From contig JAJEKB010001368.1 of NCBI GenBank assembly GCA_022393335.1, positions 54,234 to 118,233 of the forward strand: 64,000 bases of DNA, given 5' to 3'. The stretch is from Macrotrachela quadricornifera. Lineage: Eukaryota; Rotifera; Eurotatoria; Philodinida; Philodinidae. Numbering within the stretch: position 1 is the first letter of the stretch; each line of letters starts with the position of its first letter. Position numbers and translations under genes: made by a program. The notes under the pieces are model-generated. The model searched no databases, was not told where the DNA came from, and was given only the letters and a program-made list of their open reading frames with translations. Shown piece by piece: positions 1 to 64,000 of the stretch.

Positions 1-234
1 TACAATTAAATAGTGAATCGAATCTCGTCTCCAGCTGTACAATGACTGGCTACCTCTCATTTGCGAACATGAAAAAAATTGAAGTTTAAATTTAATAAAT
101 TCTTTCAAATTTTCGACTGATTGTCGAATTGAATAATTAATAAGTTTAAAAAATAATCGAATATTTTTAAATCTAACTCTGCAAAGTTTTAATCGTATAA
201 AATATTTTCATTTAAAATTTTTTAAATAGATTTC

Positions 235-500
235 CTGCAATTTATAGAGGACGTAAGTTATTAATCAATATATATTTTTAATAACGTAGATTTCTATAAT
301 TTGTAGAGTACGTGACTTAATGGTTATAATTGATTGTTTTAATAATTACAATAGTCTACAATTTGTAGAGGTCGTAAGCTATTTATTAGAATAAATTTTT
401 AATACAGGAGAATTTTTGTTATTTGTAGAGGACGTGAGTTATTCATGAGAATAATCTTTTAATTGTACAAAGGTTTGTAATTTACAGAGATCATCGTGAT
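235..500. repeat. ~60-bp tandem repeat, about 4.5 copies
   Basis: Degenerate units each open with a form of aatttgtagaggacgtaag followed by an AT-rich tail ending in ttttaata. Starts are near 238, 297, 358, 418 and 478. The array lies in the left subterminal zone of the inverted-repeat element. Confidence 0.7.
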
Positions 501-890
501 TGTAGAGATAAACTTAAGTACTTGATGTCTACGAAAGAGAGAGTTGAATATTGTGAAGAGATTGTAAATAAATGAAATGATTTTCAATTGTTGAAGGAGT
601 AATACGACTATAGCTCGAGCAGGAATCGTGAATGTAGAAATAAATTAAAGTACCTTATGTTTATTTGAGAGAGATTTTAATATTTTGGAAAGATTTCTGA
701 TGAAGAAATGACAGTCTATTATTTAGATAGTAATACCACTATACTTTGAGCAAGGGCCGTGAATGAAAAAGTAAACTGAAGTATTATGTCTACGAGAACG
801 ACCAATATTTTCGAATAATTTTAAGTCAATGGAATGATTGTCTGTTATTCAGGTAACGATACTACGATTGTACGAGCAAGGGTTACTAAT
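495..890. repeat. ~130-bp tandem repeat, about 3 copies
   Basis: Units begin at about 495, 627, 758 and (partial) 884, each with a variant of cgtgaatgtaga. Each carries in order a taaactgaagta block, a gtctacgag block, an aatgattgtc block and an actacgat-agcaagg block. Divergence between copies shows that the array is old. Confidence 0.7.
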
Positions 891-1560
891 GTAGGAACAT
901 ACTAAAGAAGTAACATCTTAAGAATAACGAAGAACTCTTAACTAAGTTTTATTCAGATTTATTTCAACAATTCAATATTTGTTTATGTCACTAAAAAGAT
1001 TCTGTCGATTATAGTTTGAAATTTTTACAATTTGGATACTTGCATATAATCTGACACTTATATGTATCGGTATCAATGATGGTATAGGTTTGGTTTGATT
1101 CATAATGACGCTATGAGTGTTAATAGAATCGAAATGAACCACACTTCCAATGTCGTTGTCTATTGTGAATAGATGCTGAAGCACCTCGATTAATTAGTTA
1201 TTGTCCATTCTATATTAGATTCCATGTCGTGAATGATACAACATGTGTTAGTTGAATTTCGAACAAAAATTATTTAAAAGCGCTAACAATAAATGCTCTT
1301 TCTTTGTAATTTAGCGAACGCTACAAATTACAATAAATTCATAGTAAAAAAATTGAATGGATCTATATGCAGCGCGCTCTACAAATTACAGTAAATAATA
1401 CAAAAATTGAAAAGCTTTTTATGTAGCGGACCCTGTTTTAAATTCATAAAGATATTCAATATTAATTTAAGTTTGAATGAACTTTAAATTTAAAATTTTG
1501 TTTTAAGCTTTATAATTAGGTTGTAGAACTTAAAATTAATATTTATGCTCATGTTCGCAA

Positions 1561-1851
1561 ATGAGAAGCTACGCTTTACTCCTTGGTATGCTTTTCGAAA
1601 ATCTGAAACCTGGTCCGAGACAACAATCGACGAGTCATTTGAAGCGCAAACTAGCCGATTATAAGCTGGAAGAAAAGAAAGGATTTGACCGTGATGTTCG
1701 AAGACGATGTGTTGGTTGTTATGAAAAAAGCAGAGAACATCAATCAAGAGAAGCGTTTCATTCGACAACAAAGAGAATCAAAACTTTCTGTTCTGATTGC
1801 AACAAATTTTTTTGTCTTGATTGTTTTAATGAGAAGCATTATATTATGTAA
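1561..1851 (+). pseudogene. piggyBac-like transposase C-terminal relic
   Basis: The 96-residue reading frame ends in a cysteine-rich module: RRRCVGC, then CSDC, then FFCLDCFNEKHY. That C-x2-C ... C-x2-C-x2-C-F ... H arrangement is characteristic of the C-terminal zinc-binding domain of piggyBac-family transposases. Only the C-terminal tail is left. The catalytic DDD domain is absent, and the frame opens inside the inverted repeat that bounds the neighbouring element. It is therefore a dead fragment. The first dozen residues are probably not part of the original protein. Confidence 0.6.
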
Positions 1852-4358
1852 TAAATCATTTTGAAAATAGTGAAGGCACAAATCAGATCATACACTACGT
1901 GCAACTTTCCGCCTAAGAATGAAGGAGAAAGAACTGTTTTTCTATTCAGTTTCTTGCTAAAATATAGTGGGGTCCACCGGTGGATCTCACCGCCTCGAAT
2001 GTGTTAATACAACGAGCATATATGATAACAAAACAGATGTTATCGAAATGTTATTATTTTGATATTAGTTGATATATAATTAGGTAATACAGAATACTAG
2101 ATTATTCTTTTTTCTATTAAACTATAAAGGGTGGCCCAAAAGTTTTGACATGATTTATATAATTAAGTCTTTTATATTAAAACACGTACTTAGAAATTTA
2201 GTCCTATGATAAAATGATGCAGTAAACGACGCTCTATCTGTTCATAAAACAAGAAATTTTCTTTAGCCTTCTATATGAAAATAAGATGCGAGGACCACTA
2301 CTTTTGGATAACCCTAAGTAATATTAGTTTCGATCAAATCATAGGTTTTCTATTCCAAATTCGCTAGATACTGTTGAAAAACAGTGAAAAAAGTGTAAAA
2401 TCACGGGTGGTGAACATTGTTGTTACATTTTTCTCAATTCTTTCTGAAACATTTTTCTTAAAATGTTTATATGAATTTCGTCGAGTAGAAGCGTTTTAGA
2501 AAGTGCACTATTTTTAAGTTTTCCTCCGAATATTTATCATACTAAAAACAGACATAGAATGTGAAAAGTTTGACGCAAAAATAAGACAAATTTTCAGAAA
2601 AATAAATTTTTCAGGATAACGACATAATTTTCTAGAAATGAATATAAGCTGTTTTTATTAATCTTCAGTTGCTCTTGCGAATAAAACGTTGTCCAAACCA
2701 AAAAGACAAAATATGACAGAGATATATGCAAATCACTGAAGATGACTCTTGTGTTCGATTTCATGCGAGTTCCTCATATTCCAAAGCTCACCGCTGGACC
2801 GAATTACATCGCAGAAGTCTAAAATTCTTTTTTATCAGCCATTTGGCACATAAGGAATCGTTTGGTGAAAAAAGAAATATATGCCATATCCGACCATAAA
2901 ATTGAGATGTTCGACTCTCTCATGCGGTCTCTTTTAATCTCAGGATTACACGAACTTCCCGGATCAATAGGATAGAATGATGACGTCTCTTAAAAAGTGT
3001 ACACAGATCCGCAGATTTAAGCAATTTATTACTTTTATATGTTCTTGCAACCAAGAAGTGTTATTAAATTTTTCATGGCGCTATGACGCATTATTTCTGT
3101 GTAAATAGTGAATGCAATTAAAGCGAAAGGAAAAGAAAATTGCTATAGAAGCAACTATACATTTATTACTTTTTGGTCTGAATTTATACAATACATAGGT
3201 CTGTGCGCTTGTGTATTTTTTTGCATTTCTCTTCAACGACTGACAAAATTCAAGCGGCATTTTTTAATATTTATTCTAGCATAAAAGTAAAGAGAGAAAG
3301 AGATTAAGTAAAGGTATGTCTGATCGAGTAAGCCGTTTCGCCACGAGTGTAAGTATGAAATAAGTACATTACTCTCAGGAAAATAAAGAAACAAGAATGA
3401 TATGAATCTTATCTTTTTTATCCGTTCTATAAATTAAAGAAGATCAAAGTCCATCACAGAAAATGCTGAATTCATCAAGCTCTTTCGTTTGGTATAATAT
3501 AGTCTCGAAACAAAACAATTTTTATAGGGCCGAGATCTCTATCAAGTGTGTCCCGTACTTTTTATACATACTTTCCTTAAGGTCTATACTTTCCAAAATA
3601 CTATCACATGTTTGTTTGTACATGATTAACTGTAATATAGATTGCATCATAACGTTCAATATACACTTTGAATATAAGAATATTGAGCTAATTAAGGAAA
3701 GAGGCTTTCAACAGAATCCCAGTGCAATCAAACTGTAAAATAAATTAAACCCGCTTTCAGTAAATACAACGATGATTCTTGTTATTGTTGCGATCCTCTA
3801 TGTCTTTCGATAAAATAATCTGTGACTATATGTAATAATCAATAGCAAAGATTTAGATGTCTTAGTTCGAAGGTAAATACTGCTCCAGTAAGGAAATCCA
3901 TAACAGAATGCCGTATGTTTGGCGTATGCTGGACGGAAGGATGCTAAAAAGTTTAGGATTCTAGTAGCAGAAAGAAAGATGCGATAGCCAATATGAAAAT
4001 ATTAACCAGAGATGCGTATGCGAACAAGGATTGCCAGATTTTCTGAATAGTCAGGAAAGTTTCTATAATTTGAACTTTTTCCTGATTTTTTCCAATTTTC
4101 GAAGTTTTTTTATGAAATTGCTTTTCAGCCACATGAAGCATTTGTAGTCTGATTATCGTAGTCAGATGGATACGAAATTAGTCAGTGCTGATCTTAAAAC
4201 GAGAATGAATTCCCATTATTCTTGTGAATAATCTAATAAACATGTTTTGACTCACATATACTTCTTAAGACAAAGTCGAAAAAATGAAAAATATGAACAA
4301 GAATATTGAATCATGTGATTTGAAGTTATTTTTTATTTTGCAGGATCTCTTAATCGGA
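1852..4358. other. Intergenic stretch without recognisable genes
   Basis: Apart from the dispersed repeat at 2127-2232, I see no conserved reading frame. The longest ORFs (such as the 91-codon one at 3463) are AT-biased and protein-unlike. A short palindrome, ccaccggtgg, is at about 1976. Confidence 0.5.
2127..2232 (+). repeat. Dispersed repeat copy A (gggtggccca family)
   Basis: Begins with aagggtggcccaaaagt and shares about 100 bp with 21017-21125, including aaaacacgtactta, cctatgataaaa and gatgcagtaa. The gggtggccca terminus resembles ends of mariner-type elements. That suggests the end of a transposon, but no partner end was found. Confidence 0.55.
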
Positions 4359-4765
4359 ATAGTATGTATGGGGTTGGCTAGTCTGGCCGAAAATCCCAAC
4401 TGGTTTTTTTTTGATCGTACTGCTTCTATAACATATAAGATAAATATAATTTTTTTACCAGTTACAGCACTCGTATAGCGCTAATGATCGATCAAAGAAT
4501 AAGAGGTTTATATCATGTCCGAAGTCAAAACAGCCAAGAGTCTACAAAAAGTTTTTTCCTAAAAGCAATAGTTCTCTGTAGACACTTGACTACTTTGACT
4601 TTTGATACGATATATACACTTCGTATTCCTTGATCGATCATCAACACCATACAAATGCTATAACTGGTAAAAAAATCATATTTATCTTATATGTTACAGA
4701 AACAGTGCAATTAAAAAAGTAATTGAGGACTCCGGCCACACTGGCCAATCCCATATGTATATATG
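4359..4765. mobile_element. Foldback (palindromic) element, arms ~195 bp
   Basis: The left arm (from tatgtatggggttggctag, 4364) is matched by the inverse of the right arm (ending ccaatcccatatgtata near 4763). Long matching blocks include acatataagataaatat, tttttttaccagtta and gatcgatcaa. The arms meet around 4562 with almost no loop. It could form a single large hairpin, as expected of a foldback or MITE-like element or of an inverted duplication. Confidence 0.65.
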
Positions 4766-5340
4766 ATGTTTGTTCTAATACATTCTTTATGAATGAGTTT
4801 TGATTGCAACAAGAGAGTCCGACAATAAGTGCCTCTTATGAAATTTTTTGGATACAATGAACAATATTTATATAACGTTGCCTTTTTTCATTGGGAAATA
4901 TTTTCGAAAATAAAGTATCAGTTAATGAGCAAACATTTAGTAGAACATTGAATGGCAGTATGATAACATATAAACCACTAGTTTCCAAAAAATTGTCCTT
5001 TCTGATTTATTTTTGATTTAGCAAGAAAAACTTCTGATCGTTTTTTGATTTGTAAAGTTTTGATCTGGTAACCCTGATGCGAATCCAACGAATGATTCTT
5101 AAAATAAATAGCATATTTGTGACGACAGCAGTGGCGCATCCAAAAGGTGGCAAATAGGCAATTGCCAAATGAAAATTTTAAAAGATCATTTTTTCCCAGT
5201 AGAACGTCCTGAAAAAGAGGCTCTACCTAATACTCGAAAATTTCTAGATATGCTACTGAACGATAAGTGTTTTTTGTGTGCATAAGAAAACGTTTTACTA
5301 ATACATATCCTTGATTCTATTTTTATCTTGTCATTTAATT
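4766..5340. other. Upstream region of murE
   Basis: No gene is seen. A pyrimidine-rich tract (about 5310-5340) ends in tttaattag at 5342, eight bases before the murE start codon. It resembles a 3' splice acceptor and could serve cis- or spliced-leader trans-splicing. No bacterial ribosome-binding site is present. Confidence 0.4.
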
Positions 5341-5350
5341 AGAAAAAAAG

Positions 5351-6988
5351 ATGAAATTACGGCAGTTAATTGATGGTATCGATGGTATAGTATGTACTAA
5401 TCCATTGACATTAGAAAAATACTATGAACATTGTATAAATTTAATTACACAATCGCCAAGATATCTTTCAGAAATAAATGAATTTAGTTGTCAAGGTATT
5501 ATGTTTGTTGTGCCAACAATTGATGGAAAAACTGCATCCGAAAAAATATTAGATCAATCAATTATAAATGTTTTAACTTCTATTTCATTATCTGCTGTAG
5601 TTGTCAATGATTGTCAACTGGTAAACTTATTAGCTTCAGTCACATATCCTGTATTTAAAGTTACTCAAATAAAAACAATAAATGAAATATTTGGTGAATT
5701 ATGTAATCGTTATTACAATTATCCTTCACGTTTCATTCATCATATGATTGGCGTGACAGGCACCAATGGTAAAACAACAGTAACACACATGATTGAGAAA
5801 TGTTTGTCCGATGCTAATTTGACAGTTGGCTTAATAGGTACACTTGGCTATAGATATCACAACCATGAAAATAGTATGGATGAATACATTCCTTCAGGTT
5901 ATACAACACCAAATGCTTGGATTATACAAACAATATTGAATGATATGACAAACAAGTATCATATAGAAAACGTTATTATGGAAGTTAGCTCTCATGGATT
6001 AGCATTCGACCGCATCTATGGTAGTGATTGTGATGTAGGAGTTTTTACAAATTTCACACAAGATCATCTCGGTTTTCATAAGACAATGGAGAATTACTTA
6101 CAATCAAAATTACTATTATTTTCAAAATATTTATCGAAATCTTCATCACCCAAAGCTATCATTAATCATGATGATCCATCGTATGAGCAATTTATCAATG
6201 TGTGTCCATCAAGTACTAAGATTTATACATATGGCTTATCAAAGAAAAATGAAAATTCATTTGTAGCGTATGATATTAAGAATTCTTCTAATGGAGTAAA
6301 CTATACAATTTTAATACCATCAGGTGAAATACGACGGGTTCATCTAAATGCATTTGGTGTTTTTAACGTTTATAATTCCCTTGCTTGTATAGCTGCATGT
6401 TTGACAACTTATTCACATCTATTAACATTAGATAATATTATTCAATCGTTAGAAACATTTCAATCTGTTAAAGGACGATTTGAATTTATTATAAGACATA
6501 AACCATTTTCAGTTGTGGTGGATTATGCGCATACACCAGATGGATTAGAACAAGTACTCAAAACCGGACGGCAGTTATTATCAGAATCGGATGAAAATGG
6601 TCGATTGATTGTTGTGTTTGGCTGTAATGGACGTGGTGACCGAACCAAAAGGCCAATACTTGGACATATAGCGGAACAACATGCTGATATTACGATAGTA
6701 ACATCAGAGAGTCCTTATCAAGAGGATCCACAAACAATAATTGACGGAATTTTATCTGGAATTGAAGACAAAGCTAATAGGAATCGGATCTATGTTGAAC
6801 TGGATAGAAAAAAAGCGATACATTTAGCAATGAACTTAGCTAATGGCAGAAATGATTTAATAATAATTGCTGGTAAAGGTCATGAAACAACACTTACACA
6901 CGGTGATCGTGATATACCATTCAACGAGAAAGAAATTATAGAAAATAAATATAAGGAAATGATGGATAATAACACAACATTCATATAA
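5351..6988 (+). CDS. murE: MurE-type UDP-MurNAc-dipeptide : third-residue ligase
   Basis: ATP-dependent ligase adding the third stem-peptide residue to UDP-MurNAc-L-Ala-D-Glu. The 545-residue frame is somewhat longer than bacterial MurE (about 490-500). Visible motifs in order: substrate-binding N-terminal domain; P-loop GVTGTNGKTT (134-143); GYTTPNAW (183-190); MEVSSHGLAFDRI (210-222); FTNFTQDHLGFH (232-243); YLQSKLLLF with the lysine expected to be carbamylated (K253); VVDYAHTPDGLEQVL (389-403); FGCNGRGDRTKRP (423-435); and GKGHE (508-512). The DAP-selecting motif TSDNPR of most Gram-negative enzymes reads TSESPY here (451-456), so the third amino acid is uncertain. It is intron-free and the first gene of the peptidoglycan set, transcribed towards murL. 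A pyrimidine-rich AG lies 8 bp upstream of the start. Function is strongly supported; the exact substrate is not. Confidence 0.93.
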   Translation: MKLRQLIDGIDGIVCTNPLTLEKYYEHCINLITQSPRYLSEINEFSCQGIMFVVPTIDGKTASEKILDQSIINVLTSISLSAVVVNDCQLVNLLASVTYPVFKVTQIKTINEIFGELCNRYYNYPSRFIHHMIGVTGTNGKTTVTHMIEKCLSDANLTVGLIGTLGYRYHNHENSMDEYIPSGYTTPNAWIIQTILNDMTNKYHIENVIMEVSSHGLAFDRIYGSDCDVGVFTNFTQDHLGFHKTMENYLQSKLLLFSKYLSKSSSPKAIINHDDPSYEQFINVCPSSTKIYTYGLSKKNENSFVAYDIKNSSNGVNYTILIPSGEIRRVHLNAFGVFNVYNSLACIAACLTTYSHLLTLDNIIQSLETFQSVKGRFEFIIRHKPFSVVVDYAHTPDGLEQVLKTGRQLLSESDENGRLIVVFGCNGRGDRTKRPILGHIAEQHADITIVTSESPYQEDPQTIIDGILSGIEDKANRNRIYVELDRKKAIHLAMNLANGRNDLIIIAGKGHETTLTHGDRDIPFNEKEIIENKYKEMMDNNTTFI

Positions 6989-8519
6989 GTTAAATTATTG
7001 GATGGAATATTTTATGCTATGGAATTACTTATTGAAAAATACTCTAATTATTTAATAATGTATGCGATTAGCTGACCTTTTTTTGTATCACAGACCTTAT
7101 ATACTCAGATGTGATCAACCATTTTGACACTGAGTAAATCTTTTGCTAAAATCATTTTTCGCGTACTTAAGACACTAAAGAAAAGGCCAAGAGTTTTTTG
7201 CTGTCAAACGTTTTATTCAACATAGCCTTAAGAAAATTATTCTAGAACAAATGAGCATATGATTTAAATCCAATTGAAACGAAAAAGAAGCGAATCTGTA
7301 TTTTGTTTATCTAAATGTCATTCGGATACTATTGGTAGTCAAGATAGCCCAAAAGTTCTAATGAGATATCACATAAGAATAAAAGAAAAAAGCACATATA
7401 AAGATATTTTTCGTTTTCATTTCTTCCCTCGTCAATATAATGGTAATACTTGCCTTTCTTCCTTTATTCTCTCTTAAATCATATACATACCTTGTGTGAA
7501 TATCTGTTTATTAAGTAGTGGTGATAATGAACGAAGACTCATCATTCCTTTCATCTTCGAAACCAGGCTTTCAAATACGTGGTGCACATATGAGGTTGAG
7601 AACTAAGTCCAACAATCAAATTGAAATAAATTCTCAATTGATCTATCAGCAAGTAGATATACCAAATAATGATGTATCAAATCAATAGATGGCATCATCG
7701 TCTCGACATAATTTTCCTTCAATTATTCTCGAGTTTATCGGCAAGTATCACAAATGCGATCGAAAACTGATAGAAGAGTTAATAAAAGAATGAAAACATG
7801 AATATTATAGGGAGATTCGGATATAGAGAAGTATTGGTTATTTTTATCCATGACTTGCCATCATTCGATGATTTAGTCATCAAATCTCAGTAGCAGAGAA
7901 ACTAACCAGAAAACTTCTCTGGGTGATCAAACGCTTTAGGTCTCATTTTTTGGCGATAGGTAGACTTCAATGAGGTATACAAGACTTCAAGAAGATTTGT
8001 GTGCTCACGCCTTGATTCTCGAGATATCGAATTTTCAAGATGCATACAAAAAGGAATCGAAATGAAAAATGATCGTTTTTGGAGATCAGTAGAGTATTCA
8101 GGTGGAAATTTTTTAAAGCTTTGCACATTGCTCGTGGTAACTTGTTCTGGATTAAGAGTTAAATCTTATCTTGTCAGTACTACTTATATTGGCTATTCAT
8201 CGACTGACAGAACATCAAAAACTCTTTATTTCATATCTGATATCGTTATACGCCATAAAAAAATGAGTAATGGAAGCGAATGATACACTATCGATTATGT
8301 TTTCGTCTTTCTCGGTAGCATACTCGTGTTCTTTGTTTACGTTTCCCTAGTTGCTTTCTCCCCTTGTTCTCCCTTTCATGTCAGATTCGTGTCATGAAGC
8401 TGTTTTTTTCCTTATTCAATTATAGACGGTATACAGGTGACGGGCAAGCAAGCAAGCAGCCGATATCAGTTTTTTTCATGTTTATTTTAAAAACATCAAA
8501 CCAATAGATGTCGTGAAGA
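6989..8519. other. Intergenic stretch between murE and a transposase relic
   Basis: No conserved gene is seen. The short ORFs here (7274, 7902, 7999) have no recognisable domain. Confidence 0.45.
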
Positions 8520-9680
8520 TTTTCGCTGATTGAGCATCAAACTTATTGTTTTCTATCGCGTCAAACACTATAACCGCAAATGTGAAGCAGCCGAACTGTT
8601 GTGGGGTGTGCTGGAATTGAGTACTAACAGTCACTCTCACACCTCTAAAGTCGAAACAATTCTCAATCATGAGTTAGTCGACGACGAATTGATCAATGAT
8701 GTCGAGTGCGAAGATACAGCTGAAAACACATTGGATCCCAACTGAAATAATGAGGATGAAGATGAAGAGAGGGCGTTATGCAAATCATTTTCAGTCGATT
8801 ACGTGACCAAGGTAGTCAATTTCTATGATAAAATTAATCTGCAAACTGGAAAACGAAAGAGACGGTGAGAGACAGTGAAAAATCAATTTTGACGTATCCC
8901 GTATCAAACCTATCTCGCTCGCTATCGCCATTATCTTGAGAAACATGAAACGAAGAAACAAAAGCTCGGCAAAATTGATGATCATATATATGATATGTTC
9001 GAATGGGCATGAGAGAAAGCTCTACCAATGCACGATATTGACCAACGCCGATGGACTCTTAAAAAGGCTATGGATGAGTCTTAACACAATTTTATCGCTT
9101 CAAAATCATTGACTGTACACCTTTAAACACAAACACAATATTACCTCGCGCAAGGTGACGAAGGTGAGAGATTTGTGATCAGTTTTTATGAGTCTGTGAG
9201 AAGAAGCTCTGCCTCAAAAATCAGATGAAAATGAACAAGAGGGCTGTTTACGAGTTCCAGACTTCCCGTTTTTCAAGAATTGCTGGTTTCCTCAAAATTA
9301 ATTAAAATCAAGCATACTAAAGTTATTTGTTCTTCATAGATTGTGACGAAGCCGCAAGCAGAAAATCAGGAGACGATCAGAACTTCAACCTATCAGTTCA
9401 TAGCTGATGTTCGCCCCAATATGAAGACAGCGAAGTTATTAACACAGATCAAAGTGGAATTCAGCTCGAATTACACTCTACTCGAACATTAAATCGTAAA
9501 GAAGACAACTATATAATTGGATCCGTTTGCTCTAAAAACGTTACCACTCACAGTTATACAGTGCAGCTAACAATCACACGCGATGGTCATCTCTTTTTAC
9601 CACTGTACGTTTGTTTGAGGGGGCCTAAAGTCCACCTGAGCAAGAATATTCACCCGAATATTTGTTCATCTTTTTACCTA
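8520..9680 (+). pseudogene. Decayed DDE (pogo/Tc5-like) transposase
   Basis: Reading-frame blocks interrupted by stops and frameshifts read as one protein. First comes VVNFYDKINLQTGKRKRR (about 8814), then YQTYLARYRHYLEKHETKKQ, then a block with RRWTLKKAMDES, then YQFIADVRPNMKTAKL. After a frame change the last block begins NTDQSGIQLELHS at about 9439 and continues with TITRDGHLFLPLYVCLRG. The NTDQSG block resembles the first catalytic aspartate region of DDE_1 transposases, preceded by a helix-turn-helix-like basic region. Several in-frame stops make it non-functional. Family assignment below DDE is tentative. Confidence 0.55.
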
Positions 9681-9851
9681 TATGTTTTTCTTAAGGTAAA
9701 ATTCGAAACCTATTTTTCGATCATTTTAAAGGTTAGAAGATTTTTTTTATTCGAAAGTTCTTTACTCCTACGAAAAATGTTTTATGATCAGCAACAATAT
9801 TTCAATCAGTATATTTTGACCCTCAATTGTATTTTTCTCGTGCCATCACCT

Positions 9852-11213
9852 TCAATAAATATTGCATTTTAATATACGCTCGAACTCTTCAGTTACGAAA
9901 TGTTCCTCGAGAAAATCTTCTGGTATGAGAATCGACCATATTTCAGATCCTAGCAAATTATAGAAGTAATTGAGTAAATACGGGCGTTCATCAGGATAAT
10001 GGACTAAAGTCATTTTCAAAGCCGCTCTTATTTCAACGACAGTGCCAACACATTCAAATGGTTTGCTATTCTGCAATCCAATTAATTGATCAAATTCTGT
10101 TTTGAGTGTGGGCTTATCTAGTAAATTTTCACCGAAAATCTCTTCCAATTGTTTTGGAACAATGAAAGGTGAAAGAATAATGAAAGTAAATAAACATTTT
10201 GAACATTGACGACACCAAGTATCATTTTTGCTGCCAACATTACAACTTTTGAATACCAAAAAGTATTTCGGTTGTCGAGCAAATAATTTCGCAATAGTTA
10301 ATTCATGTAGTGGTCTGAGGAAACTAAAATAATTAAAATCTGGTGATATGTATTGATCGACATAGGAACGAAAATCTCGTTCAAATTCGATTGATTTTGA
10401 ATATTGATGATTGACATTTGAATTCTTAATTGTTGATTCATTCGCACTGGATTCATTTGATAGAGCGATGTGCTTAGTTTTTGTTCCAGCTGAAATAACG
10501 AGCGTAACAAATGCAAGCATTGCTGAAAATGGCGTGTGCCCATTTAAGAAACCTTGTTCATTAAGTCTGAGCAACTGTGGATCTAATGCTCTATGAATTT
10601 CCACTATATCCATCCGTGTAAAACCTGCGGTTTGTGCACTCTCCAATGTGGCTTGACGAGGATTAATAATCATCGGAATTTTATGTGGGGAATAGTTTTT
10701 CAAAAGTTCTAATGTAACTATAGAGTCTTTGCCCCCTCCAATGGGTACAAGAATACTATTGTTTAGTGTATAACGTTGAATAGGTAATGAATTTTGTCCT
10801 ATAGAAATTATTTCCATAAAACTACTAAAAGTGACATCGTCGATACCGTTACGATAGAAAAATTCACCTAATCCATTAAAGTATAACTTTTTCCACCAAT
10901 GTCTTTGTTCAATGCTTAAAAAATGTGGTTTGATATAGACCGTTGGAGAGCAGGTTGCTTTCCAATAACTAATCAGTTCAATCATACCAATATGAAAAAT
11001 TAGATTATCAAGTTCTGGTCCACGTAATTCTTGAAAGTGATAGAATGATCGCATTGGAATGTTCAGCTTAGTTATGAAGAAAAACTCATCAGAAATATTA
11101 AAATAGAAGTGTAAAATCAGCGCATCTTGATTAATTTGATAGTTATAATGATCATAGCTGAAAAAAGGATAACGACATCTCAATACACCATATTTGGCTT
11201 TGCTTGTTTGCAT
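9852..11213 (-). CDS. murL: MurL: UDP-MurNAc-L-Ala-L-Glu epimerase
   Basis: Predicted ATP-dependent epimerase that inverts the terminal L-Glu of UDP-MurNAc-L-Ala-L-Glu to D-Glu (the activity described for Xanthomonas MurL). The 453 residues match the usual family length. Motifs visible: IGMIELISYWKATCSP (75-90), GLGEFFYRNGI (114-124), a PP-loop-like ATP site VPIGGGKDS (156-164), INPRQATLESAQTAGF, a SNESSANES stretch, NHQYSKSIEFERDF, YFSFLRPLHEL, and a C-terminal cysteine set (SCNVG ... WCRQCSKCLF) that may bind metal. It is the expected partner of the MurD2-type ligase about 2.3 kb away on the same strand. A pyrimidine-rich AG lies 6 bp before the ATG. The gene is intron-free as read. An extra 5' exon is possible but not demonstrable. 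Family identification rests on motif memory, not a search. Confidence 0.85.
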   Translation of the reverse strand: MQTSKAKYGVLRCRYPFFSYDHYNYQINQDALILHFYFNISDEFFFITKLNIPMRSFYHFQELRGPELDNLIFHIGMIELISYWKATCSPTVYIKPHFLSIEQRHWWKKLYFNGLGEFFYRNGIDDVTFSSFMEIISIGQNSLPIQRYTLNNSILVPIGGGKDSIVTLELLKNYSPHKIPMIINPRQATLESAQTAGFTRMDIVEIHRALDPQLLRLNEQGFLNGHTPFSAMLAFVTLVISAGTKTKHIALSNESSANESTIKNSNVNHQYSKSIEFERDFRSYVDQYISPDFNYFSFLRPLHELTIAKLFARQPKYFLVFKSCNVGSKNDTWCRQCSKCLFTFIILSPFIVPKQLEEIFGENLLDKPTLKTEFDQLIGLQNSKPFECVGTVVEIRAALKMTLVHYPDERPYLLNYFYNLLGSEIWSILIPEDFLEEHFVTEEFERILKCNIY

Positions 11214-12889
11214 TAGTTCCTACAAAAGATGATCAGTTTTGAATATAAATCAATTTAAAAAAAATCAGAAAATATATTTTACATGTCATACCGATGTTAA
11301 ATTATTGTCGATGATAAATTCATCTGTTGAAACTATTGTTTTTCTCTGACTGTTTCAAAATACTGAGATTGAAACTAAAAAGTCAGTTTTTCCTCAAATC
11401 AGACTCAATCAAAACTTTTGTTTCTTAGACTAGCTGGTAGCGTGTTTTTATTCACTTATGGTTCAGTTGCATGGCAAAGAAAGATTTCTACGGGAAGTTA
11501 GCAGACGCGTTCATAAAGCTTGAAATTTTACATCTATTTTATACGCTCGTGTTGTGATAGAACTCTTTAAAATAAGTCGAAATCTATGACGCAAGAACGT
11601 TGTTTTCTAATATTATGAACTTTTGTGAAGTGACGTAACTGAGCTTATCAAATCCAACACACCATCAGATACATCAAAGAATTCTATATCAATCTATACA
11701 AAATTCTCCATAGTTGGTTAAGTCTAGCCTGATAAAGAAGTCTATCTAAAACTGTCTATTTCATCTAAATCATCGGTTACAGTAACTTTGAGACGCAATA
11801 ATATCTGATACTGTTCTTATCTATATGATTTTTAGTTTCGTATCTGTTAAATTGCAAAAGAAAAATCATACGCAACGAAATATCATAATAGACTCAAAGA
11901 TTATTTAGTAATATGAGCCATCACATCTACACAAGAATGAGAATTAAGACGAAGATTTGCATCGCTAGGAAAAATGATACGCTGATAGGCGATCTTACAC
12001 CCACTTTTATGGGAATCCTCAAAATAATAGATATAATCATATTATAATTGATTAATAATAAATACAATTACACAGTAATCATGTATTATTTCTTGTCGAC
12101 AAAAAAATTCATGTATTCGAATGCATTATAATTAAATAATTGTTAAATGATTAATAATGCGTTGAAAAATTCATGAAAAATATTGTATTATCATGCATTT
12201 GTGCCTATTATTTCTCCACAGTAGCAACCAAAGGTCTTCTTCCACCTATAACTCTCCTAAGCATCATAATTACATGAAAACTTTTTTTTTATTATGCATA
12301 AGCTCATAGTCTATCCTGATCATCAACGTAAATCACGCATTTTCGATGGGTGCAAAATCGGATGACATTGCTGATCAATCAATTTTTTCAACTTCTTTTT
12401 TTTATCTTCCCTGCCGATATCAATGTTCATGGTGTGTTTGCGACTGTTATCATCTTGAAATTTCTACAACAAGAGATCGCGACCAAATTAGTTTTGAGTT
12501 GCCGATCAGAGACTATTCTGATAAATGCAATATATGAATTTCGCATCCAATTTTTGTCTGAAACAGACGATGCGACCGAAACCTTTGCTTGGGAAGCAAT
12601 CTCAAACATTGATGCTGAAAGGATTCTTAACAGTTTGAACGACCTTCTTTTTCCTTAACAAATTTCAAACCATTCTTTTCACGGTATTCATACGTATAGT
12701 GGTCTCGTACGAAAATATGCACTAAGTCTATAGAAAGTTTCAGAATTTCTAGAAAATTCCAAATAGGTAGAAAATTTTGTTCGTTAATGTATTATAATGC
12801 ATGGTAATGTCCAATATTTATGAATTATTTCTTAAAATCAGATGCATGGATAAAATTTGTTCTGTACATCTCAGAGATTCTCTACATTA
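11214..12889. other. Intergenic region between murD and murL
   Basis: A short stretch (12350-12658, +) has a protein-like frame with HGVFATVIILKFLQQEIA and FAWEAISNIDAERI. It lacks a clear start and may be a relic of an unidentified gene. The rest is AT-rich with no motif I recognise. Confidence 0.35.
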
Positions 12890-13520
12890 GAGGTGACACT
12901 TTAATTTTACTTTAAAAGTTTAAGTCCAAGTAGATGGTAAATAAAGTTCTTCAATGTAGATTATTTTACGTTCATAGCATGGGCAGTATCGAGTCATATG
13001 AAACAAGATCTTGATAAACGTTCAGATCGGATTGATAATCACTATGTTTTACAGTTGAAATAATAAAAAAAATTCATGGTGGAATATAATTGGTCGATAA
13101 GATATGAGTTTCAACTAATACGAATTTCAGTAGAAGTTTTTTTTTTCTTGGGTAAAGCGTAGTCGTTATCGGATTGATCAAGGGGTTTGTTAGAATGCTC
13201 TCTCGTATGTCCGAGAAATATTGAAGAAAACTCTTACTGGTGTCTCATTGGTTGAAGGTCATATGCTGTCGATCAATCAGATTTCATCATACATTTTTTT
13301 ATTATTATTTCAGGGGTAGAACATAGTGGTTGTCGGATCGATCTAGATATCTGTCAAGGTATTCTATCATATGGCTCGATAATATTCATGCTATACACGT
13401 AAATAGTTTACTCTGAAAAATTTCATCAATCATCTACTTTCACTTTGCTTTTTCAATGTCAAAATTTGAAAGTGATATACTTGAACTTTAACTTTTAAAG
13501 TAAAGCTAAAATGCCACCCT
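12890..13520. mobile_element. ~630-bp inverted-repeat element
   Basis: The left end, gaggtgacactttaatttta (12890) and following bases, matches the inverse of the right end (about 13470-13520, terminating aaatgccaccct). They share the 14-mer actttaaaagttta with one mismatch, plus flanking bases, over about 45 bp. The inside holds two diverged direct repeats built on gtcgttatcggattgatc (13162) and ggttgtcggatcgatc (13331). No coding potential is seen. Probably a MITE. Confidence 0.5.
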
Positions 13521-13551
13521 TATTTTACATAAGTTCCACATATTAATATCG

Positions 13552-14943
13552 TTATAGATTACGTTTGCTCACTTTTTCAATCAAATGTTTGAATGTGTTG
13601 CCTCGTTCTTCGAAATTCTTAAACATATCATAGCTTGCAGCCGCTGGCGATAGCAAGCAAACCTTTTTTGATTGAGTAAATTTGAAAGCCAGATCTACCA
13701 CTTCTGCATATGTTTCGGTGATATAGAAATGACTATCCTGCAGCAAATGTTTGTCGAAAGTATCATGCATACGTTTTCCAGCCGACCCAATAAAGATCAA
13801 ATTCCGAATTGGATGCTGATAAATAAAGTCTCTTAAATTTGTATAATCGATTCCGCGATCAAATCCACCTAGAATCAAAGTATCAACATTCTGAATTGCT
13901 TTCAAAGCTGCAATAGTTGTTTCAGGTATTGTTGAAATGGAATCATTATAAAAATGGATGCTTAGAAAATTTCCAAGATATTCAAGTCGATGAGGAAGAG
14001 ATTTGAAATCAGCCAATGCTTCCTGTACAATAGTATTTGGCACATTTAGAATATGACAAACTGCAGCTGCTGCCATTATATTAACCAAATTATGGTCACC
14101 GATCAAAGTGTTGCGACCATGGGCATCATAAACCAACATGGAATGCCCTCGCTCAGCAAAAAACACTTGATTATTTACTGTAAAAAATCCGTCGTTCAGT
14201 TGTTCTTTGAGACTCAGAGGAACTTTTATTCGAGATTTGTCGAAATTATTAAGGAAATTGATAATGATCTCATTATCAGCATTATAAATTATCGTATCAT
14301 TTTCCTTCTGAAATTGTATGATGTTTAGCTTTGATTGCTGATATTGTTTGTATGAGCAATAAAAATCCAAATGTTCAGGAAAAATATTCAATAATACGCT
14401 TATATGTGGTGCTTGTTGAATAAATTGTAATTGATGAGAGGATAGCTCATAAACGATAAGTGTTTCAGATGTGATTTTATCTAATACATCAAAAGCAGGA
14501 ATGCCTATATTACCGACTAGAATGACATTCGATGTATATTTACAAAGAATATGATAGATCAATGAAGTTGTTGTACTTTTTCCCTTTGTTCCAGTAATAC
14601 CAATAGTTTGTAAGTGAAAAATACTTAAAAATAGATGTGTTTGAGACGAAATTCGTGGGTCTTCAATCAGTTCTTGACGGTGTTTGAATGAAACTCCAGG
14701 ACTTTTTATAATCAAATCGTATTCAGATAAATCATCAAGATAATTATCTCCTAATCGTAGCATGACATTTTGATCATTTGCTAATTGTTCATTGTCGTGT
14801 AAATTGACATTTTGATCGGCAATCGATACTTTTCGATTAGGTAAAAACTTTCGAATTGTTCGATATGTTGACTGCCCTTCTCGTCCAAAACCAAGAATGA
14901 GAATATTTTGATAATGAGATAATTTCTTCAATAAACATTCCAT
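13552..14943 (-). CDS. murD2: MurD-family ligase, probably MurD2 (L-Glu adding)
   Basis: Mur ligase that adds glutamate to UDP-MurNAc-L-Ala. The 463 residues are of normal length. In order: N-terminal nucleotide-binding-like LILGFGREGQST (15-26); IKSPGVSF (79-86); P-loop GITGTKGKSTT (115-125); VYELSSHQLQ (164-173); NIFPEHLDFY (186-195); YQQSKLNI with the lysine expected to be carbamylated (K205); GDHNLVNIMAAAAVC; FYNDSISTIPETT; LGGFDRGIDY; and LSPAAASYDMFKNFEERG near the C terminus. The NDSISTIPE variant in place of the usual NDSKATN, and the nearby murL, point to MurD2, which uses L-Glu rather than D-Glu. This subtype call is inference. It is the one peptidoglycan gene here lacking an obvious splice-acceptor-like AG just before its start. 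Confidence 0.9.
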   Translation of the reverse strand: MECLLKKLSHYQNILILGFGREGQSTYRTIRKFLPNRKVSIADQNVNLHDNEQLANDQNVMLRLGDNYLDDLSEYDLIIKSPGVSFKHRQELIEDPRISSQTHLFLSIFHLQTIGITGTKGKSTTTSLIYHILCKYTSNVILVGNIGIPAFDVLDKITSETLIVYELSSHQLQFIQQAPHISVLLNIFPEHLDFYCSYKQYQQSKLNIIQFQKENDTIIYNADNEIIINFLNNFDKSRIKVPLSLKEQLNDGFFTVNNQVFFAERGHSMLVYDAHGRNTLIGDHNLVNIMAAAAVCHILNVPNTIVQEALADFKSLPHRLEYLGNFLSIHFYNDSISTIPETTIAALKAIQNVDTLILGGFDRGIDYTNLRDFIYQHPIRNLIFIGSAGKRMHDTFDKHLLQDSHFYITETYAEVVDLAFKFTQSKKVCLLSPAAASYDMFKNFEERGNTFKHLIEKVSKRNL

Positions 14944-16292
14944 TTCGATATAGGAAGAAAATCGAAGATAATTGAGTAAACACAGGCGTTGATCACGTTA
15001 ATTTTTAACTTGATTTTTTTCTAGAAAAAAGATGTATGTAGCAAAATGTTGAAGAAAACGAGAGTTAGTTGTCATAAGACCTAGTTATTTTTTAGTAACA
15101 ATCGGAAGTGGGAGACCGCTCAAGTTTTCTATGAGAGTGAAAACTACAGTAGAAATAATATTAGGTAATGTTCATGATCTTTGAGATGCGTAGAAATACA
15201 AACGATTGACTCTGTCAAATTAATTTTATTACACTTGAATAGTCTAACATTCGTTAATCATTCGAAATAGTTGTTGTTCAATAATAATGATGCAATTTTT
15301 CATTAAAATGGCATTTATATAAGTATTAATATTAGAGCAGATAATGCATGAAAATCAAACAGATGTGAGGATGACGATGGATGTCTATTTACTTACATCT
15401 TCAATCATTCACTCGTAAAAGAGGTAAGATTCGTTTAGTTTTAGTCAATGCAGTATTTAAAAAATGTCTAATGTGAAACAGAAATTGCAGCACAACAATG
15501 AGTGCTTCTGTTTCTCTCTGTATGAATTCTCTCGTCCTTCACAACACAATCCATACACTTTATGCTGAAGAACAAAATAAAATATATCAATTGTATTTTT
15601 CTTTTCATTCTTGATTTCGATTTTTCTCGATGGTAAGTGAGTCTATGACTTTTTTTCAATTGATGCTGAATTCAAAAAAAGAAAATAATCGTCCATTTTA
15701 CCATAGTATAAAGGTTATGGGGCTGAAACACGGGTCACCTCTTGTATATATTTGCAGATCCGATGCCAACTGCATATAACAGGTTATTTTAAGAATTTAT
15801 AACTAGTGGAAATACCCAATGTTGCCTGAGAAAATTTCATATTGCATGCCTAAGGTACTCGAAAACAATGATTCTATGACCTTCTATAAGCTACCAGCCT
15901 TGAATGTCGTATAATGCGCTCTGATCATCTATTTTCTATTTTGGCATTATAGTATTACCACTCTGCAAAATCCTTTAAGGGAACCCTTTAACTTAATGCG
16001 TGCGTAGAATCAGTCTTTTTTGATCCAGATATTGACTAAAGAAAGATCCAAAAATCGGCTCAACTCCCTCCCTGGTCCTAATATTGGCTTGAATCTATCC
16101 TGGTCTTACTTCTATTCTAATTCCACCTCAATCCTGATCCAAATCCTGTTTCTGCTCTATTCTTAACCTGATTCTATTGTATTTATATCCTCACTCTGAC
16201 GAAAAAGAGAACTTGGTCCTATTTTAGGCCTCGCATGCACTTTCACTGTTTCTAGAGTATAGACTATCATGTCTAAGAACAAACTGTTCTCT
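14944..16292. other. Intergenic stretch between murA relic and murD
   Basis: No gene is seen. Around 16080-16200 is a decayed repeat of cctgattctattctaat-type words on the plus strand. Confidence 0.45.
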
Positions 16293-17086
16293 CTTTCATT
16301 CCATTAATCTATATTAACATGATATACAGCTAATAATAATACACCGCACCACTACGTATATCATGAGCCAACAAATCTTCACAATTATTTTTGTCATATT
16401 TAATTCCATTGTATATTATTCGATTATCATTAATAATTGTATCATAATCCAGTTTACTGAATTCTTGACATTGTATATTACGTACATCATAAACACAATT
16501 AATAAATTCAAATAAAATATGTCGAGCAATAAGTAAAGCAGTTAATATCGGTGAAATATCTGTTGGTAATTTATCGGTATTTACCAATTTGTGGAAAAAA
16601 AATTGTTTGTTCCATTAAGTAAAGCGTTTTGATTAAATTTACCTATAGTAACTGGCATAATGGACTTTAAGTATTCAGTTATACATTGATCATATTCGAA
16701 ATTAGTGATTAGAAGTTTTACTTTAAACATTGCAGCGAGAGAACAACTCGTAAACAAATAAATTTAATCGATTGGTAGACGTTCAAGTAAGAGATAGTTA
16801 TTTGAAGGTTGATTATTCTGTTCAAAGATAATTCTATATTCGGAAATGATCATAATCATCGAACAATACTCTGTTGTAAGTGCAATTACACTCTGTACAG
16901 ATGCTTCAAGTGTTACATAAGTTAATTTACATTAAATATGAACTGGAATCCTACAACAACTACGAACAGCATGTAAAACTACACCCACACTTGATATTCC
17001 ATATTTAGTTCGACAATCAAATTGAAATTTCTCATTACTAACATTCCAATTTTTTCTAATAAAATGTTTCACCATCATCACTCAAC
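16293..17086 (-). pseudogene. Truncated murA pseudogene
   Basis: A diverged copy of the 3' two thirds of the intact murA at 23.6-24.9 kb. The block LPTDISPILTALLIARHILFE and the downstream HDIRSG block (frame at 16330-16587) align with LPTDISPILTALFTARN and HDIRSG of the intact copy. Nucleotide matches continue upstream, such as actggcataatgga (16651) and ccatcatcact (17072). Frameshifts and stops destroy the frame. The 5' third, including the catalytic cysteine region, is missing, and the match ends exactly where the foldback element begins. It shows that murA was once duplicated locally and one copy died. Confidence 0.85.
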
Positions 17087-17949
17087 ATGAATCGCTGATC
17101 GATTATTTGGTTTAGTAGAATTCGATACTAAATTATTAGTATGTACTACTGATATAATGTCTATGAATAGTTCTTTGAAAGAGCCACGAAATCATATATT
17201 TCCGAAGGTTTAAAAAATATGGCCATATAGAAATGTTTGAGTGAAAATATAATTTTTGCCCTTTTTTCATTGACTATGAGGGTATTTTGTCTGAAAAAAT
17301 AATTCTTATATTCAAACAAATATCATATTTGGAATCAGCGTTTCAAACTAAGTCGAACTACATATAATTCAAATATTTTAAAGACTTTTTATTTTTTTTC
17401 GAAAAATGCATCCTACCACTCCCCAAAAATACCTTCATAACAACTTCAAAAATCATGTCTTTTCAAAAGACTACATACACAGCACATTTGTAGGTATCTT
17501 TCTTTTTATTAATATCATTAACACTGAAGCATTTTGTTTCACCAGTCAAATTGCCGTTAATGAGATATACTATATTCGAGGTGTTATGAAGGTATTCCTG
17601 GGAAAGGGTTAGGTTGAATTTTTGGAAAAAAAACTAAAGTCTTTAAAATATTTGAGTTATATGTAGTTCGACTTAGTTTGCAACGCTGATTCCAAATATG
17701 ATATTTGTTTGAATATAAGAATTATTTTTTCTGACAAAATACCCTCATAGTCAATGAAAAAAATGCAAAAATTGTGGTTCTAAGATATTTTCATTGAAAA
17801 ATTTCTATGTGGTCATATTTATTAAACTTTCGAAAATATAAGGTTTCGTGACTCTTTCAAAGAACTATTCTTAGAGATTATATCAGTAGTGTATACTAAT
17901 AATTCAGTATCGAATTCTATTGAACCCAAATAATCGATCGGTGATTCAT
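17087..17949. mobile_element. Foldback element with ~280-bp inverted arms
   Basis: Arms at about 17087-17385 and 17632-17949 are inverted copies. Shared blocks include gatcgattatttgg, agttctttgaaagag, attgactatgagggtatttt and tcgaactacatata (left-arm orientation). The ends are atgaatcgctgatcgatt (left) and the inverse of gatcggtgattcat (right). The 250-bp centre has no convincing gene; its 68-codon ORF has no recognisable domain. The element interrupts the murA pseudogene. Confidence 0.75.
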
Positions 17950-18823
17950 ATACAGAATTGATGTCCTATTCAAGACCTATCAAATTCATTGTTTAAGTTC
18001 CATTTTATCTTATGTATTTATTACAAAATTGAATTCACTACCCAGGCATTACTTATTGAAGAAAATAACTAAAAATGAGGAATTTTGTTAATGGTTGTAA
18101 GCTTTCAAAAATCGACCGAAACACCATAAATTTATCATCAAAATGCTCTTTTTTTAGATCTCTGTCTGTAATGAAAAAGAGATGAAGTAGCATTATTGCC
18201 ATCCCCGACATTGATGGTTGTTGTGTTACTCGAACACTCTAATCGTAATCATACTACATGAAGCATAACGTTATATACAAGAGGATGAATAAGAGATCAA
18301 GGAGAGAGCATTGGTAGAACATAAGAAGAGAAGAATAGAAGGTAAGCGTAAGCGAGAGTAAGGCAGATATATCCTTTATCTTTTCATAAGTCAGGGACAA
18401 GTATAACTCTTTGTCAAATCACTTATGAAGGATAAGTATATAGTATGAAGTTTCTTTCATACTAATCCTCTTTATGCCTTACTTATTGGCACACTATCTG
18501 TGTGAAAAAGCTTACAAAAGAAAGTTGAAATTCTGTTTTCACCTGCTAAATATCCAGTTGAAATCAACAAGATTTTCTTAGATTTCAGACCACGAGAAAA
18601 GTTAACACTTGTTGTGATGCGAAGAAGTATACTGACTTCCTTTATCCCCGCCTCCAATCTGCATCACTTTTGAACATCTCTAATCGCTACTATGTCGCAG
18701 ATGTAATCAAGAAAATATGCCGCACCTGCTGTGGAAAAATATACAATTTTTTGTAGATAATCCAGTTTTTCAGAGGAGAAAATAACGATAAGATGTTGAA
18801 GTTTATCACCTCGAAGTCACCTT
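17950..18823. other. Intergenic stretch downstream of murC
   Basis: No gene or clear repeat is seen. The expected remainder of the murA pseudogene was not found on this side of the foldback element. Confidence 0.45.
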
Positions 18824-20122
18824 TTAACTGAGTGATACGAATTCTTTTCGAAGCCAATCATCCAAGCAGTTTCCGCTTCCTGCTGTTAGACACAATACCA
18901 GATATCCGTTGCCTAATTCATACTGGATGTGGTGTTTCAAAGTTTCGTCTATTTCACATGGTGTTGTTTTGATTTGTGTTTGGTTACTCAATAGATTTCG
19001 TAACATATTGGGATTCAAAAGTTCTAAGCTTTTTTCCTCGCGCGCGAGATAAGTTGGTACAATATATAGATGTTTGACGTTATCGAAAAGATGTCGGAGA
19101 TCTTTTTTTATGAAATGTTGTCTTGTATTCTGCATTCCTTCGTATACAACAACGACATTTTGTCCACCAATTTCATGAGCGAGTTGTAATGCACCTCGAA
19201 TTTTCGTCGGAATATGGGCATAATCTGTATACAAATTTGGGTAAATTTGCTCGAAGCGCCGATATACACCTGGGAATCGATTCATGTGTTCAACAAGCGT
19301 ATCTATAGAGATTTCGGTGAGTAGGTGAACAACGGAAACAGTTTGCCATGCATTACGACGATTAATCATTCCGGCTAAACTGAAAAGGTTAAGTCTGTGA
19401 TCCTCATCGTCTAGCATTGTGATGCTTTTGCTTGTTTGTGAACCAAGGTGGTATTTATCGGATTCCCAAAAAACAGTATGCAATGATTGTTGAAAAAAGT
19501 CGTGAAAAGCTAGAACGTAACTTTCTCTCGTTGAATACGTGTCCGGATGATCCCAGTCAATACCCGTAATTGCGGACATATGAGGTTTAAAAGCAAGAAA
19601 GTTCCGATCATATTCGTCAGCTTCATATACAAAATATTTGGACTGTTTGTCGTATGTACCCATGTCCCCGAAACTAATTTTTGCACCAACCGAATAGCTA
19701 ACGGGAATAGCAAGCGCTTTAAATAACCATATCGTCATTGCTGTGGTGGTGCTTTTTCCGTGTGTTCCAGCTATAGCGATTAGTTTAAGTTGCTTTTCAT
19801 CAATTATTTGATTTAACAGCTCATCGCGTTTTGTCGTCTTGATCATATACTCTTTACAGAATTGTATTTCTGGTGAATCTTGCTTTTCGATCACAACAGC
19901 GCTTGAATATACATACCAATCAATGGGTTTCTGAGCATGGATCTTTGCAATTGTTTCATATGACTGAATAGTTGAAATATTGACGATGCCTCTGCTTCGA
20001 AGATACTGAATATAGTTCGAGTCTTGTTTGTCAGAACCCGAAACATCATGACCAATTTGTAGAGCTATGAGGCTAAGTGGACCAATTCCAGAACCACCAA
20101 TTCCGGAAAAAAATATGTGCAT
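18824..20122 (-). CDS. murC: MurC: UDP-MurNAc-L-alanine ligase
   Basis: First Mur ligase, joining L-Ala to UDP-MurNAc using ATP. It has 432 residues, slightly short for MurC (about 450-490). Motifs: N-terminal GIGGSGIGPLSLIA (7-20) and SGSDKQDS; P-loop IAIAGTHGKSTTT (115-127); YSVGAKISFGDMGTY; YEADEYDRNF (166-175); ITGIDWDHPDTY (185-196); DYAHIPTKIRGAL; and the C-terminal YEGMQNTRQHF with LYIVPTYLAREEKSLELL. The EADEYDRNF/GIDWDHPD style recalls MurC of candidate-phylum (Saccharibacteria-like) bacteria, which could hint at the donor. That is an impression from memory only. An acceptor-like ttacattcag ends 4 bp before the ATG. It is intron-free. Confidence 0.93.
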   Translation of the reverse strand: MHIFFSGIGGSGIGPLSLIALQIGHDVSGSDKQDSNYIQYLRSRGIVNISTIQSYETIAKIHAQKPIDWYVYSSAVVIEKQDSPEIQFCKEYMIKTTKRDELLNQIIDEKQLKLIAIAGTHGKSTTTAMTIWLFKALAIPVSYSVGAKISFGDMGTYDKQSKYFVYEADEYDRNFLAFKPHMSAITGIDWDHPDTYSTRESYVLAFHDFFQQSLHTVFWESDKYHLGSQTSKSITMLDDEDHRLNLFSLAGMINRRNAWQTVSVVHLLTEISIDTLVEHMNRFPGVYRRFEQIYPNLYTDYAHIPTKIRGALQLAHEIGGQNVVVVYEGMQNTRQHFIKKDLRHLFDNVKHLYIVPTYLAREEKSLELLNPNMLRNLLSNQTQIKTTPCEIDETLKHHIQYELGNGYLVLCLTAGSGNCLDDWLRKEFVSLS

Positions 20123-21505
20123 AATTCTGAATGTAACACTTACTTACTGTAGAAATTTATCATATACTAGACGTAAATAAATATAACGAGCTTATTGAGT
20201 ATTGAACTAAATCGTCAGATTTTAGGTAAATCACAAAACACGTTTCATCTCTTCTCCCATAATAATTCGATATAAACGATAGTATATAGCGAAGAGAAAG
20301 TGTAAAAAAAAAGCCTTCCTTTTATATTTGGTTCTGTTCTTTTTTGTGTAAACGATGCTATATCAATATGTAATGATTCGTTTTTCTCCTTACCTTGTCG
20401 TATACACCGACGAAAAAGAAAAAGCGATAAAGAAAAAAAAATATATGTTTGGTTTACTGAATGTGAGAGGTTTCTTTAATCAACGTGTCTATACATTCAT
20501 TCTGGTGTGTATGAATAGTGAAAAATGAAAAAAAGACCATGGATGCGAGACAAACATAAATAAAAGTGCATAGCCAACAAGGACATATCCGATACAAATA
20601 TCTAGAGCGATGTGAAGGCATATGAACGATATGCATGTAACGCTGCACAATTATCATTTTTACGAAATCTCCTGAAATTTTTTTGAATACGGTTCATTCC
20701 TGAAAACTTCGCGAGATAATCGATGAAAATGACTTTTTCTTACTGATTTTACTGTAGCTAAAATAAAAATTTTTATTGTCCCGATAGTCTGCTGAAAAAG
20801 AAAATGCGAGCTCACTTCAACTTAAACAAAATAATTAATAATTGAATGTTTCTCCAATGAAATCGTCTATTTTTGTCATGAAATATTCCATGAACCTAAT
20901 ATTAATATTATGAGAAATTTTAATCGTTTTCCATTTGTTTCTATAGTTCTTGACAGTCTATTAGCCGACAAACGACTAGCTTTATCGGTGAATAACCAAC
21001 GGATTGTTTGTTTATAAAGGGTGGCCCAGAAGTCCTGGCTCGATTTGTATAATGAATTTTTTTACAATAAAACACGTACTTAAAACTTTAGCCCTATGAT
21101 AAAAAGATGCAGTAAGCGATGCTCTACAAAATAGCCTATAGCACTGGGCATATTAGAAAACCCGGGGTCTTATAATATGTTCTTTAAAAAAGTGACCTTT
21201 TTAGGGTCCTCGACGAGAATTTTCATAAAAGTGTGTTTTCATACTAATTATTTAATTCCTATTTATGTATTTTTTACTTTTATCCTTTTATTTTTATTCA
21301 TTTATGAAAATTAACAATTTAATCAAGTTTCTGGAAAAGAAAATGGTATGAATAAAAGATAACTAGCTCGTAAGCGTGATTAATGAACGTTTTCTACGTT
21401 ATGCATACATATATGTCCATTGTTTACATTAATTACATTACGTTGTACGAGCGTAGCCAGTTATGAATATTAGAAAGAACAGAAAAAAATTGAAACAAAG
21501 CATAT
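20123..21505. other. Intergenic stretch upstream of murC
   Basis: No gene is seen apart from the dispersed repeat at 21017-21125. Confidence 0.45.
21017..21125 (+). repeat. Dispersed repeat copy B (gggtggccca family)
   Basis: Second copy of the repeat at 2127-2232, starting aagggtggcccagaagt and running through cctatgataaaaagatgcagtaagcga. The two copies differ at scattered positions. Confidence 0.55.
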
Positions 21506-22776
21506 ATAGAGGGTGTTTTACAAGTTTTGAAGTACTTTTAAAATGTTTCGTTCTCACGTTTAACAAAACCAGCCTTTGAAACTTTAGCATATTACTGAAC
21601 ACGTTTAGTAATACATAACTACAAAGTTTCAGATCTATAGCTTACACTATAAATGCTAGCCTGTAGCAGGTTAGGTGTCTAACTCTAGGTCGTCGAGATG
21701 AGATGAATGCAGACGTATATTGCTCTGGTTTATTCATAAAAAGTCGCATGCTATATATAGGCAAGAAGATCACACATCTCTAGGAACTGTCCATCAGATG
21801 ATGGTGGAAAGAACCCATCGAATATAATATATATGAGAAGATGACATATATAAGACGAAAGGAAAAGACCACATATATGTAATGGACAGGAAAGGAAAAC
21901 ATCTCTATAGATAAGAGATGCAGGAGAGCTACAACTGAGGGGATGTCGATACCACTTCCTAACAAGCAACACCAACATATATTTTTTTTGCCAATTTTCT
22001 TGTAGTTCGGGTCAGGTCAAATGTTTATACCTACCTCCAATTAGATACATGTTTAAATCTTGACTATTTTTAAATATGCACCATGAAAAGCTCTACAAAA
22101 ATTACAATAACAAATCCCTCTTGATATGTATGAATTGTTTCTACCAGACTCAAAATGAAAACACACATGATAATATTGCTTCTCATCATACTGTGCATAA
22201 TAAAACACAAATATTTCGGAGACCATTTCGTTTTGCACGCATCTCAGTTTGAGAAAATATTAAAATTTTGATATTTTTTTTAAAGATTCGCTGTCCAAAG
22301 CTCTACAAAAACTGTATAAACAAATTCCTATTGGAAAGGAAACAAGTCTTCTAAACTTTTTTTAGTACGTACAATACGGAGAGAAGTAGTACTACTATAT
22401 TGAGCTTTTATTTTGGGTATGGCAGAAACCATTAAGATAAGTTAATAGGAAATTGTTATTAGAATTATCGTACAGCTTTTCATGGCGTATCTTTTTAAAA
22501 AAATTGAGATTTTAACTTGTATCTAAGCCGAGATATAGACAAAATAAAAAAAAAATGTTACACGATCCGAAGATGACCTAGGATATTGAAAAATAGTATA
22601 TCTTGGTGTTGCTACAGGTTCTCGTTTACAATACAAGCTATAGATCTGAAACTTCGTAGTTATGTAGCACAAAGGATGTCCAACAATATGTCCAAACTTC
22701 AAAGACTTTAATTTTGATAAACGCGAGAATGAAACATTTTAAAGGTACTTCAGAACTTGTAAAACGCCCTTTATAT
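21506..22776. mobile_element. Non-autonomous DNA transposon with ~170-bp terminal inverted repeats
   Basis: The left end, gagggtgttttacaagtt (21509), matches the inverse of the right end, aacttgtaaaacgccctt (22755-22772). The match continues inward through tacttttaaaatgttt, ctacaaagtttcagatctat and cctgtagca. TA-rich bases flank both ends (tatata). Inside are short inverted subrepeats around aaagctctacaaaaa. No transposase frame is visible. A solo LTR is nested in its left arm. Confidence 0.75.
21669..21964 (-). mobile_element. Solo LTR nested in the inverted-repeat transposon
   Basis: On the minus strand the 296-bp insert begins TGTTAGGAAGTGG and ends CACCTAACC, giving short inverted TGTTAGG/CCTAAC termini. 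It is flanked by a 4-bp duplication (agca at 21665-21668 and 21965-21968). The matching right arm of the host transposon (about 22600-22620) keeps the uninterrupted site, tgtagcaacacc in left-arm orientation, which defines the insertion precisely. Within it are a TATA-like tatatata and an AATAAA signal about 20 bp further on, as expected of an LTR promoter/poly(A) region. No internal retroelement genes remain. Confidence 0.65.
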
Positions 22777-23552
22777 ATAAAATAAGAGTTTTATACACTA
22801 TAAAAGAACTAAAAAAGAAGCTCATTATAGCCGTAATAAGAGGAGGGAAAGAGTCTTCTATTATATCTTTTGCATTATTCTTTCACGAGGAGTCTTCTAA
22901 TTTGTCAAGAGCTTTTCACATATCTATCTTGTTCTTATCAAAAGTTATTCGATGAATAGCCAAGACTAACTATATCTGAAATGGATATTAGGAGAACTTA
23001 AGTTAGCTCTTCTTAGCTAATAAATCTGCAGTAATCAAAACGTTTTGAAATTAGAACATAATACGGGAGTGAGACTATAGTAATTCACTGATGCTAAATG
23101 ATTTCCAAATTGATATCTGGTCTACGAAAAAAGAGTGTAAGTATAGATGGCAATAGTTGTTATGACTGAATTTTAACTTATACAAATCTGCAACTCACAC
23201 TCACAGCTTTAACCATATTCGAACTCTGACTACATCTACGTATTGTCATAGCCTTTATGTCTTTATATGAGTATCAATCTAGACATATATAGTTCTTTTC
23301 ATGTTTTTTTTTAAATAAATTTCTCTTGGTTTATCAAAAATAGCTAATTAATATTCAAGTATACTTAATTCTTCTTTACATACGAAAGAACTATAATTGC
23401 ATTCCAACATATGTTTGCAGATTTGTAATTAAAAAATAAATAGAAGAAAGCTAAAATTTTCACATGAAAAAATAATTGCAAATGAAAACGAAATTATGAA
23501 GAAAGTCTCTTCTATAAAATGTATGTAACTATTCATTACAGTTGGTTATTAT
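22777..23552. other. Region downstream of the murB-murA gene
   Basis: AT-rich, with no gene seen. Confidence 0.4.
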
Positions 23553-24917
23553 TCATGAAATAAAGCGAACATCAAAACCAAATTCACATAATTTCTGATA
23601 AAGTAAATCTCCATAACCTCGTTGAATTTGTTCATATTGATGTAAAATAATTTCATCATTTGACTTCCATTCATTTGTATTAACATGATATAATGCAAGT
23701 AACAATACAGCTACACCACTGCGAATATCATGAGCAAACAAATCTTTACATGACGATCTACCATGTTTAATTTTATTGTATATGATTGTATTACCATTTG
23801 TATTTATATCATAACCAAGTTTAGTGAATTCTTTACATTGTGTACTACGTGTATCATAAATACGATCAACAAGTTCAAATGCAATATTTCGAGCAGTAAA
23901 TAAAGCAGTTAATATAGGTGAAATATCTGTGGGTAAACCATCAGGATAGATATCACAAATTAGTTTGTGATTTACATTTTGATTGTGAATAAAACTTGTT
24001 GTTCCATCAATTAAAACAGTGGAATTCGTATCATCGATATCCAACGGCATAATAGATTTTAAATATTTCGTTATACATCGATCATATTCAAAATTTTTTA
24101 TTACAAGTTTAAATTTAAGAGCTGCAGCAAATGAACACATAGTAAATAAATAATTTTGATCAATTGGTACATGTTCAAGTACGAGATTGTGATTTGAACA
24201 TGAATTTGTTTTTTCAAAAATAACAGTACGTTCGAATTCGTTTACAATTAGTGAACGATATTTGGACACAAGTTGAATTATTGCTTGCACAGATACTTCA
24301 AGTGCAACATATGTCAATTTACATTGAATATGATTTGGTAGTGCACAACAACTAAGTATAGCATGTATTGTTAAACCAACACTTGATATATTGTTTTTAG
24401 TTCGACAGTCGAATTCAAAATCATCATTACAATCATTCCAATTCTTTTTCAAATAAAATTTTTCACCATCATCACTATGACCACCAAGTGTAACAAGTAA
24501 GTTGAGATGAAGATCAATTGGACGTTGAGTAAATTGACAACCACCAAGTTCAACACAACGTACACTACCATATGTTAGTAAAGTATTTCCAGCTAGATCA
24601 ATACTAGCTCGACTAAATGATGCTGAAGTTAAATCAGTTAATTTATATCCATTTGGTATAATGGTTAATGATTGATAATTATGAAAATAAAGGTCGGCTA
24701 CATTATTCTCATCGATCCATTGCAAAATACGTGCTACATCATAAGAGATATTTTCATAAAATCCATCTTTAAAACAAACTACTTGCCGTAAACCAATTGC
24801 AGCAAAAAGAAGATGAACACAAGCATTTTTGTCTGATGGAATATGAATGGTTTTCAGAACGTTTTCATTTTTCCATGAATGATTTTGTCTAATTATTAAT
24901 TTTGATGGTGTCATAGT
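23553..24917 (-). CDS. murA: MurA half (exon 2) of a MurB-MurA fusion: enolpyruvyl transferase
   Basis: Transfers enolpyruvate from PEP to UDP-GlcNAc, the committed step of peptidoglycan synthesis. EPSP-synthase-like fold. Counting from the internal methionine at 24914: SDKNAC (27-32) keeps the conserved Lys-Asn pair; SRASIDLAGNTLL (101-113); GGCQFTQRPIDLH (124-136) keeps the catalytic cysteine (C126), the residue attacked by fosfomycin in the family; YPDGLPTDISPILTALFTA (323-341) with the catalytic-base aspartate region (D330); DIRSG (396-400) with the PEP-binding arginine; and a C-terminal QRGYGDLLYQKL. It is divergent but complete, with all key residues present. It is read in phase 0 directly after the MurB exon. 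A separate gene starting at 24914 is the alternative, but that would leave MurB ending in an unrelated tail. Confidence 0.88.
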   Translation of the reverse strand, partial: TMTPSKLIIRQNHSWKNENVLKTIHIPSDKNACVHLLFAAIGLRQVVCFKDGFYENISYDVARILQWIDENNVADLYFHNYQSLTIIPNGYKLTDLTSASFSRASIDLAGNTLLTYGSVRCVELGGCQFTQRPIDLHLNLLVTLGGHSDDGEKFYLKKNWNDCNDDFEFDCRTKNNISSVGLTIHAILSCCALPNHIQCKLTYVALEVSVQAIIQLVSKYRSLIVNEFERTVIFEKTNSCSNHNLVLEHVPIDQNYLFTMCSFAAALKFKLVIKNFEYDRCITKYLKSIMPLDIDDTNSTVLIDGTTSFIHNQNVNHKLICDIYPDGLPTDISPILTALFTARNIAFELVDRIYDTRSTQCKEFTKLGYDINTNGNTIIYNKIKHGRSSCKDLFAHDIRSGVAVLLLALYHVNTNEWKSNDEIILHQYEQIQRGYGDLLYQKLCEFGFDVRFIS

Positions 24918-24974
24918 CTAAAATAATATAATACTGTATGAGCATATTTGATTTAAATAATTTATAAAGCATAC
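24918..24974 (-). other. 57-bp GT-AG intron joining MurB to MurA
   Basis: On the minus strand the MurB frame reads ...atgtttaaaccaattaaa, then gtatgctttata, and the acceptor tattatattattttag is followed by actatgacacca. Removing it joins MFKPIK to TMTPSK in phase 0. The MurB stop codon is formed by the acceptor's tag (24918-24920). The length is typical of short metazoan/rotifer introns. The read-through peptide has no resemblance to MurB, which supports removal. Confidence 0.75.
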
Positions 24975-26033
24975 TTTAATTGGTTTAAACATTCGAATGA
25001 TATTAACTTCTGCTTCTAATCGGATATGAAATCGTTTTTCTACAACTGTACGAATATCTTTTGCTAATGTCCATAAATCATAACCATTATTCGATCCATT
25101 ATTAATCAATACATTAGCATGAGAGTGCCAGGTACCAGCTGTACGTAGATAATAACCTTTCCGATCACATTTTTCAATGAGCCATCCAGCTGGAATTTTT
25201 ATTTGATTATCACTCATTCGATAATGGGTAATCTCAGTTTGTTCTTGTTGCATAATCTTTTTGTATTGATCGTTTGTTATTATTGGATTCAGAAAGAAAC
25301 TTCCAGCATTTCCAAAATCTAACCATGGATCAGGTAATTTTATGGATCGACGTTTTAGAATTCTGTTAATGATATTTTTGCTTTGTAATTCAACAGATTC
25401 TGGCGATGATCTAAGTAATTCAACAGTCACATGTGTAATTATATATCGCATATGGCCAAGATTATCCTTATCCTGTTTAAATCTGCTTTTACGATAGGCA
25501 AACTGGCATGCATCTTTATCAAATATAACGAAACATTTATTCTGAGTATCGAATGCTTGACATTCGAGAAATATTTCACTTAATTCTGCTCCATATGCAC
25601 TTATATTTTGAATTGGTGCAGCACCAACAGTACCTGGAATACCAGCTAAATATTCCAGACCTTTGTATCCATGTTGAACCGTATAATTTATTAAATCCGT
25701 CCATTTTTCACCAGCACCAACTTTCAATATAATCTTGCTGTTGTCATCGTCATTTGTGACAATAGTAAAACCTTTTATGCACATATGAATTATAAGTCCA
25801 TTAAAAAATTTGTCAACAAAAAGCGTATTGCTTCCCTCGCCAAGAACAAGTTTATGTTCGATATTTATAAAATATGGATCATGAAAAATTTTCACCAAAT
25901 ATTCTTCTTTCTCAATTCTAACAAAAAAACGAGCGATTACATCAAAGCCAAACGTATTTAGATTTCTAAGAGATACATTTTTTTCTGAACGGAGCGATTT
26001 CGTACCTTTCAGTGTCGAATCACTGTGATGCAT
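24975..26033 (-). CDS. murB: MurB half (exon 1) of a MurB-MurA fusion: UDP-enolpyruvyl-GlcNAc reductase
   Basis: FAD/NADPH-dependent reductase giving UDP-MurNAc. This exon encodes 353 residues. NLNTFGFDV (24-32) starts the domain. FAD-binding segments are LGEGSNTLF (64-72) and GIPGTVGAAPIQNISAYG (131-148). FAYRKSRFK (178-186) has the conserved Tyr-Arg. GNAGSFFLNP (241-250) has the catalytic serine (S245), and RLEAEVNII (338-346) holds the C-terminal catalytic glutamate. The type I MurB Tyr-loop architecture appears complete. The exon ends with MFKPIK and is spliced to MurA, giving about 807 residues in all. A pyrimidine-rich AG (26044-26045) lies 10 bp before the ATG, so the first 20 residues, which are not family-like, are plausible but unproven. 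Confidence 0.9.
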
Positions 26034-26381
26034 TGATAAGAAACTAGAAGATAAAATACACTGGAAAAGGAAATTGAATTAATTTCGTTTCAAGTTGAAA
26101 TTTATCCACATTCAGCAAATAAATCTGCAATAAAAGTACAGAACAAAGTACGCCTTTAACTAAGCTATTGTTAAATACATTATTATTATTATAATATAGA
26201 TTGAATCAATATCTATAAGTAACTAATCTAATCCTTATTTTTTAAAACTTTACAATTTCTAGATCATGCATTGAGACGATGGAAAGCAGCGTTAAATAGT
26301 GGTTACGATATTGTCAATGAAAAACTTACCATCGTGAGTGTACCGTAGTCAAACTTTCTTGTATACTCTGTATTACGATTA
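26034..26381. other. Upstream region of the murB-murA gene
   Basis: AT-rich. The only visible signal is the acceptor-like AG at 26044-26045 on the minus strand. No promoter motif can be named with confidence. Confidence 0.35.
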
Positions 26382-27282
26382 CAGTGGGGTGCAAAAATAA
26401 TTGCCGCTGCAATTACACATTTCCTCGAGCCATATCTGCCAAACGCATGAACGAGTTCTTCTCAAACTTTTATCAGTAATCAAGGATGTACTATAGATTG
26501 CAGTGAAGGTGAGACTTCTCAAAAACTATCGTTTAGTAGAGCGAGAGACATCATGTTTCGAGTTTCCATTGTTTTTCTAATATATCAAGCGGTCAACTTA
26601 TACTGCTGGGACTAAGACAATCGCTGAGCCACGAAAATTGCATTCTTAAAGAAAGTGACTGTCCATAGTATTTAACGACATGTAAATGAACTTCAACGAC
26701 ATGAGGTTTTAGAAGCAGATCGAACATCACGGTACGTAGAATGATGAGCAAAAATGGCGTCCCAACCCGATTTTTGCAATATCTCAACAACGGCTTATTC
26801 GAACGGCTTGAAATTTTCGTACTAGACCGATCTCAGCTATTGGATGAAATTTTGTTCCAAATGCACCATTCTCAAGATCCATCTTCAACGTCAAAGACAA
26901 GTCACAAGTTGCCAGAATGGTGTTAGGTTTCTTTTCCACCTTGAAAAACTAGAAGACGTCGTATTGAGCTGAAACTTCGGCTATGAGATATTGATTCCGA
27001 ACGAGGTTCTTACCTTCTTTAATATTTTCTCAAACATGCCGTTTAGGCTAAAACATAGTCCATGTACATAGGCAAAATGATCCTAAGTTTTTTGAGTGCA
27101 TCGACGAAGCTATAATTTTTTCTATTTTGTTGACTAAAGGAAAATAGCGCCAACCCTCCATTATTATGTTTGTATACCCTGGTATATCTATTATCTATAT
27201 ATAAAAGACTTTTCAATATTCGTTGTATTTAGTAGAGTAAATTTATGAAATACTAACGGCAATTTTTTTTGCACCCTACTGT
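26382..27282. mobile_element. 901-bp Tc1/mariner-type non-autonomous element
   Basis: The left end, cagtggggtgcaaaaataat and following tgccg, matches the inverse of the right end, cggcaattttttttgcaccctactg, with two mismatches over 25 bp. TA dinucleotides flank both sides (26380-26381, 27283-27284), the target duplication of Tc1/mariner elements. The short internal ORFs do not show a DDE transposase. Confidence 0.75.
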
Positions 27283-27801
27283 ATATCTTACCAGGTCGTA
27301 TAGGACCAGGTATCACAACATCCTCCTACATTAATTCTACTGTGAAACGAACTTAATTTTGACGTACACGACAATATTCAGCCGTGACAGGTAACTTATA
27401 ACGTCCGTTTAGGATGTTAGAAAATCGAAAAGATATTGTATAAAATATTTGAAAATGCAAGAATCAACGTCCCGATAAAATAGAAAAACACCCACTATTC
27501 TGCCCTCTCTACGTCCCTTATACGGATACCGATTATAGCATTAACCTATATGGTCTACAAATAAAGAGCAATAACCGAATGCGATGACGCTAAACTCTTC
27601 AAGAGGTTTTGCAAGTATCTAAAAATGGAAGGTCGGGAACTGATGAGCAGCAATATTGACCCTGTTCGAGTGAAACGATTATTCTCATCGAGAGACTAAC
27701 AAAATCAAAATATGACGTGCTGTTGGTGTGTCTAGACAGAGATCTTTGAATCCTAAGATATGTGAAATTTTGGTATAAAAAAGAATCAGAGAAAAGTTTG
27801 T

Positions 27802-27910
27802 CCACTATTAGAAGGACAAAACATCGTGTTGTTTGGGCCATATGAGAGAGCATCCTTGATAATCCTAGGATTGGCTCAAACAGTACCATGTTTTGTCCTT
27901 ATAGTAGTAG
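27802..27910. repeat. ~110-bp palindromic MITE, copy 1
   Basis: The ends are ctattagaaggacaaaacat and the inverse of atgttttgtccttatagtag. The inner part has gttgtttgggccatatgagagag and its partial inverse. Confidence 0.6.
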
Positions 27911-27969
27911 AGTTAAATTTTCTAGTGGTTGATATAAAACCCCGTTTCCATCAGATACAGGAAAAAATC

Positions 27970-28082
27970 ATTCTACTATTATAAGGATAGAACATGATGT
28001 TGTTCGAACCATATGAAAGAGAATCCTAATAAACCTCATAAGCGGCCTGAACAACACTATATTTTTGTCTTTATAATAGTGG
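27970..28082. repeat. ~110-bp palindromic MITE, copy 2
   Basis: The same family as copy 1: starts ctactattataaggatagaa, contains gttgttcgaaccatatgaaa, and ends with ttgtctttataatagtgg. Confidence 0.6.
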
Positions 28083-28262
28083 ACAAACTCTTCTCTGATT
28101 CTTTTTCATACCTAAATTTCACATACCTTGAGATTCAAAAATTTCTATCTAGGTACGCCAGCAGCACGTCATATTTTGAATTCGTCAGTTTCTCGATGAG
28201 AGTAATCATTTCACTCGAGCAAGTCCAATCTTGCTGCTCACCAGCTTCCGACCTTCCATTGT

Positions 28263-30217
28263 AAGTCATGTTTTAAATGGTTGCCGCCATACTGGAAAGC
28301 TTTTCTAGAGATTTTCTAGTAAGCACAGAAGTCTCTTGCGTTTTGTATTCGTGTCATTTTTTCCACTGCACTTCCGACATGCACAGAAGACAACAACACT
28401 GTTCGAACATGGTCGCTACTCCATTTTGCTGTATCTAAATGAGTCATTAATGGAGTACAACCGTTCTTGTTATGAGTACAACTGGATTGTGTGTTAAAGA
28501 AAAAATTGTTACCAACAAAACCTATTAGTTTGAAGGAATTTAATGTTATAACTCACTTCATCATTTCTTTCATATTCTCCTTTCATTCCACATAATACAA
28601 CTCGTCCGTCATCGCTTTATTCGAATCCAAAGAAACGAAAAGAAAATAACGTCATGCAAACGTTTGTTTGTTTTTAATAACTCACTGGCATAACGACGCT
28701 GATACTTTCAGAGATCTCTTTAATCTACTAAATCATACTTATTACTGAATCGATGTTTCTCTTTTTGTTTAAAAATCCAATCTCCTGTTCTAATTTACGC
28801 AGACATTTGCCGTGTGAAATTCGGACAAAAAGGTAATGGAAGTAACAAAATTGTTGAACGGACTGAGGTATTATTCAAATCACTTATACTAATACATCCA
28901 TACATTTTCATCTAATTACAGGGACGTCTTATCGACCATACGACGGCTTCGCTTGCACATGCGTAGACATGCAAAGTTTGCTATGAATGAGGGTTGGTGC
29001 ACAGCATGTGGTGTCGATTAAGTGAAAAGTCTGTAATGTCAAAGGATCCTAAGTATCCAATTTACGGCAAGTTCTCTTAAAGTATGTGGGACTTTTCATA
29101 TCTTATGAAATATCACGTATATCACTAGTTATATGAAACGAAAATAATGAATTCTGAACAAGTAGATTTTGTTTCTCTTCTCGAACCTTCCTATATGTCT
29201 GAGCCTCATTTGCATGATCAGCAGAAACATTTGAAGAAAGGAAATTCACAAGGACAACTGATAAATATGTCTACATATTTGACTCTTTTTATACTGATGT
29301 GCAATCGATATTTTGCTGTGCTTGATAAAAGTGATTGGAAGTTTGTAAAGATATTAAGAGACGAGAGAAGGGGTAAAAAATCTCTCTCAGCTGCGCGCCT
29401 CTCATTACACAGCAAAATATTTTTGATTAATATCAGCATCTTAAATTTGTATTATTCAAATATTTCTCATCGTAACAATTATGAAAGTGCGTGAATAAAG
29501 GGCCGCGCAAGTACGAGTGTAAAATGGACTCCCAAATGAATAAAACTACTCCTCGCCCCCCCCCCCCCCCCCCAAACACAAAAGCGACGTGTTGCAAAAT
29601 TTAACTCATCAGACTTATTCATTAGGTATACGTCAGAGTACAGCTGTTTGCAAAAAAAAAACTTCGAAACATTCTTCCGCATATATCATCTTCTATACAA
29701 ATGCTCTTCGAATTGCTTTATATACTGATAGATAGCCTGTGACGAATACTATACAAAAATATAAATTCATATTTTATTTATTTACTTCTTCAAATATCGA
29801 AGAGTAAAGAAATTAGACTTCTATATATATAGAACATGTAGTATACCTGTTGAAGGCTTCTACTTCCGAAAAATTACTTTTGTAATTACTTATAATAGTA
29901 GAGAAACGACTGCTTTAAAAATAAAAATTTTTCCAAGTTTATTTTGCAAACATCTGTATTTCTTCCAGAATTTTTGCAATAATCGTCATGAATACAATGG
30001 CGTGGTACTTTTTGAGAAGAAACGAACAATAAATTTGATTCAGTAATTAAACTAGTGAAATATTGTGTTGCTTTCTATGAAAAAAGCTTTATTTCATCAA
30101 TTTCCTTAATTAAATACTCTATTTTGGAAGATTAATGTACCTGTTCTAAAAATGAATGTAATATAAATATACTTCACGTGGACTTGTATAAATCTCATTT
30201 GTAAAATAAGAAATGGC
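28263..30217. other. Intergenic stretch without recognisable genes
   Basis: Contains a 21-base poly-C run near 29553-29573. The 115-codon ORF at 29147-29494 has no domain I recognise, and its opposite strand is also open, so I do not call it a gene. Confidence 0.45.
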
Positions 30218-30365
30218 AGTCTTGAATAGTTGAGTACTTGAATAGTTGAATACCTGAATGATTAATAGTTGAATCTTTGAATAGCTGAATACCTGAATGA
30301 TTAATAGTTGAATACTTGAATAATTGAATACCTGAATGATTAATATTTGAATAGTCGGATACTTA
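30218..30365. repeat. Short tandem repeat (gaatagttgaatacctgaat type)
   Basis: About nine short units alternate ttgaatagttgaata, cctgaatgattaata and gttgaat. The minus-strand ORF over it is merely the repeat read in frame (YSS/QLLIIQVF units), not a gene. Confidence 0.75.
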
Positions 30366-30591
30366 AATTCAACTTTCAAGTATGACGCTACTTTTTTTTA
30401 AAATTATGCTTTATTTATTTCGTGACGTCTCACTTTTTTTAATTTTTTACAATTTTTTACAGACGCTTACGAAAGAATCGAAGGACAGGATGATGATAAC
30501 ATACAGAGAACAGAAAAGAAACACACAAAAACGAAATTCTGGTAAGACAGCAATGACATAATTGGCACTGTTGCTTGTTTTTTAATGTTTT

Positions 30592-30710
30592 TCACTATTA
30601 TAAGGATAAAACATACTATTGTCCGGGTCATGTGAGAGAGGGTGATAATTTAAACCCTAAATCGATCCGAACAACACCACGTTATACTCTTATAATAGTA
30701 GAGAAAAGCC
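30592..30710. repeat. ~115-bp palindromic MITE, copy 3
   Basis: Ends actattataaggataaaaca and the inverse of tatactcttataatagtag. The inner motif is attgtccgggtcatgtgagag. Same family as the copies at 27.8-28.1 kb. Confidence 0.6.
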
Positions 30711-30745
30711 ACCAGCTCATCATGTCAAATGGTAACTTTTTTTTA

Positions 30746-30832
30746 CTATTGTAAGGATAAAATATGATATTATTCGGGCCAATTCAGAGATACCTATGAC
30801 CCGAACAATAGTACGTTTTATCCTTACATTAG
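30746..30832. repeat. ~87-bp palindromic MITE, copy 4
   Basis: Starts actattgtaaggataaaata and ends with acgttttatccttacatta. The centre is shorter than in the other copies (ttattcgggccaattcagag). Confidence 0.6.
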
Positions 30833-31619
30833 GGCTATATCAAAACGGGATACAAAACTGACTGGAAACTTCCATATATATATATGAATACAAAAACAAT
30901 AAAACAGAGAGCATACGATTCTTCAAAAAATAAAATTTTGTGTTGCAATTGAAAAATCCTGCAATTCAAATGGAAACTTGTTCTCTATTTCATATCAAGC
31001 AGAGCAGTAACACTCTAAAGTGAACACCATCGTATAATGATCGCTTTTATAGGGTCTCGATAATATTTATAATAGAGAAGTTTTTACTACACGAAACAAG
31101 ATTTACCTCGGCTTTCAATGGTTCATCCAGTATTAAATACTTTTGTTTTGTCAAAAATGTAAGATAAAATGCTTGATCATGATTAATAAAGCTAATAGAA
31201 TGTCTCACGACAACTACGCAATTCGAATATTTCTATATAAAACTACCAATATCAATCAACTAAATAAATAATTGTACGTTATTCTCTCGACTGTAGGGAA
31301 GGTCATATGAAAAACAAATTTTATATGTATGTATGCATGTATGTGACTGTCAGAGTCAAAAAAACATCGTCTAAACGGTTAATGGGCACTTGTCTTCCAC
31401 ATGCACTTCCTGTAAAGTTTGACCAAAAGGTTTTCAAGGTCGAGGAACTGAATGGCACTATTAGTTTTGGAAATTTCTCAAATAAAGTTTTTCTTTCAAC
31501 CGAAGTGAGATTATATGAAAAATACTAATAGGATTTCGTGTGTACCATTGTTTGTGCCAGATCTTAGAGCGCAGGTTAAATAAACGCATGATTACAAAAC
31601 CGATTTTCGGAACCTGGAA

Positions 31620-32005
31620 AATGACCCAATGAAAGTTTTTCGATGGCGCACTTTGAATCAAATACATTTTTTTGGCGCCAGGCTTCATAGAATTGAATGT
31701 TTTCGAGCTCACTTTCGTCACCAATTAAAATTTTTCAAGTTAGAAGTCAATCCCATTAAGGGTTTTCAGCGTTTCGTTTTCAACGAATTTAAGTGTTGGA
31801 GCTGCAAAATCCATTCAATTATAGATTTTCAATGCTAAGTTTAGGACAATTGAGATTTTATCAGGCTGAAAATGCAATGAATCAAAAGTTTTCGCACTTA
31901 TGCTCTCGTCCAATTACACTTTTTTATGCCTAAATTTCAATTAATGACGAATTTTCGATGCCGAGCTCTTCATCAATTACATTAGTTTCAGGCTGGATAT
32001 TTAAG
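31620..32005. repeat. Degenerate ~62-bp tandem repeat, about six units
   Basis: Each unit carries a form of gttttcgatg, then a gagctc/gcactt word, then cgtccaattacat, then a ttttt-ggctg tail. The units are heavily diverged, and short ORFs on both strands across it are incidental. Confidence 0.45.
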
Positions 32006-32902
32006 TACCCAGAAATCTAATAATGGGTTATGTAAATAACTTTGTGCAACTAGAGTATCTACACCGACCGTACAGGAAAATTGGAGAACCGCAAGCAACA
32101 GGATCATGAAACTCCGTACTCCCCAAAACAATTTTGATTTTTACGGATTAAAAATGTTTTGTTTTATGCTGGCTTTGTAGCTTTTTTATATGTCCATTCG
32201 ATGTACGATTCAAATTTCTTGGGTCAACTAATCTTGAGAGACAATACCTCAAATTACTGATTTTTGCTTCCCCACTACGTAGTATTAATTTTAATTTTAT
32301 CAGTAATTAACTACGGTGTGGTCTTCATAACTTCTTCATTATACCATCAATCGAGCCAATACTTTGGGCTTAGTAGTTTGTCACCATGAACTATCGATTC
32401 CACTAATAAAATAAGCAGGTAAAAATTTTCGGGAGTAAGATTATACAAAAAAATTCCCGATTAACTCGTCAATCCTCTTATAATAAAGTTGGCCAACCCA
32501 GCTTGGTAGATAACTACTAACTCAAATATTTAAATTGGTTAATCCAAGTCATATTTAAGAGTTGGTATAGGGTTAGAAAAATCATGAGCACGAGCCGTCC
32601 AAATAGCATTTATCTTCTTATAATTGATTTATTAGACGGCTAATACTGATTAATACTCGAGATTATCGAAAAACCTCTTTCAAACGGTAGATAATCCCTA
32701 TGGGTGTTCTTAAAATTTTCAAATACAGCTATTTGTGGTAAGATATCTACTCCCGTTGTTTTTTTTACATGGAATACATTCGATTCCAAGAATGCATCTA
32801 CCCTGAAAAACCGTATGCTACTGAAATCATGACAATTTATCTGAATAGAACTCTGTATGCCATTTATTTCTTTTGCATCATCAAATGTCTTACAGAAAAC
32901 TT
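32006..32902. other. Downstream region of the serine protease gene
   Basis: No gene is seen. Confidence 0.4.
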
Positions 32903-33781
32903 CTACGATTTTCTGAGCTCAACAATTTTGTCATGGAGTTGTTGCGACCATATGGCAATATTTGCATTCTTTTCTGTATAGTTTGGCAACCATAATGATT
33001 CTGAACCACCATTTCTGAACTCAGCTACATTCAATGCATAGATATACGGTGTATTGTCCCACAATGCAAAAATCGGACCACCACTGGCCCCACGACCATT
33101 ATCACAATCATGCAAAAAGAAATTTTCACGTAATTTTTTCTTTATATGACATCCAATATGTGCTCCGGCTGTCTGTCCATTGTGAAAATTAGTCGAATAT
33201 CCAACCATTGTTCCAGCTGTGGCAAGCATCGCACTTTCGCTAAGTGTCTTAAACCCGAAGTGGCCGTACTGGTCACCCAGCGGTTTAGACAAGCGTAATA
33301 GGGCCCAATCACTTTCACGATAGACGTCTGGTTTCGTTGTACCCCACCAAATATAACTGATTGATGATGAATCAGGTGCGTTTCCATTGATTCTGTTCGG
33401 GTAAAAAGTTTGTATGTTGTTAAGCTGCTCGGTACTCGGATTGATCACACAGTGAGCGGCCGTTAATACTAAATCTCGTCCCACTAATGTTCCAGTACAT
33501 CCGGTATTCAAGTATCCTATTGCACGCCACGGATAATCCTTCGAGGTGACTTGAACTCGACTATCGATACCAAATATGTTCCTGCTCGTTTGATCTGGAA
33601 TACATGTTGGGTGTCCCTGCTCATTCACAACCGAATAACCAACTGAATAACCCATTCGCTGATCACAATCAGCATCGATCGTTGAGTTATAAACGCACCG
33701 GTAGCCAATAATGCACATTTTTTCAGCGGTTATGAATTTTGAAGAAAAGAAAACAATAAGAAGTGGTAGAAGTATCGCCAT
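32903..33781 (-). CDS. Secreted trypsin/V8-type serine protease
   Basis: A 292-residue single-exon protein. An N-terminal hydrophobic signal peptide (about 1-19, ending ITA) is followed by a cysteine-bearing pro-region (CIIGYRCV, C39, C60). The protease domain begins near 70. The catalytic triad is complete: LTAAHC (H110), RESDWALLRL (D158) and GRGASGGPIF (S233). Cysteines at C95/C111 and C211/C226 fit chymotrypsin-fold disulfides. The short barrel and DCDNGRGASGGPIF style recall the V8/glutamyl-endopeptidase-like S1 branch shared by bacteria and some invertebrates. Substrate specificity cannot be set from sequence. No introns are apparent. It stands alone among transposon relics. Confidence 0.88.
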   Translation of the reverse strand: MAILLPLLIVFFSSKFITAEKMCIIGYRCVYNSTIDADCDQRMGYSVGYSVVNEQGHPTCIPDQTSRNIFGIDSRVQVTSKDYPWRAIGYLNTGCTGTLVGRDLVLTAAHCVINPSTEQLNNIQTFYPNRINGNAPDSSSISYIWWGTTKPDVYRESDWALLRLSKPLGDQYGHFGFKTLSESAMLATAGTMVGYSTNFHNGQTAGAHIGCHIKKKLRENFFLHDCDNGRGASGGPIFALWDNTPYIYALNVAEFRNGGSESLWLPNYTEKNANIAIWSQQLHDKIVELRKS

Positions 33782-36349
33782 TTTCAGTATCCGTTTTGTG
33801 TTTCGTTGTGCTATGTTTTTATTTGAAGTGGTATATGTGATCAGATGTCAATATTCTCACTACCACTAGAAAAACAAAATTTTTGTTTTCTAGCCTCTAA
33901 AAAAAGTGTATTAGGGACAAAACCTTTTAGTGTTATAGATTTTGGTAGTATATTCTGAATCTTTTAAGGTTCTAGCAAAATATGGTTCTATCTTGAATTT
34001 GTTTTTTTATTCTTTCAAGAAGGATTTCTAATTTTCTTCAAAGCAATCAACCAAACGCACTTGATTTAGTACTAATGATTAACTTTATATCTCACCCGTT
34101 TCAATTCTTTATCTAAATGCGTATTTCTATACCTGACCCTTAATTAATGGTAGGCCATTGAATTTAACGTCAAACGAAGTTAAGTTTTATTAATTAACAC
34201 TTCATATGAAGTATTAAGTTTTTCAATTAACACGTAATTTACTTGAAATTATGTGGTTTAATGATAAGTGTGAGACAAGTACAACTTAATTTCGATTTTC
34301 TTGTTAGAAGAGATCTATTTGTCGAAAATAATGATATTCTATAAAGATTAATAAAAAGTTTCCATGATCGAGGCATGCAGTTCCATTGATGGATTTTCTA
34401 AATTTTTCGTCTTAAAAATTCCACTAAAGTAAGACTATTGCTCTAAAATAGCGATATTTTATAAAGTTTCATGGAGTACCTTCAAGGTACAGAAACCACC
34501 TTACGGTTCAAAATTCTCGATCCCAAAAATCTTTGATCGAGCTTCTTGGAAAACACCCGTCTTCTTGCAAAGTTCTTAAATCCACAAACAAAACTTTATC
34601 TGTTTCAAAATACATTTGATCATTGGTTAAAGTCACGCAGAACAGTTCCGACTCCTAGAAGAACCGTTTATATCCTGTCCTGCGAAACAATTGAGACTAT
34701 TCTAGAAATTTTCATTAAGAAACATTCGCGATCAGAACAACACAGAAAAACACCCTATGTCTCAAATTTTGTCTTTTACTATAAGCTTTCTTTATTGACA
34801 GTTATTAAATAACAAATAACTTCAAATTACTACAAGTTCTATACTAACTTTCTTCATTCGTTCATTATCCATGAAATACGGACATTATTAACTAGTTTCA
34901 AGTTTAAGCTGCCCCTCATAATATATTTCTCTCAATGTCTCTTATGTTTATGTGATATACAACTTGGAATTAATAAAATCAAAATAGATAAATCTCTGAT
35001 AGACCTCAACAGAGTACTGGATTTACTGGCATAAATAAAGTCCATAAGACGTATTATTTTGCCATGTGAAATGGAAAAAACTGATGATTAGCTATTTATT
35101 GACATCATTTACTTTCATTTGAAGTAGAACAATAAAAATTTTTTCTGAAACAGCGTAATTCGAAAGCTCTTTTTTTACTTTTGTAGGGATATCAGCTAAT
35201 TTATGAATGCTAAAGGAGTGTGACTTTATATATCGTAGTAATTCTTTCATACGTATACCATATGTTATCTAAAAAAATGAACAACCTTGTCTGCCAAAAA
35301 AGGATCATTTGAAACAAAACTCTATGATAGATGACTGATATAATATTTTAGTCAGTTTTTAGACATTGAAAAGAACTCAGGACCAGTGCTGTTTCAAAAT
35401 ATTTTTGTATCAATCTGTTTTTTCTCTAATTTATTCCTAAAACAATATAATCACTTTTCGTCTATGCGAGTAGTTCGCTAACATTTTTGTGGCAAATAAT
35501 TAAAATTTAATTATAAGAAATATTAAATATGTGTTCTACTTCTTTCGTCAGCCACTTAGCAAGAGAATACAAGGATCAACTGTAGTTTCATTTAGTTGTA
35601 AATAATTACAAATCTACCATTCTACAAGTATTTTCAACAGTCGCGAAATAATAAAAAAGAAAAGTAACGAAAAATTTAATTTATGCTCAAAATCTTCTCG
35701 TTAATCGATATAATAGCATATTCTAAGAATAACAGAACAATTATCTAATATTTATGGCAGAAAGCAAAATAATAAATACATATTTTGTCAAAGTAATTAG
35801 TTTGTCCTACGCAATGAATATAGTCGTTCATTGATTTTGACAAATCATAATTAGAAATAATATTTAATATTATGTATAGATTTTATCATTTTCTGTACCA
35901 GCAAAATTTGATGGAAAAAACGTGGCCTCTTAAATATCTAAACTACTTAAAGTCAGGTAAGTAGAAATAAAAATATTGGCAGTATCTAGTTCAAAATCTT
36001 CAAGGGCATGTTCATGATTATTTTGACCCCTAAAGAACAAATCATAATATTAAACAGAATAAATTTCTGTATTTAACAATAATCATAAATAGATCGATAA
36101 GAAATACATTTTTAAATAAGTTCATTCATAATAACATTAGCGTTATATGTAAAATAAATATTAAGATATTTATAATCACTATGACTAACTTGCGAAGAAT
36201 TACCATTAACAAAAACTGATCGCTTTATTTTATGAGCTGATTCGATCAATAAAAGCTGATAATTAAAATCTAGAAAAAAGAAATTATTTGTATAAGCATT
36301 AAATTGATTTCACTATATCAATTTTTTTTCTCTTTTAAAATTTCAATAT
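33782..36349. other. Intergenic stretch without recognisable genes
   Basis: The 88-codon ORF at 34546 has no recognisable domain. Around 34150-34290 are short diverged repeats of taattaacact/gaagtta words. Confidence 0.4.
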
Positions 36350-37440
36350 CTCATTCGACAATATGTATAGCATCGCAGAAACCTATATTGTAAATATACG
36401 CGGATTAGATGGTATGCAAGTTCCATTCGACTGTGAAATGCGGTTCGAAGCTTTGATTATCGATAAATCGATAATTCGTAGAAAACGAGTTAACTCTATT
36501 GGTGCGTACAACATCTGTCTCTTTTCAATATGTTTTTCAATTTGGTGAAAGTAGTTTTCTTTCTTTATCAATTTATGCGCCAACATTAGATTACTGACTT
36601 CTTCCATTGACTCAGTTGCTGTTGGTACAGTTTGGTTAGCTTCAATTTGGATTACTTGTTTACTAGGTATTGTTGTTTTCAGAGGTCCTTCTGACAATAA
36701 AAAATAAATAAATGTGTATATGTATTAAACTGTTCGAGTTTAGCTGATCAAAATTCTGAGACGAAGCATATAGAAAGAAGAGAAATAGATATATCACCCA
36801 CTCTCAACTGGTATATTTATTTCTTCAATAGTTTCGTTAAGTGCAGCTGATGTAGAATCAAAAATTATATTGCGATTAAGACGAATCTTAACTTTAGTTT
36901 TCGGTGTTGTACCATCTAGTTACGATTGAATTTGTTCAATATTATAGTGATCTAAAATTTTCATTTACTTAATAAGGGAAACAAACAAAAGCCAATGTGT
37001 TTTTTTATCCATACATTATTCAGCAAATGCAATTATCATTTGGCTATAAATAAATGGCTTTAGCTGTGAATAGTTCGCGTTTATAAAATGACAGCATGTT
37101 TGTCAATGGTACTACATTTGAACGACTAAATACTTCAACTTCGTCATCTTTATTAATACCATCTTGTCATGATAATATTATAGGATATTGTTGCTAGTCT
37201 TCAAATTTAAACTGTTTTACTTGAAACGTCGGACTTAATATAACACACATTAATGTACTATCATGTGTAACACTTACATCAACATTCATTGTTGTCGTTG
37301 ATGCTTTATAAAAAACATTCTGAACTACTAGTTTAACAACCTGTTTACGAGTTGAATTACTAATCATTTTAACTGATTCAAGATCTTCAGCTTGTAATTC
37401 TAGGAAAAATAAATCATATTTTAATGCCTTATATTGCTAT
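36350..37440 (-). pseudogene. Unidentified decayed gene
   Basis: On the minus strand, protein-like blocks survive between stops. One (37410-37200) includes DLESVKMISNSTRKQVVKLV and ends QVKQFKFED followed by a stop. The next has DGINKDDEVEVFSRSNVVPL, then MKILDHYNIEQIQS-stop (about 36963). A further block (36857-36697) is followed by a 104-codon frame (36383-36697) containing MEEVSNLMLAHKLIKKENYF. At least three in-frame stops and AT-rich gaps argue for a pseudogene, although a few gaps could be introns. I do not recognise the family. Confidence 0.45.
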
Positions 37441-38029
37441 TCTCTATATTTGATAATGAGGCATAGTCCTATAGGTAAAAAAAGCACTGATTTAGAGATG
37501 AAATAATTATAGTTTATAACAGCCAGGTCATCATAAACTTATAAAATTGTTCATTCTGTTTAATAGTGGAGAAGAATAGTACAAGATATTCCAAAAAAAA
37601 CTTGCTTCTGTTTACAAGATTGCTTCGCTCCCTGTAGCATTTACTTTGTGGTTTAATTATTTTCATAATAGATAGAGCTGAGAAAATCCTATAAGACAGA
37701 GCTATTTTTATTGTGAGAACGTTCTACTGCAACTAAAGAAAAAGAATAAACTCACTAAATGTGAAATTTGTGCTGCAAAGGTACACACTCACTCGAAAAC
37801 AGAAAAAATATCTCTTAATAACAGTTACTCTTGACTTGAAATTTCACATAGTTATAGAAGTAGGTACTCCTGGATGAGCCAGGTTGAATTGCTGGGCTTT
37901 ATATTGTAATTTTCAATCATTTAATAAGTTGTATTAATAAAATAAAATATATTAAAAGATACAGCTTGAAAAGCTCTAAATCTATAAAGAACAACCTATT
38001 TTATACATGTACCGTTTGTTTTCAAAATG

Positions 38030-39094
38030 GATGAAATTCTTTGTCACCAACTTTCGACTCTACGAACAAATTCATCTGTTGATACACCACGAATTTCTTT
38101 TTTAATTTCATCAATTAATGAATCATAATTTTTCACGTTGACCCCTTGCATATGAGTGGTAATAGCATCTCACACTTAATAGTCTGATACATCGAGATCG
38201 GGACTAGTTGATGGCCATCGATCAGTACTCATGACTTGTTTGAAATTTGATTTACACCACGCTAATGATTCATGATGAGTGTGTGATGTGGCATTGCCTT
38301 GTTCAAAAATGAAATGATCATTTAGAAGCCGTTCACCTTCAGATTGTATAGGTGGAAGAACGGCTTCAATACAATTGTGGTGTGATAGTGTTTCACTAGG
38401 TTTTAAAATGATTGGAGACCTAAGACCATTTTTTGAAGCACTCAACCAAGCCATAATTCTTTTTGGATACTTGGCTTGTTGTTCTATGCCTCTTTGTTTG
38501 TCTGTTTCCTCCCAACTAACGGCATAAACATGTTTATTTTGACGGTTAAACATACCCTCTACTGAAAAATATTTTTCATCAGTAAATAAAATCTTACCAT
38601 GATCTTCTTTTCTTAATGACTTTCGTGCTTAATATGCAAATGATATTCTTCCTTTTTTTATTTTCACCAGCCAATTTCGATTATGTTGTTATACAATAAG
38701 TACGTAAATGAAGATCGTCTGTAAGTATTCGACGCGTTGTTTGTCCTAAGACACCGAATGATTTAGCTAATTTTCTTGCACTTCGTTGATCCTTGTAAAT
38801 AAATCTTTGCTTCACCTTTTGTATAAGATCTTTTGTTCGTTCAAGTCTAGGTCCACCAGAAAATGTTTTCAAATCAATTCCACTTGTTACTTTATACACA
38901 TTTTGCTAATATCGAACTGTACATGGACTAATCACATTACGTAATCGTTTGAAAATTTTCATTGATGATATAACATCATCAATCATTCGTATAACAACTT
39001 TTTGAAGATCTTCAGATTTTATTTCTTTTTTTTGAATATAGACACTTATACACTCGTGATTTGTTATTATGTAAGTCGTATATATCTTTATCAA
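38030..39094 (-). pseudogene. Tc1/mariner-like transposase relic
   Basis: Blocks in order on the minus strand: N-terminal helix-turn-helix with RSARKLAKSFGVLGQTTRRI (frame 38681-38899); the first catalytic aspartate region KILFTDEKYFS (about 38590); KYPKRIMAWLSASKNGL; FEQGNATSHTH; WPSTSPDLDVSDY (third catalytic position); and a C-terminal VKNYDSLIDEIKKEIRGVST. Frames change between blocks and stops interrupt them. In the second catalytic block the usual Q-D-N-A reads Q-G-N-A, so the catalytic Asp is lost. The element is dead. Its inverted repeats were not located. Confidence 0.8.
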
Positions 39095-40359
39095 TAATAA
39101 GAGAAAAAGTGAAGAAAAAATTATTATCGAAACGTATATTGATTGGGCTAAGGTTGGCCATTAATCATGCACTTTGACATGATTCATTAACTGATGAAAC
39201 ACGAAGTGGAACGTACCGTGTGCCAATAAATAATCTAGCTTGCAGCGTCGAAATCTAGTCGCTCAAAATCTCATCGGTTTTGAAAATGAAGAGTGCAACT
39301 GTAAGAAAAGTTACCTTGTGTAAATTGTAGAATTTTGCAAGCTGCGTCTTTCGATATATTTTGATCTTTTAATACAGAGTAATCATAATAATAAAACAGT
39401 ACCAAAAACTGAATATTGACATATCACGACAAATTTGAATGTGCAGCACAGCCAGCTCCATCAGCGAGTACAGTCTTCCTATCTAAATAATTTGATGATG
39501 CAATATCAGACTATATAAAACAAATTTCAACGTATATTATCAACCAAGCTTTCTAAAAACTCTCATACTCATAAAATATCGATCCAACTCTAATACTCTA
39601 CATAATATTGAACTACTTTCAGTCACTTCCTAAAATGAGATATCTGCTATTTTCTATCGTACATTTTATTATTATGTAACATTTCTTTTAAAAATCTGTT
39701 CCACTAGTAACTACCGGTTGATAAACTAAATCACTAATAGTAAAAAGCTGTTAGCGCAATCCCTGCGTGATTAAAAATGTGAGACCCGATGAAGCTGCGT
39801 ACACTGTATACCAGATATCCAGAGTTTGTCCTAATAAGTATCTATGATGGTCTTTAGTACTTTATAGATCACAGTCTGTGCTAGAATAGTAAGAGTTACT
39901 AAGTGTTGGTCGCTCATTGTGATGGTGTCGCTTACGGTCTGTGACTCTAATCTTGTCTGTCGATCACGGTCTGTGGGGGGGGGGGGGGGTGAGGATGGGT
40001 CCGAATTTCTACCCTTAAACACTTGAACATTCTCTTTCAGATCGTGTTTCACAAAAAACTTATTAATTTTTCTGCTACTTTTCCTTTCTTTAACTAAACC
40101 TTGACTATCCGCTGCTCTATGAACTAAAAATTCTTGGAATTCTCTAAAAACATTTAAGAATTTGAATGAAACTATGCACAATCTCTACCACTTGAGAGTC
40201 AATCTCTTAAACTAAGATTCGAATCTAAATTGTGGTAGCTTCTTGTTAAACTCTCATAGTTGAGAATTAGCTATATCCTACTTTTTGAAATACAAAATCT
40301 ACGAATTCGATCGAAACAATAAGATTTTCAACTTCTTCTGAAGAACCTCTTCCACCTGA
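39095..40359. other. Intergenic stretch with a poly-G run
   Basis: A run of about 14 G lies near 39976-39989. No conserved gene is seen; the 116-codon ORF across it is not protein-like. Confidence 0.4.
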
Positions 40360-41670
40360 TCACATTGCTCTTTACCAGGGTACATAACCGCGTGAAACTA
40401 GTTATTTATTCTAACTTACCCTCACCCTCAAAGATTCAAGAAAAGATTCTTTCTCGAAAGTATATTCGAACAGAAATTAATCCATTACGACGATGTTTAT
40501 CAATTGATAAATTATTAAATTTCCTAGAATTAACATTACCGATATTTCATCGAGTCAAATTATATCATTGTATCTGTCAAAATCATCAACAACTTTCTTG
40601 TTTTTACGTTCATATACAGATGTGTTTATGTAATCTAGAATGACAAGCTAATTGTTTCTCGTTTGATCATAACATGACATATGATTGTGCTGGTCGATTT
40701 TATTGCGAAAATCATGCTCAACGTTATCGAGATCACCCAACATGCCCAAAACAGCTGTTATGTGTGTGCATATCTAGATTGTTTCTATGGATCAATCTTT
40801 TCTGGTCAAAGTTAGTCTTTCGATTACAAGTGTGATAGCTTTTTTAACACCTGATTAATGGTATATATTCAGTAATGACTTTTGCAAACAAGCGATACGG
40901 TCAAGTCGATTGTGGTATTTATGTAATCGTGAACTCTATTAAATCGTTTTTTTCCCAATTATCATGATTGCATTAAAACTTACCTCTCTCATATTAACAC
41001 AAACCTTTGACATTAAAAATCAAATATACATATTAATTAGTTGTATCCTTATCGATTTTCTTCTTGCTTCTACTTTAAATATAGGAAATTGGTTATATGC
41101 ATGAGTGGCGATTGAACGCGCTATTAATATTTGTCTTGGAGTCAAATTCAATAAAAGCAGAAGCAAAAAAATTGCAACATAGACTATTGTTATTCTTATT
41201 CTATTTATTAAAATAATTTTATCACCAATTAATTAATGATGAAGATCAATATAATAGGCCCACATTATATGTTATTACGTACTTTCTTAGGATAAAACAG
41301 TATGATATAACAATTAATAGTATTCATGTGTTTATACCATTCATTATAAATATTATCTCTGAATTAGTAATCATCATTATTGTTATTCGAAAGCGTTCAA
41401 CAGTTTAAACTCATTTTACTAGAAAGCAACATTTAAAATAACAATTTGATGCACATAAACATCTATTGATTTTACCAATTATTCTAGTTCTATAGGTGTT
41501 ACATCTCGTATAATATTAGTACTCTTTTCACGTTCTATGAAGTCGGTTCATAATTCATGGTTTTTTCTTATTGGCTATTTTGTTTCTATTTTATTTTCAA
41601 TCTCAATTTTTATCATATTCGCACTGCCTTCGAAAATGTATAGGAGAAGCTTTATCAAAAAGACTTGACA
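40360..41670 (+). pseudogene. EGF-like/7TM (rhodopsin-type) receptor pseudogene
   Basis: Broken frames spell a recognisable order. A cysteine-rich EGF-like segment comes first: KLYHCICQNHQQLSCFYVHI, then MTYDCAGRFYCENHAQRYRD (about 40680-40740), then HPTCPKQLLCVC. Membrane segments follow, with LIDFLLASTLNIGNWLYA and VAIERAIN (third helix end, about 41105), VIRKRSTV, the basic loop QFDAHKHLLILPIILVL (about 41450), and a seventh-helix region around FFLLAILFLFYFQSQ. This matches the EGF-plus-7TM receptor layout that I associate with bdelloid genomes. Many stops and frameshifts make it non-functional. Confidence 0.65.
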
Positions 41671-42275
41671 ATTCTTAACAACGAGCAATATCTAATCATC
41701 CAGAATGTGACTGAAATTCATGATAGCACTCAAGCTTATGTTCAATATATCTTCTCGTTTAACCTTTGTTAAGATATACATTTAAGAAACAACCCATGAA
41801 AATATTGAACATAGCTCAACAGAGTCGAATTGGGGCTAATGGGTGAGGCCTGACACTTTGCAGTTATAAAATATTAAACCTGATGAATATTCTATCAAAC
41901 TTCCAATGATTTTGGAAGTTGTTGGTCATGGAAAAAATGAATTTAAGAAACTTCTAAAGTATGTTTTATGAATATCAGGAAATATTTTCTCAAAGTTTAT
42001 ATAGGCATTTTAGAAAATCTTTTGGTTTCTTAAGTTTCTGAATATTCTGACTTTGAAACAGCTAAAATATAAATTCAAATAACTTTCTCAGTATAGTCCC
42101 AATTGAACAAGCGATTGCATACAAAGTTTGGATGCTTATTACGTTTGGCATGTATGCTGTTCGGATGCTCTCTTAAAAATATTTTGAGACAAAAAGTGAT
42201 CTTAGTATTTCTTATCTTTTCTTTAGTGATAATTTTGTCATTTAACTCTTCCAGTTGTGAGAACCATGAAAAGTT
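41671..42275. other. Intergenic stretch
   Basis: No gene or clear repeat is seen between the receptor pseudogene and the ankyrin-ART gene. Confidence 0.4.
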
Positions 42276-43331
42276 TTAAGATGAAAATAAATTGTTGTGA
42301 AAATATCGTTTAAGGTCTATTTCGACGGGAGATTCTGGTAGATTGGAAGGAATATGTACTCGTTGTACACGAAATGCAGTTCGATGAGGAACGATTAATA
42401 TTTCTTGTTCTGCTGGTAGAACGGAATAGTTACCTACATTTATTGCTTTTTGTGGCCATTTAATATGATATGTACATAAGACAGGTAATTTTCCTTCTTC
42501 TAAACCCTTTTTTCGTCTTATTCTCATGAAATGTTCGGCGAAAGAACGTGATTGAGTTGTCGACAGGAATCCTTTATTGATAACAACTGTGTTGACAACA
42601 TAAATCTCAAGTTCCTCCTGCGTTACCCACATACTTCGATAACATTTACCTCTCCAATTATCGATTTTATCTAGACGTGGATCTTTCGCGACTTGGGCTG
42701 CAAATAAACGATGCCATATGGTCTTGGGCGTTTCACTAGCCCAATGGAGAGAATCTTGGGCTAATTTTCTATTTAGACGACTATAAAATTGTCCGTCTTC
42801 GGCTGTATACGCTTTGATAAGTTGAGTTGGATCATTGTCTTCAGCAGCTTTGAGGAAGTATGGTCGAATCTTCACCATCCAATCGGCATTTCGAATTTCT
42901 TCGTCATCCAGAATGAGTTTAACTACGGTAGCGATTTCAGATTCAGCTTTCATAAAATACCGATAATTGAACCGTGCAGACTCAATCTCGGCATGACCCA
43001 CTTTAGTCCATTCAGTTTTAATTTCTTCAGCAACGAATTTCTCACCATCCATTCGATCAGCAGTGGGATTTATAGGAAGCTGTTTCTGAATTACAGATGA
43101 AGATATTTTATCAGAATTCGTTGCATCCGAACGATTTTTTTGTGATTGCACCGCGCCTTTTTTCAGGAGAACTTCGATGATCTCATAATATTTATTATCA
43201 CTAGCCACATCGAGCGCAGTTGAGCCATTCGTTTCGACTCGATTGATTTCATCGAGCGACAGTTTAGAAAGTAATTCTTTTACTGCCGATAAATCCCCGT
43301 CACGACATGCGCAGTAGAAAGAGCTAGCCAT
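42276..43331 (-). CDS. Ankyrin-repeat mono-ADP-ribosyltransferase
   Basis: A 351-residue single-exon protein. Residues 1-61 form two ankyrin-like repeats (YCACRDGDLSAVKELLSKLS, then GSTALDVASDNKYYEIIEVL). After a linker, an ADP-ribosyltransferase domain (about 130-340) carries the R-S-E signature of the arginine-specific/clostridial-toxin-like fold: CYRSMW (R232), GFLSTTQSRSFAEHF (S257) and AEQEILIVP (E308-Q-E310). The ExE pair is intact, so transferase activity is plausible. Arginine as target is inference from ExE. No signal peptide or membrane segment is seen, so it is probably cytosolic. The gene is head to head with the larger ART gene starting at 44067, about 735 bp away. Confidence 0.85.
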   Translation of the reverse strand: MASSFYCACRDGDLSAVKELLSKLSLDEINRVETNGSTALDVASDNKYYEIIEVLLKKGAVQSQKNRSDATNSDKISSSVIQKQLPINPTADRMDGEKFVAEEIKTEWTKVGHAEIESARFNYRYFMKAESEIATVVKLILDDEEIRNADWMVKIRPYFLKAAEDNDPTQLIKAYTAEDGQFYSRLNRKLAQDSLHWASETPKTIWHRLFAAQVAKDPRLDKIDNWRGKCYRSMWVTQEELEIYVVNTVVINKGFLSTTQSRSFAEHFMRIRRKKGLEEGKLPVLCTYHIKWPQKAINVGNYSVLPAEQEILIVPHRTAFRVQRVHIPSNLPESPVEIDLKRYFHNNLFSS

Positions 43332-44066
43332 GTTCTATCATGGACACTTGCACACTGATAAAAAACACATCTCTTATAAGAGCAACGCTAAAACAGTTGA
43401 TAATAATAGTGGTAAAGATAAGGGCATTGTTTGAAAGTGAAAGAATGAGACTTTTTGCGCCGTTTGACTGCAAGCAAACACGACAAACTTCTTAAATCTA
43501 TGTAGGTGAGATTCATAGTATTTTCTTTAACTGTTTCACTAAGGCAGAAATGAGCACAAGACAAAGTTCTCGTCTAAGAAATAGGAGTCAAAGAGTTATT
43601 ATTTTGGAACTACTGTAATTTGTTTCGTGCTCTAAAACTCATTCGATGTTTATACTGCTGACCTTTATCATAAACAACCGAAAGATAGTTTCTTAATGTT
43701 GAAAGATTTTCACCTTTTTCTAGCAGAGCGTAAATACTTCACTGTTACTTTTGTCCACCTAATTTCCCAAAATTAATTGACTACATCTTTCTTTCTCAAT
43801 TCTCAGAGAGAAGAATATTTGAGATTTAGTAAGATTTTCTGAATCTAAAAAATATTCGGAAACTTCTTGCGAAACCTCATACGTTCTTCTTCTGGGCACA
43901 TCCTTCCCAAAAATCCGGTATTTTTCTATAGAGTTTATGACTACAGTATAATCAAGTAAAAATATGTTGAAGGTTTGTGTGAAGTTGCGCTTTGCAAATA
44001 AGAATTTTTTAAACATAAAATCATTTTTTATTTTAGAACACGTAACTAGAATCTGTTAAAATCCTA
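43332..44066. promoter_or_regulatory. Shared divergent upstream region of two ART genes
   Basis: 735 bp separate the two divergent starts. No core promoter motif can be assigned with confidence. The minus-strand 85-codon ORF at 43759-44016 lacks recognisable domains. Confidence 0.3.
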
Positions 44067-44877
44067 ATGGGGGCGAACCAAACAACAACAATCACAGGTT
44101 TTCACTATTGCGATGCTACTTCAAAGTCACTGAAAACCATACTCCCTATTGACGAATATGAACAAAAGCCGCTGGTGTCGTTGAACGAAGCCGTTCAACC
44201 TTTAATTCCTCTTATACCAAATATTTCTCAGCAAGCATGGGCTGCACAACAAATAGTTGAGTACTCTAGAGCTACAGACAGCACATCTATAGAAGAATCA
44301 GCTGCTATCCGATTATATACGATGGACTGGGGAGAAAATAAACCCCTCCATGTTGTTCTTACTACTTATCTTTGCTCGGAACAAAATGCTGATAATCAAA
44401 ATAAGCTTGAACCATTTCTGCTTTATCTTAAACTTTTTACTGCTGGTATCTCTCATCTTTCGTCTCATTCTGGAACTGTTTATCGTGGAATCAATATGAA
44501 TTTTAGCACTCGATTTATTAATAAGAAGACAATTGTCTGTTGCAGTTTTCTTACCTGCACTACTTCCCTTAACACGCCAAAATTTGAAGCTTTTCTTAAC
44601 GAAAGAGGACCTCGCACGATGTTTATTATTGATACAATAAGTGGTAAGAACATTCGTGAACATGCAGCCAATTACAATGAAAATGAAATTCTTCTTCTTC
44701 CTGGAACACAATTTGTAGTAGTCAAACATGAAGAAGTAGATAATCTTCATCGGATTTTCCTCAAAGAAACTGGATCTTCATTCTTCCTTCTTCACACTGC
44801 AACTATTCCAAAAAACGTTTCAGAGGCATCATCAACCAACAACTCAATATACGCGTCTGCAGCAATAGAACCCATAG
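44067..44877 (+). CDS. Exon 1 of a predicted ART-ART-TPR-ARH gene: N-terminal ADP-ribosyltransferase domain
   Basis: Encodes residues 1-270 plus one base. The ART domain (about 50-240) shows TVYRGINM (R140), SFLTCTTS (160-167) and NYNENEILLLPG with an intact ExE (E205, E207). The exon stops at a strong donor, cccatag/gtaaga, in phase 1. Without splicing the frame closes after GKNFC, a non-domain tail. Proposed model, all joins phase-compatible: 44067-44877, 46422-47882, 48539-48751, 48968-49224, 49523-50431, giving 1,216 residues. The first join spans 1,544 bp and is the weakest. A stand-alone 275-residue ART is the alternative. MGANQ at the start could be an N-myristoylation-like glycine, which is speculative. 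Confidence 0.8.
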
Positions 44878-46421
44878 GTAAGAATTTTTGCTAGTGATTT
44901 AGAAAAACCAAAAGATAGATATATATATATATATTATTTTTCTATAGATTTATAATATTATCTTGTTAGCTATGCATAGCCAACATAGGTCAACAGTTGA
45001 CATTATATGCGGAAAAAAGCATTACTAGACATAGATGACAGTAAGGTTCTGATTCGTACTCTATTAAAATCGTAATGAACATTGAGCCCAAAACTATTTC
45101 TCGAAACGGATAGGCCCAGATCAGCGCCTGAAAACAGATAATCTCATCTCTTATCTATACTGCTTTTTCGCCTAAAGATGGGTTGGACGATCCCGAGTTC
45201 TATATCAGGTCCGTTCTTGATGATATAGACCCAACCATACCCTCCCTACTGGTCGGTAGATTGAACATAGTACAGCTATATGATTAGTCCATGCTACTGC
45301 CATATTGAGGGTAACAGCATCCAATTTCTGCAGCCGTTTTATCAGTGCCTCAACTAGAACCATTATATGGGTAAAGGCAGAGATGGACAACTTTGAGGAT
45401 GTGCCACATCAACTTCACTTATCAATTATAAAACCTCCACTCCAATTCCAGAGTTGAAATTGCCCATCTCTGGATAAAGAATTAAAAGGAGACGTTTCTA
45501 TCAAAATGCCACAAAAATTTAAATTTTTTTGATTATTGTTTACTTGGAAAGACGAAGTAGTAAATTCTTCTCCAACACTGTATAATATCTTAACAGCACT
45601 GTTTCTCTGAGATGCACGCCGCTTTTCTAGAAGCTTTATCCAAAATTCTTGGGAAAATAGTGAGAGAAATCTTTTCCTATAGACTTTGATGCATGCTTGT
45701 TTGTCACTTTCAATGGTGCAAACCGCAGGTCTTTATCTTGCTTCTATAAAAAGTAACTTTAAAAAAATCCTCTCATGCATTAATTCTAAATTCCACTATA
45801 CAAATACTTTTAAAAAATTGTTTTATGTTAGTAGCAGAAGTTACTAAGGTCCATTTTTTTGTGAGATAAGATTCAGAGTAGGGGAAGAAGAGCAAGTGTA
45901 TGCTTGAGCGTGTCTTGAAATCTTATTACAGCTAAAAAATTATCAGTAGATAAATAATTCTTGTATTAAAATAAATCTTCAAAGAATGGATGGTAATATA
46001 GACCTTGTCGAGTGCAAGCACCTACCGCTTAATACTTGAAAATGTTTGCTTTTGTATCTTCTAGTATCTGAACAAGAAACAGCTTTTTTTCTAAAATTAA
46101 AAATCAATCAAGTTCACTATGGCAATTTTCCTAACAGAAAATTAGTTAGTATAATCCATACGAATTAAAATGAAAAATTCATTTATCACTGTAGTACTTC
46201 ATAGTATCATGTTTAATAGCAGATGATATCGCCTGATTTATCACCTCAATGAATGTCTAACTCCAAAACTACAAATAATGTTAATTTCGATGACAGTTTC
46301 ACAGCGAAACTCGATGATTCCGTACAGTTTATAGTACGAGATTACTATATCGAATAGTCAATATTCAAAATTTGTATTCTCCACGTATACTCCTTACATT
46401 ACGTGTCTATTTCTGTTTCAG
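44878..46421 (+). other. Proposed phase-1 intron 1 (1,544 bp) of the ART-ART-TPR-ARH gene
   Basis: Donor gtaaga at 44878 and acceptor ttctgtttcag ending at 46421. It holds a small MITE (45378-45472) and no recognisable coding exon. Confidence 0.45.
45378..45472. repeat. 95-bp MITE with 13-bp inverted ends
   Basis: The ends are cagagatggacaa and the inverse of ttgcccatctctg, with one mismatch. It lies in the proposed first intron. Confidence 0.5.
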
Positions 46422-47882
46422 CAACTGATGAGTTAACCACAAATATTAAGGATCAACATCTTGAACTCTTCTCTCTTATCTGGCTTGACAATAATCCTAG
46501 CAAATGGATATCTAACACTACAGAACAGCAATTGCGCTCGATTATCAATGATTTCCAAAGGTTTCAAGATGTAGAACAATGCCAAAAATATATTCAGCAA
46601 CGATCAGAAAACGATCGAATAGTGATCGTTGTTAGCGGCCGGTTAGGACAAGAAATAGTCCCTTCTATACATAAACTTCGACAAGTTATTTCAATCTATG
46701 TGTATTGTATTAATAAGGAAATTAATGAAGAATGGGCCAATAGATTTGTAAAGGTAAAAGGGGTTGTTGTTCGTCTTAATGAACTCGTTTCTTGTATTCA
46801 ATCTGATCATGAAATCAATAAAATGGTAGAAGAACCATGGTCAATTTATACTTATAAGACTAAGATCAATGCAAATGAATCAACCACTAGTATAAATGGT
46901 CAGTTTATTTTTTTTCAAGTCTTGATGAATTGTCTTCTAAGAGTGAAGTATACTGAGACGGATAAAAAAGAACTTATCAAATGGTGTAAACACCAGTATC
47001 AAAATACTATGGAAGAGATGAATAATATTTATTTTTTTGAAAAGGAGTATTCACCTGATAAAGCGTTATGGTGGTATACAAAAGAAACATTTGTTTATAA
47101 GACTCTTAATGTAGCTCTACGAAAACAAAATATTCATATGATTTTTTTATTTCGTGAATTTATTTCTGATATTCAACGTCAATCAAAAGACTGCTCAGTT
47201 AAACATGCTGTACAAGTTTATCGAGGACAAAGAATATCTACTGATGAACTGAAAACTTTGGAAAGTCTTCGTGGACAATTTATTTCCGTAAAATCATTTT
47301 TTTCTACTAGCATGATTGATAACAAAGCACGTGATTTTCTCAATTTGTCTGAAAGTTCAGAAACTACTCTACCAGTATTATTTGAAATTCATGCCGATCC
47401 TGAGAAAGTCTCTACACAACAATTTGCTGATGTCAGTGCATATAGTAAATTTTTTGCGGAAAAAGAAATACTTTTTATGCCTGGATCAATTTTTCGTTTG
47501 GAAAGCATTGATCGTGGTCTTCCGGGAGAAATATCGATCATACGAATGACTTTATGTAGTGTTACCGAACATGATTTTAATAATATGATTGGTTTTGTGA
47601 AACAACAATATGAGGATGAAGAAATTACTCTTCGAACACTGGGAAAAATATTATGGGACATGGGTGAACGTGATTTGGCTGAAAAATACTTTGGTCGTTT
47701 GATAAATCAACTCTCATTCAATGACATATTACTTGTAGAGTTGTACAAAGATATTGCCAAACTTCAATCTCAAGCTGGCAAACTCGATAAAAGTCTTGAA
47801 TGGCATCAAAAAGCTCTCGCAATTAAAAATCGTCATTCACAAACTTCCCAGCTTAACATTGATGCAGCAAGTAAATCTGTTG
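46422..47882 (+). CDS. Exon 2: second ADP-ribosyltransferase domain plus TPRs
   Basis: Residues 271-757 of the proposed protein. The start is not an ATG; the frame enters through acceptor tttctgtttcag. A first domain (about 285-400: LFSLIWLDNN, DRIVIVVSGRLGQEIVPSIH) is the receiver-like N-terminal module that I associate with rotifer ART-TPR proteins. The ART domain follows (about 430-640) with VYRGQ (R538), SFFSTSM (S565) and FAEKEILFMPG, ExE at E617/E619, so R-S-E is intact. TPR-like helices then begin, for example DMGERDLAEKYFGRLI and AGKLDKSLEWHQKALAIKN. The exon ends at SKSV in phase 1 before donor gtaaga (47883). The ORF continues to 48034, but that tail is not TPR-like and is probably intron. 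Confidence 0.85.
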
Positions 47883-48538
47883 GTAAGATCATTGATAGGA
47901 AATTTATTGTCCATGTCAAAGGTGATATGCGAACTTTGGTTGTAGCTTCATTGACTCCAAAGATTGACTGTCTTTCCTCGACAAGTTTTACATTTGGCAG
48001 TAAGCCAATCTTTCTAGAACTGCACAGAAAATGAATATTTCGATCTTCCAATGATTATTTAGAGTTTTATCTGAGCAGAATATTGAGTGCGGTAGTTATG
48101 TTCAATAAACCATTGCATAGAGAGGCACTTCGAAACTATCAGAAAACGTCGGAAGATAATTGATCATCGTTTTATAAACTTCGAAAAAGATTTTCTCCCC
48201 AGTTTACACTTGTAACACAATTGAATTACAGAAATTTCCCTTTTTCTTTTGCTTGACGGAAAATCGACATTCTTAACTTTTCATCTAGCTGATAATGTAA
48301 AATAATAAGCACTATTGTTCCAGAAGAATGCAATGTATTTCATTCAGTTGAACACATATTTTCTCAGAAACTATTAATACAATTTCTATGGGATGCGAAT
48401 GTGAAGCACTGCATAACTGTTAGTGTTGGTCTTACAAAGATCAATTTTGACTATACACGTATGAGTAACTTCCTCTTCGCAGAATAGATGGCAATTCTCA
48501 ATACAGAATCGTACATGAACATTTCAACATTATTTTAG

Positions 48539-48751
48539 AAAATAATTCGGAAGTTATCGATAGTCAAATTATCGATGATCTAAACATCGAACAACAAAAA
48601 CTGTCTAAATCTGCAGTTCAAATGATTGAAACAGCGACGGCTAATGAACCAACCAACATTGTCAAAACAAGCAATATTCAACAAGAAAAGGATTTGACAT
48701 TCAATGTTCCGTCAAATGATACTGTTCATCCAGCATGTCAGTTTCGTACAG
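48539..48751 (+). CDS. Exon 3: linker between TPRs and the hydrolase
   Basis: Bounded by acceptor attattttag and donor gttagc, phase 1 at both ends. It encodes about 70 hydrophilic residues with no stop: NNSEVIDSQIIDDLNIEQQ and later TNIVKTSNIQQEKDLTF. No domain is recognised; it is likely a flexible linker. The open frame and matched phases are the only support. Confidence 0.55.
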
Positions 48752-48967
48752 GTTAGCAAATAAGTGCTATTCTCTTATTTAAAATTTATTTTTTCAATTA
48801 AAAATGCCATTTTATTTCGTTATCTGTCAGTATAGAAAACAAGTGATAGTGTAATTTATTCTAAAAAAAAACAAAATCTCAGAGACGTTCTCATAAAGAT
48901 AATTTCACTTTTTAATCAATAAAGAAATAATTATATAGTTCTCTGACTATAATTGTCATATTTCTAG

Positions 48968-49224
48968 ATAAAAATTGGCTCAATTGTCAGTTTCATATCA
49001 ATAATAACTCAATAATAAGGCCGGATGAAATTGAAAACATAATGGATGAACCAAATGATTCCATCGATGAAAATGTTTTAAATCGTATTCAAGGTTCTAT
49101 GATTGGTTTAGCATTAGGTGATGCCCTTGGTGCTCTTGCAAAAGGTCGATCACATCAATATTTAGTTCATTATCCAGTCACTGATCTTCAATGTGGAGGC
49201 ACATGGAATCTTGTGAAAGGACAG
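48968..49224 (+). CDS. Exon 4: start of the ADP-ribosylglycohydrolase domain
   Basis: Enters in phase 1 after tttctag and ends in phase 0 at ggacag/gtaatt. It encodes KNWLNCQF... then, from residue 854, the hydrolase: VLNRIQGSMIGLALGDALGA (typical ARH/DraG opening) and QCGGTWNLVKGQ. A separate hydrolase gene could start at the ATG at 49042. The upstream in-frame codons without stop, back to a good acceptor, favour the fusion. Confidence 0.75.
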
Positions 49225-49522
49225 GTAATTTTTAGAGATAAATATTAGCGTCATGTATACAGTCTCATAAAAAGTGATAAGAAGTCATTTTAGTTTCAGA
49301 ACAAACGATGAGACTTACATATATTAGCTTTTAAAAAAGAAATTTTAAAGCAGCGGAAGGCGTTTCTTTCGCTAATTAGTATCATCATCCTACGAAATAT
49401 ATTTCTGCGATAATTTTCAAACAACTCAACACTATTGAGCTTTACTCTGAGACATATAAAAAAAAATAGCAGTAGACAAGCTGTTGAAATTTGTATGAAA
49501 TAAGAAAGAATATATGTTCTAG

Positions 49523-50431
49523 TTCACCGACAATACTTCCATGGCCCTATGCTTAGCTACTTCATTGATTGCTCGACGTAGTTTCATTCTCTATGATCAA
49601 TTAGTTCGGTACAAATGGTGGTTTAGGTTAGGATACATGTCATCGACCTATCAATGTTTTGCTATTGGAGAATCAATGAAACAATCATTATATGAATTTG
49701 AACGTCGTCAAGAGCAATATGCCAATGAATGGGGTATTCCAATGGAAGATATAGATTATCTCTCTGAACCTGAACGATTAAGACAATTCAATATCAGTTG
49801 CGTTGAGAAGGAAGTCACGGACAATAAAGCTCTTGTTCGTCTTGCACCGGTCCCACTCTTTTTCTATAGATTTCCTCAAGCAGCTATAATATATTCAGGT
49901 CAAAGTGGACAAGTCACCCATGGAGATAGTAAAGTATACGATGCATGTCGTTACTATGGTAGTTTGATTGTTGCTGCTCTTCATGGTTATACAAAAGAAC
50001 AAATACTTGATAATGAATTTTACTCGAAACATAAATTTTGGTTTAATAACATCGAACTTGATCCTAGTATAGAGTCAGTTGCTAAAGGATCATATAAGAA
50101 AAATGGCTATGATGATGGTATTCGAGGTACAGATAATATTGTTAATGCTCTAGAAGCTGCGTTATGGGTATTTTGGTCGGATGAAGATTCATTTGAAAAA
50201 GGTGCTTTAGCTGCTGTCAATCTTGGTGATGATACAGATGCAATAGCTTCTATCTATGGACAATTAGCTGGTGCTTATTATGGTTACCAAAGATTACCTC
50301 AGCATTGGTTGAAATATGTTTATGCGAAAAAATTCATGGAAAAACTTAGCACATGGATTGCATATGAAGGTGAATGTTGTCAAAAAAGACATGAAGCTTT
50401 TGCTGCACAATTTATAGCAAATAAAAACTGA
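49523..50431 (+). CDS. Exon 5: main ADP-ribosylglycohydrolase (ARH/DraG-like) domain
   Basis: Phase 0 entry after ttctag. The exon begins FTDNTSMALCLATSLIARR, directly continuous with KGQ of exon 4. Predicted to remove ADP-ribose from proteins or free conjugates in a Mg2+-dependent reaction. Conserved parts: LVRYKWWFRLGYMSST, RLAPVPLFFYR, SGQVTHGDSKVYDACRYYGS, VNALEAALWVFWSDEDSFEKG, and the C-terminal metal-site block AVNLGDDTDAIASIYGQLAG. The first metal motif, normally T-D-D-T, reads T-D-N-T (916-919), which may weaken metal binding. The stop is at 50431, residue 1216 of the proposed fusion. Confidence 0.88.
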   Translation, partial: FTDNTSMALCLATSLIARRSFILYDQLVRYKWWFRLGYMSSTYQCFAIGESMKQSLYEFERRQEQYANEWGIPMEDIDYLSEPERLRQFNISCVEKEVTDNKALVRLAPVPLFFYRFPQAAIIYSGQSGQVTHGDSKVYDACRYYGSLIVAALHGYTKEQILDNEFYSKHKFWFNNIELDPSIESVAKGSYKKNGYDDGIRGTDNIVNALEAALWVFWSDEDSFEKGALAAVNLGDDTDAIASIYGQLAGAYYGYQRLPQHWLKYVYAKKFMEKLSTWIAYEGECCQKRHEAFAAQFIANKN

Positions 50432-50786
50432 CATTTTTTTCCAGAAAGCTAAAATAATTTTGAAGATGTCTTGCATCTACTTAATTAATAAAAAAATATC
50501 ATCGAATTATTTTGTATATATACATAAGCATGTGTGATCAATTATTTTGATCTGCAGATTATTTCTGTGTTCATTCAGTAATTGACGCTTAACTTAATGA
50601 GGATCATCCCAAAATAGTAATATATTTTTTTGTATAATGTTTCAGTAAAAAGTGAAGTAAAGATTTATTGATAAAATATGAATGTTAAAGTGAACTGTAT
50701 ATTTGAAAGTTACGCTCAGTGTTCACTTTTTTTTGGTTAAGAATTTGTTAACTCTCTTGTGTGCTTTGTAATGAAAATGTTCTGGT

Positions 50787-52466
50787 TTAGTCATATTCTT
50801 CTAAACTAATATAGTCAGGTTTTTCCGATTTCGTCGGAGAATATAACCTTTTCTTCTCTGCAATATACTGCTTTCGTATAAGAATATAGATTACAATAAT
50901 CCAAAGTCCTTCGAGACCATTGAAAATATTGAAAAGCCAAGCAAAAATGGTTGCTGCCGATTTATTAACAGCTGCTGTGATTGGACCAAGCACCCAACTA
51001 ATGCCTTGTGTTATACTTGAAGATATTAGGATAATTACAATTTTCTTTTGTCTCTGACTGTTATATTTGTAATTAGGTGACCAGATAAACACATTAAACA
51101 TGGTTTTTAAATAGATACCAATCAGGATGAGATTGACAACAATCAATGATACGACGGGTAGGATGAGGAAGTAAATATTTTGTTCTTGAGTGAACCAACA
51201 AAGTTTGCCGCTATATATTTCAATGATACGTAAATTAGGATTTGAATGCAAGCCAACAACCAACAAAGTCCACAGAGTTGCAACGACTAGCGAAGCTACT
51301 AGAAGAAACTTAAGTAGCTTCAAAGATTTTCGACGTTGTGCAAGTATATATACTAGCCTTTCCGCTGTTTCCTTCTGTGGAGTGAAAACTGCATCTACTC
51401 TTGGCGTATATAGATCTGGTTTACCGAGGTTATGATTGATACCCCAGTAATTGAAATAGCCGATCGATGTTTTGATACACAACATCAAGATAAGGAGAAA
51501 GTAGACAATAAACATCAAGGCACTCGCACTCTTAAAACATTTTTTTTCTTTGTGATTAGTGTCAGTACTATGTTTGCGAACAGTGGATCCAAGAGCAATG
51601 TAGAAAATGAAAAGCAGCATACTAGTTGCGTGTGAGATCAAAGGTGTCAGACTGGTTGCTTCTATACGAACAGTTGGATCAATAATACGTGTGACGAATA
51701 TATGAATAATAACAGCTAAAAAGCAGATAATCGAAATGATCTGGAAAGCCATAGAAGCAATGTCTTCGCTGTCAAGTTTGGAAGTACTGTTGCGATTAGG
51801 TCGCCAAATAAGAGCAAATGATGTCAAATGACTGCAAGAGCATTCATAACGAGAAAATGCAGAATTGAAAATATATGGTGTACAACCCGATTCACTCCAG
51901 GTAGATTGGGTGTCATTCCAAAAAGAACAAAAATAATGTGCAGCCACATTGGCTGGGTAAGTTTCTTGGAAGAATAGGGATATATTCATCTGTCTCGTCG
52001 GTGTTCCATTAATATCAGCCACAATAACTGGTGATGCTACTTTTTCCTCTTGATCATCTTTCAAGCGGCGATAATCGATAGGATCATAGATGATTACCAT
52101 CTTCAGACGTGTGACACCTTCTAATGAATTGGGATCAATAACAGCTGCAGCCGCTATGTCATTCGTATTTATCTGATCGTTCGACTTTTCCCGTATGATT
52201 TGACCTCCAATATTGGTTATAAATGCTGCACCAATTGTTAAATCATCTGCATCTTTTTGTTCCTGAACCATGACAAACGCAGACGTTTCATTGACGATGA
52301 CTGGTATGTTGAGACGATTTAAAATTTCATCTACTTCATTTGGTACCAATGGGTTGTTAATGATTTCTGTGTTTGCAAGAGAAGCATAAGAGAAATAGCT
52401 GACTAAATTTGAAACAAGATCATGTTCATTTGTTTGGTTGTCACGAAGAACGTTCAATGCCATATT
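50787..52466 (-). CDS. Last exon of a predicted adhesion GPCR: GAIN/GPS and 7TM domain
   Basis: Encodes 559 residues. The ectodomain part (1-225) resembles a GAIN region and ends in a GPS motif: C in SGCTPY, then YECSCSHLTSFALIWRPN, with the predicted autoproteolytic site between His-Leu and Thr/Ser. Seven hydrophobic helices follow, such as MAFQIISIICFLAVIIHIFV, FIVYFLLILMLCIKT, LILPVVSLIVVNLILIGIYL and WLFNIFNGLEGLWIIVIYIL (family B2 style). The tail is short (about 30 residues, ending ISLEEYD). The exon is entered in phase 0 at catcatag/aatatg. It could be a shorter gene starting at the ATG (52463), but no signal peptide is present there, which favours the multi-exon model: 59643-59499, 58177-57740, 56143-55563, 54885-54442, 53377-53262, 52466-50787. 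Confidence 0.85.
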   Translation of the reverse strand, partial: NMALNVLRDNQTNEHDLVSNLVSYFSYASLANTEIINNPLVPNEVDEILNRLNIPVIVNETSAFVMVQEQKDADDLTIGAAFITNIGGQIIREKSNDQINTNDIAAAAVIDPNSLEGVTRLKMVIIYDPIDYRRLKDDQEEKVASPVIVADINGTPTRQMNISLFFQETYPANVAAHYFCSFWNDTQSTWSESGCTPYIFNSAFSRYECSCSHLTSFALIWRPNRNSTSKLDSEDIASMAFQIISIICFLAVIIHIFVTRIIDPTVRIEATSLTPLISHATSMLLFIFYIALGSTVRKHSTDTNHKEKKCFKSASALMFIVYFLLILMLCIKTSIGYFNYWGINHNLGKPDLYTPRVDAVFTPQKETAERLVYILAQRRKSLKLLKFLLVASLVVATLWTLLVVGLHSNPNLRIIEIYSGKLCWFTQEQNIYFLILPVVSLIVVNLILIGIYLKTMFNVFIWSPNYKYNSQRQKKIVIILISSSITQGISWVLGPITAAVNKSAATIFAWLFNIFNGLEGLWIIVIYILIRKQYIAEKKRLYSPTKSEKPDYISLEEYD

Positions 52467-53261
52467 CTATGATGAATATATCGCAAAAATCCTTATAACA
52501 CTATTTAAAAAAAACTTTTAAAGAACAGTTATAGACATTTTCCCCACCCTCAAAATTTTATTAAAGTGTTTTGTAATGGAAAACAATGATCCAATAATTT
52601 ATTATTGCTTTAAAGAATTGTAGGACAGTTTATTAACGATAGTCCGATATTTCATACGGATATTTTGAACACAACTGTATTTTTATTAATCTCATAACTT
52701 TTACATAGGAAAGATCAACTTGGGATCATACTACCTTACATATTTTCAATAGAAACTTTGCCACCTATGTTTGGATCAGTTTCAGCAAGAGAGTATCAAG
52801 AATCGTGAGAAAACAAATCTTGGACGCGGTTTAGTATAGCTCTCACAAAACATCATGTCCGTGTTCGATTTTCCACGTCCCACCCCCAACCAGCTTCATA
52901 GCAAAACCTCAAAGGGTGATGGTGTAGCGTGAGGCTTTGTCTTAAGAGCGGAGTGATAGTAAAGATGCGAAGAGTGAAACATAGACTTAATGTTTTGTGG
53001 GGAGCTACACTGAACCGCGCCCCAAAATCTATGACTTGGAAATATTTTTAAAACTTATTTTATATTGAAATAAAACGATAAGATGACACATTTTGTTGTT
53101 TAATTTTTTTCCATGTCAATAAACTCTTTTAACTCTAAATCTTAGCAATCGCTGTATTTCGTACACATAAGAATATTTCGGCCTTCTACTCATTTTACAT
53201 TAGCATTAAGATGGAATATCCTTCATTGCCACTAATAGAATTAAACAACATCATTTATTAC
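52467..53261 (-). other. Proposed last intron of the adhesion GPCR gene
   Basis: Minus-strand donor gtaataaatg at 53261 and acceptor catcatag ending at 52467. No coding block is seen inside. Confidence 0.4.
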
Positions 53262-53377
53262 CTGTCCAACGACATTGGGAAAGCAGGCACCATTGATTTC
53301 TACGAACGATGAGTTGCACGGAATGATAGGTGGTATTGTAATCACTTGCGTAAAGGTTGTTGGTGCAGTTGTGCGTT
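53262..53377 (-). CDS. Small exon 5 of the adhesion GPCR gene
   Basis: A 116-bp open block between acceptor gtacatag and donor cag/gtaata. It encodes TTAPTTFTQVITIPPIIPCN followed by SSFVEINGACFPNVVGQ. Entry is phase 1 and exit phase 0, exactly the change needed to join the repeat exons (phase 1) to the 7TM exon (phase 0). The Thr/Pro-rich start continues the Thr-rich linkers of the repeat exons. The two cysteines suggest a small extracellular segment. Confidence 0.6.
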
Positions 53378-54441
53378 CTATGTACATATATGCATATATG
53401 AAAGCTCAATGTTTATACGAAAAAATACGATATCATATATTTTTTCTTCAAGTCTTATAATGCGACTAAATCAACAAAAATGCAATAGTGTTCATCTATC
53501 ACAGAGGATTTCTAAGCAATATTTTACTGAAATCTGTCGCTCAAGAAAAAACAAATGAGAAAGCGTAGTTTTTCCCTTAGACTTCAATCGTGACATGTAC
53601 GATTGGTTGATCGAGGCGTTTAACAGGAGTTTTCAGTCTGCAAGAACATTTGTAGGTTTGAGATAAACTTTTTGTTTCTAATTCTATCTGGGTGCATGCT
53701 ATGCTTATTTTCTTCGTGTTTCATCTAATTTTTGTCAATAAAATAGCTGCAAATGCATATAATATTTTGCAAAAAATGTCTTTATAAGACTTCTTAGAAA
53801 TTGTCACACAATGCCTAGCAAAGCTACAGATTTTCTGCCAATAAAAAAAAGGCAGAAAAATCTTAGAAATTACTGTCCATTCAAAAATAAAAGGCGGATG
53901 GATATTTTTTCGAATAACTTTCTATAGAAACAAGATCGAGAGCTGAGGCTTTCGCTATTTGAAAGAGAACAATTTTGTCTATCAACATATAAATAAAGAA
54001 TAGATTTTATTTGAAAAATGTATCTCTAGAAAGATATCCAAAATGTCTATTGAGAATGCACCTATTGGTCTAGTATTAACTGACCATATTTTAATATGTG
54101 GTAATGCACCTGAAAATTCTCTTTCGAATCGCGAAAGCAGCAGCTACCTATCTTGTTTCTATCAAATGTTATTCAACTAATATTTACTCGCTGTTTATTT
54201 TGAAATGGGTAGCAGTTGTCGGATAACTTTCCAGAAAAAGTTTCAGATCTTTCGCATAAAGTATTGAAAAGTTTGGTTGAATCCAGCCTTCATCTGATCA
54301 TTAAGCGAGACTCTGACAGAAACTATATGTTAAATTGATATCGAAAGTGCTTGAGGTCTACATAACAGTTCCAAACACTTAAATAATATAATTGAGATGC
54401 AAGCGTGATTGTCGTTGAATACTTATTATATTTCTACTCAC
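53378..54441 (-). other. Proposed intron 4 of the adhesion GPCR gene
   Basis: About 1.06 kb between ectodomain exon 4 and the small exon. No domain is recognised. Confidence 0.35.
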
Positions 54442-54885
54442 TGGTTGTGGTTGAGGTGTCTACGCACGACGGTGTTAGTATTCCATTAATGCTCATACCA
54501 AAAAAATCGACCATGGTTGGACCGGATCCAACAATCGTGAATGTTCCGCGCCAACATGATCGATATGATGTACAAACTAAAACGTACGTTGTTTCAGCTT
54601 TAAGCGTATAAACAATCCGGAACTGGTAAGAGCCATCTGTGTCATCATCGTATGCGACCAGATTGCCTGGTGGATTTGATGGATCGAACTTATGAATGTA
54701 TAAATATCCATAAATATCAAATGAACTTTTGCTTGTGAATGTATATGTACCTGTTATATTCACAGTTACTTGGATTGCTTCAAAATGAAAGATGATCTGT
54801 GGTGATAAAACGTTGTATCGTCGAAAAGTGGAGCTGTTAGAAGTTAATGCACTCGAATAATTCGATGTCACAATATTGTTATTAC
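54442..54885 (-). CDS. Ectodomain repeat exon, copy 3 (most diverged)
   Basis: A 444-bp phase 1-1 exon encoding a ~130-residue beta-rich module: YSSALTSNSSTF at the start, VNITGTYTFTSKSSFDIYGY, YDDDTDGSYQFRIVY, TYVLVCTSYRSCW and GSGPTMVDFFGMSIN, then a Thr-rich tail (DTSTTT). Length, strand order and the central T-Y-F-x-S-x-S-x-F-D-x-Y-G-Y-L-Y pattern with a Tyr/Asp-rich turn resemble bacterial pre-peptidase (PPC)-like beta sandwiches. This is a resemblance, not an assignment. Several N-x-S/T sites (NYS, NSS, NIT) fit an extracellular, glycosylated location. Acceptor ttttaaatag, donor gtgagt. Confidence 0.75.
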
Positions 54886-55562
54886 CTATTTAAAATAGAA
54901 CATTAAATATTCGAGGATAAATTTATTTTAGCAGATGAAATCGATTGGATGAGACTTTCGACTTATCTAATTAATATAAAACGTATGTCAATATGAAGGT
55001 ATGAAGATGTGTTAGTACTCGTTCTACCTATGATCATCCACTTTACATGATAAATAAGTTCTACTAATACTAAGATGCGCAGTTATCTGCGTCGCAGGTC
55101 GACAAGTGAGTCTGTCTATAATCTCAACTGATACCGAACCGAAGGAAAACCGTGTATATTATCAAGTGATCAATACTGACTTCTATTCGCAAGCAAGTGT
55201 GATTTATCGGGAATTGCTGTCAGATAATGAGGCATTTTTCACCAAAAACACTTTTCATTGAAGGGAATCGAACGGGTGTTGAAAATATCGCGAATTTAAT
55301 CAAGATTTCCGATTATTTTCAAAAGTGAAGAGGGCTGAGATTTCGCAGAAACTTGGGTGTCTCTTCAAATTTTGGTAGGAATCACAACGTACCACCCTTC
55401 ACGTGATGTTTAACGCCGGTTCTATCATAGATTATTTGTTAAATTGATAACGAAAGTCTTCGAAGCCTACCGAACTGTTTCAGATACTTCTTCAAAAAAA
55501 AAATATATACACTTAAGATTCGAGCATGCTTGTCATAGAGCACCCACTAGATTTCTACTCAC

Positions 55563-56143
55563 TGGTAGTGGTTGAGGTGGTCGCCGTCGAAGTAGTCGTC
55601 GTGGGGCTGGTAGTCGTTGAGGTGGTTGTTGTGAGGCTGGTAGTTGNNNNNNNNNNGTAGTTGCTGAGGTGGTTGTTGTGAGGCTGGTAGTCGTTGAGGT
55701 GGTCGTCATTAAGGTGGCCATGCACGTCTGTGTTATTGTTCCATTAATGATCATACCAAAAAAATCTGTCATCGTTGGACCGGATACAACGATCGTGAAA
55801 TTTCCAGGTACACATGAGGCATATGATGTGCAAACCAAAACGTACTTTGTTTCAGCTTCAAGTGTATAAATAATTCGGAACTGTAAAGAGCCATCTGCGT
55901 CATCATCGTATACGAGCAGATTACCTAATGGATTTGATGGATCGAAATTATTAATGTATAAATATCCATAAATATCAAATGAACTTTCGCTTCTGAATGT
56001 ATATTTGCCTGTTATATTCACAGCTACTTGGATTGCTTCAAAATAATAGATAGCCTCTGGTGATCCAGGACGGTATCGTGAAAAAGTGGAACTGTTAGAA
56101 GTTAATGCACTCGAATAATTCGATGTCACAATATTGCTATTAC
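55563..56143 (-). CDS. Ectodomain repeat exon, copy 2, with assembly gap
   Basis: Same module as copy 3 and nearly identical to copy 1 over the domain (YSSALTSNSSTF, VNITGKYTFRSESSFDIYGY, YDDDADGSLQFRIIY, TYVLV replaced by KYVLVCTSYASC). The C-terminal Thr-rich linker is much longer here (repeated TTTTS units) and contains 10 N at 55647-55656. The frame after the N run is shifted relative to the Thr-rich reading and to the phase-1 donor (acca/gtgagt at 55562). The true missing length should therefore be 2 modulo 3 rather than 10. Apparent basic-proline residues in a naive translation (QLPASQQPPQR) are an artefact of this. Confidence 0.75.
55647..55656. other. Assembly gap (10 N) inside a Thr-codon repeat
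   Basis: The flanking plus-strand sequence is ggtagttg / gtagttgctgaggtgg, a tandem repeat that encodes the Thr/Ser linker on the minus strand. Collapse of this repeat is the likely reason for the gap. Confidence 0.95.
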
Positions 56144-57739
56144 CTGTTTAAAATAAAACATTAAATATTCGAGGATACATTTATTTTAATAAATGAAATC
56201 GATTGGATAAGACTTTCGACTTATCTAATTAATATAGAAAGTATATCACCCAGTAAAACCTGAGAGTTAGAGAAACGCGTGTATTTTCAAAAATTTCTTA
56301 AAACCTGCATCGACACGCAAAACATTTTTTAAATCAGCATAGGGCATGCATTATCATGCAAGTTATATGAAAATTTTCACTTTTTGCATGTAAATACAAA
56401 ACATAAATACACGCGTGAAGTTGCTTTTTGAAAGTACATGAACGGAAACAAATTTTGAAATTTTTTAGTAAAACATGCGAGATAGTACATGAAATCTACT
56501 TATGCAGATACTCGCATGCGCTTCTCTCGCATGTTCATAAAAAAATATGTCTTACATGAAAATGCCAAAACGTTATCTGCGTGTACTTGCAAAAATAGTG
56601 AGATATTCTCTAAAATCTATATGTTAACGCAAAAGAAATGTATTTACGAAAACTAATACTGAATCGATTCTGCGTTGACATTCGAAGTTTTCCTACTTTA
56701 TACACCACATACCCCTTCTTGCAAGAATTTAGTTTCTCTATCGAAGCGTATTTATTTATATTCTATAAAAGTTGGCACGATTTTCTCATAGCTATATTAT
56801 ATTTATTTAAAAAACTTCTTCACTTTTTAAAATTTTTTATTAGTGTTGGACTCAAGTGTGAAAGAAATAAAATCAGATTTTTTGATTGATTAATTACATT
56901 AGTCTTTTGTTTTTTTAAATTTGAAATCAATTGATTTCAAATTTAAAAAATCAAAAGATTAAAAATATCTGATTTCAGATGTTCCATCTTTGAATTGACG
57001 TTTTGAGCAGCAAAGATTAAAAATTTGATGAGACATTTTTTATTTTTCTCATATATTTAGTTAAGTTAATTTTTGTCTAATTGAACTAATTTTTTTGGTT
57101 TAAGATTGATTCTAATCATAAAAAATCTATTTTTCCCCCGTTAGTTAGATTTTATGCACATATATATATAGTAGTTATCGGATGATCATTATAAACTCAA
57201 TTTTGATTATATTTCCTAATGTAAGTAAATGATCGAATAGTTGCAACAGCTCGTCTTATAAAATAAAGTAAGTATGTTCGAATCTTGTCTCTGGAAAAAA
57301 ATTATGCGTGTTCATGCATGTTCGCAACATGTACTTCATTTTTGGACCATTATAATATTGTCATGTATGACCTCGCAAGGGAATATACAAAGCGTGTAGA
57401 TGCACAAATTTCCATACATGCACTTGCGAATATAGTAAACTGTGTGACGCGTCCACACGCATGCTATCTCACAATGATGCATGCGTGTACATCTAACGAT
57501 AATATTGCATTTACATGCGTTTTTCAGACTTTTACGTTTGACTGAGTAGTATGAATGTAAGAAGAAGTATGTGATAGTAAATCTAGTCAGTGATGAAAAT
57601 ATCGAGGATTTATCATAATATTATGTGTTAAATTTATATCGAAAGTGTATGAGATCTACATGACAGTTCCAAACACTTAAAAAATATAATTGAGATGCGA
57701 GCGCGATTGTCGTTGAATACTTATTATATTTCTACTCAC
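56144..57739 (-). other. Proposed intron 2 of the adhesion GPCR gene, carrying inserted repeat-like DNA
   Basis: About 56250-57560 is not shared with the other repeat-exon introns and is rich in acatgcatgcg-type words. It contains a near-perfect 60-bp palindrome (56901-56960). The short ORFs (56638, 57285) are not protein-like. Confidence 0.4.
56901..56960. repeat. Near-perfect 60-bp palindrome
   Basis: Centred at 56930/56931. The inner 40 bp (ttttttaaatttgaaatcaa and its exact inverse) are perfect, and the outer 10 on each side are nearly so (agtcttttgt / tcaaaagatt). Confidence 0.85.
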
Positions 57740-58177
57740 TGGTTGTGGTGTCTATGCACGTCTGTGTTATTGTTCCATTAATGCTCATACCAAAAAAATC
57801 TGTCATCGTTGGACCGGATACAACGATCGTGAAATTTCCAGGTACACATGAGGCATATGATGTGCAAACCAAAACGTACTTTGTTTCAGCTTCAAGCGTA
57901 TAAATAATTCGGAACTGTAAAGAGCCATCTGCGTCATCACCGTATACGAGCAGATTACCTAATGGATTTGATGGATCGAAATTATTAATGTATAAATATC
58001 CATAAATATCAAATGAACTTTCGCTTCTGAATGTATATTTGCCTGTTATATTCACAGCTACTTGGATTGCTTCAAAATAATAGATAGCCTCTGGTGATCC
58101 AGGACGGTATCGTGAAAAAGTGGAACTGTTAGAAGTTAATGCACTCGAATAATTCGATGTCACAATATTGCTATTAC
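57740..58177 (-). CDS. Ectodomain repeat exon, copy 1
   Basis: A 438-bp phase 1-1 exon. The domain is almost identical to copy 2; one visible change is YDDDADG to YGDDADG. Its Thr linker is short (IDTTTS). Acceptor ttttaaacag/gtaata, donor acca/gtgagt. Identity with copy 2 extends into both flanking introns for over 50 bp, so the exon was duplicated recently as genomic DNA. Confidence 0.75.
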
Positions 58178-59498
58178 CTGTTTAAAATAAAACATTAAAT
58201 ATTCGAGGATACATTTATTTTAACAAATGAAATCGATTGGATAAGACTTTCGACTTATCTAACTAATATAAAATATATGTCAGTATGAATGTAAGAAGAA
58301 ACATGTGAAAGAAAATCTGGTCAGTGATGAAAATATCGAGAATATATGATGGGATTATGTGTTAAATTAATATCGAAAGTACTTGAGATCTAGATGACCT
58401 TCAAAAAATGCATTTGTGTTGGTATACAATAACTCGGATCTAGAAAGTTATTCCCAAAGGATGACATTCTAGCTACCATATAACATGATTATCTTGAGTC
58501 TTGTAGATTCAATCGATTCCAGCTCTTGGGTTTTTTGCTTATCAACAGAACTGTCCGCTAAAACTATCTGTAAGTATTTTGTCAGCGAATATTCTCTAAT
58601 CTAACTGATGCATTTATCTTGAAATTTTATGTGTGTGAGAAAATACATTCTTTATCGCTTTTACATCGTTCTTTTTGTTGTTTCTCTCTTGATTTTTCTC
58701 TTACAAGTATCTCTTGTATGTTCATTTTATCTATGCAGCGTATGATCATTTGAAAATATTTTGTCTCCATATGAGTACAACTGTGAGACATAAGCTAATA
58801 ATAGGCGAATGACTCTGAACGTTTATGCTAACCATTGACGGTATCTCCAAATGAAATCAAAAAGAGAGAAAAATTTACAGAAATTGTAATAGACCGTGTA
58901 CTTAGGTATGCACCGAACCCAAACTCAGATTCGAGGTTCGGTCCTATACGTTCTGGTTCGGGTTCGGTCCTATACGTTTGGGTTTGGGTTCGGGTGCTAT
59001 CCAACCGATTTAGATAGTGTCGAGTATTTATATAGCTGTCTTAGAGGTTTTGAAGCATATAAAAGATCATGTTAAGCACCGAACGGTTCGGTCAGATTCG
59101 GAGTTCGGGTTCGGGTATTTTTGAACATTGTAAAAATTTTTCTAGGTGAACCATGGGTCTTTAGTTTTTGAATTACTGTCTTCATTGTTTGTAGGTCCTT
59201 CATAGCCAACCATGAAACCATTTCTTTTGGCTTACCATTATCTCTTTTATAAAGTAACTCAAAAATGACTGAACTCAGTACCGAACCCAAACCCGAACCT
59301 GAACCTGAATCCGAACCTGAATCCGAACCCGAACCCGAACCCGAACCCGAACCCGAACCCGAACCCAAACGTTCGGGTTCGGTGCATGTATACGTGTACT
59401 CATGAGCTTGACCGAATTAGTAGAAAAACTTTTCCTGTATTTGCATTGCAATTTGCCGGAAGAGCTCTGTCTTAATCAATACTGTGAATTAGCGTTAC
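58178..59498 (-). other. Proposed intron 1 of the adhesion GPCR gene
   Basis: Minus-strand donor g/gtaacg at 59498 and acceptor tttaaacag ending at 58178. It includes the GGTTCG element. Confidence 0.45.
58907..59389. mobile_element. ~480-bp inverted-end element with GGTTCG minisatellite
   Basis: The ends are tatgcaccgaacccaaac (58907) and the inverse of gttcgggttcggtgcatgta (59371). Inside are hexamer/minisatellite runs of ggttcg/cgaacc (58930-58995, 59084-59115, 59277-59370). The Gly-Ser repeat ORF on the minus strand is simply the satellite in frame. It lies in the first intron of the receptor gene. Confidence 0.6.
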
Positions 59499-59643
59499 CT
59501 TTATTAATTCCAATTGAACTTGTAGTAGTTGAATCTGGGAACCAGTAAGTCGAGGATTTCCACGTCGTATCTGCTTGGAGCCGAAGAGTATAAACAAGCA
59601 ATAATATTAACACGCTTCTTATCATTATATTGACTCTGGACAT
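59499..59643 (-). CDS. Exon 1 of the adhesion GPCR gene: signal peptide
   Basis: From the methionine at 59643 it encodes MSRVNIMIRSVLILLLVYTL and RLQADTTWKSSTYWF, a classical signal peptide (hydrophobic core VLILLLVYTL, likely cleavage after LQA) followed by Ser/Thr-rich sequence. It ends INK in phase 1 before donor gtaacg, matching the phase of the following repeat exons. A longer frame begins at 59721, but its extra N-terminal residues would displace the signal peptide. Confidence 0.65.
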
Positions 59644-62600
59644 ACGTTGAAAAGTTTTGAATACAAAGTAACAATTCAAATGCAAGTTGCTAGTAGATAA
59701 ACTGATAACCAACGTAAGCAAATAAAAAACGACACTGTCTACGATCGAGACAATGTGCCAATTATTTTCATATGATGAATGTGTTCGAGTTGTTTTAACA
59801 TCTTATGAATATTAATAGATCAGAAAATAACTATTCCCAAGTGACAAAAGTACAATGAGTGTACATTTGTTGCTGTATTTCCTACACTTTACTGGAAGAA
59901 CACAACATAATTTATATGAATACGCTCTTAAAAAAGGGTTGAATTGACCGAGAAACATTTGTTTTAGAATACTTTTGCGAAAACTAATTAAACGATGACA
60001 CTTCTGATTTTGGCTCTGCATCTTTGGTGCTATGACTAATAACTATATTTTATTTCAAACAACTGTTTCTTCAGTTGAGGAAAAAAGGATAAACAATACC
60101 AATTGTAGCTATTGATCCGTTATCTCATAACAAAACGATGCATATGTGATTCATTATTCATGTTACACTTCATACATATTTTTTTCTATGTATTTTGAGA
60201 GTGAGTCTCAGATTGCCAAGATCCTATGAATTTCGTGATCCTCGAAAAGATCAGCTCTTGAGGATGAGGGTGAGTTTGAACAAATAGAACACGATGCGTT
60301 TCAAGTGAATTTTACAGCCTCATCAGATGGTTTATAATAATCTGCATAATAGATTAAATAAATTCAATTAAATTTAATAGTCATTAGATTTCTAATGTTA
60401 ATTTAAACTTATATTTTCTAAAGCAGCATATATTCTATAAATTCAAATGGTGAGTTTGAGGGCGAATTTAACAAATAACTACCACAATCCAAGATTTCTC
60501 GCTTGTTAAAGGAGACTTCTATTATATGGTGAAGAATCTGCATAATTTAATCCAATAGCTTAGTAATTTGAAAGAATTCCAAGAAGTCTAAATTGAACAG
60601 AAGGAGATTGTTATATTTTGACTAGGATAAGGTTGGATAATGGTGAATAGAATTATCGCAAAAATTAATAAGTAATTTTGGTGGTATTTATATGATTTAT
60701 TAAGTTGCATGTAGTAATAGAATAAATTTTGATTAAAATCTCTGCCTAGTAAATAATCGACTATATGGTATATGAGATATGTCAATTTTGGGTGTGATTT
60801 TAATTTCGAGAATATTCTGTAGAGTATTCTCACCCGCTTTAGAAAATTACAAATATGACCTTCTCAAAGTGCTTAAAAGGGCACGATAATATATCCAGGT
60901 AGGTCTTAAAAATAACAGGTGCAGCGACCAAGTATACCTGTAAAAGGTAGCAGAAGACAAGGCGAAGCTTCTTCAAAACACCGCAGATACTTCATGCTAC
61001 CTATTCATATTCTCTGTGATGTATAAACATAATGGTTAAATATAGATTCATGGACTCTTGTTTGGGTCACTTCACATGACCGATGATTGTCTATAAACTG
61101 GAAAATCCATTTGCTACCTACGCTAAACTGCTAGAATGCAGGTTTTATTTTTATGAAAAAACCAAAATGTCCTATTTCGCTGAAGTGCTCTAATAGTTCC
61201 GAACACATTGTAGGCAACTATGCCATACTTTCATAAAAGATGTACCAAGCTATTACAACATTTATGAAGCTATGAATAGTCTTGCACAATCTTTCAGATC
61301 GGATCCCAGTTGGTTTGTACAATTTCTAATGTATATCGACTATTGGTTCCATATGAATCCGATCAGTTAGTGGTTGAATTGCAGTACATCAATGAATCTT
61401 TTAAAAAATCTATCTTTGGCTGAATATCCTATTGTGGACTCCAAAAAAAGTCAATTAAGGCATGCAACAAATTGTATCACATAAAGATTTATGATTCAAA
61501 AGTGCTTATTAGTCTTCTTGTTTTCATATGCCTGGTCGAATATAGATAATAGTTAAGAAAAAAAAAGTACTTTTGCAAATATTCGAGCTTAAGTGGAGCT
61601 GCTAAAGGTACTGCTTTTATGCCATATCGCTAAGGCTGCAGACATAAGAATAAACGTATCAGAGTGAAAATGTAAAGATATACGGCTAAATATATGAACT
61701 CATCAAACGAGTACAACTCTAAAGATATAATGATGACGATAAACGTATTGAGTTATAGATTCGAAGCAATAGGTATTCACAAGCACTTTTCAATTATAGT
61801 CATAACAGCTCAGACATTAACAGATACTAAAACTGTATAAGTCCTAGATGATAGTGATAAGAACAGAGTCATCTGATATAAGGAAGTTGTGAACGATTTG
61901 TAGTACAAGTCTAAAACTCGTCATCAGAAAATTGGTATAGAGTGTAGATATTTGGATATGATGATAAGCTTATGATCGTAGAGTCATATACATCGCGTAT
62001 TCTATTAAAAGTACATGGATGAGAGTACCGGTTTAAATGTATAGATGTAAGGATATAGGTATAAGGATTACAGCTTTAAGTGTATAAATGTAAGCCTTTA
62101 TCATAAACGTCATAAATTTGATTATTTACGATATTTAAAAAATAATAGTAGATCAGAAAGAGTGCGACCATCGGATGCTGCTCAAAATGCGACGAGATTA
62201 TGCATACATTATGGGAAGCTGCTCATAGCTTCGTAAATGATGTCATGGTTCGACGTATCTTTTACGAAATCATAGCCACTTTCGTACAGTGCACCTAGAA
62301 ATTGAGAAAGTTCTGCTTGAAAATTACGAAACGATTTTTACGCTCGGAAACTTGAAAGCATTTCGGGAAACAGTGTAAAACCATCAAAGTTTAGTAGAAT
62401 ATCTATTGTTTTTACAATGAGCAAACGATATTGAAGGGAAACACCTGTGGATGTTCACTTGTATATTTCTACTACCATATATGAAACTAAAACTTTTCTT
62501 TGTAACAGAGAGGATGCAGTAAGATAGTCTCTACAAATTAGTATTTTTTTTAAATTTAGCCTATCAACTGTCATAAAAATTATATAAGTAAACCTAGAAG

Positions 62601-63762
62601 TGTATTTCACTAAAGATCAAAACTAATCTTCTATTTTTCGTTCCAAAACAAAGAAAATATTTGATTCAGTATGGTTTAAATGTTTCGTGTTATGAAAAAT
62701 TACTTGAAATTCATTATAAAAATTATTATAAGAAGATGAATACTTGATGTTTGTTTCTTCCTAGTGCATTGCAATAGAATCGAAGAATATTTTCATTCGT
62801 ATAGTTATATTTTGTCTGTAGTGGTGGTGACCACCCGGACAGAATTCATTTTCTTTTCGTAAATCAATAGTCTACGACACGATTTCTCCGAAGTAAGTAT
62901 GTCTGACTTATATAATTATTTATAAAATGAATTCCAAGTAACTTTCCATAATACAAAATGTTGAAATCGTATAGTGAGTCGAATGTTTCCTTTGTTTTGC
63001 GATAAAATGTACAGATTTTTTTTGGATCTTCAGTAAAGTACATATGATTTTGCTTTCCATTTAATTTTTAGGTAAGTTGGAAACCTTAATCAAAAAAAAG
63101 ACTATTACGTAGAGCGAGTTTCATTGCATCATTTTCTCTTAGAGACATATCCCTCTATACATGTTTCAACCAAATTAGGACTAATATTTACTGTAAAATA
63201 TTATGAAAAACTACCAAAGATGAAAAAATTTAACTTGGAATTCATATTGTGTGCGTCTTATTGTTGAAGCTATTTAATTTGATACAGGGAATATTCGTAA
63301 TTAATCGAAGTATCAAAAAGAAAAAGTCTAACAGGAGAAATTGAAGAATACAAAATATTCATATACAATTGTTTTAAAACTATTTTTAAACAAAGTCAAA
63401 TCACAACAAACCTTTTTATTAAAAATATGATTGCTTTGTCAGAGTGAGGCTTATCGTGTCATCAAAATCGCGATTAATCGATGACTTTGCAACAAGCTTT
63501 AATGGTGAGTATTATTTTATAGAAACTAATACTTTATTACTTAGGTTATTATCCACATTAATCCGAGTCCACCATTCTAGTTGCTTAGATAATTGCTGAC
63601 TTTTTTTGCGATTTTTATGACAGGAAATGAGAAAACCATGTACCTCGATCTAACTTTGTCAAATCGACATTAAAATATTTATCTTCTTATTTTTTATAAT
63701 CACTGAATGTTATTTTTTAAAATATACATTCAAAAATGGCCGTCTTATGTTAATTTTTATAG
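59644..63762. other. 4-kb stretch without recognisable genes
   Basis: AT-rich. Short decayed repeats of ataggtataaggat-like words occur near 62035-62095. The ORFs at 59812 and 60588 carry no motif. A good donor-like site, aatg/gtgagt, at 63504 could mark the end of an exon belonging to the edge gene. Confidence 0.4.
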
Positions 63763-64000
63763 ATCTATATCAATAATTACCCATATTGGTACACTTTTTT
63801 CAATGGCTAATAGAATATCTAATCATAATATTTGTCATTTTACATTCATTGCTGCACCTTCAAATACATCTATCGATGTTACTGGCGTTGAACGAACATG
63901 GGAATATCTCAAATTGGAATTTGATCGATACAGCGATGGACTGCCGAGTCAAACTGCTAGATACTATCAAACCTTATATGCAGGACCTAGACTGTTCGCT
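63763..64000 (+). CDS. Partial exon running off the right edge
   Basis: Open from an acceptor-like tttttatag (63762) to the window end. It includes an ATG at 63803 and reads MANRISNHNICHFTFIAAPS, then SIDVTGVERTWEYLKLEFDR, ending YYQTLYAGPRLFA with no stop. The composition is protein-like and less AT-biased than its surroundings. I do not recognise the family, and the true start is unknown. Confidence 0.4.

Follow-up and report, generated by a model that had tools for sequence, protein, structure and literature searches.

Six Mur families (MurA, MurB, MurC, MurD, MurL and MurE) are represented by intact genes that are resident in the genome of the bdelloid rotifer Macrotrachela quadricornifera, where they are packed within 21 kb and, as judged from their sequences, likely make a soluble UDP-MurNAc-tripeptide and not a cell wall. 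The window analyzed here, a stretch of 64,000 nucleotides, lies on a 1.64 Mb contig, and its open reading frames include all six genes at exactly the coordinates given in the initial annotation. NCBIfam places each of them in the family proposed there, with best E-values ranging from 2.5e-28 (MurA) to 3.5e-124 (MurE), which rules out chance. MurE, MurD and MurB score above the curated cut-offs of their families, and MurC, MurA and MurL, which score below theirs, appear to be clear but diverged relatives. The earlier remark that the layout is unlike that of an operon was also borne out. All of these Mur genes recur in identical order, with every frame open, on a second contig, which we interpret as the second haplotype. 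The assembly does contain a bacterial contig (C2384), but the idea that the cluster stems from bacterial contamination or a chimeric assembly join is scarcely credible, and we reject it: two contigs with the same order differ by about 5% in their spacers, an intron is predicted, and relatives occur in records of named bdelloids. The linkage repeated on the second contig and the host-like codon use of the cluster uphold the proposed residence in the host, with which the predicted GT..AG intron also agrees; the fear of a chimeric join raised at the outset is in part answered by that contig, against a chimera. Of the adjoining stretches, L009 has no frame of at least 130 aa and L010 has two of at least 150 aa, neither of them of Mur type by eye. 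No TGTGGG telomere repeat was found within the first 10 kb of contigs C898 and C4890.

The MurE-type ligase (5351..6988, forward strand) is a single open frame of 545 aa that scores 415 bits against an NCBIfam cut-off of 373, and its predicted structure matches MurE structures over residues 1-543, so that both family score and fold identify it. In place of the diaminopimelate motif DNPR of Escherichia coli it has ESPY, which does not qualify it as a diaminopimelate-type enzyme; the arginine that grips diaminopimelate is gone, and this specificity arginine is missing in four of nine bdelloid rows. In addition, the N-terminal UDP-binding domain of the window MurE goes unrecognized by Pfam, which is likewise silent on this domain in the precomputed lists for P0241-P0252. 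Hence the claim that all main catalytic motifs are intact holds for most of them, with the MurE motif and the Pfam-silent UDP-binding domain as the exceptions. No DapF was found in the genome, and broken copies of MurE occur in it.

At the other end of the cluster MurB and MurA, both on the reverse strand, are probably one spliced gene and not two neighbors, because the stop codon that closes the open frame of MurB (24918-26033) sits inside a predicted 57-nt, phase-keeping GT..AG intron (24918..24974) present on both contigs, and because annotated single proteins of Rotaria sp. Silwood1 and Adineta steineri span both parts; an annotated protein of Rotaria sp. Silwood2 covers the pair in part. 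The spliced reading would give a protein of 807 aa, with the MurB part encoded by predicted exon 1 (24975..26033) and the MurA part by predicted exon 2 (23553..24917); the MurA open frame by itself (23553-24914) starts at 24914. The MurB part scores 319 bits against a cut-off of 277, and aligns with solved MurB structures, including the serine stretch GSFF-NP as seen against Pseudomonas aeruginosa MurB. The MurA part stays below its cut-offs (99 of 297 and 86.5 of 392.7 bits), but its GGC stretch, with the catalytic cysteine and loop, aligns with that of Streptococcus pneumoniae MurA and is at least 90% kept across the aligned bdelloid rows. The predicted structure of the fusion is weak (mean pLDDT 69.8, pTM 0.55): its MurB half aligns poorly with 4jay (rmsd 14, TM-score by target 0.49) and its MurA half aligns well with 3swg (TM-score by target 0.81), while NikO, which is an enolpyruvyl transferase but no MurA, is also among the fold matches. 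By its residues and fold match this part thus seems MurA-like, yet it lies outside the curated family score. If the splicing prediction is right, MurB-MurA would be a probable new bifunctional enzyme. A second MurA copy, broken by stops and frame changes, was detected by tblastn and DNA matches at about 16289-17069 on the reverse strand, and is present on both contigs.

The remaining genes are also on the reverse strand. MurC (18824..20122, 432 aa) has an NCBIfam E-value of 2e-60 at 205 of the 335 bits of the cut-off, with the match in two stretches; solved MurC chains align with it, and Pfam recognizes three Mur ligase domains (E <= 0.001), the C-terminal one under its own cut-off. The MurD frame (13552..14943, 463 aa) scores 349 bits against a cut-off of 212 and has a 76% identical ortholog in Rotaria sp. 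Silwood1. In alignment with E. coli MurD its E190 and R363 occupy the positions of Asp182 and Lys348, and Glu and Arg at these positions define MurD2, the equivalent residues in Xanthomonas oryzae MurD2 being E197/R358 (PMC8788868). Across 22 rows R363 is invariant and E190 is at least 90% conserved. By these residues it is a MurD of the MurD2 type, predicted to add L-Glu. MurL (9852..11213) is matched over residues 22-401 with an E-value of 2.7e-80, at 270 bits where the Xanthomonadales-specific model demands 700; a comparison with solved structures gave no match for it. A scan of contigs with MurL alone found no relative; a scan with the MurD alignment did. Among 80 bacterial loci with a related MurD, 66 have a MurL relative beside it. 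The rotifer resembles the Xanthomonas-type MurD2/MurL system in having L-Glu-type MurD residues and a nearby putative MurL. The X. oryzae pair has been tested by complementing the D-Glu auxotroph E. coli WM335 (PMC8788868). The two genes lie side by side in bacteria, whereas in the rotifer 2.3 kb separates them and murD precedes murL in the direction of transcription, and their activity is a prediction. Given such a pairing, no racemase would be required for D-Glu. As far as the open-licence literature searched shows, this predicted pair is the first in an animal.

Comparison of the two contigs supports purifying selection on the set. Coding divergence is 1.85% (8,112 bases) as against 5.47% in the spacers (13,339 bases), gaps amount to 0 bases in coding sequence and 71 in spacers, and dN/dS pooled over the set is 0.22. 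Selection, which had been suggested from the intact motifs, is therefore evident for the pooled set but not for murA and murB singly, whose changes show no clear departure from neutral placement (0.10 and 0.21 of 1000 simulations were as low). These two genes, and the broken MurA and MurE copies, which give a picture of unselected copies in this genome, would fit a decaying relic left intact by chance; nevertheless, the pooled dN/dS, the lack of coding gaps and the existence of full-length relatives with 67-76% identity in Rotaria and Adineta make such a relic very improbable.

The initial annotation spoke of a near-complete pathway, and this stands as far as the six genes go; MurF was not found, and MurE lacks the bacterial diaminopimelate signature. 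The genome has ten PF08245 places, none of them a MurF when introns are ignored. No match to the transpeptidase PF00905 or the transglycosylase PF00912 occurs in the assembly, each of which was detected in 10 of 14 control genomes. PF00953 (MraY) is represented by five short pieces and PF04101 (MurG) by 15 candidate matches in searches that were intron-blind, such that a split MurF or MraY could escape them. The proposed search for later genes thus yielded no MurF, but it did recover a Ddl-like gene and frames of the Ala-racemase family. The Ddl-like gene would fit best alongside a MurF, and counts against a pathway that stops early.

The same gene might be expected if the rotifer provided precursors for the wall of an intracellular bacterium in which these genes are missing. 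To our knowledge no symbiont of M. quadricornifera is known. The precedent is the mealybug Planococcus citri, whose nucleus is reported to hold bacterial murA-F and ddlB from several donors for early peptidoglycan steps (PMC5664097), and whose symbiont wall is reported to be built with a host-encoded contribution (PMC9116674). The likeness lies in an animal nucleus with bacterial genes for successive early steps; however, the mealybug has MurF and symbionts, whereas in M. quadricornifera no MurF was found and there are instead MurD2 with MurL, a MurB-MurA fusion and six genes in 21 kb. Moreover, the bacterial contig C2384 has murC and murG-like frames of its own, and no title on a bdelloid endosymbiont is among the matches listed in a literature search. 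We therefore regard supply of a symbiont as unlikely.

We favor, with moderate confidence, a soluble tripeptide route whose product would serve in defense or signaling. In this route MurA would transfer enolpyruvate onto UDP-GlcNAc, and MurB, in the same polypeptide, would reduce the product to UDP-MurNAc; MurC would add L-Ala and MurD2 L-Glu, which MurL would convert to the D form using ATP; and MurE would add a third residue, probably not meso-diaminopimelate, with L-Lys as a first guess. Because MurF, transglycosylase and transpeptidase went undetected, the product would probably be a small muramyl peptide, released or attached but not polymerized into a wall; a role directed at bacteria, in defense or signaling, is speculative, as are the uses suggested at the outset (symbionts, food bacteria or an egg structure). 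A comparable eukaryotic route to UDP-MurNAc-peptides is the plastid pathway of the moss Physcomitrium patens, where these compounds were reportedly detected by mass spectrometry (PMC9434261); that of the rotifer is a prediction. The moss has a diaminopimelate-type MurE and reaches the pentapeptide, while the rotifer has the ESPY MurE and neither DapF nor MurF was found. The genes could also be in use on other substrates, in which case they would yield some other peptide or small molecule linked to a nucleotide, in place of a muramyl compound. The MurA score far below the family cut-off, the Pfam-silent UDP-binding domain, the loss of the specificity arginine and the NikO fold match all point that way, but the conserved catalytic cysteine stretch of MurA, the scores of MurD, MurB and MurE, and the fit of the MurB-MurA fusion and MurD2-MurL pair to successive UDP-MurNAc steps leave this reading rather improbable beside the tripeptide route.

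Single peptidoglycan-linked bacterial genes, such as Ddl and Alr, occur in bdelloid genomes; the Mur cluster differs from these in that its genes cover consecutive steps and lie together. The open-licence literature searched yielded no account of such a pathway in a bdelloid: term searches of PMC4632278 and PMC12220480 returned peptidoglycan breakdown only, and those of PMC10809525 and PMC11258130 returned no such pathway. Within the literature searched, an animal-borne Mur set has the mealybug as precedent, and what is new is the route through MurD2 and MurL, the probable fusion of MurB with MurA, the close linkage of the genes and the predicted early stop.

As to provenance, the bdelloid MurDs form one clade in a tree of 61 of 121 sequences, and the minority of surrounding rows that carry a name are Bacteroidota. 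The named bacterial best matches of MurE are instead Cyanobacteria, Vampirovibrionales and Melainabacteria. A MurE tree of 64 rows (the window, C1301, 8 of the bdelloid-type matches and 54 of the 108 other matches listed) united nine bdelloid rows in a single clade (100/100), the stem of which is long (1.41); it resolved no donor, and the C1301 MurE, on a very long branch, received no placement. These differing affinities of MurD and MurE leave a single operon transfer unsupported, and there are signs that several bacterial groups, and not a single one, were the source of the genes.

Muramyl peptides are a bacterial hallmark and a main recognition cue for animal immunity. It is conceivable, though we hold the full proposal at somewhat less than even chances, that bdelloids make their own de novo, starting at UDP-GlcNAc and ending with a UDP-MurNAc-tripeptide whose third residue is not diaminopimelate, using genes from several bacterial donors, with MurB and MurA fused in the animal line, and as a free metabolite against bacteria that serves neither a wall nor a symbiont. 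If true, an animal making muramyl peptides without a wall would break the bacteria-only rule, and would open to direct test the questions of what the product is, whether the rotifer has to conceal it from the recognition proteins that it possesses, and whether gene transfer in bdelloids is shaped by selection acting on entire metabolic chains. Parts of the route are present in at least two named bdelloid genera, with MurB-MurA in Rotaria and Adineta, and MurD and MurE in Rotaria.

All six long open frames described in the initial annotation are present in the window, and NCBIfam profiles assign one each to MurE (5351-6988, forward strand) and, on the reverse strand, MurL (9852-11213), MurD (13552-14943), MurC (18824-20122), MurA (23553-24914) and MurB (24918-26033). 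MurE, MurD and MurB score above the curated cut-offs, and MurC, MurA and MurL below them. Pfam searches at E <= 0.001 recovered Mur ligase domains in MurE, MurD and MurC, the EPSP-synthase domain in MurA, both MurB domains in MurB, and no domain in MurL. Alignment to solved chains (S. pneumoniae for MurA, P. aeruginosa for MurB, E. coli and others for MurD, and solved chains likewise for MurC and MurE) showed that the expected stretches are present in each of these five.

Several lines of evidence uphold the earlier proposal that the cluster resides in the host genome. The window occupies bases 54,234-118,233 of a 1.64 Mb contig (C898) in a 450 Mb assembly comprising 5695 contigs. A second contig of 206 kb (C4890) aligns with the window between about 3 and 37 kb, is 94-96% identical across the cluster, and has identical gene order with all six Mur frames open; we take this contig to be the other haplotype of the region. 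In codon use, the six Mur genes correlate more strongly with six host genes nearby (r 0.89) than with three genes from a bacterial contaminant (r 0.75). Among named proteins, the closest belong to Rotaria sp. Silwood1, Rotaria sp. Silwood2 and Adineta steineri, and the host is hence treated as a bdelloid. Elsewhere in the assembly, a 10.9 kb contig (C2384; stretch L008) bears murG-like, murC, ftsQ-like, ftsA and ftsZ frames in a row, named by eye, and represents either a contaminant or an associated bacterium. The window also contains a run of ten N at 55647-55656, marking a small assembly gap, and an inverted repeat family of about 190 bases (27618-28266) that is shared with contigs C1301 and C4514.

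Comparison of the two contigs by the Nei-Gojobori method gave a pooled dN/dS of 0.22 over the six genes (murE 0.14, murL 0.19, murD 0.21, murC 0.17, murA 0.38, murB 0.51). When the same changes were placed at random 1000 times and amino-acid changes counted, the fraction of simulations with as few was 0.000 for murE, 0.001 for murC, 0.007 for murD and 0.015 for murL; for murA (0.101) and murB (0.212) amino-acid changes are not clearly reduced. The selection suggested in the initial annotation is supported for the pooled genes and for murE, murC, murD and murL, and is not clear for murA and murB taken singly. Divergence is 1.85% over 8,112 coding bases versus 5.47% over 13,339 spacer bases, with 0 and 71 bases respectively facing gaps. 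The intact cluster genes contrast with a decayed MurA duplicate with stops inside the window, found on both contigs, and with MurE remnants with stops on two Mb-sized contigs (C4640 and C4514).

The MurB frame ends at 24918 and MurA starts three bases on, at 24914. The final 57 bases of the MurB frame run from GTATGC to TTTTAG, keep the phase and have the stop at their 3' end, and reading across them yields a single protein of 807 aa on both contigs. We infer from these sequence features that MurB-MurA is probably one gene, joined by splicing of a predicted 57-base intron. The 807-aa query matches proteins of Rotaria sp. Silwood1 (794 aa, 73% identity over 98%), Adineta steineri (796 aa, 67% over 98%) and Rotaria sp. 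Silwood2 (705 aa, partial, 74% over 87%), all of them gene predictions. Only these three span both parts among the 120 of 501 matches listed, as judged by Pfam domains for P0121 and P0122 and by alignment for P0123. Among seven frames with MurA alone, the start falls on the methionine following the intron position in four, five columns beyond it in two and at a still later position in one, a pattern that would follow if these frames, too, had a stop ahead of that point. A eukaryotic protein of 860 aa from EukProt (P0156) has MurB domains beside sugar-epimerase-type domains.

In X. oryzae, Glu197 and Arg358 of MurD2, the L-Glu-adding MurD, are reported to replace Asp182 and Lys348 of E. coli MurD and to set the choice of L-Glu, after which MurL uses ATP to turn L-Glu into D-Glu (PMC8788868). 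Alignment to E. coli MurD places E190 and R363 of the window MurD at these two positions, R363 being invariant and E190 conserved in at least 90% across 22 aligned rows. Since canonical MurDs, such as that of S. mutans, may carry Arg at the second position (PMC8788868), both residues were required for the MurD2 assignment. Additionally, I336 aligns with E. coli Lys319, a site at which a change is described as allowing L-Glu acceptance (PMC8788868). Of the 307 confirmed bacterial loci with a related MurD, the best 80 were examined; 66 of them carry MurL, and 63 of these 66 have a listed MurL match that stops fewer than 300 bases ahead of MurD. If both proteins work as in bacteria, a glutamate racemase would be unnecessary. 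Positions 26003-26545 of a 32.5-kb contig (C3641; L123), which may be of host or bacterial origin, contain a second, distant MurL-like sequence, 32% identical across residues 225-408 (E 4.8e-24).

By sequence, both MurD and MurL resemble those of Bacteroidota. In the MurD tree, the named rows of which belong to Bacteroidota, the four bdelloid sequences group as a single clade (SH-aLRT 99), and the window MurL shares 42-53% identity with its counterparts in loci titled Bacteroidota. In contrast, the named bacterial matches of MurE are cyanobacterial, vampirovibrional and melainabacterial, and the MurE tree resolved no donor; this difference makes a mosaic origin of the cluster likely. The MurD and MurB-MurA matches of Rotaria sp. 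Silwood1 are on listed contigs of unequal size, which suggests either that the genes are not closely linked in that species or that the records are separate. Another intact gene of MurE type (C1301:1263-2813; L033), about 34% identical to the window MurE, has NAAR in place of DNPR, the E. coli MurE diaminopimelate motif. In an annotated Rotaria sp. Silwood2 protein (P0252), a MurE-type part is fused with a ligand-gated ion channel domain (PF00060); this may be a gene-model artefact.

Further pathway steps were sought across the assembly with profile searches that ignore introns. These detected PF08245 at ten places, namely three MurE, two MurD, two MurC, a further MurC on the contaminant C2384 and two broken MurE, with no MurF among them. 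PF00905 and PF00912 had no match in the assembly, each being detected in 10 of 14 control genomes. PF00953 gave five short pieces, four of them as two adjacent pairs that may be exons of eukaryotic DPAGT1, and PF04101 gave 15 matches, including that of C2384. There were 14 matches to alanine-racemase-family frames and 16 to Ddl-like frames, the best on C4255 at 159 bits; Ddl-like scores fall slightly short of the NCBIfam cut-offs (307.6 of 310 and 242.6 of 245.65).

Most simply, the genes can be read as a functioning cytoplasmic route to a soluble tripeptide. MurA and MurB, on one protein, would convert UDP-GlcNAc to UDP-MurNAc; MurC would add L-Ala and MurD2 L-Glu; MurL would then invert the Glu and MurE add the third residue, with the soluble tripeptide as the endpoint. 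Counting against this route are the presence of a Ddl-like gene, the divergence of the MurE domain and the weak selection signal in murA and murB when each is taken alone. The closest precedent is the mealybug, in which bacterial mur genes are already known from an animal nucleus; unlike the rotifer assembly, in which MurF was not detected, it has both MurF and symbionts (PMC5664097, PMC9116674). Given this difference, and as no wall-building enzymes were detected, we tentatively favor as the use a small muramyl peptide that would either affect bacteria or signal about them. As far as the literature searched shows, several features are new: the pairing of MurD2 with MurL in an animal, the fusion of MurB with MurA, the tight linkage, the occurrence of parts of the set in at least two genera of bdelloids, and a route that likely stops at the tripeptide.

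Beyond the Mur cluster, the window bears three ADP-ribosyltransferase-type genes (42276-48034), of which, by Pfam, one has ankyrin repeats and one TPR; the middle one (44067-44894) was assigned by eye only, and a similar frame was recognized by eye at 163-1215 of the adjoining stretch L010.
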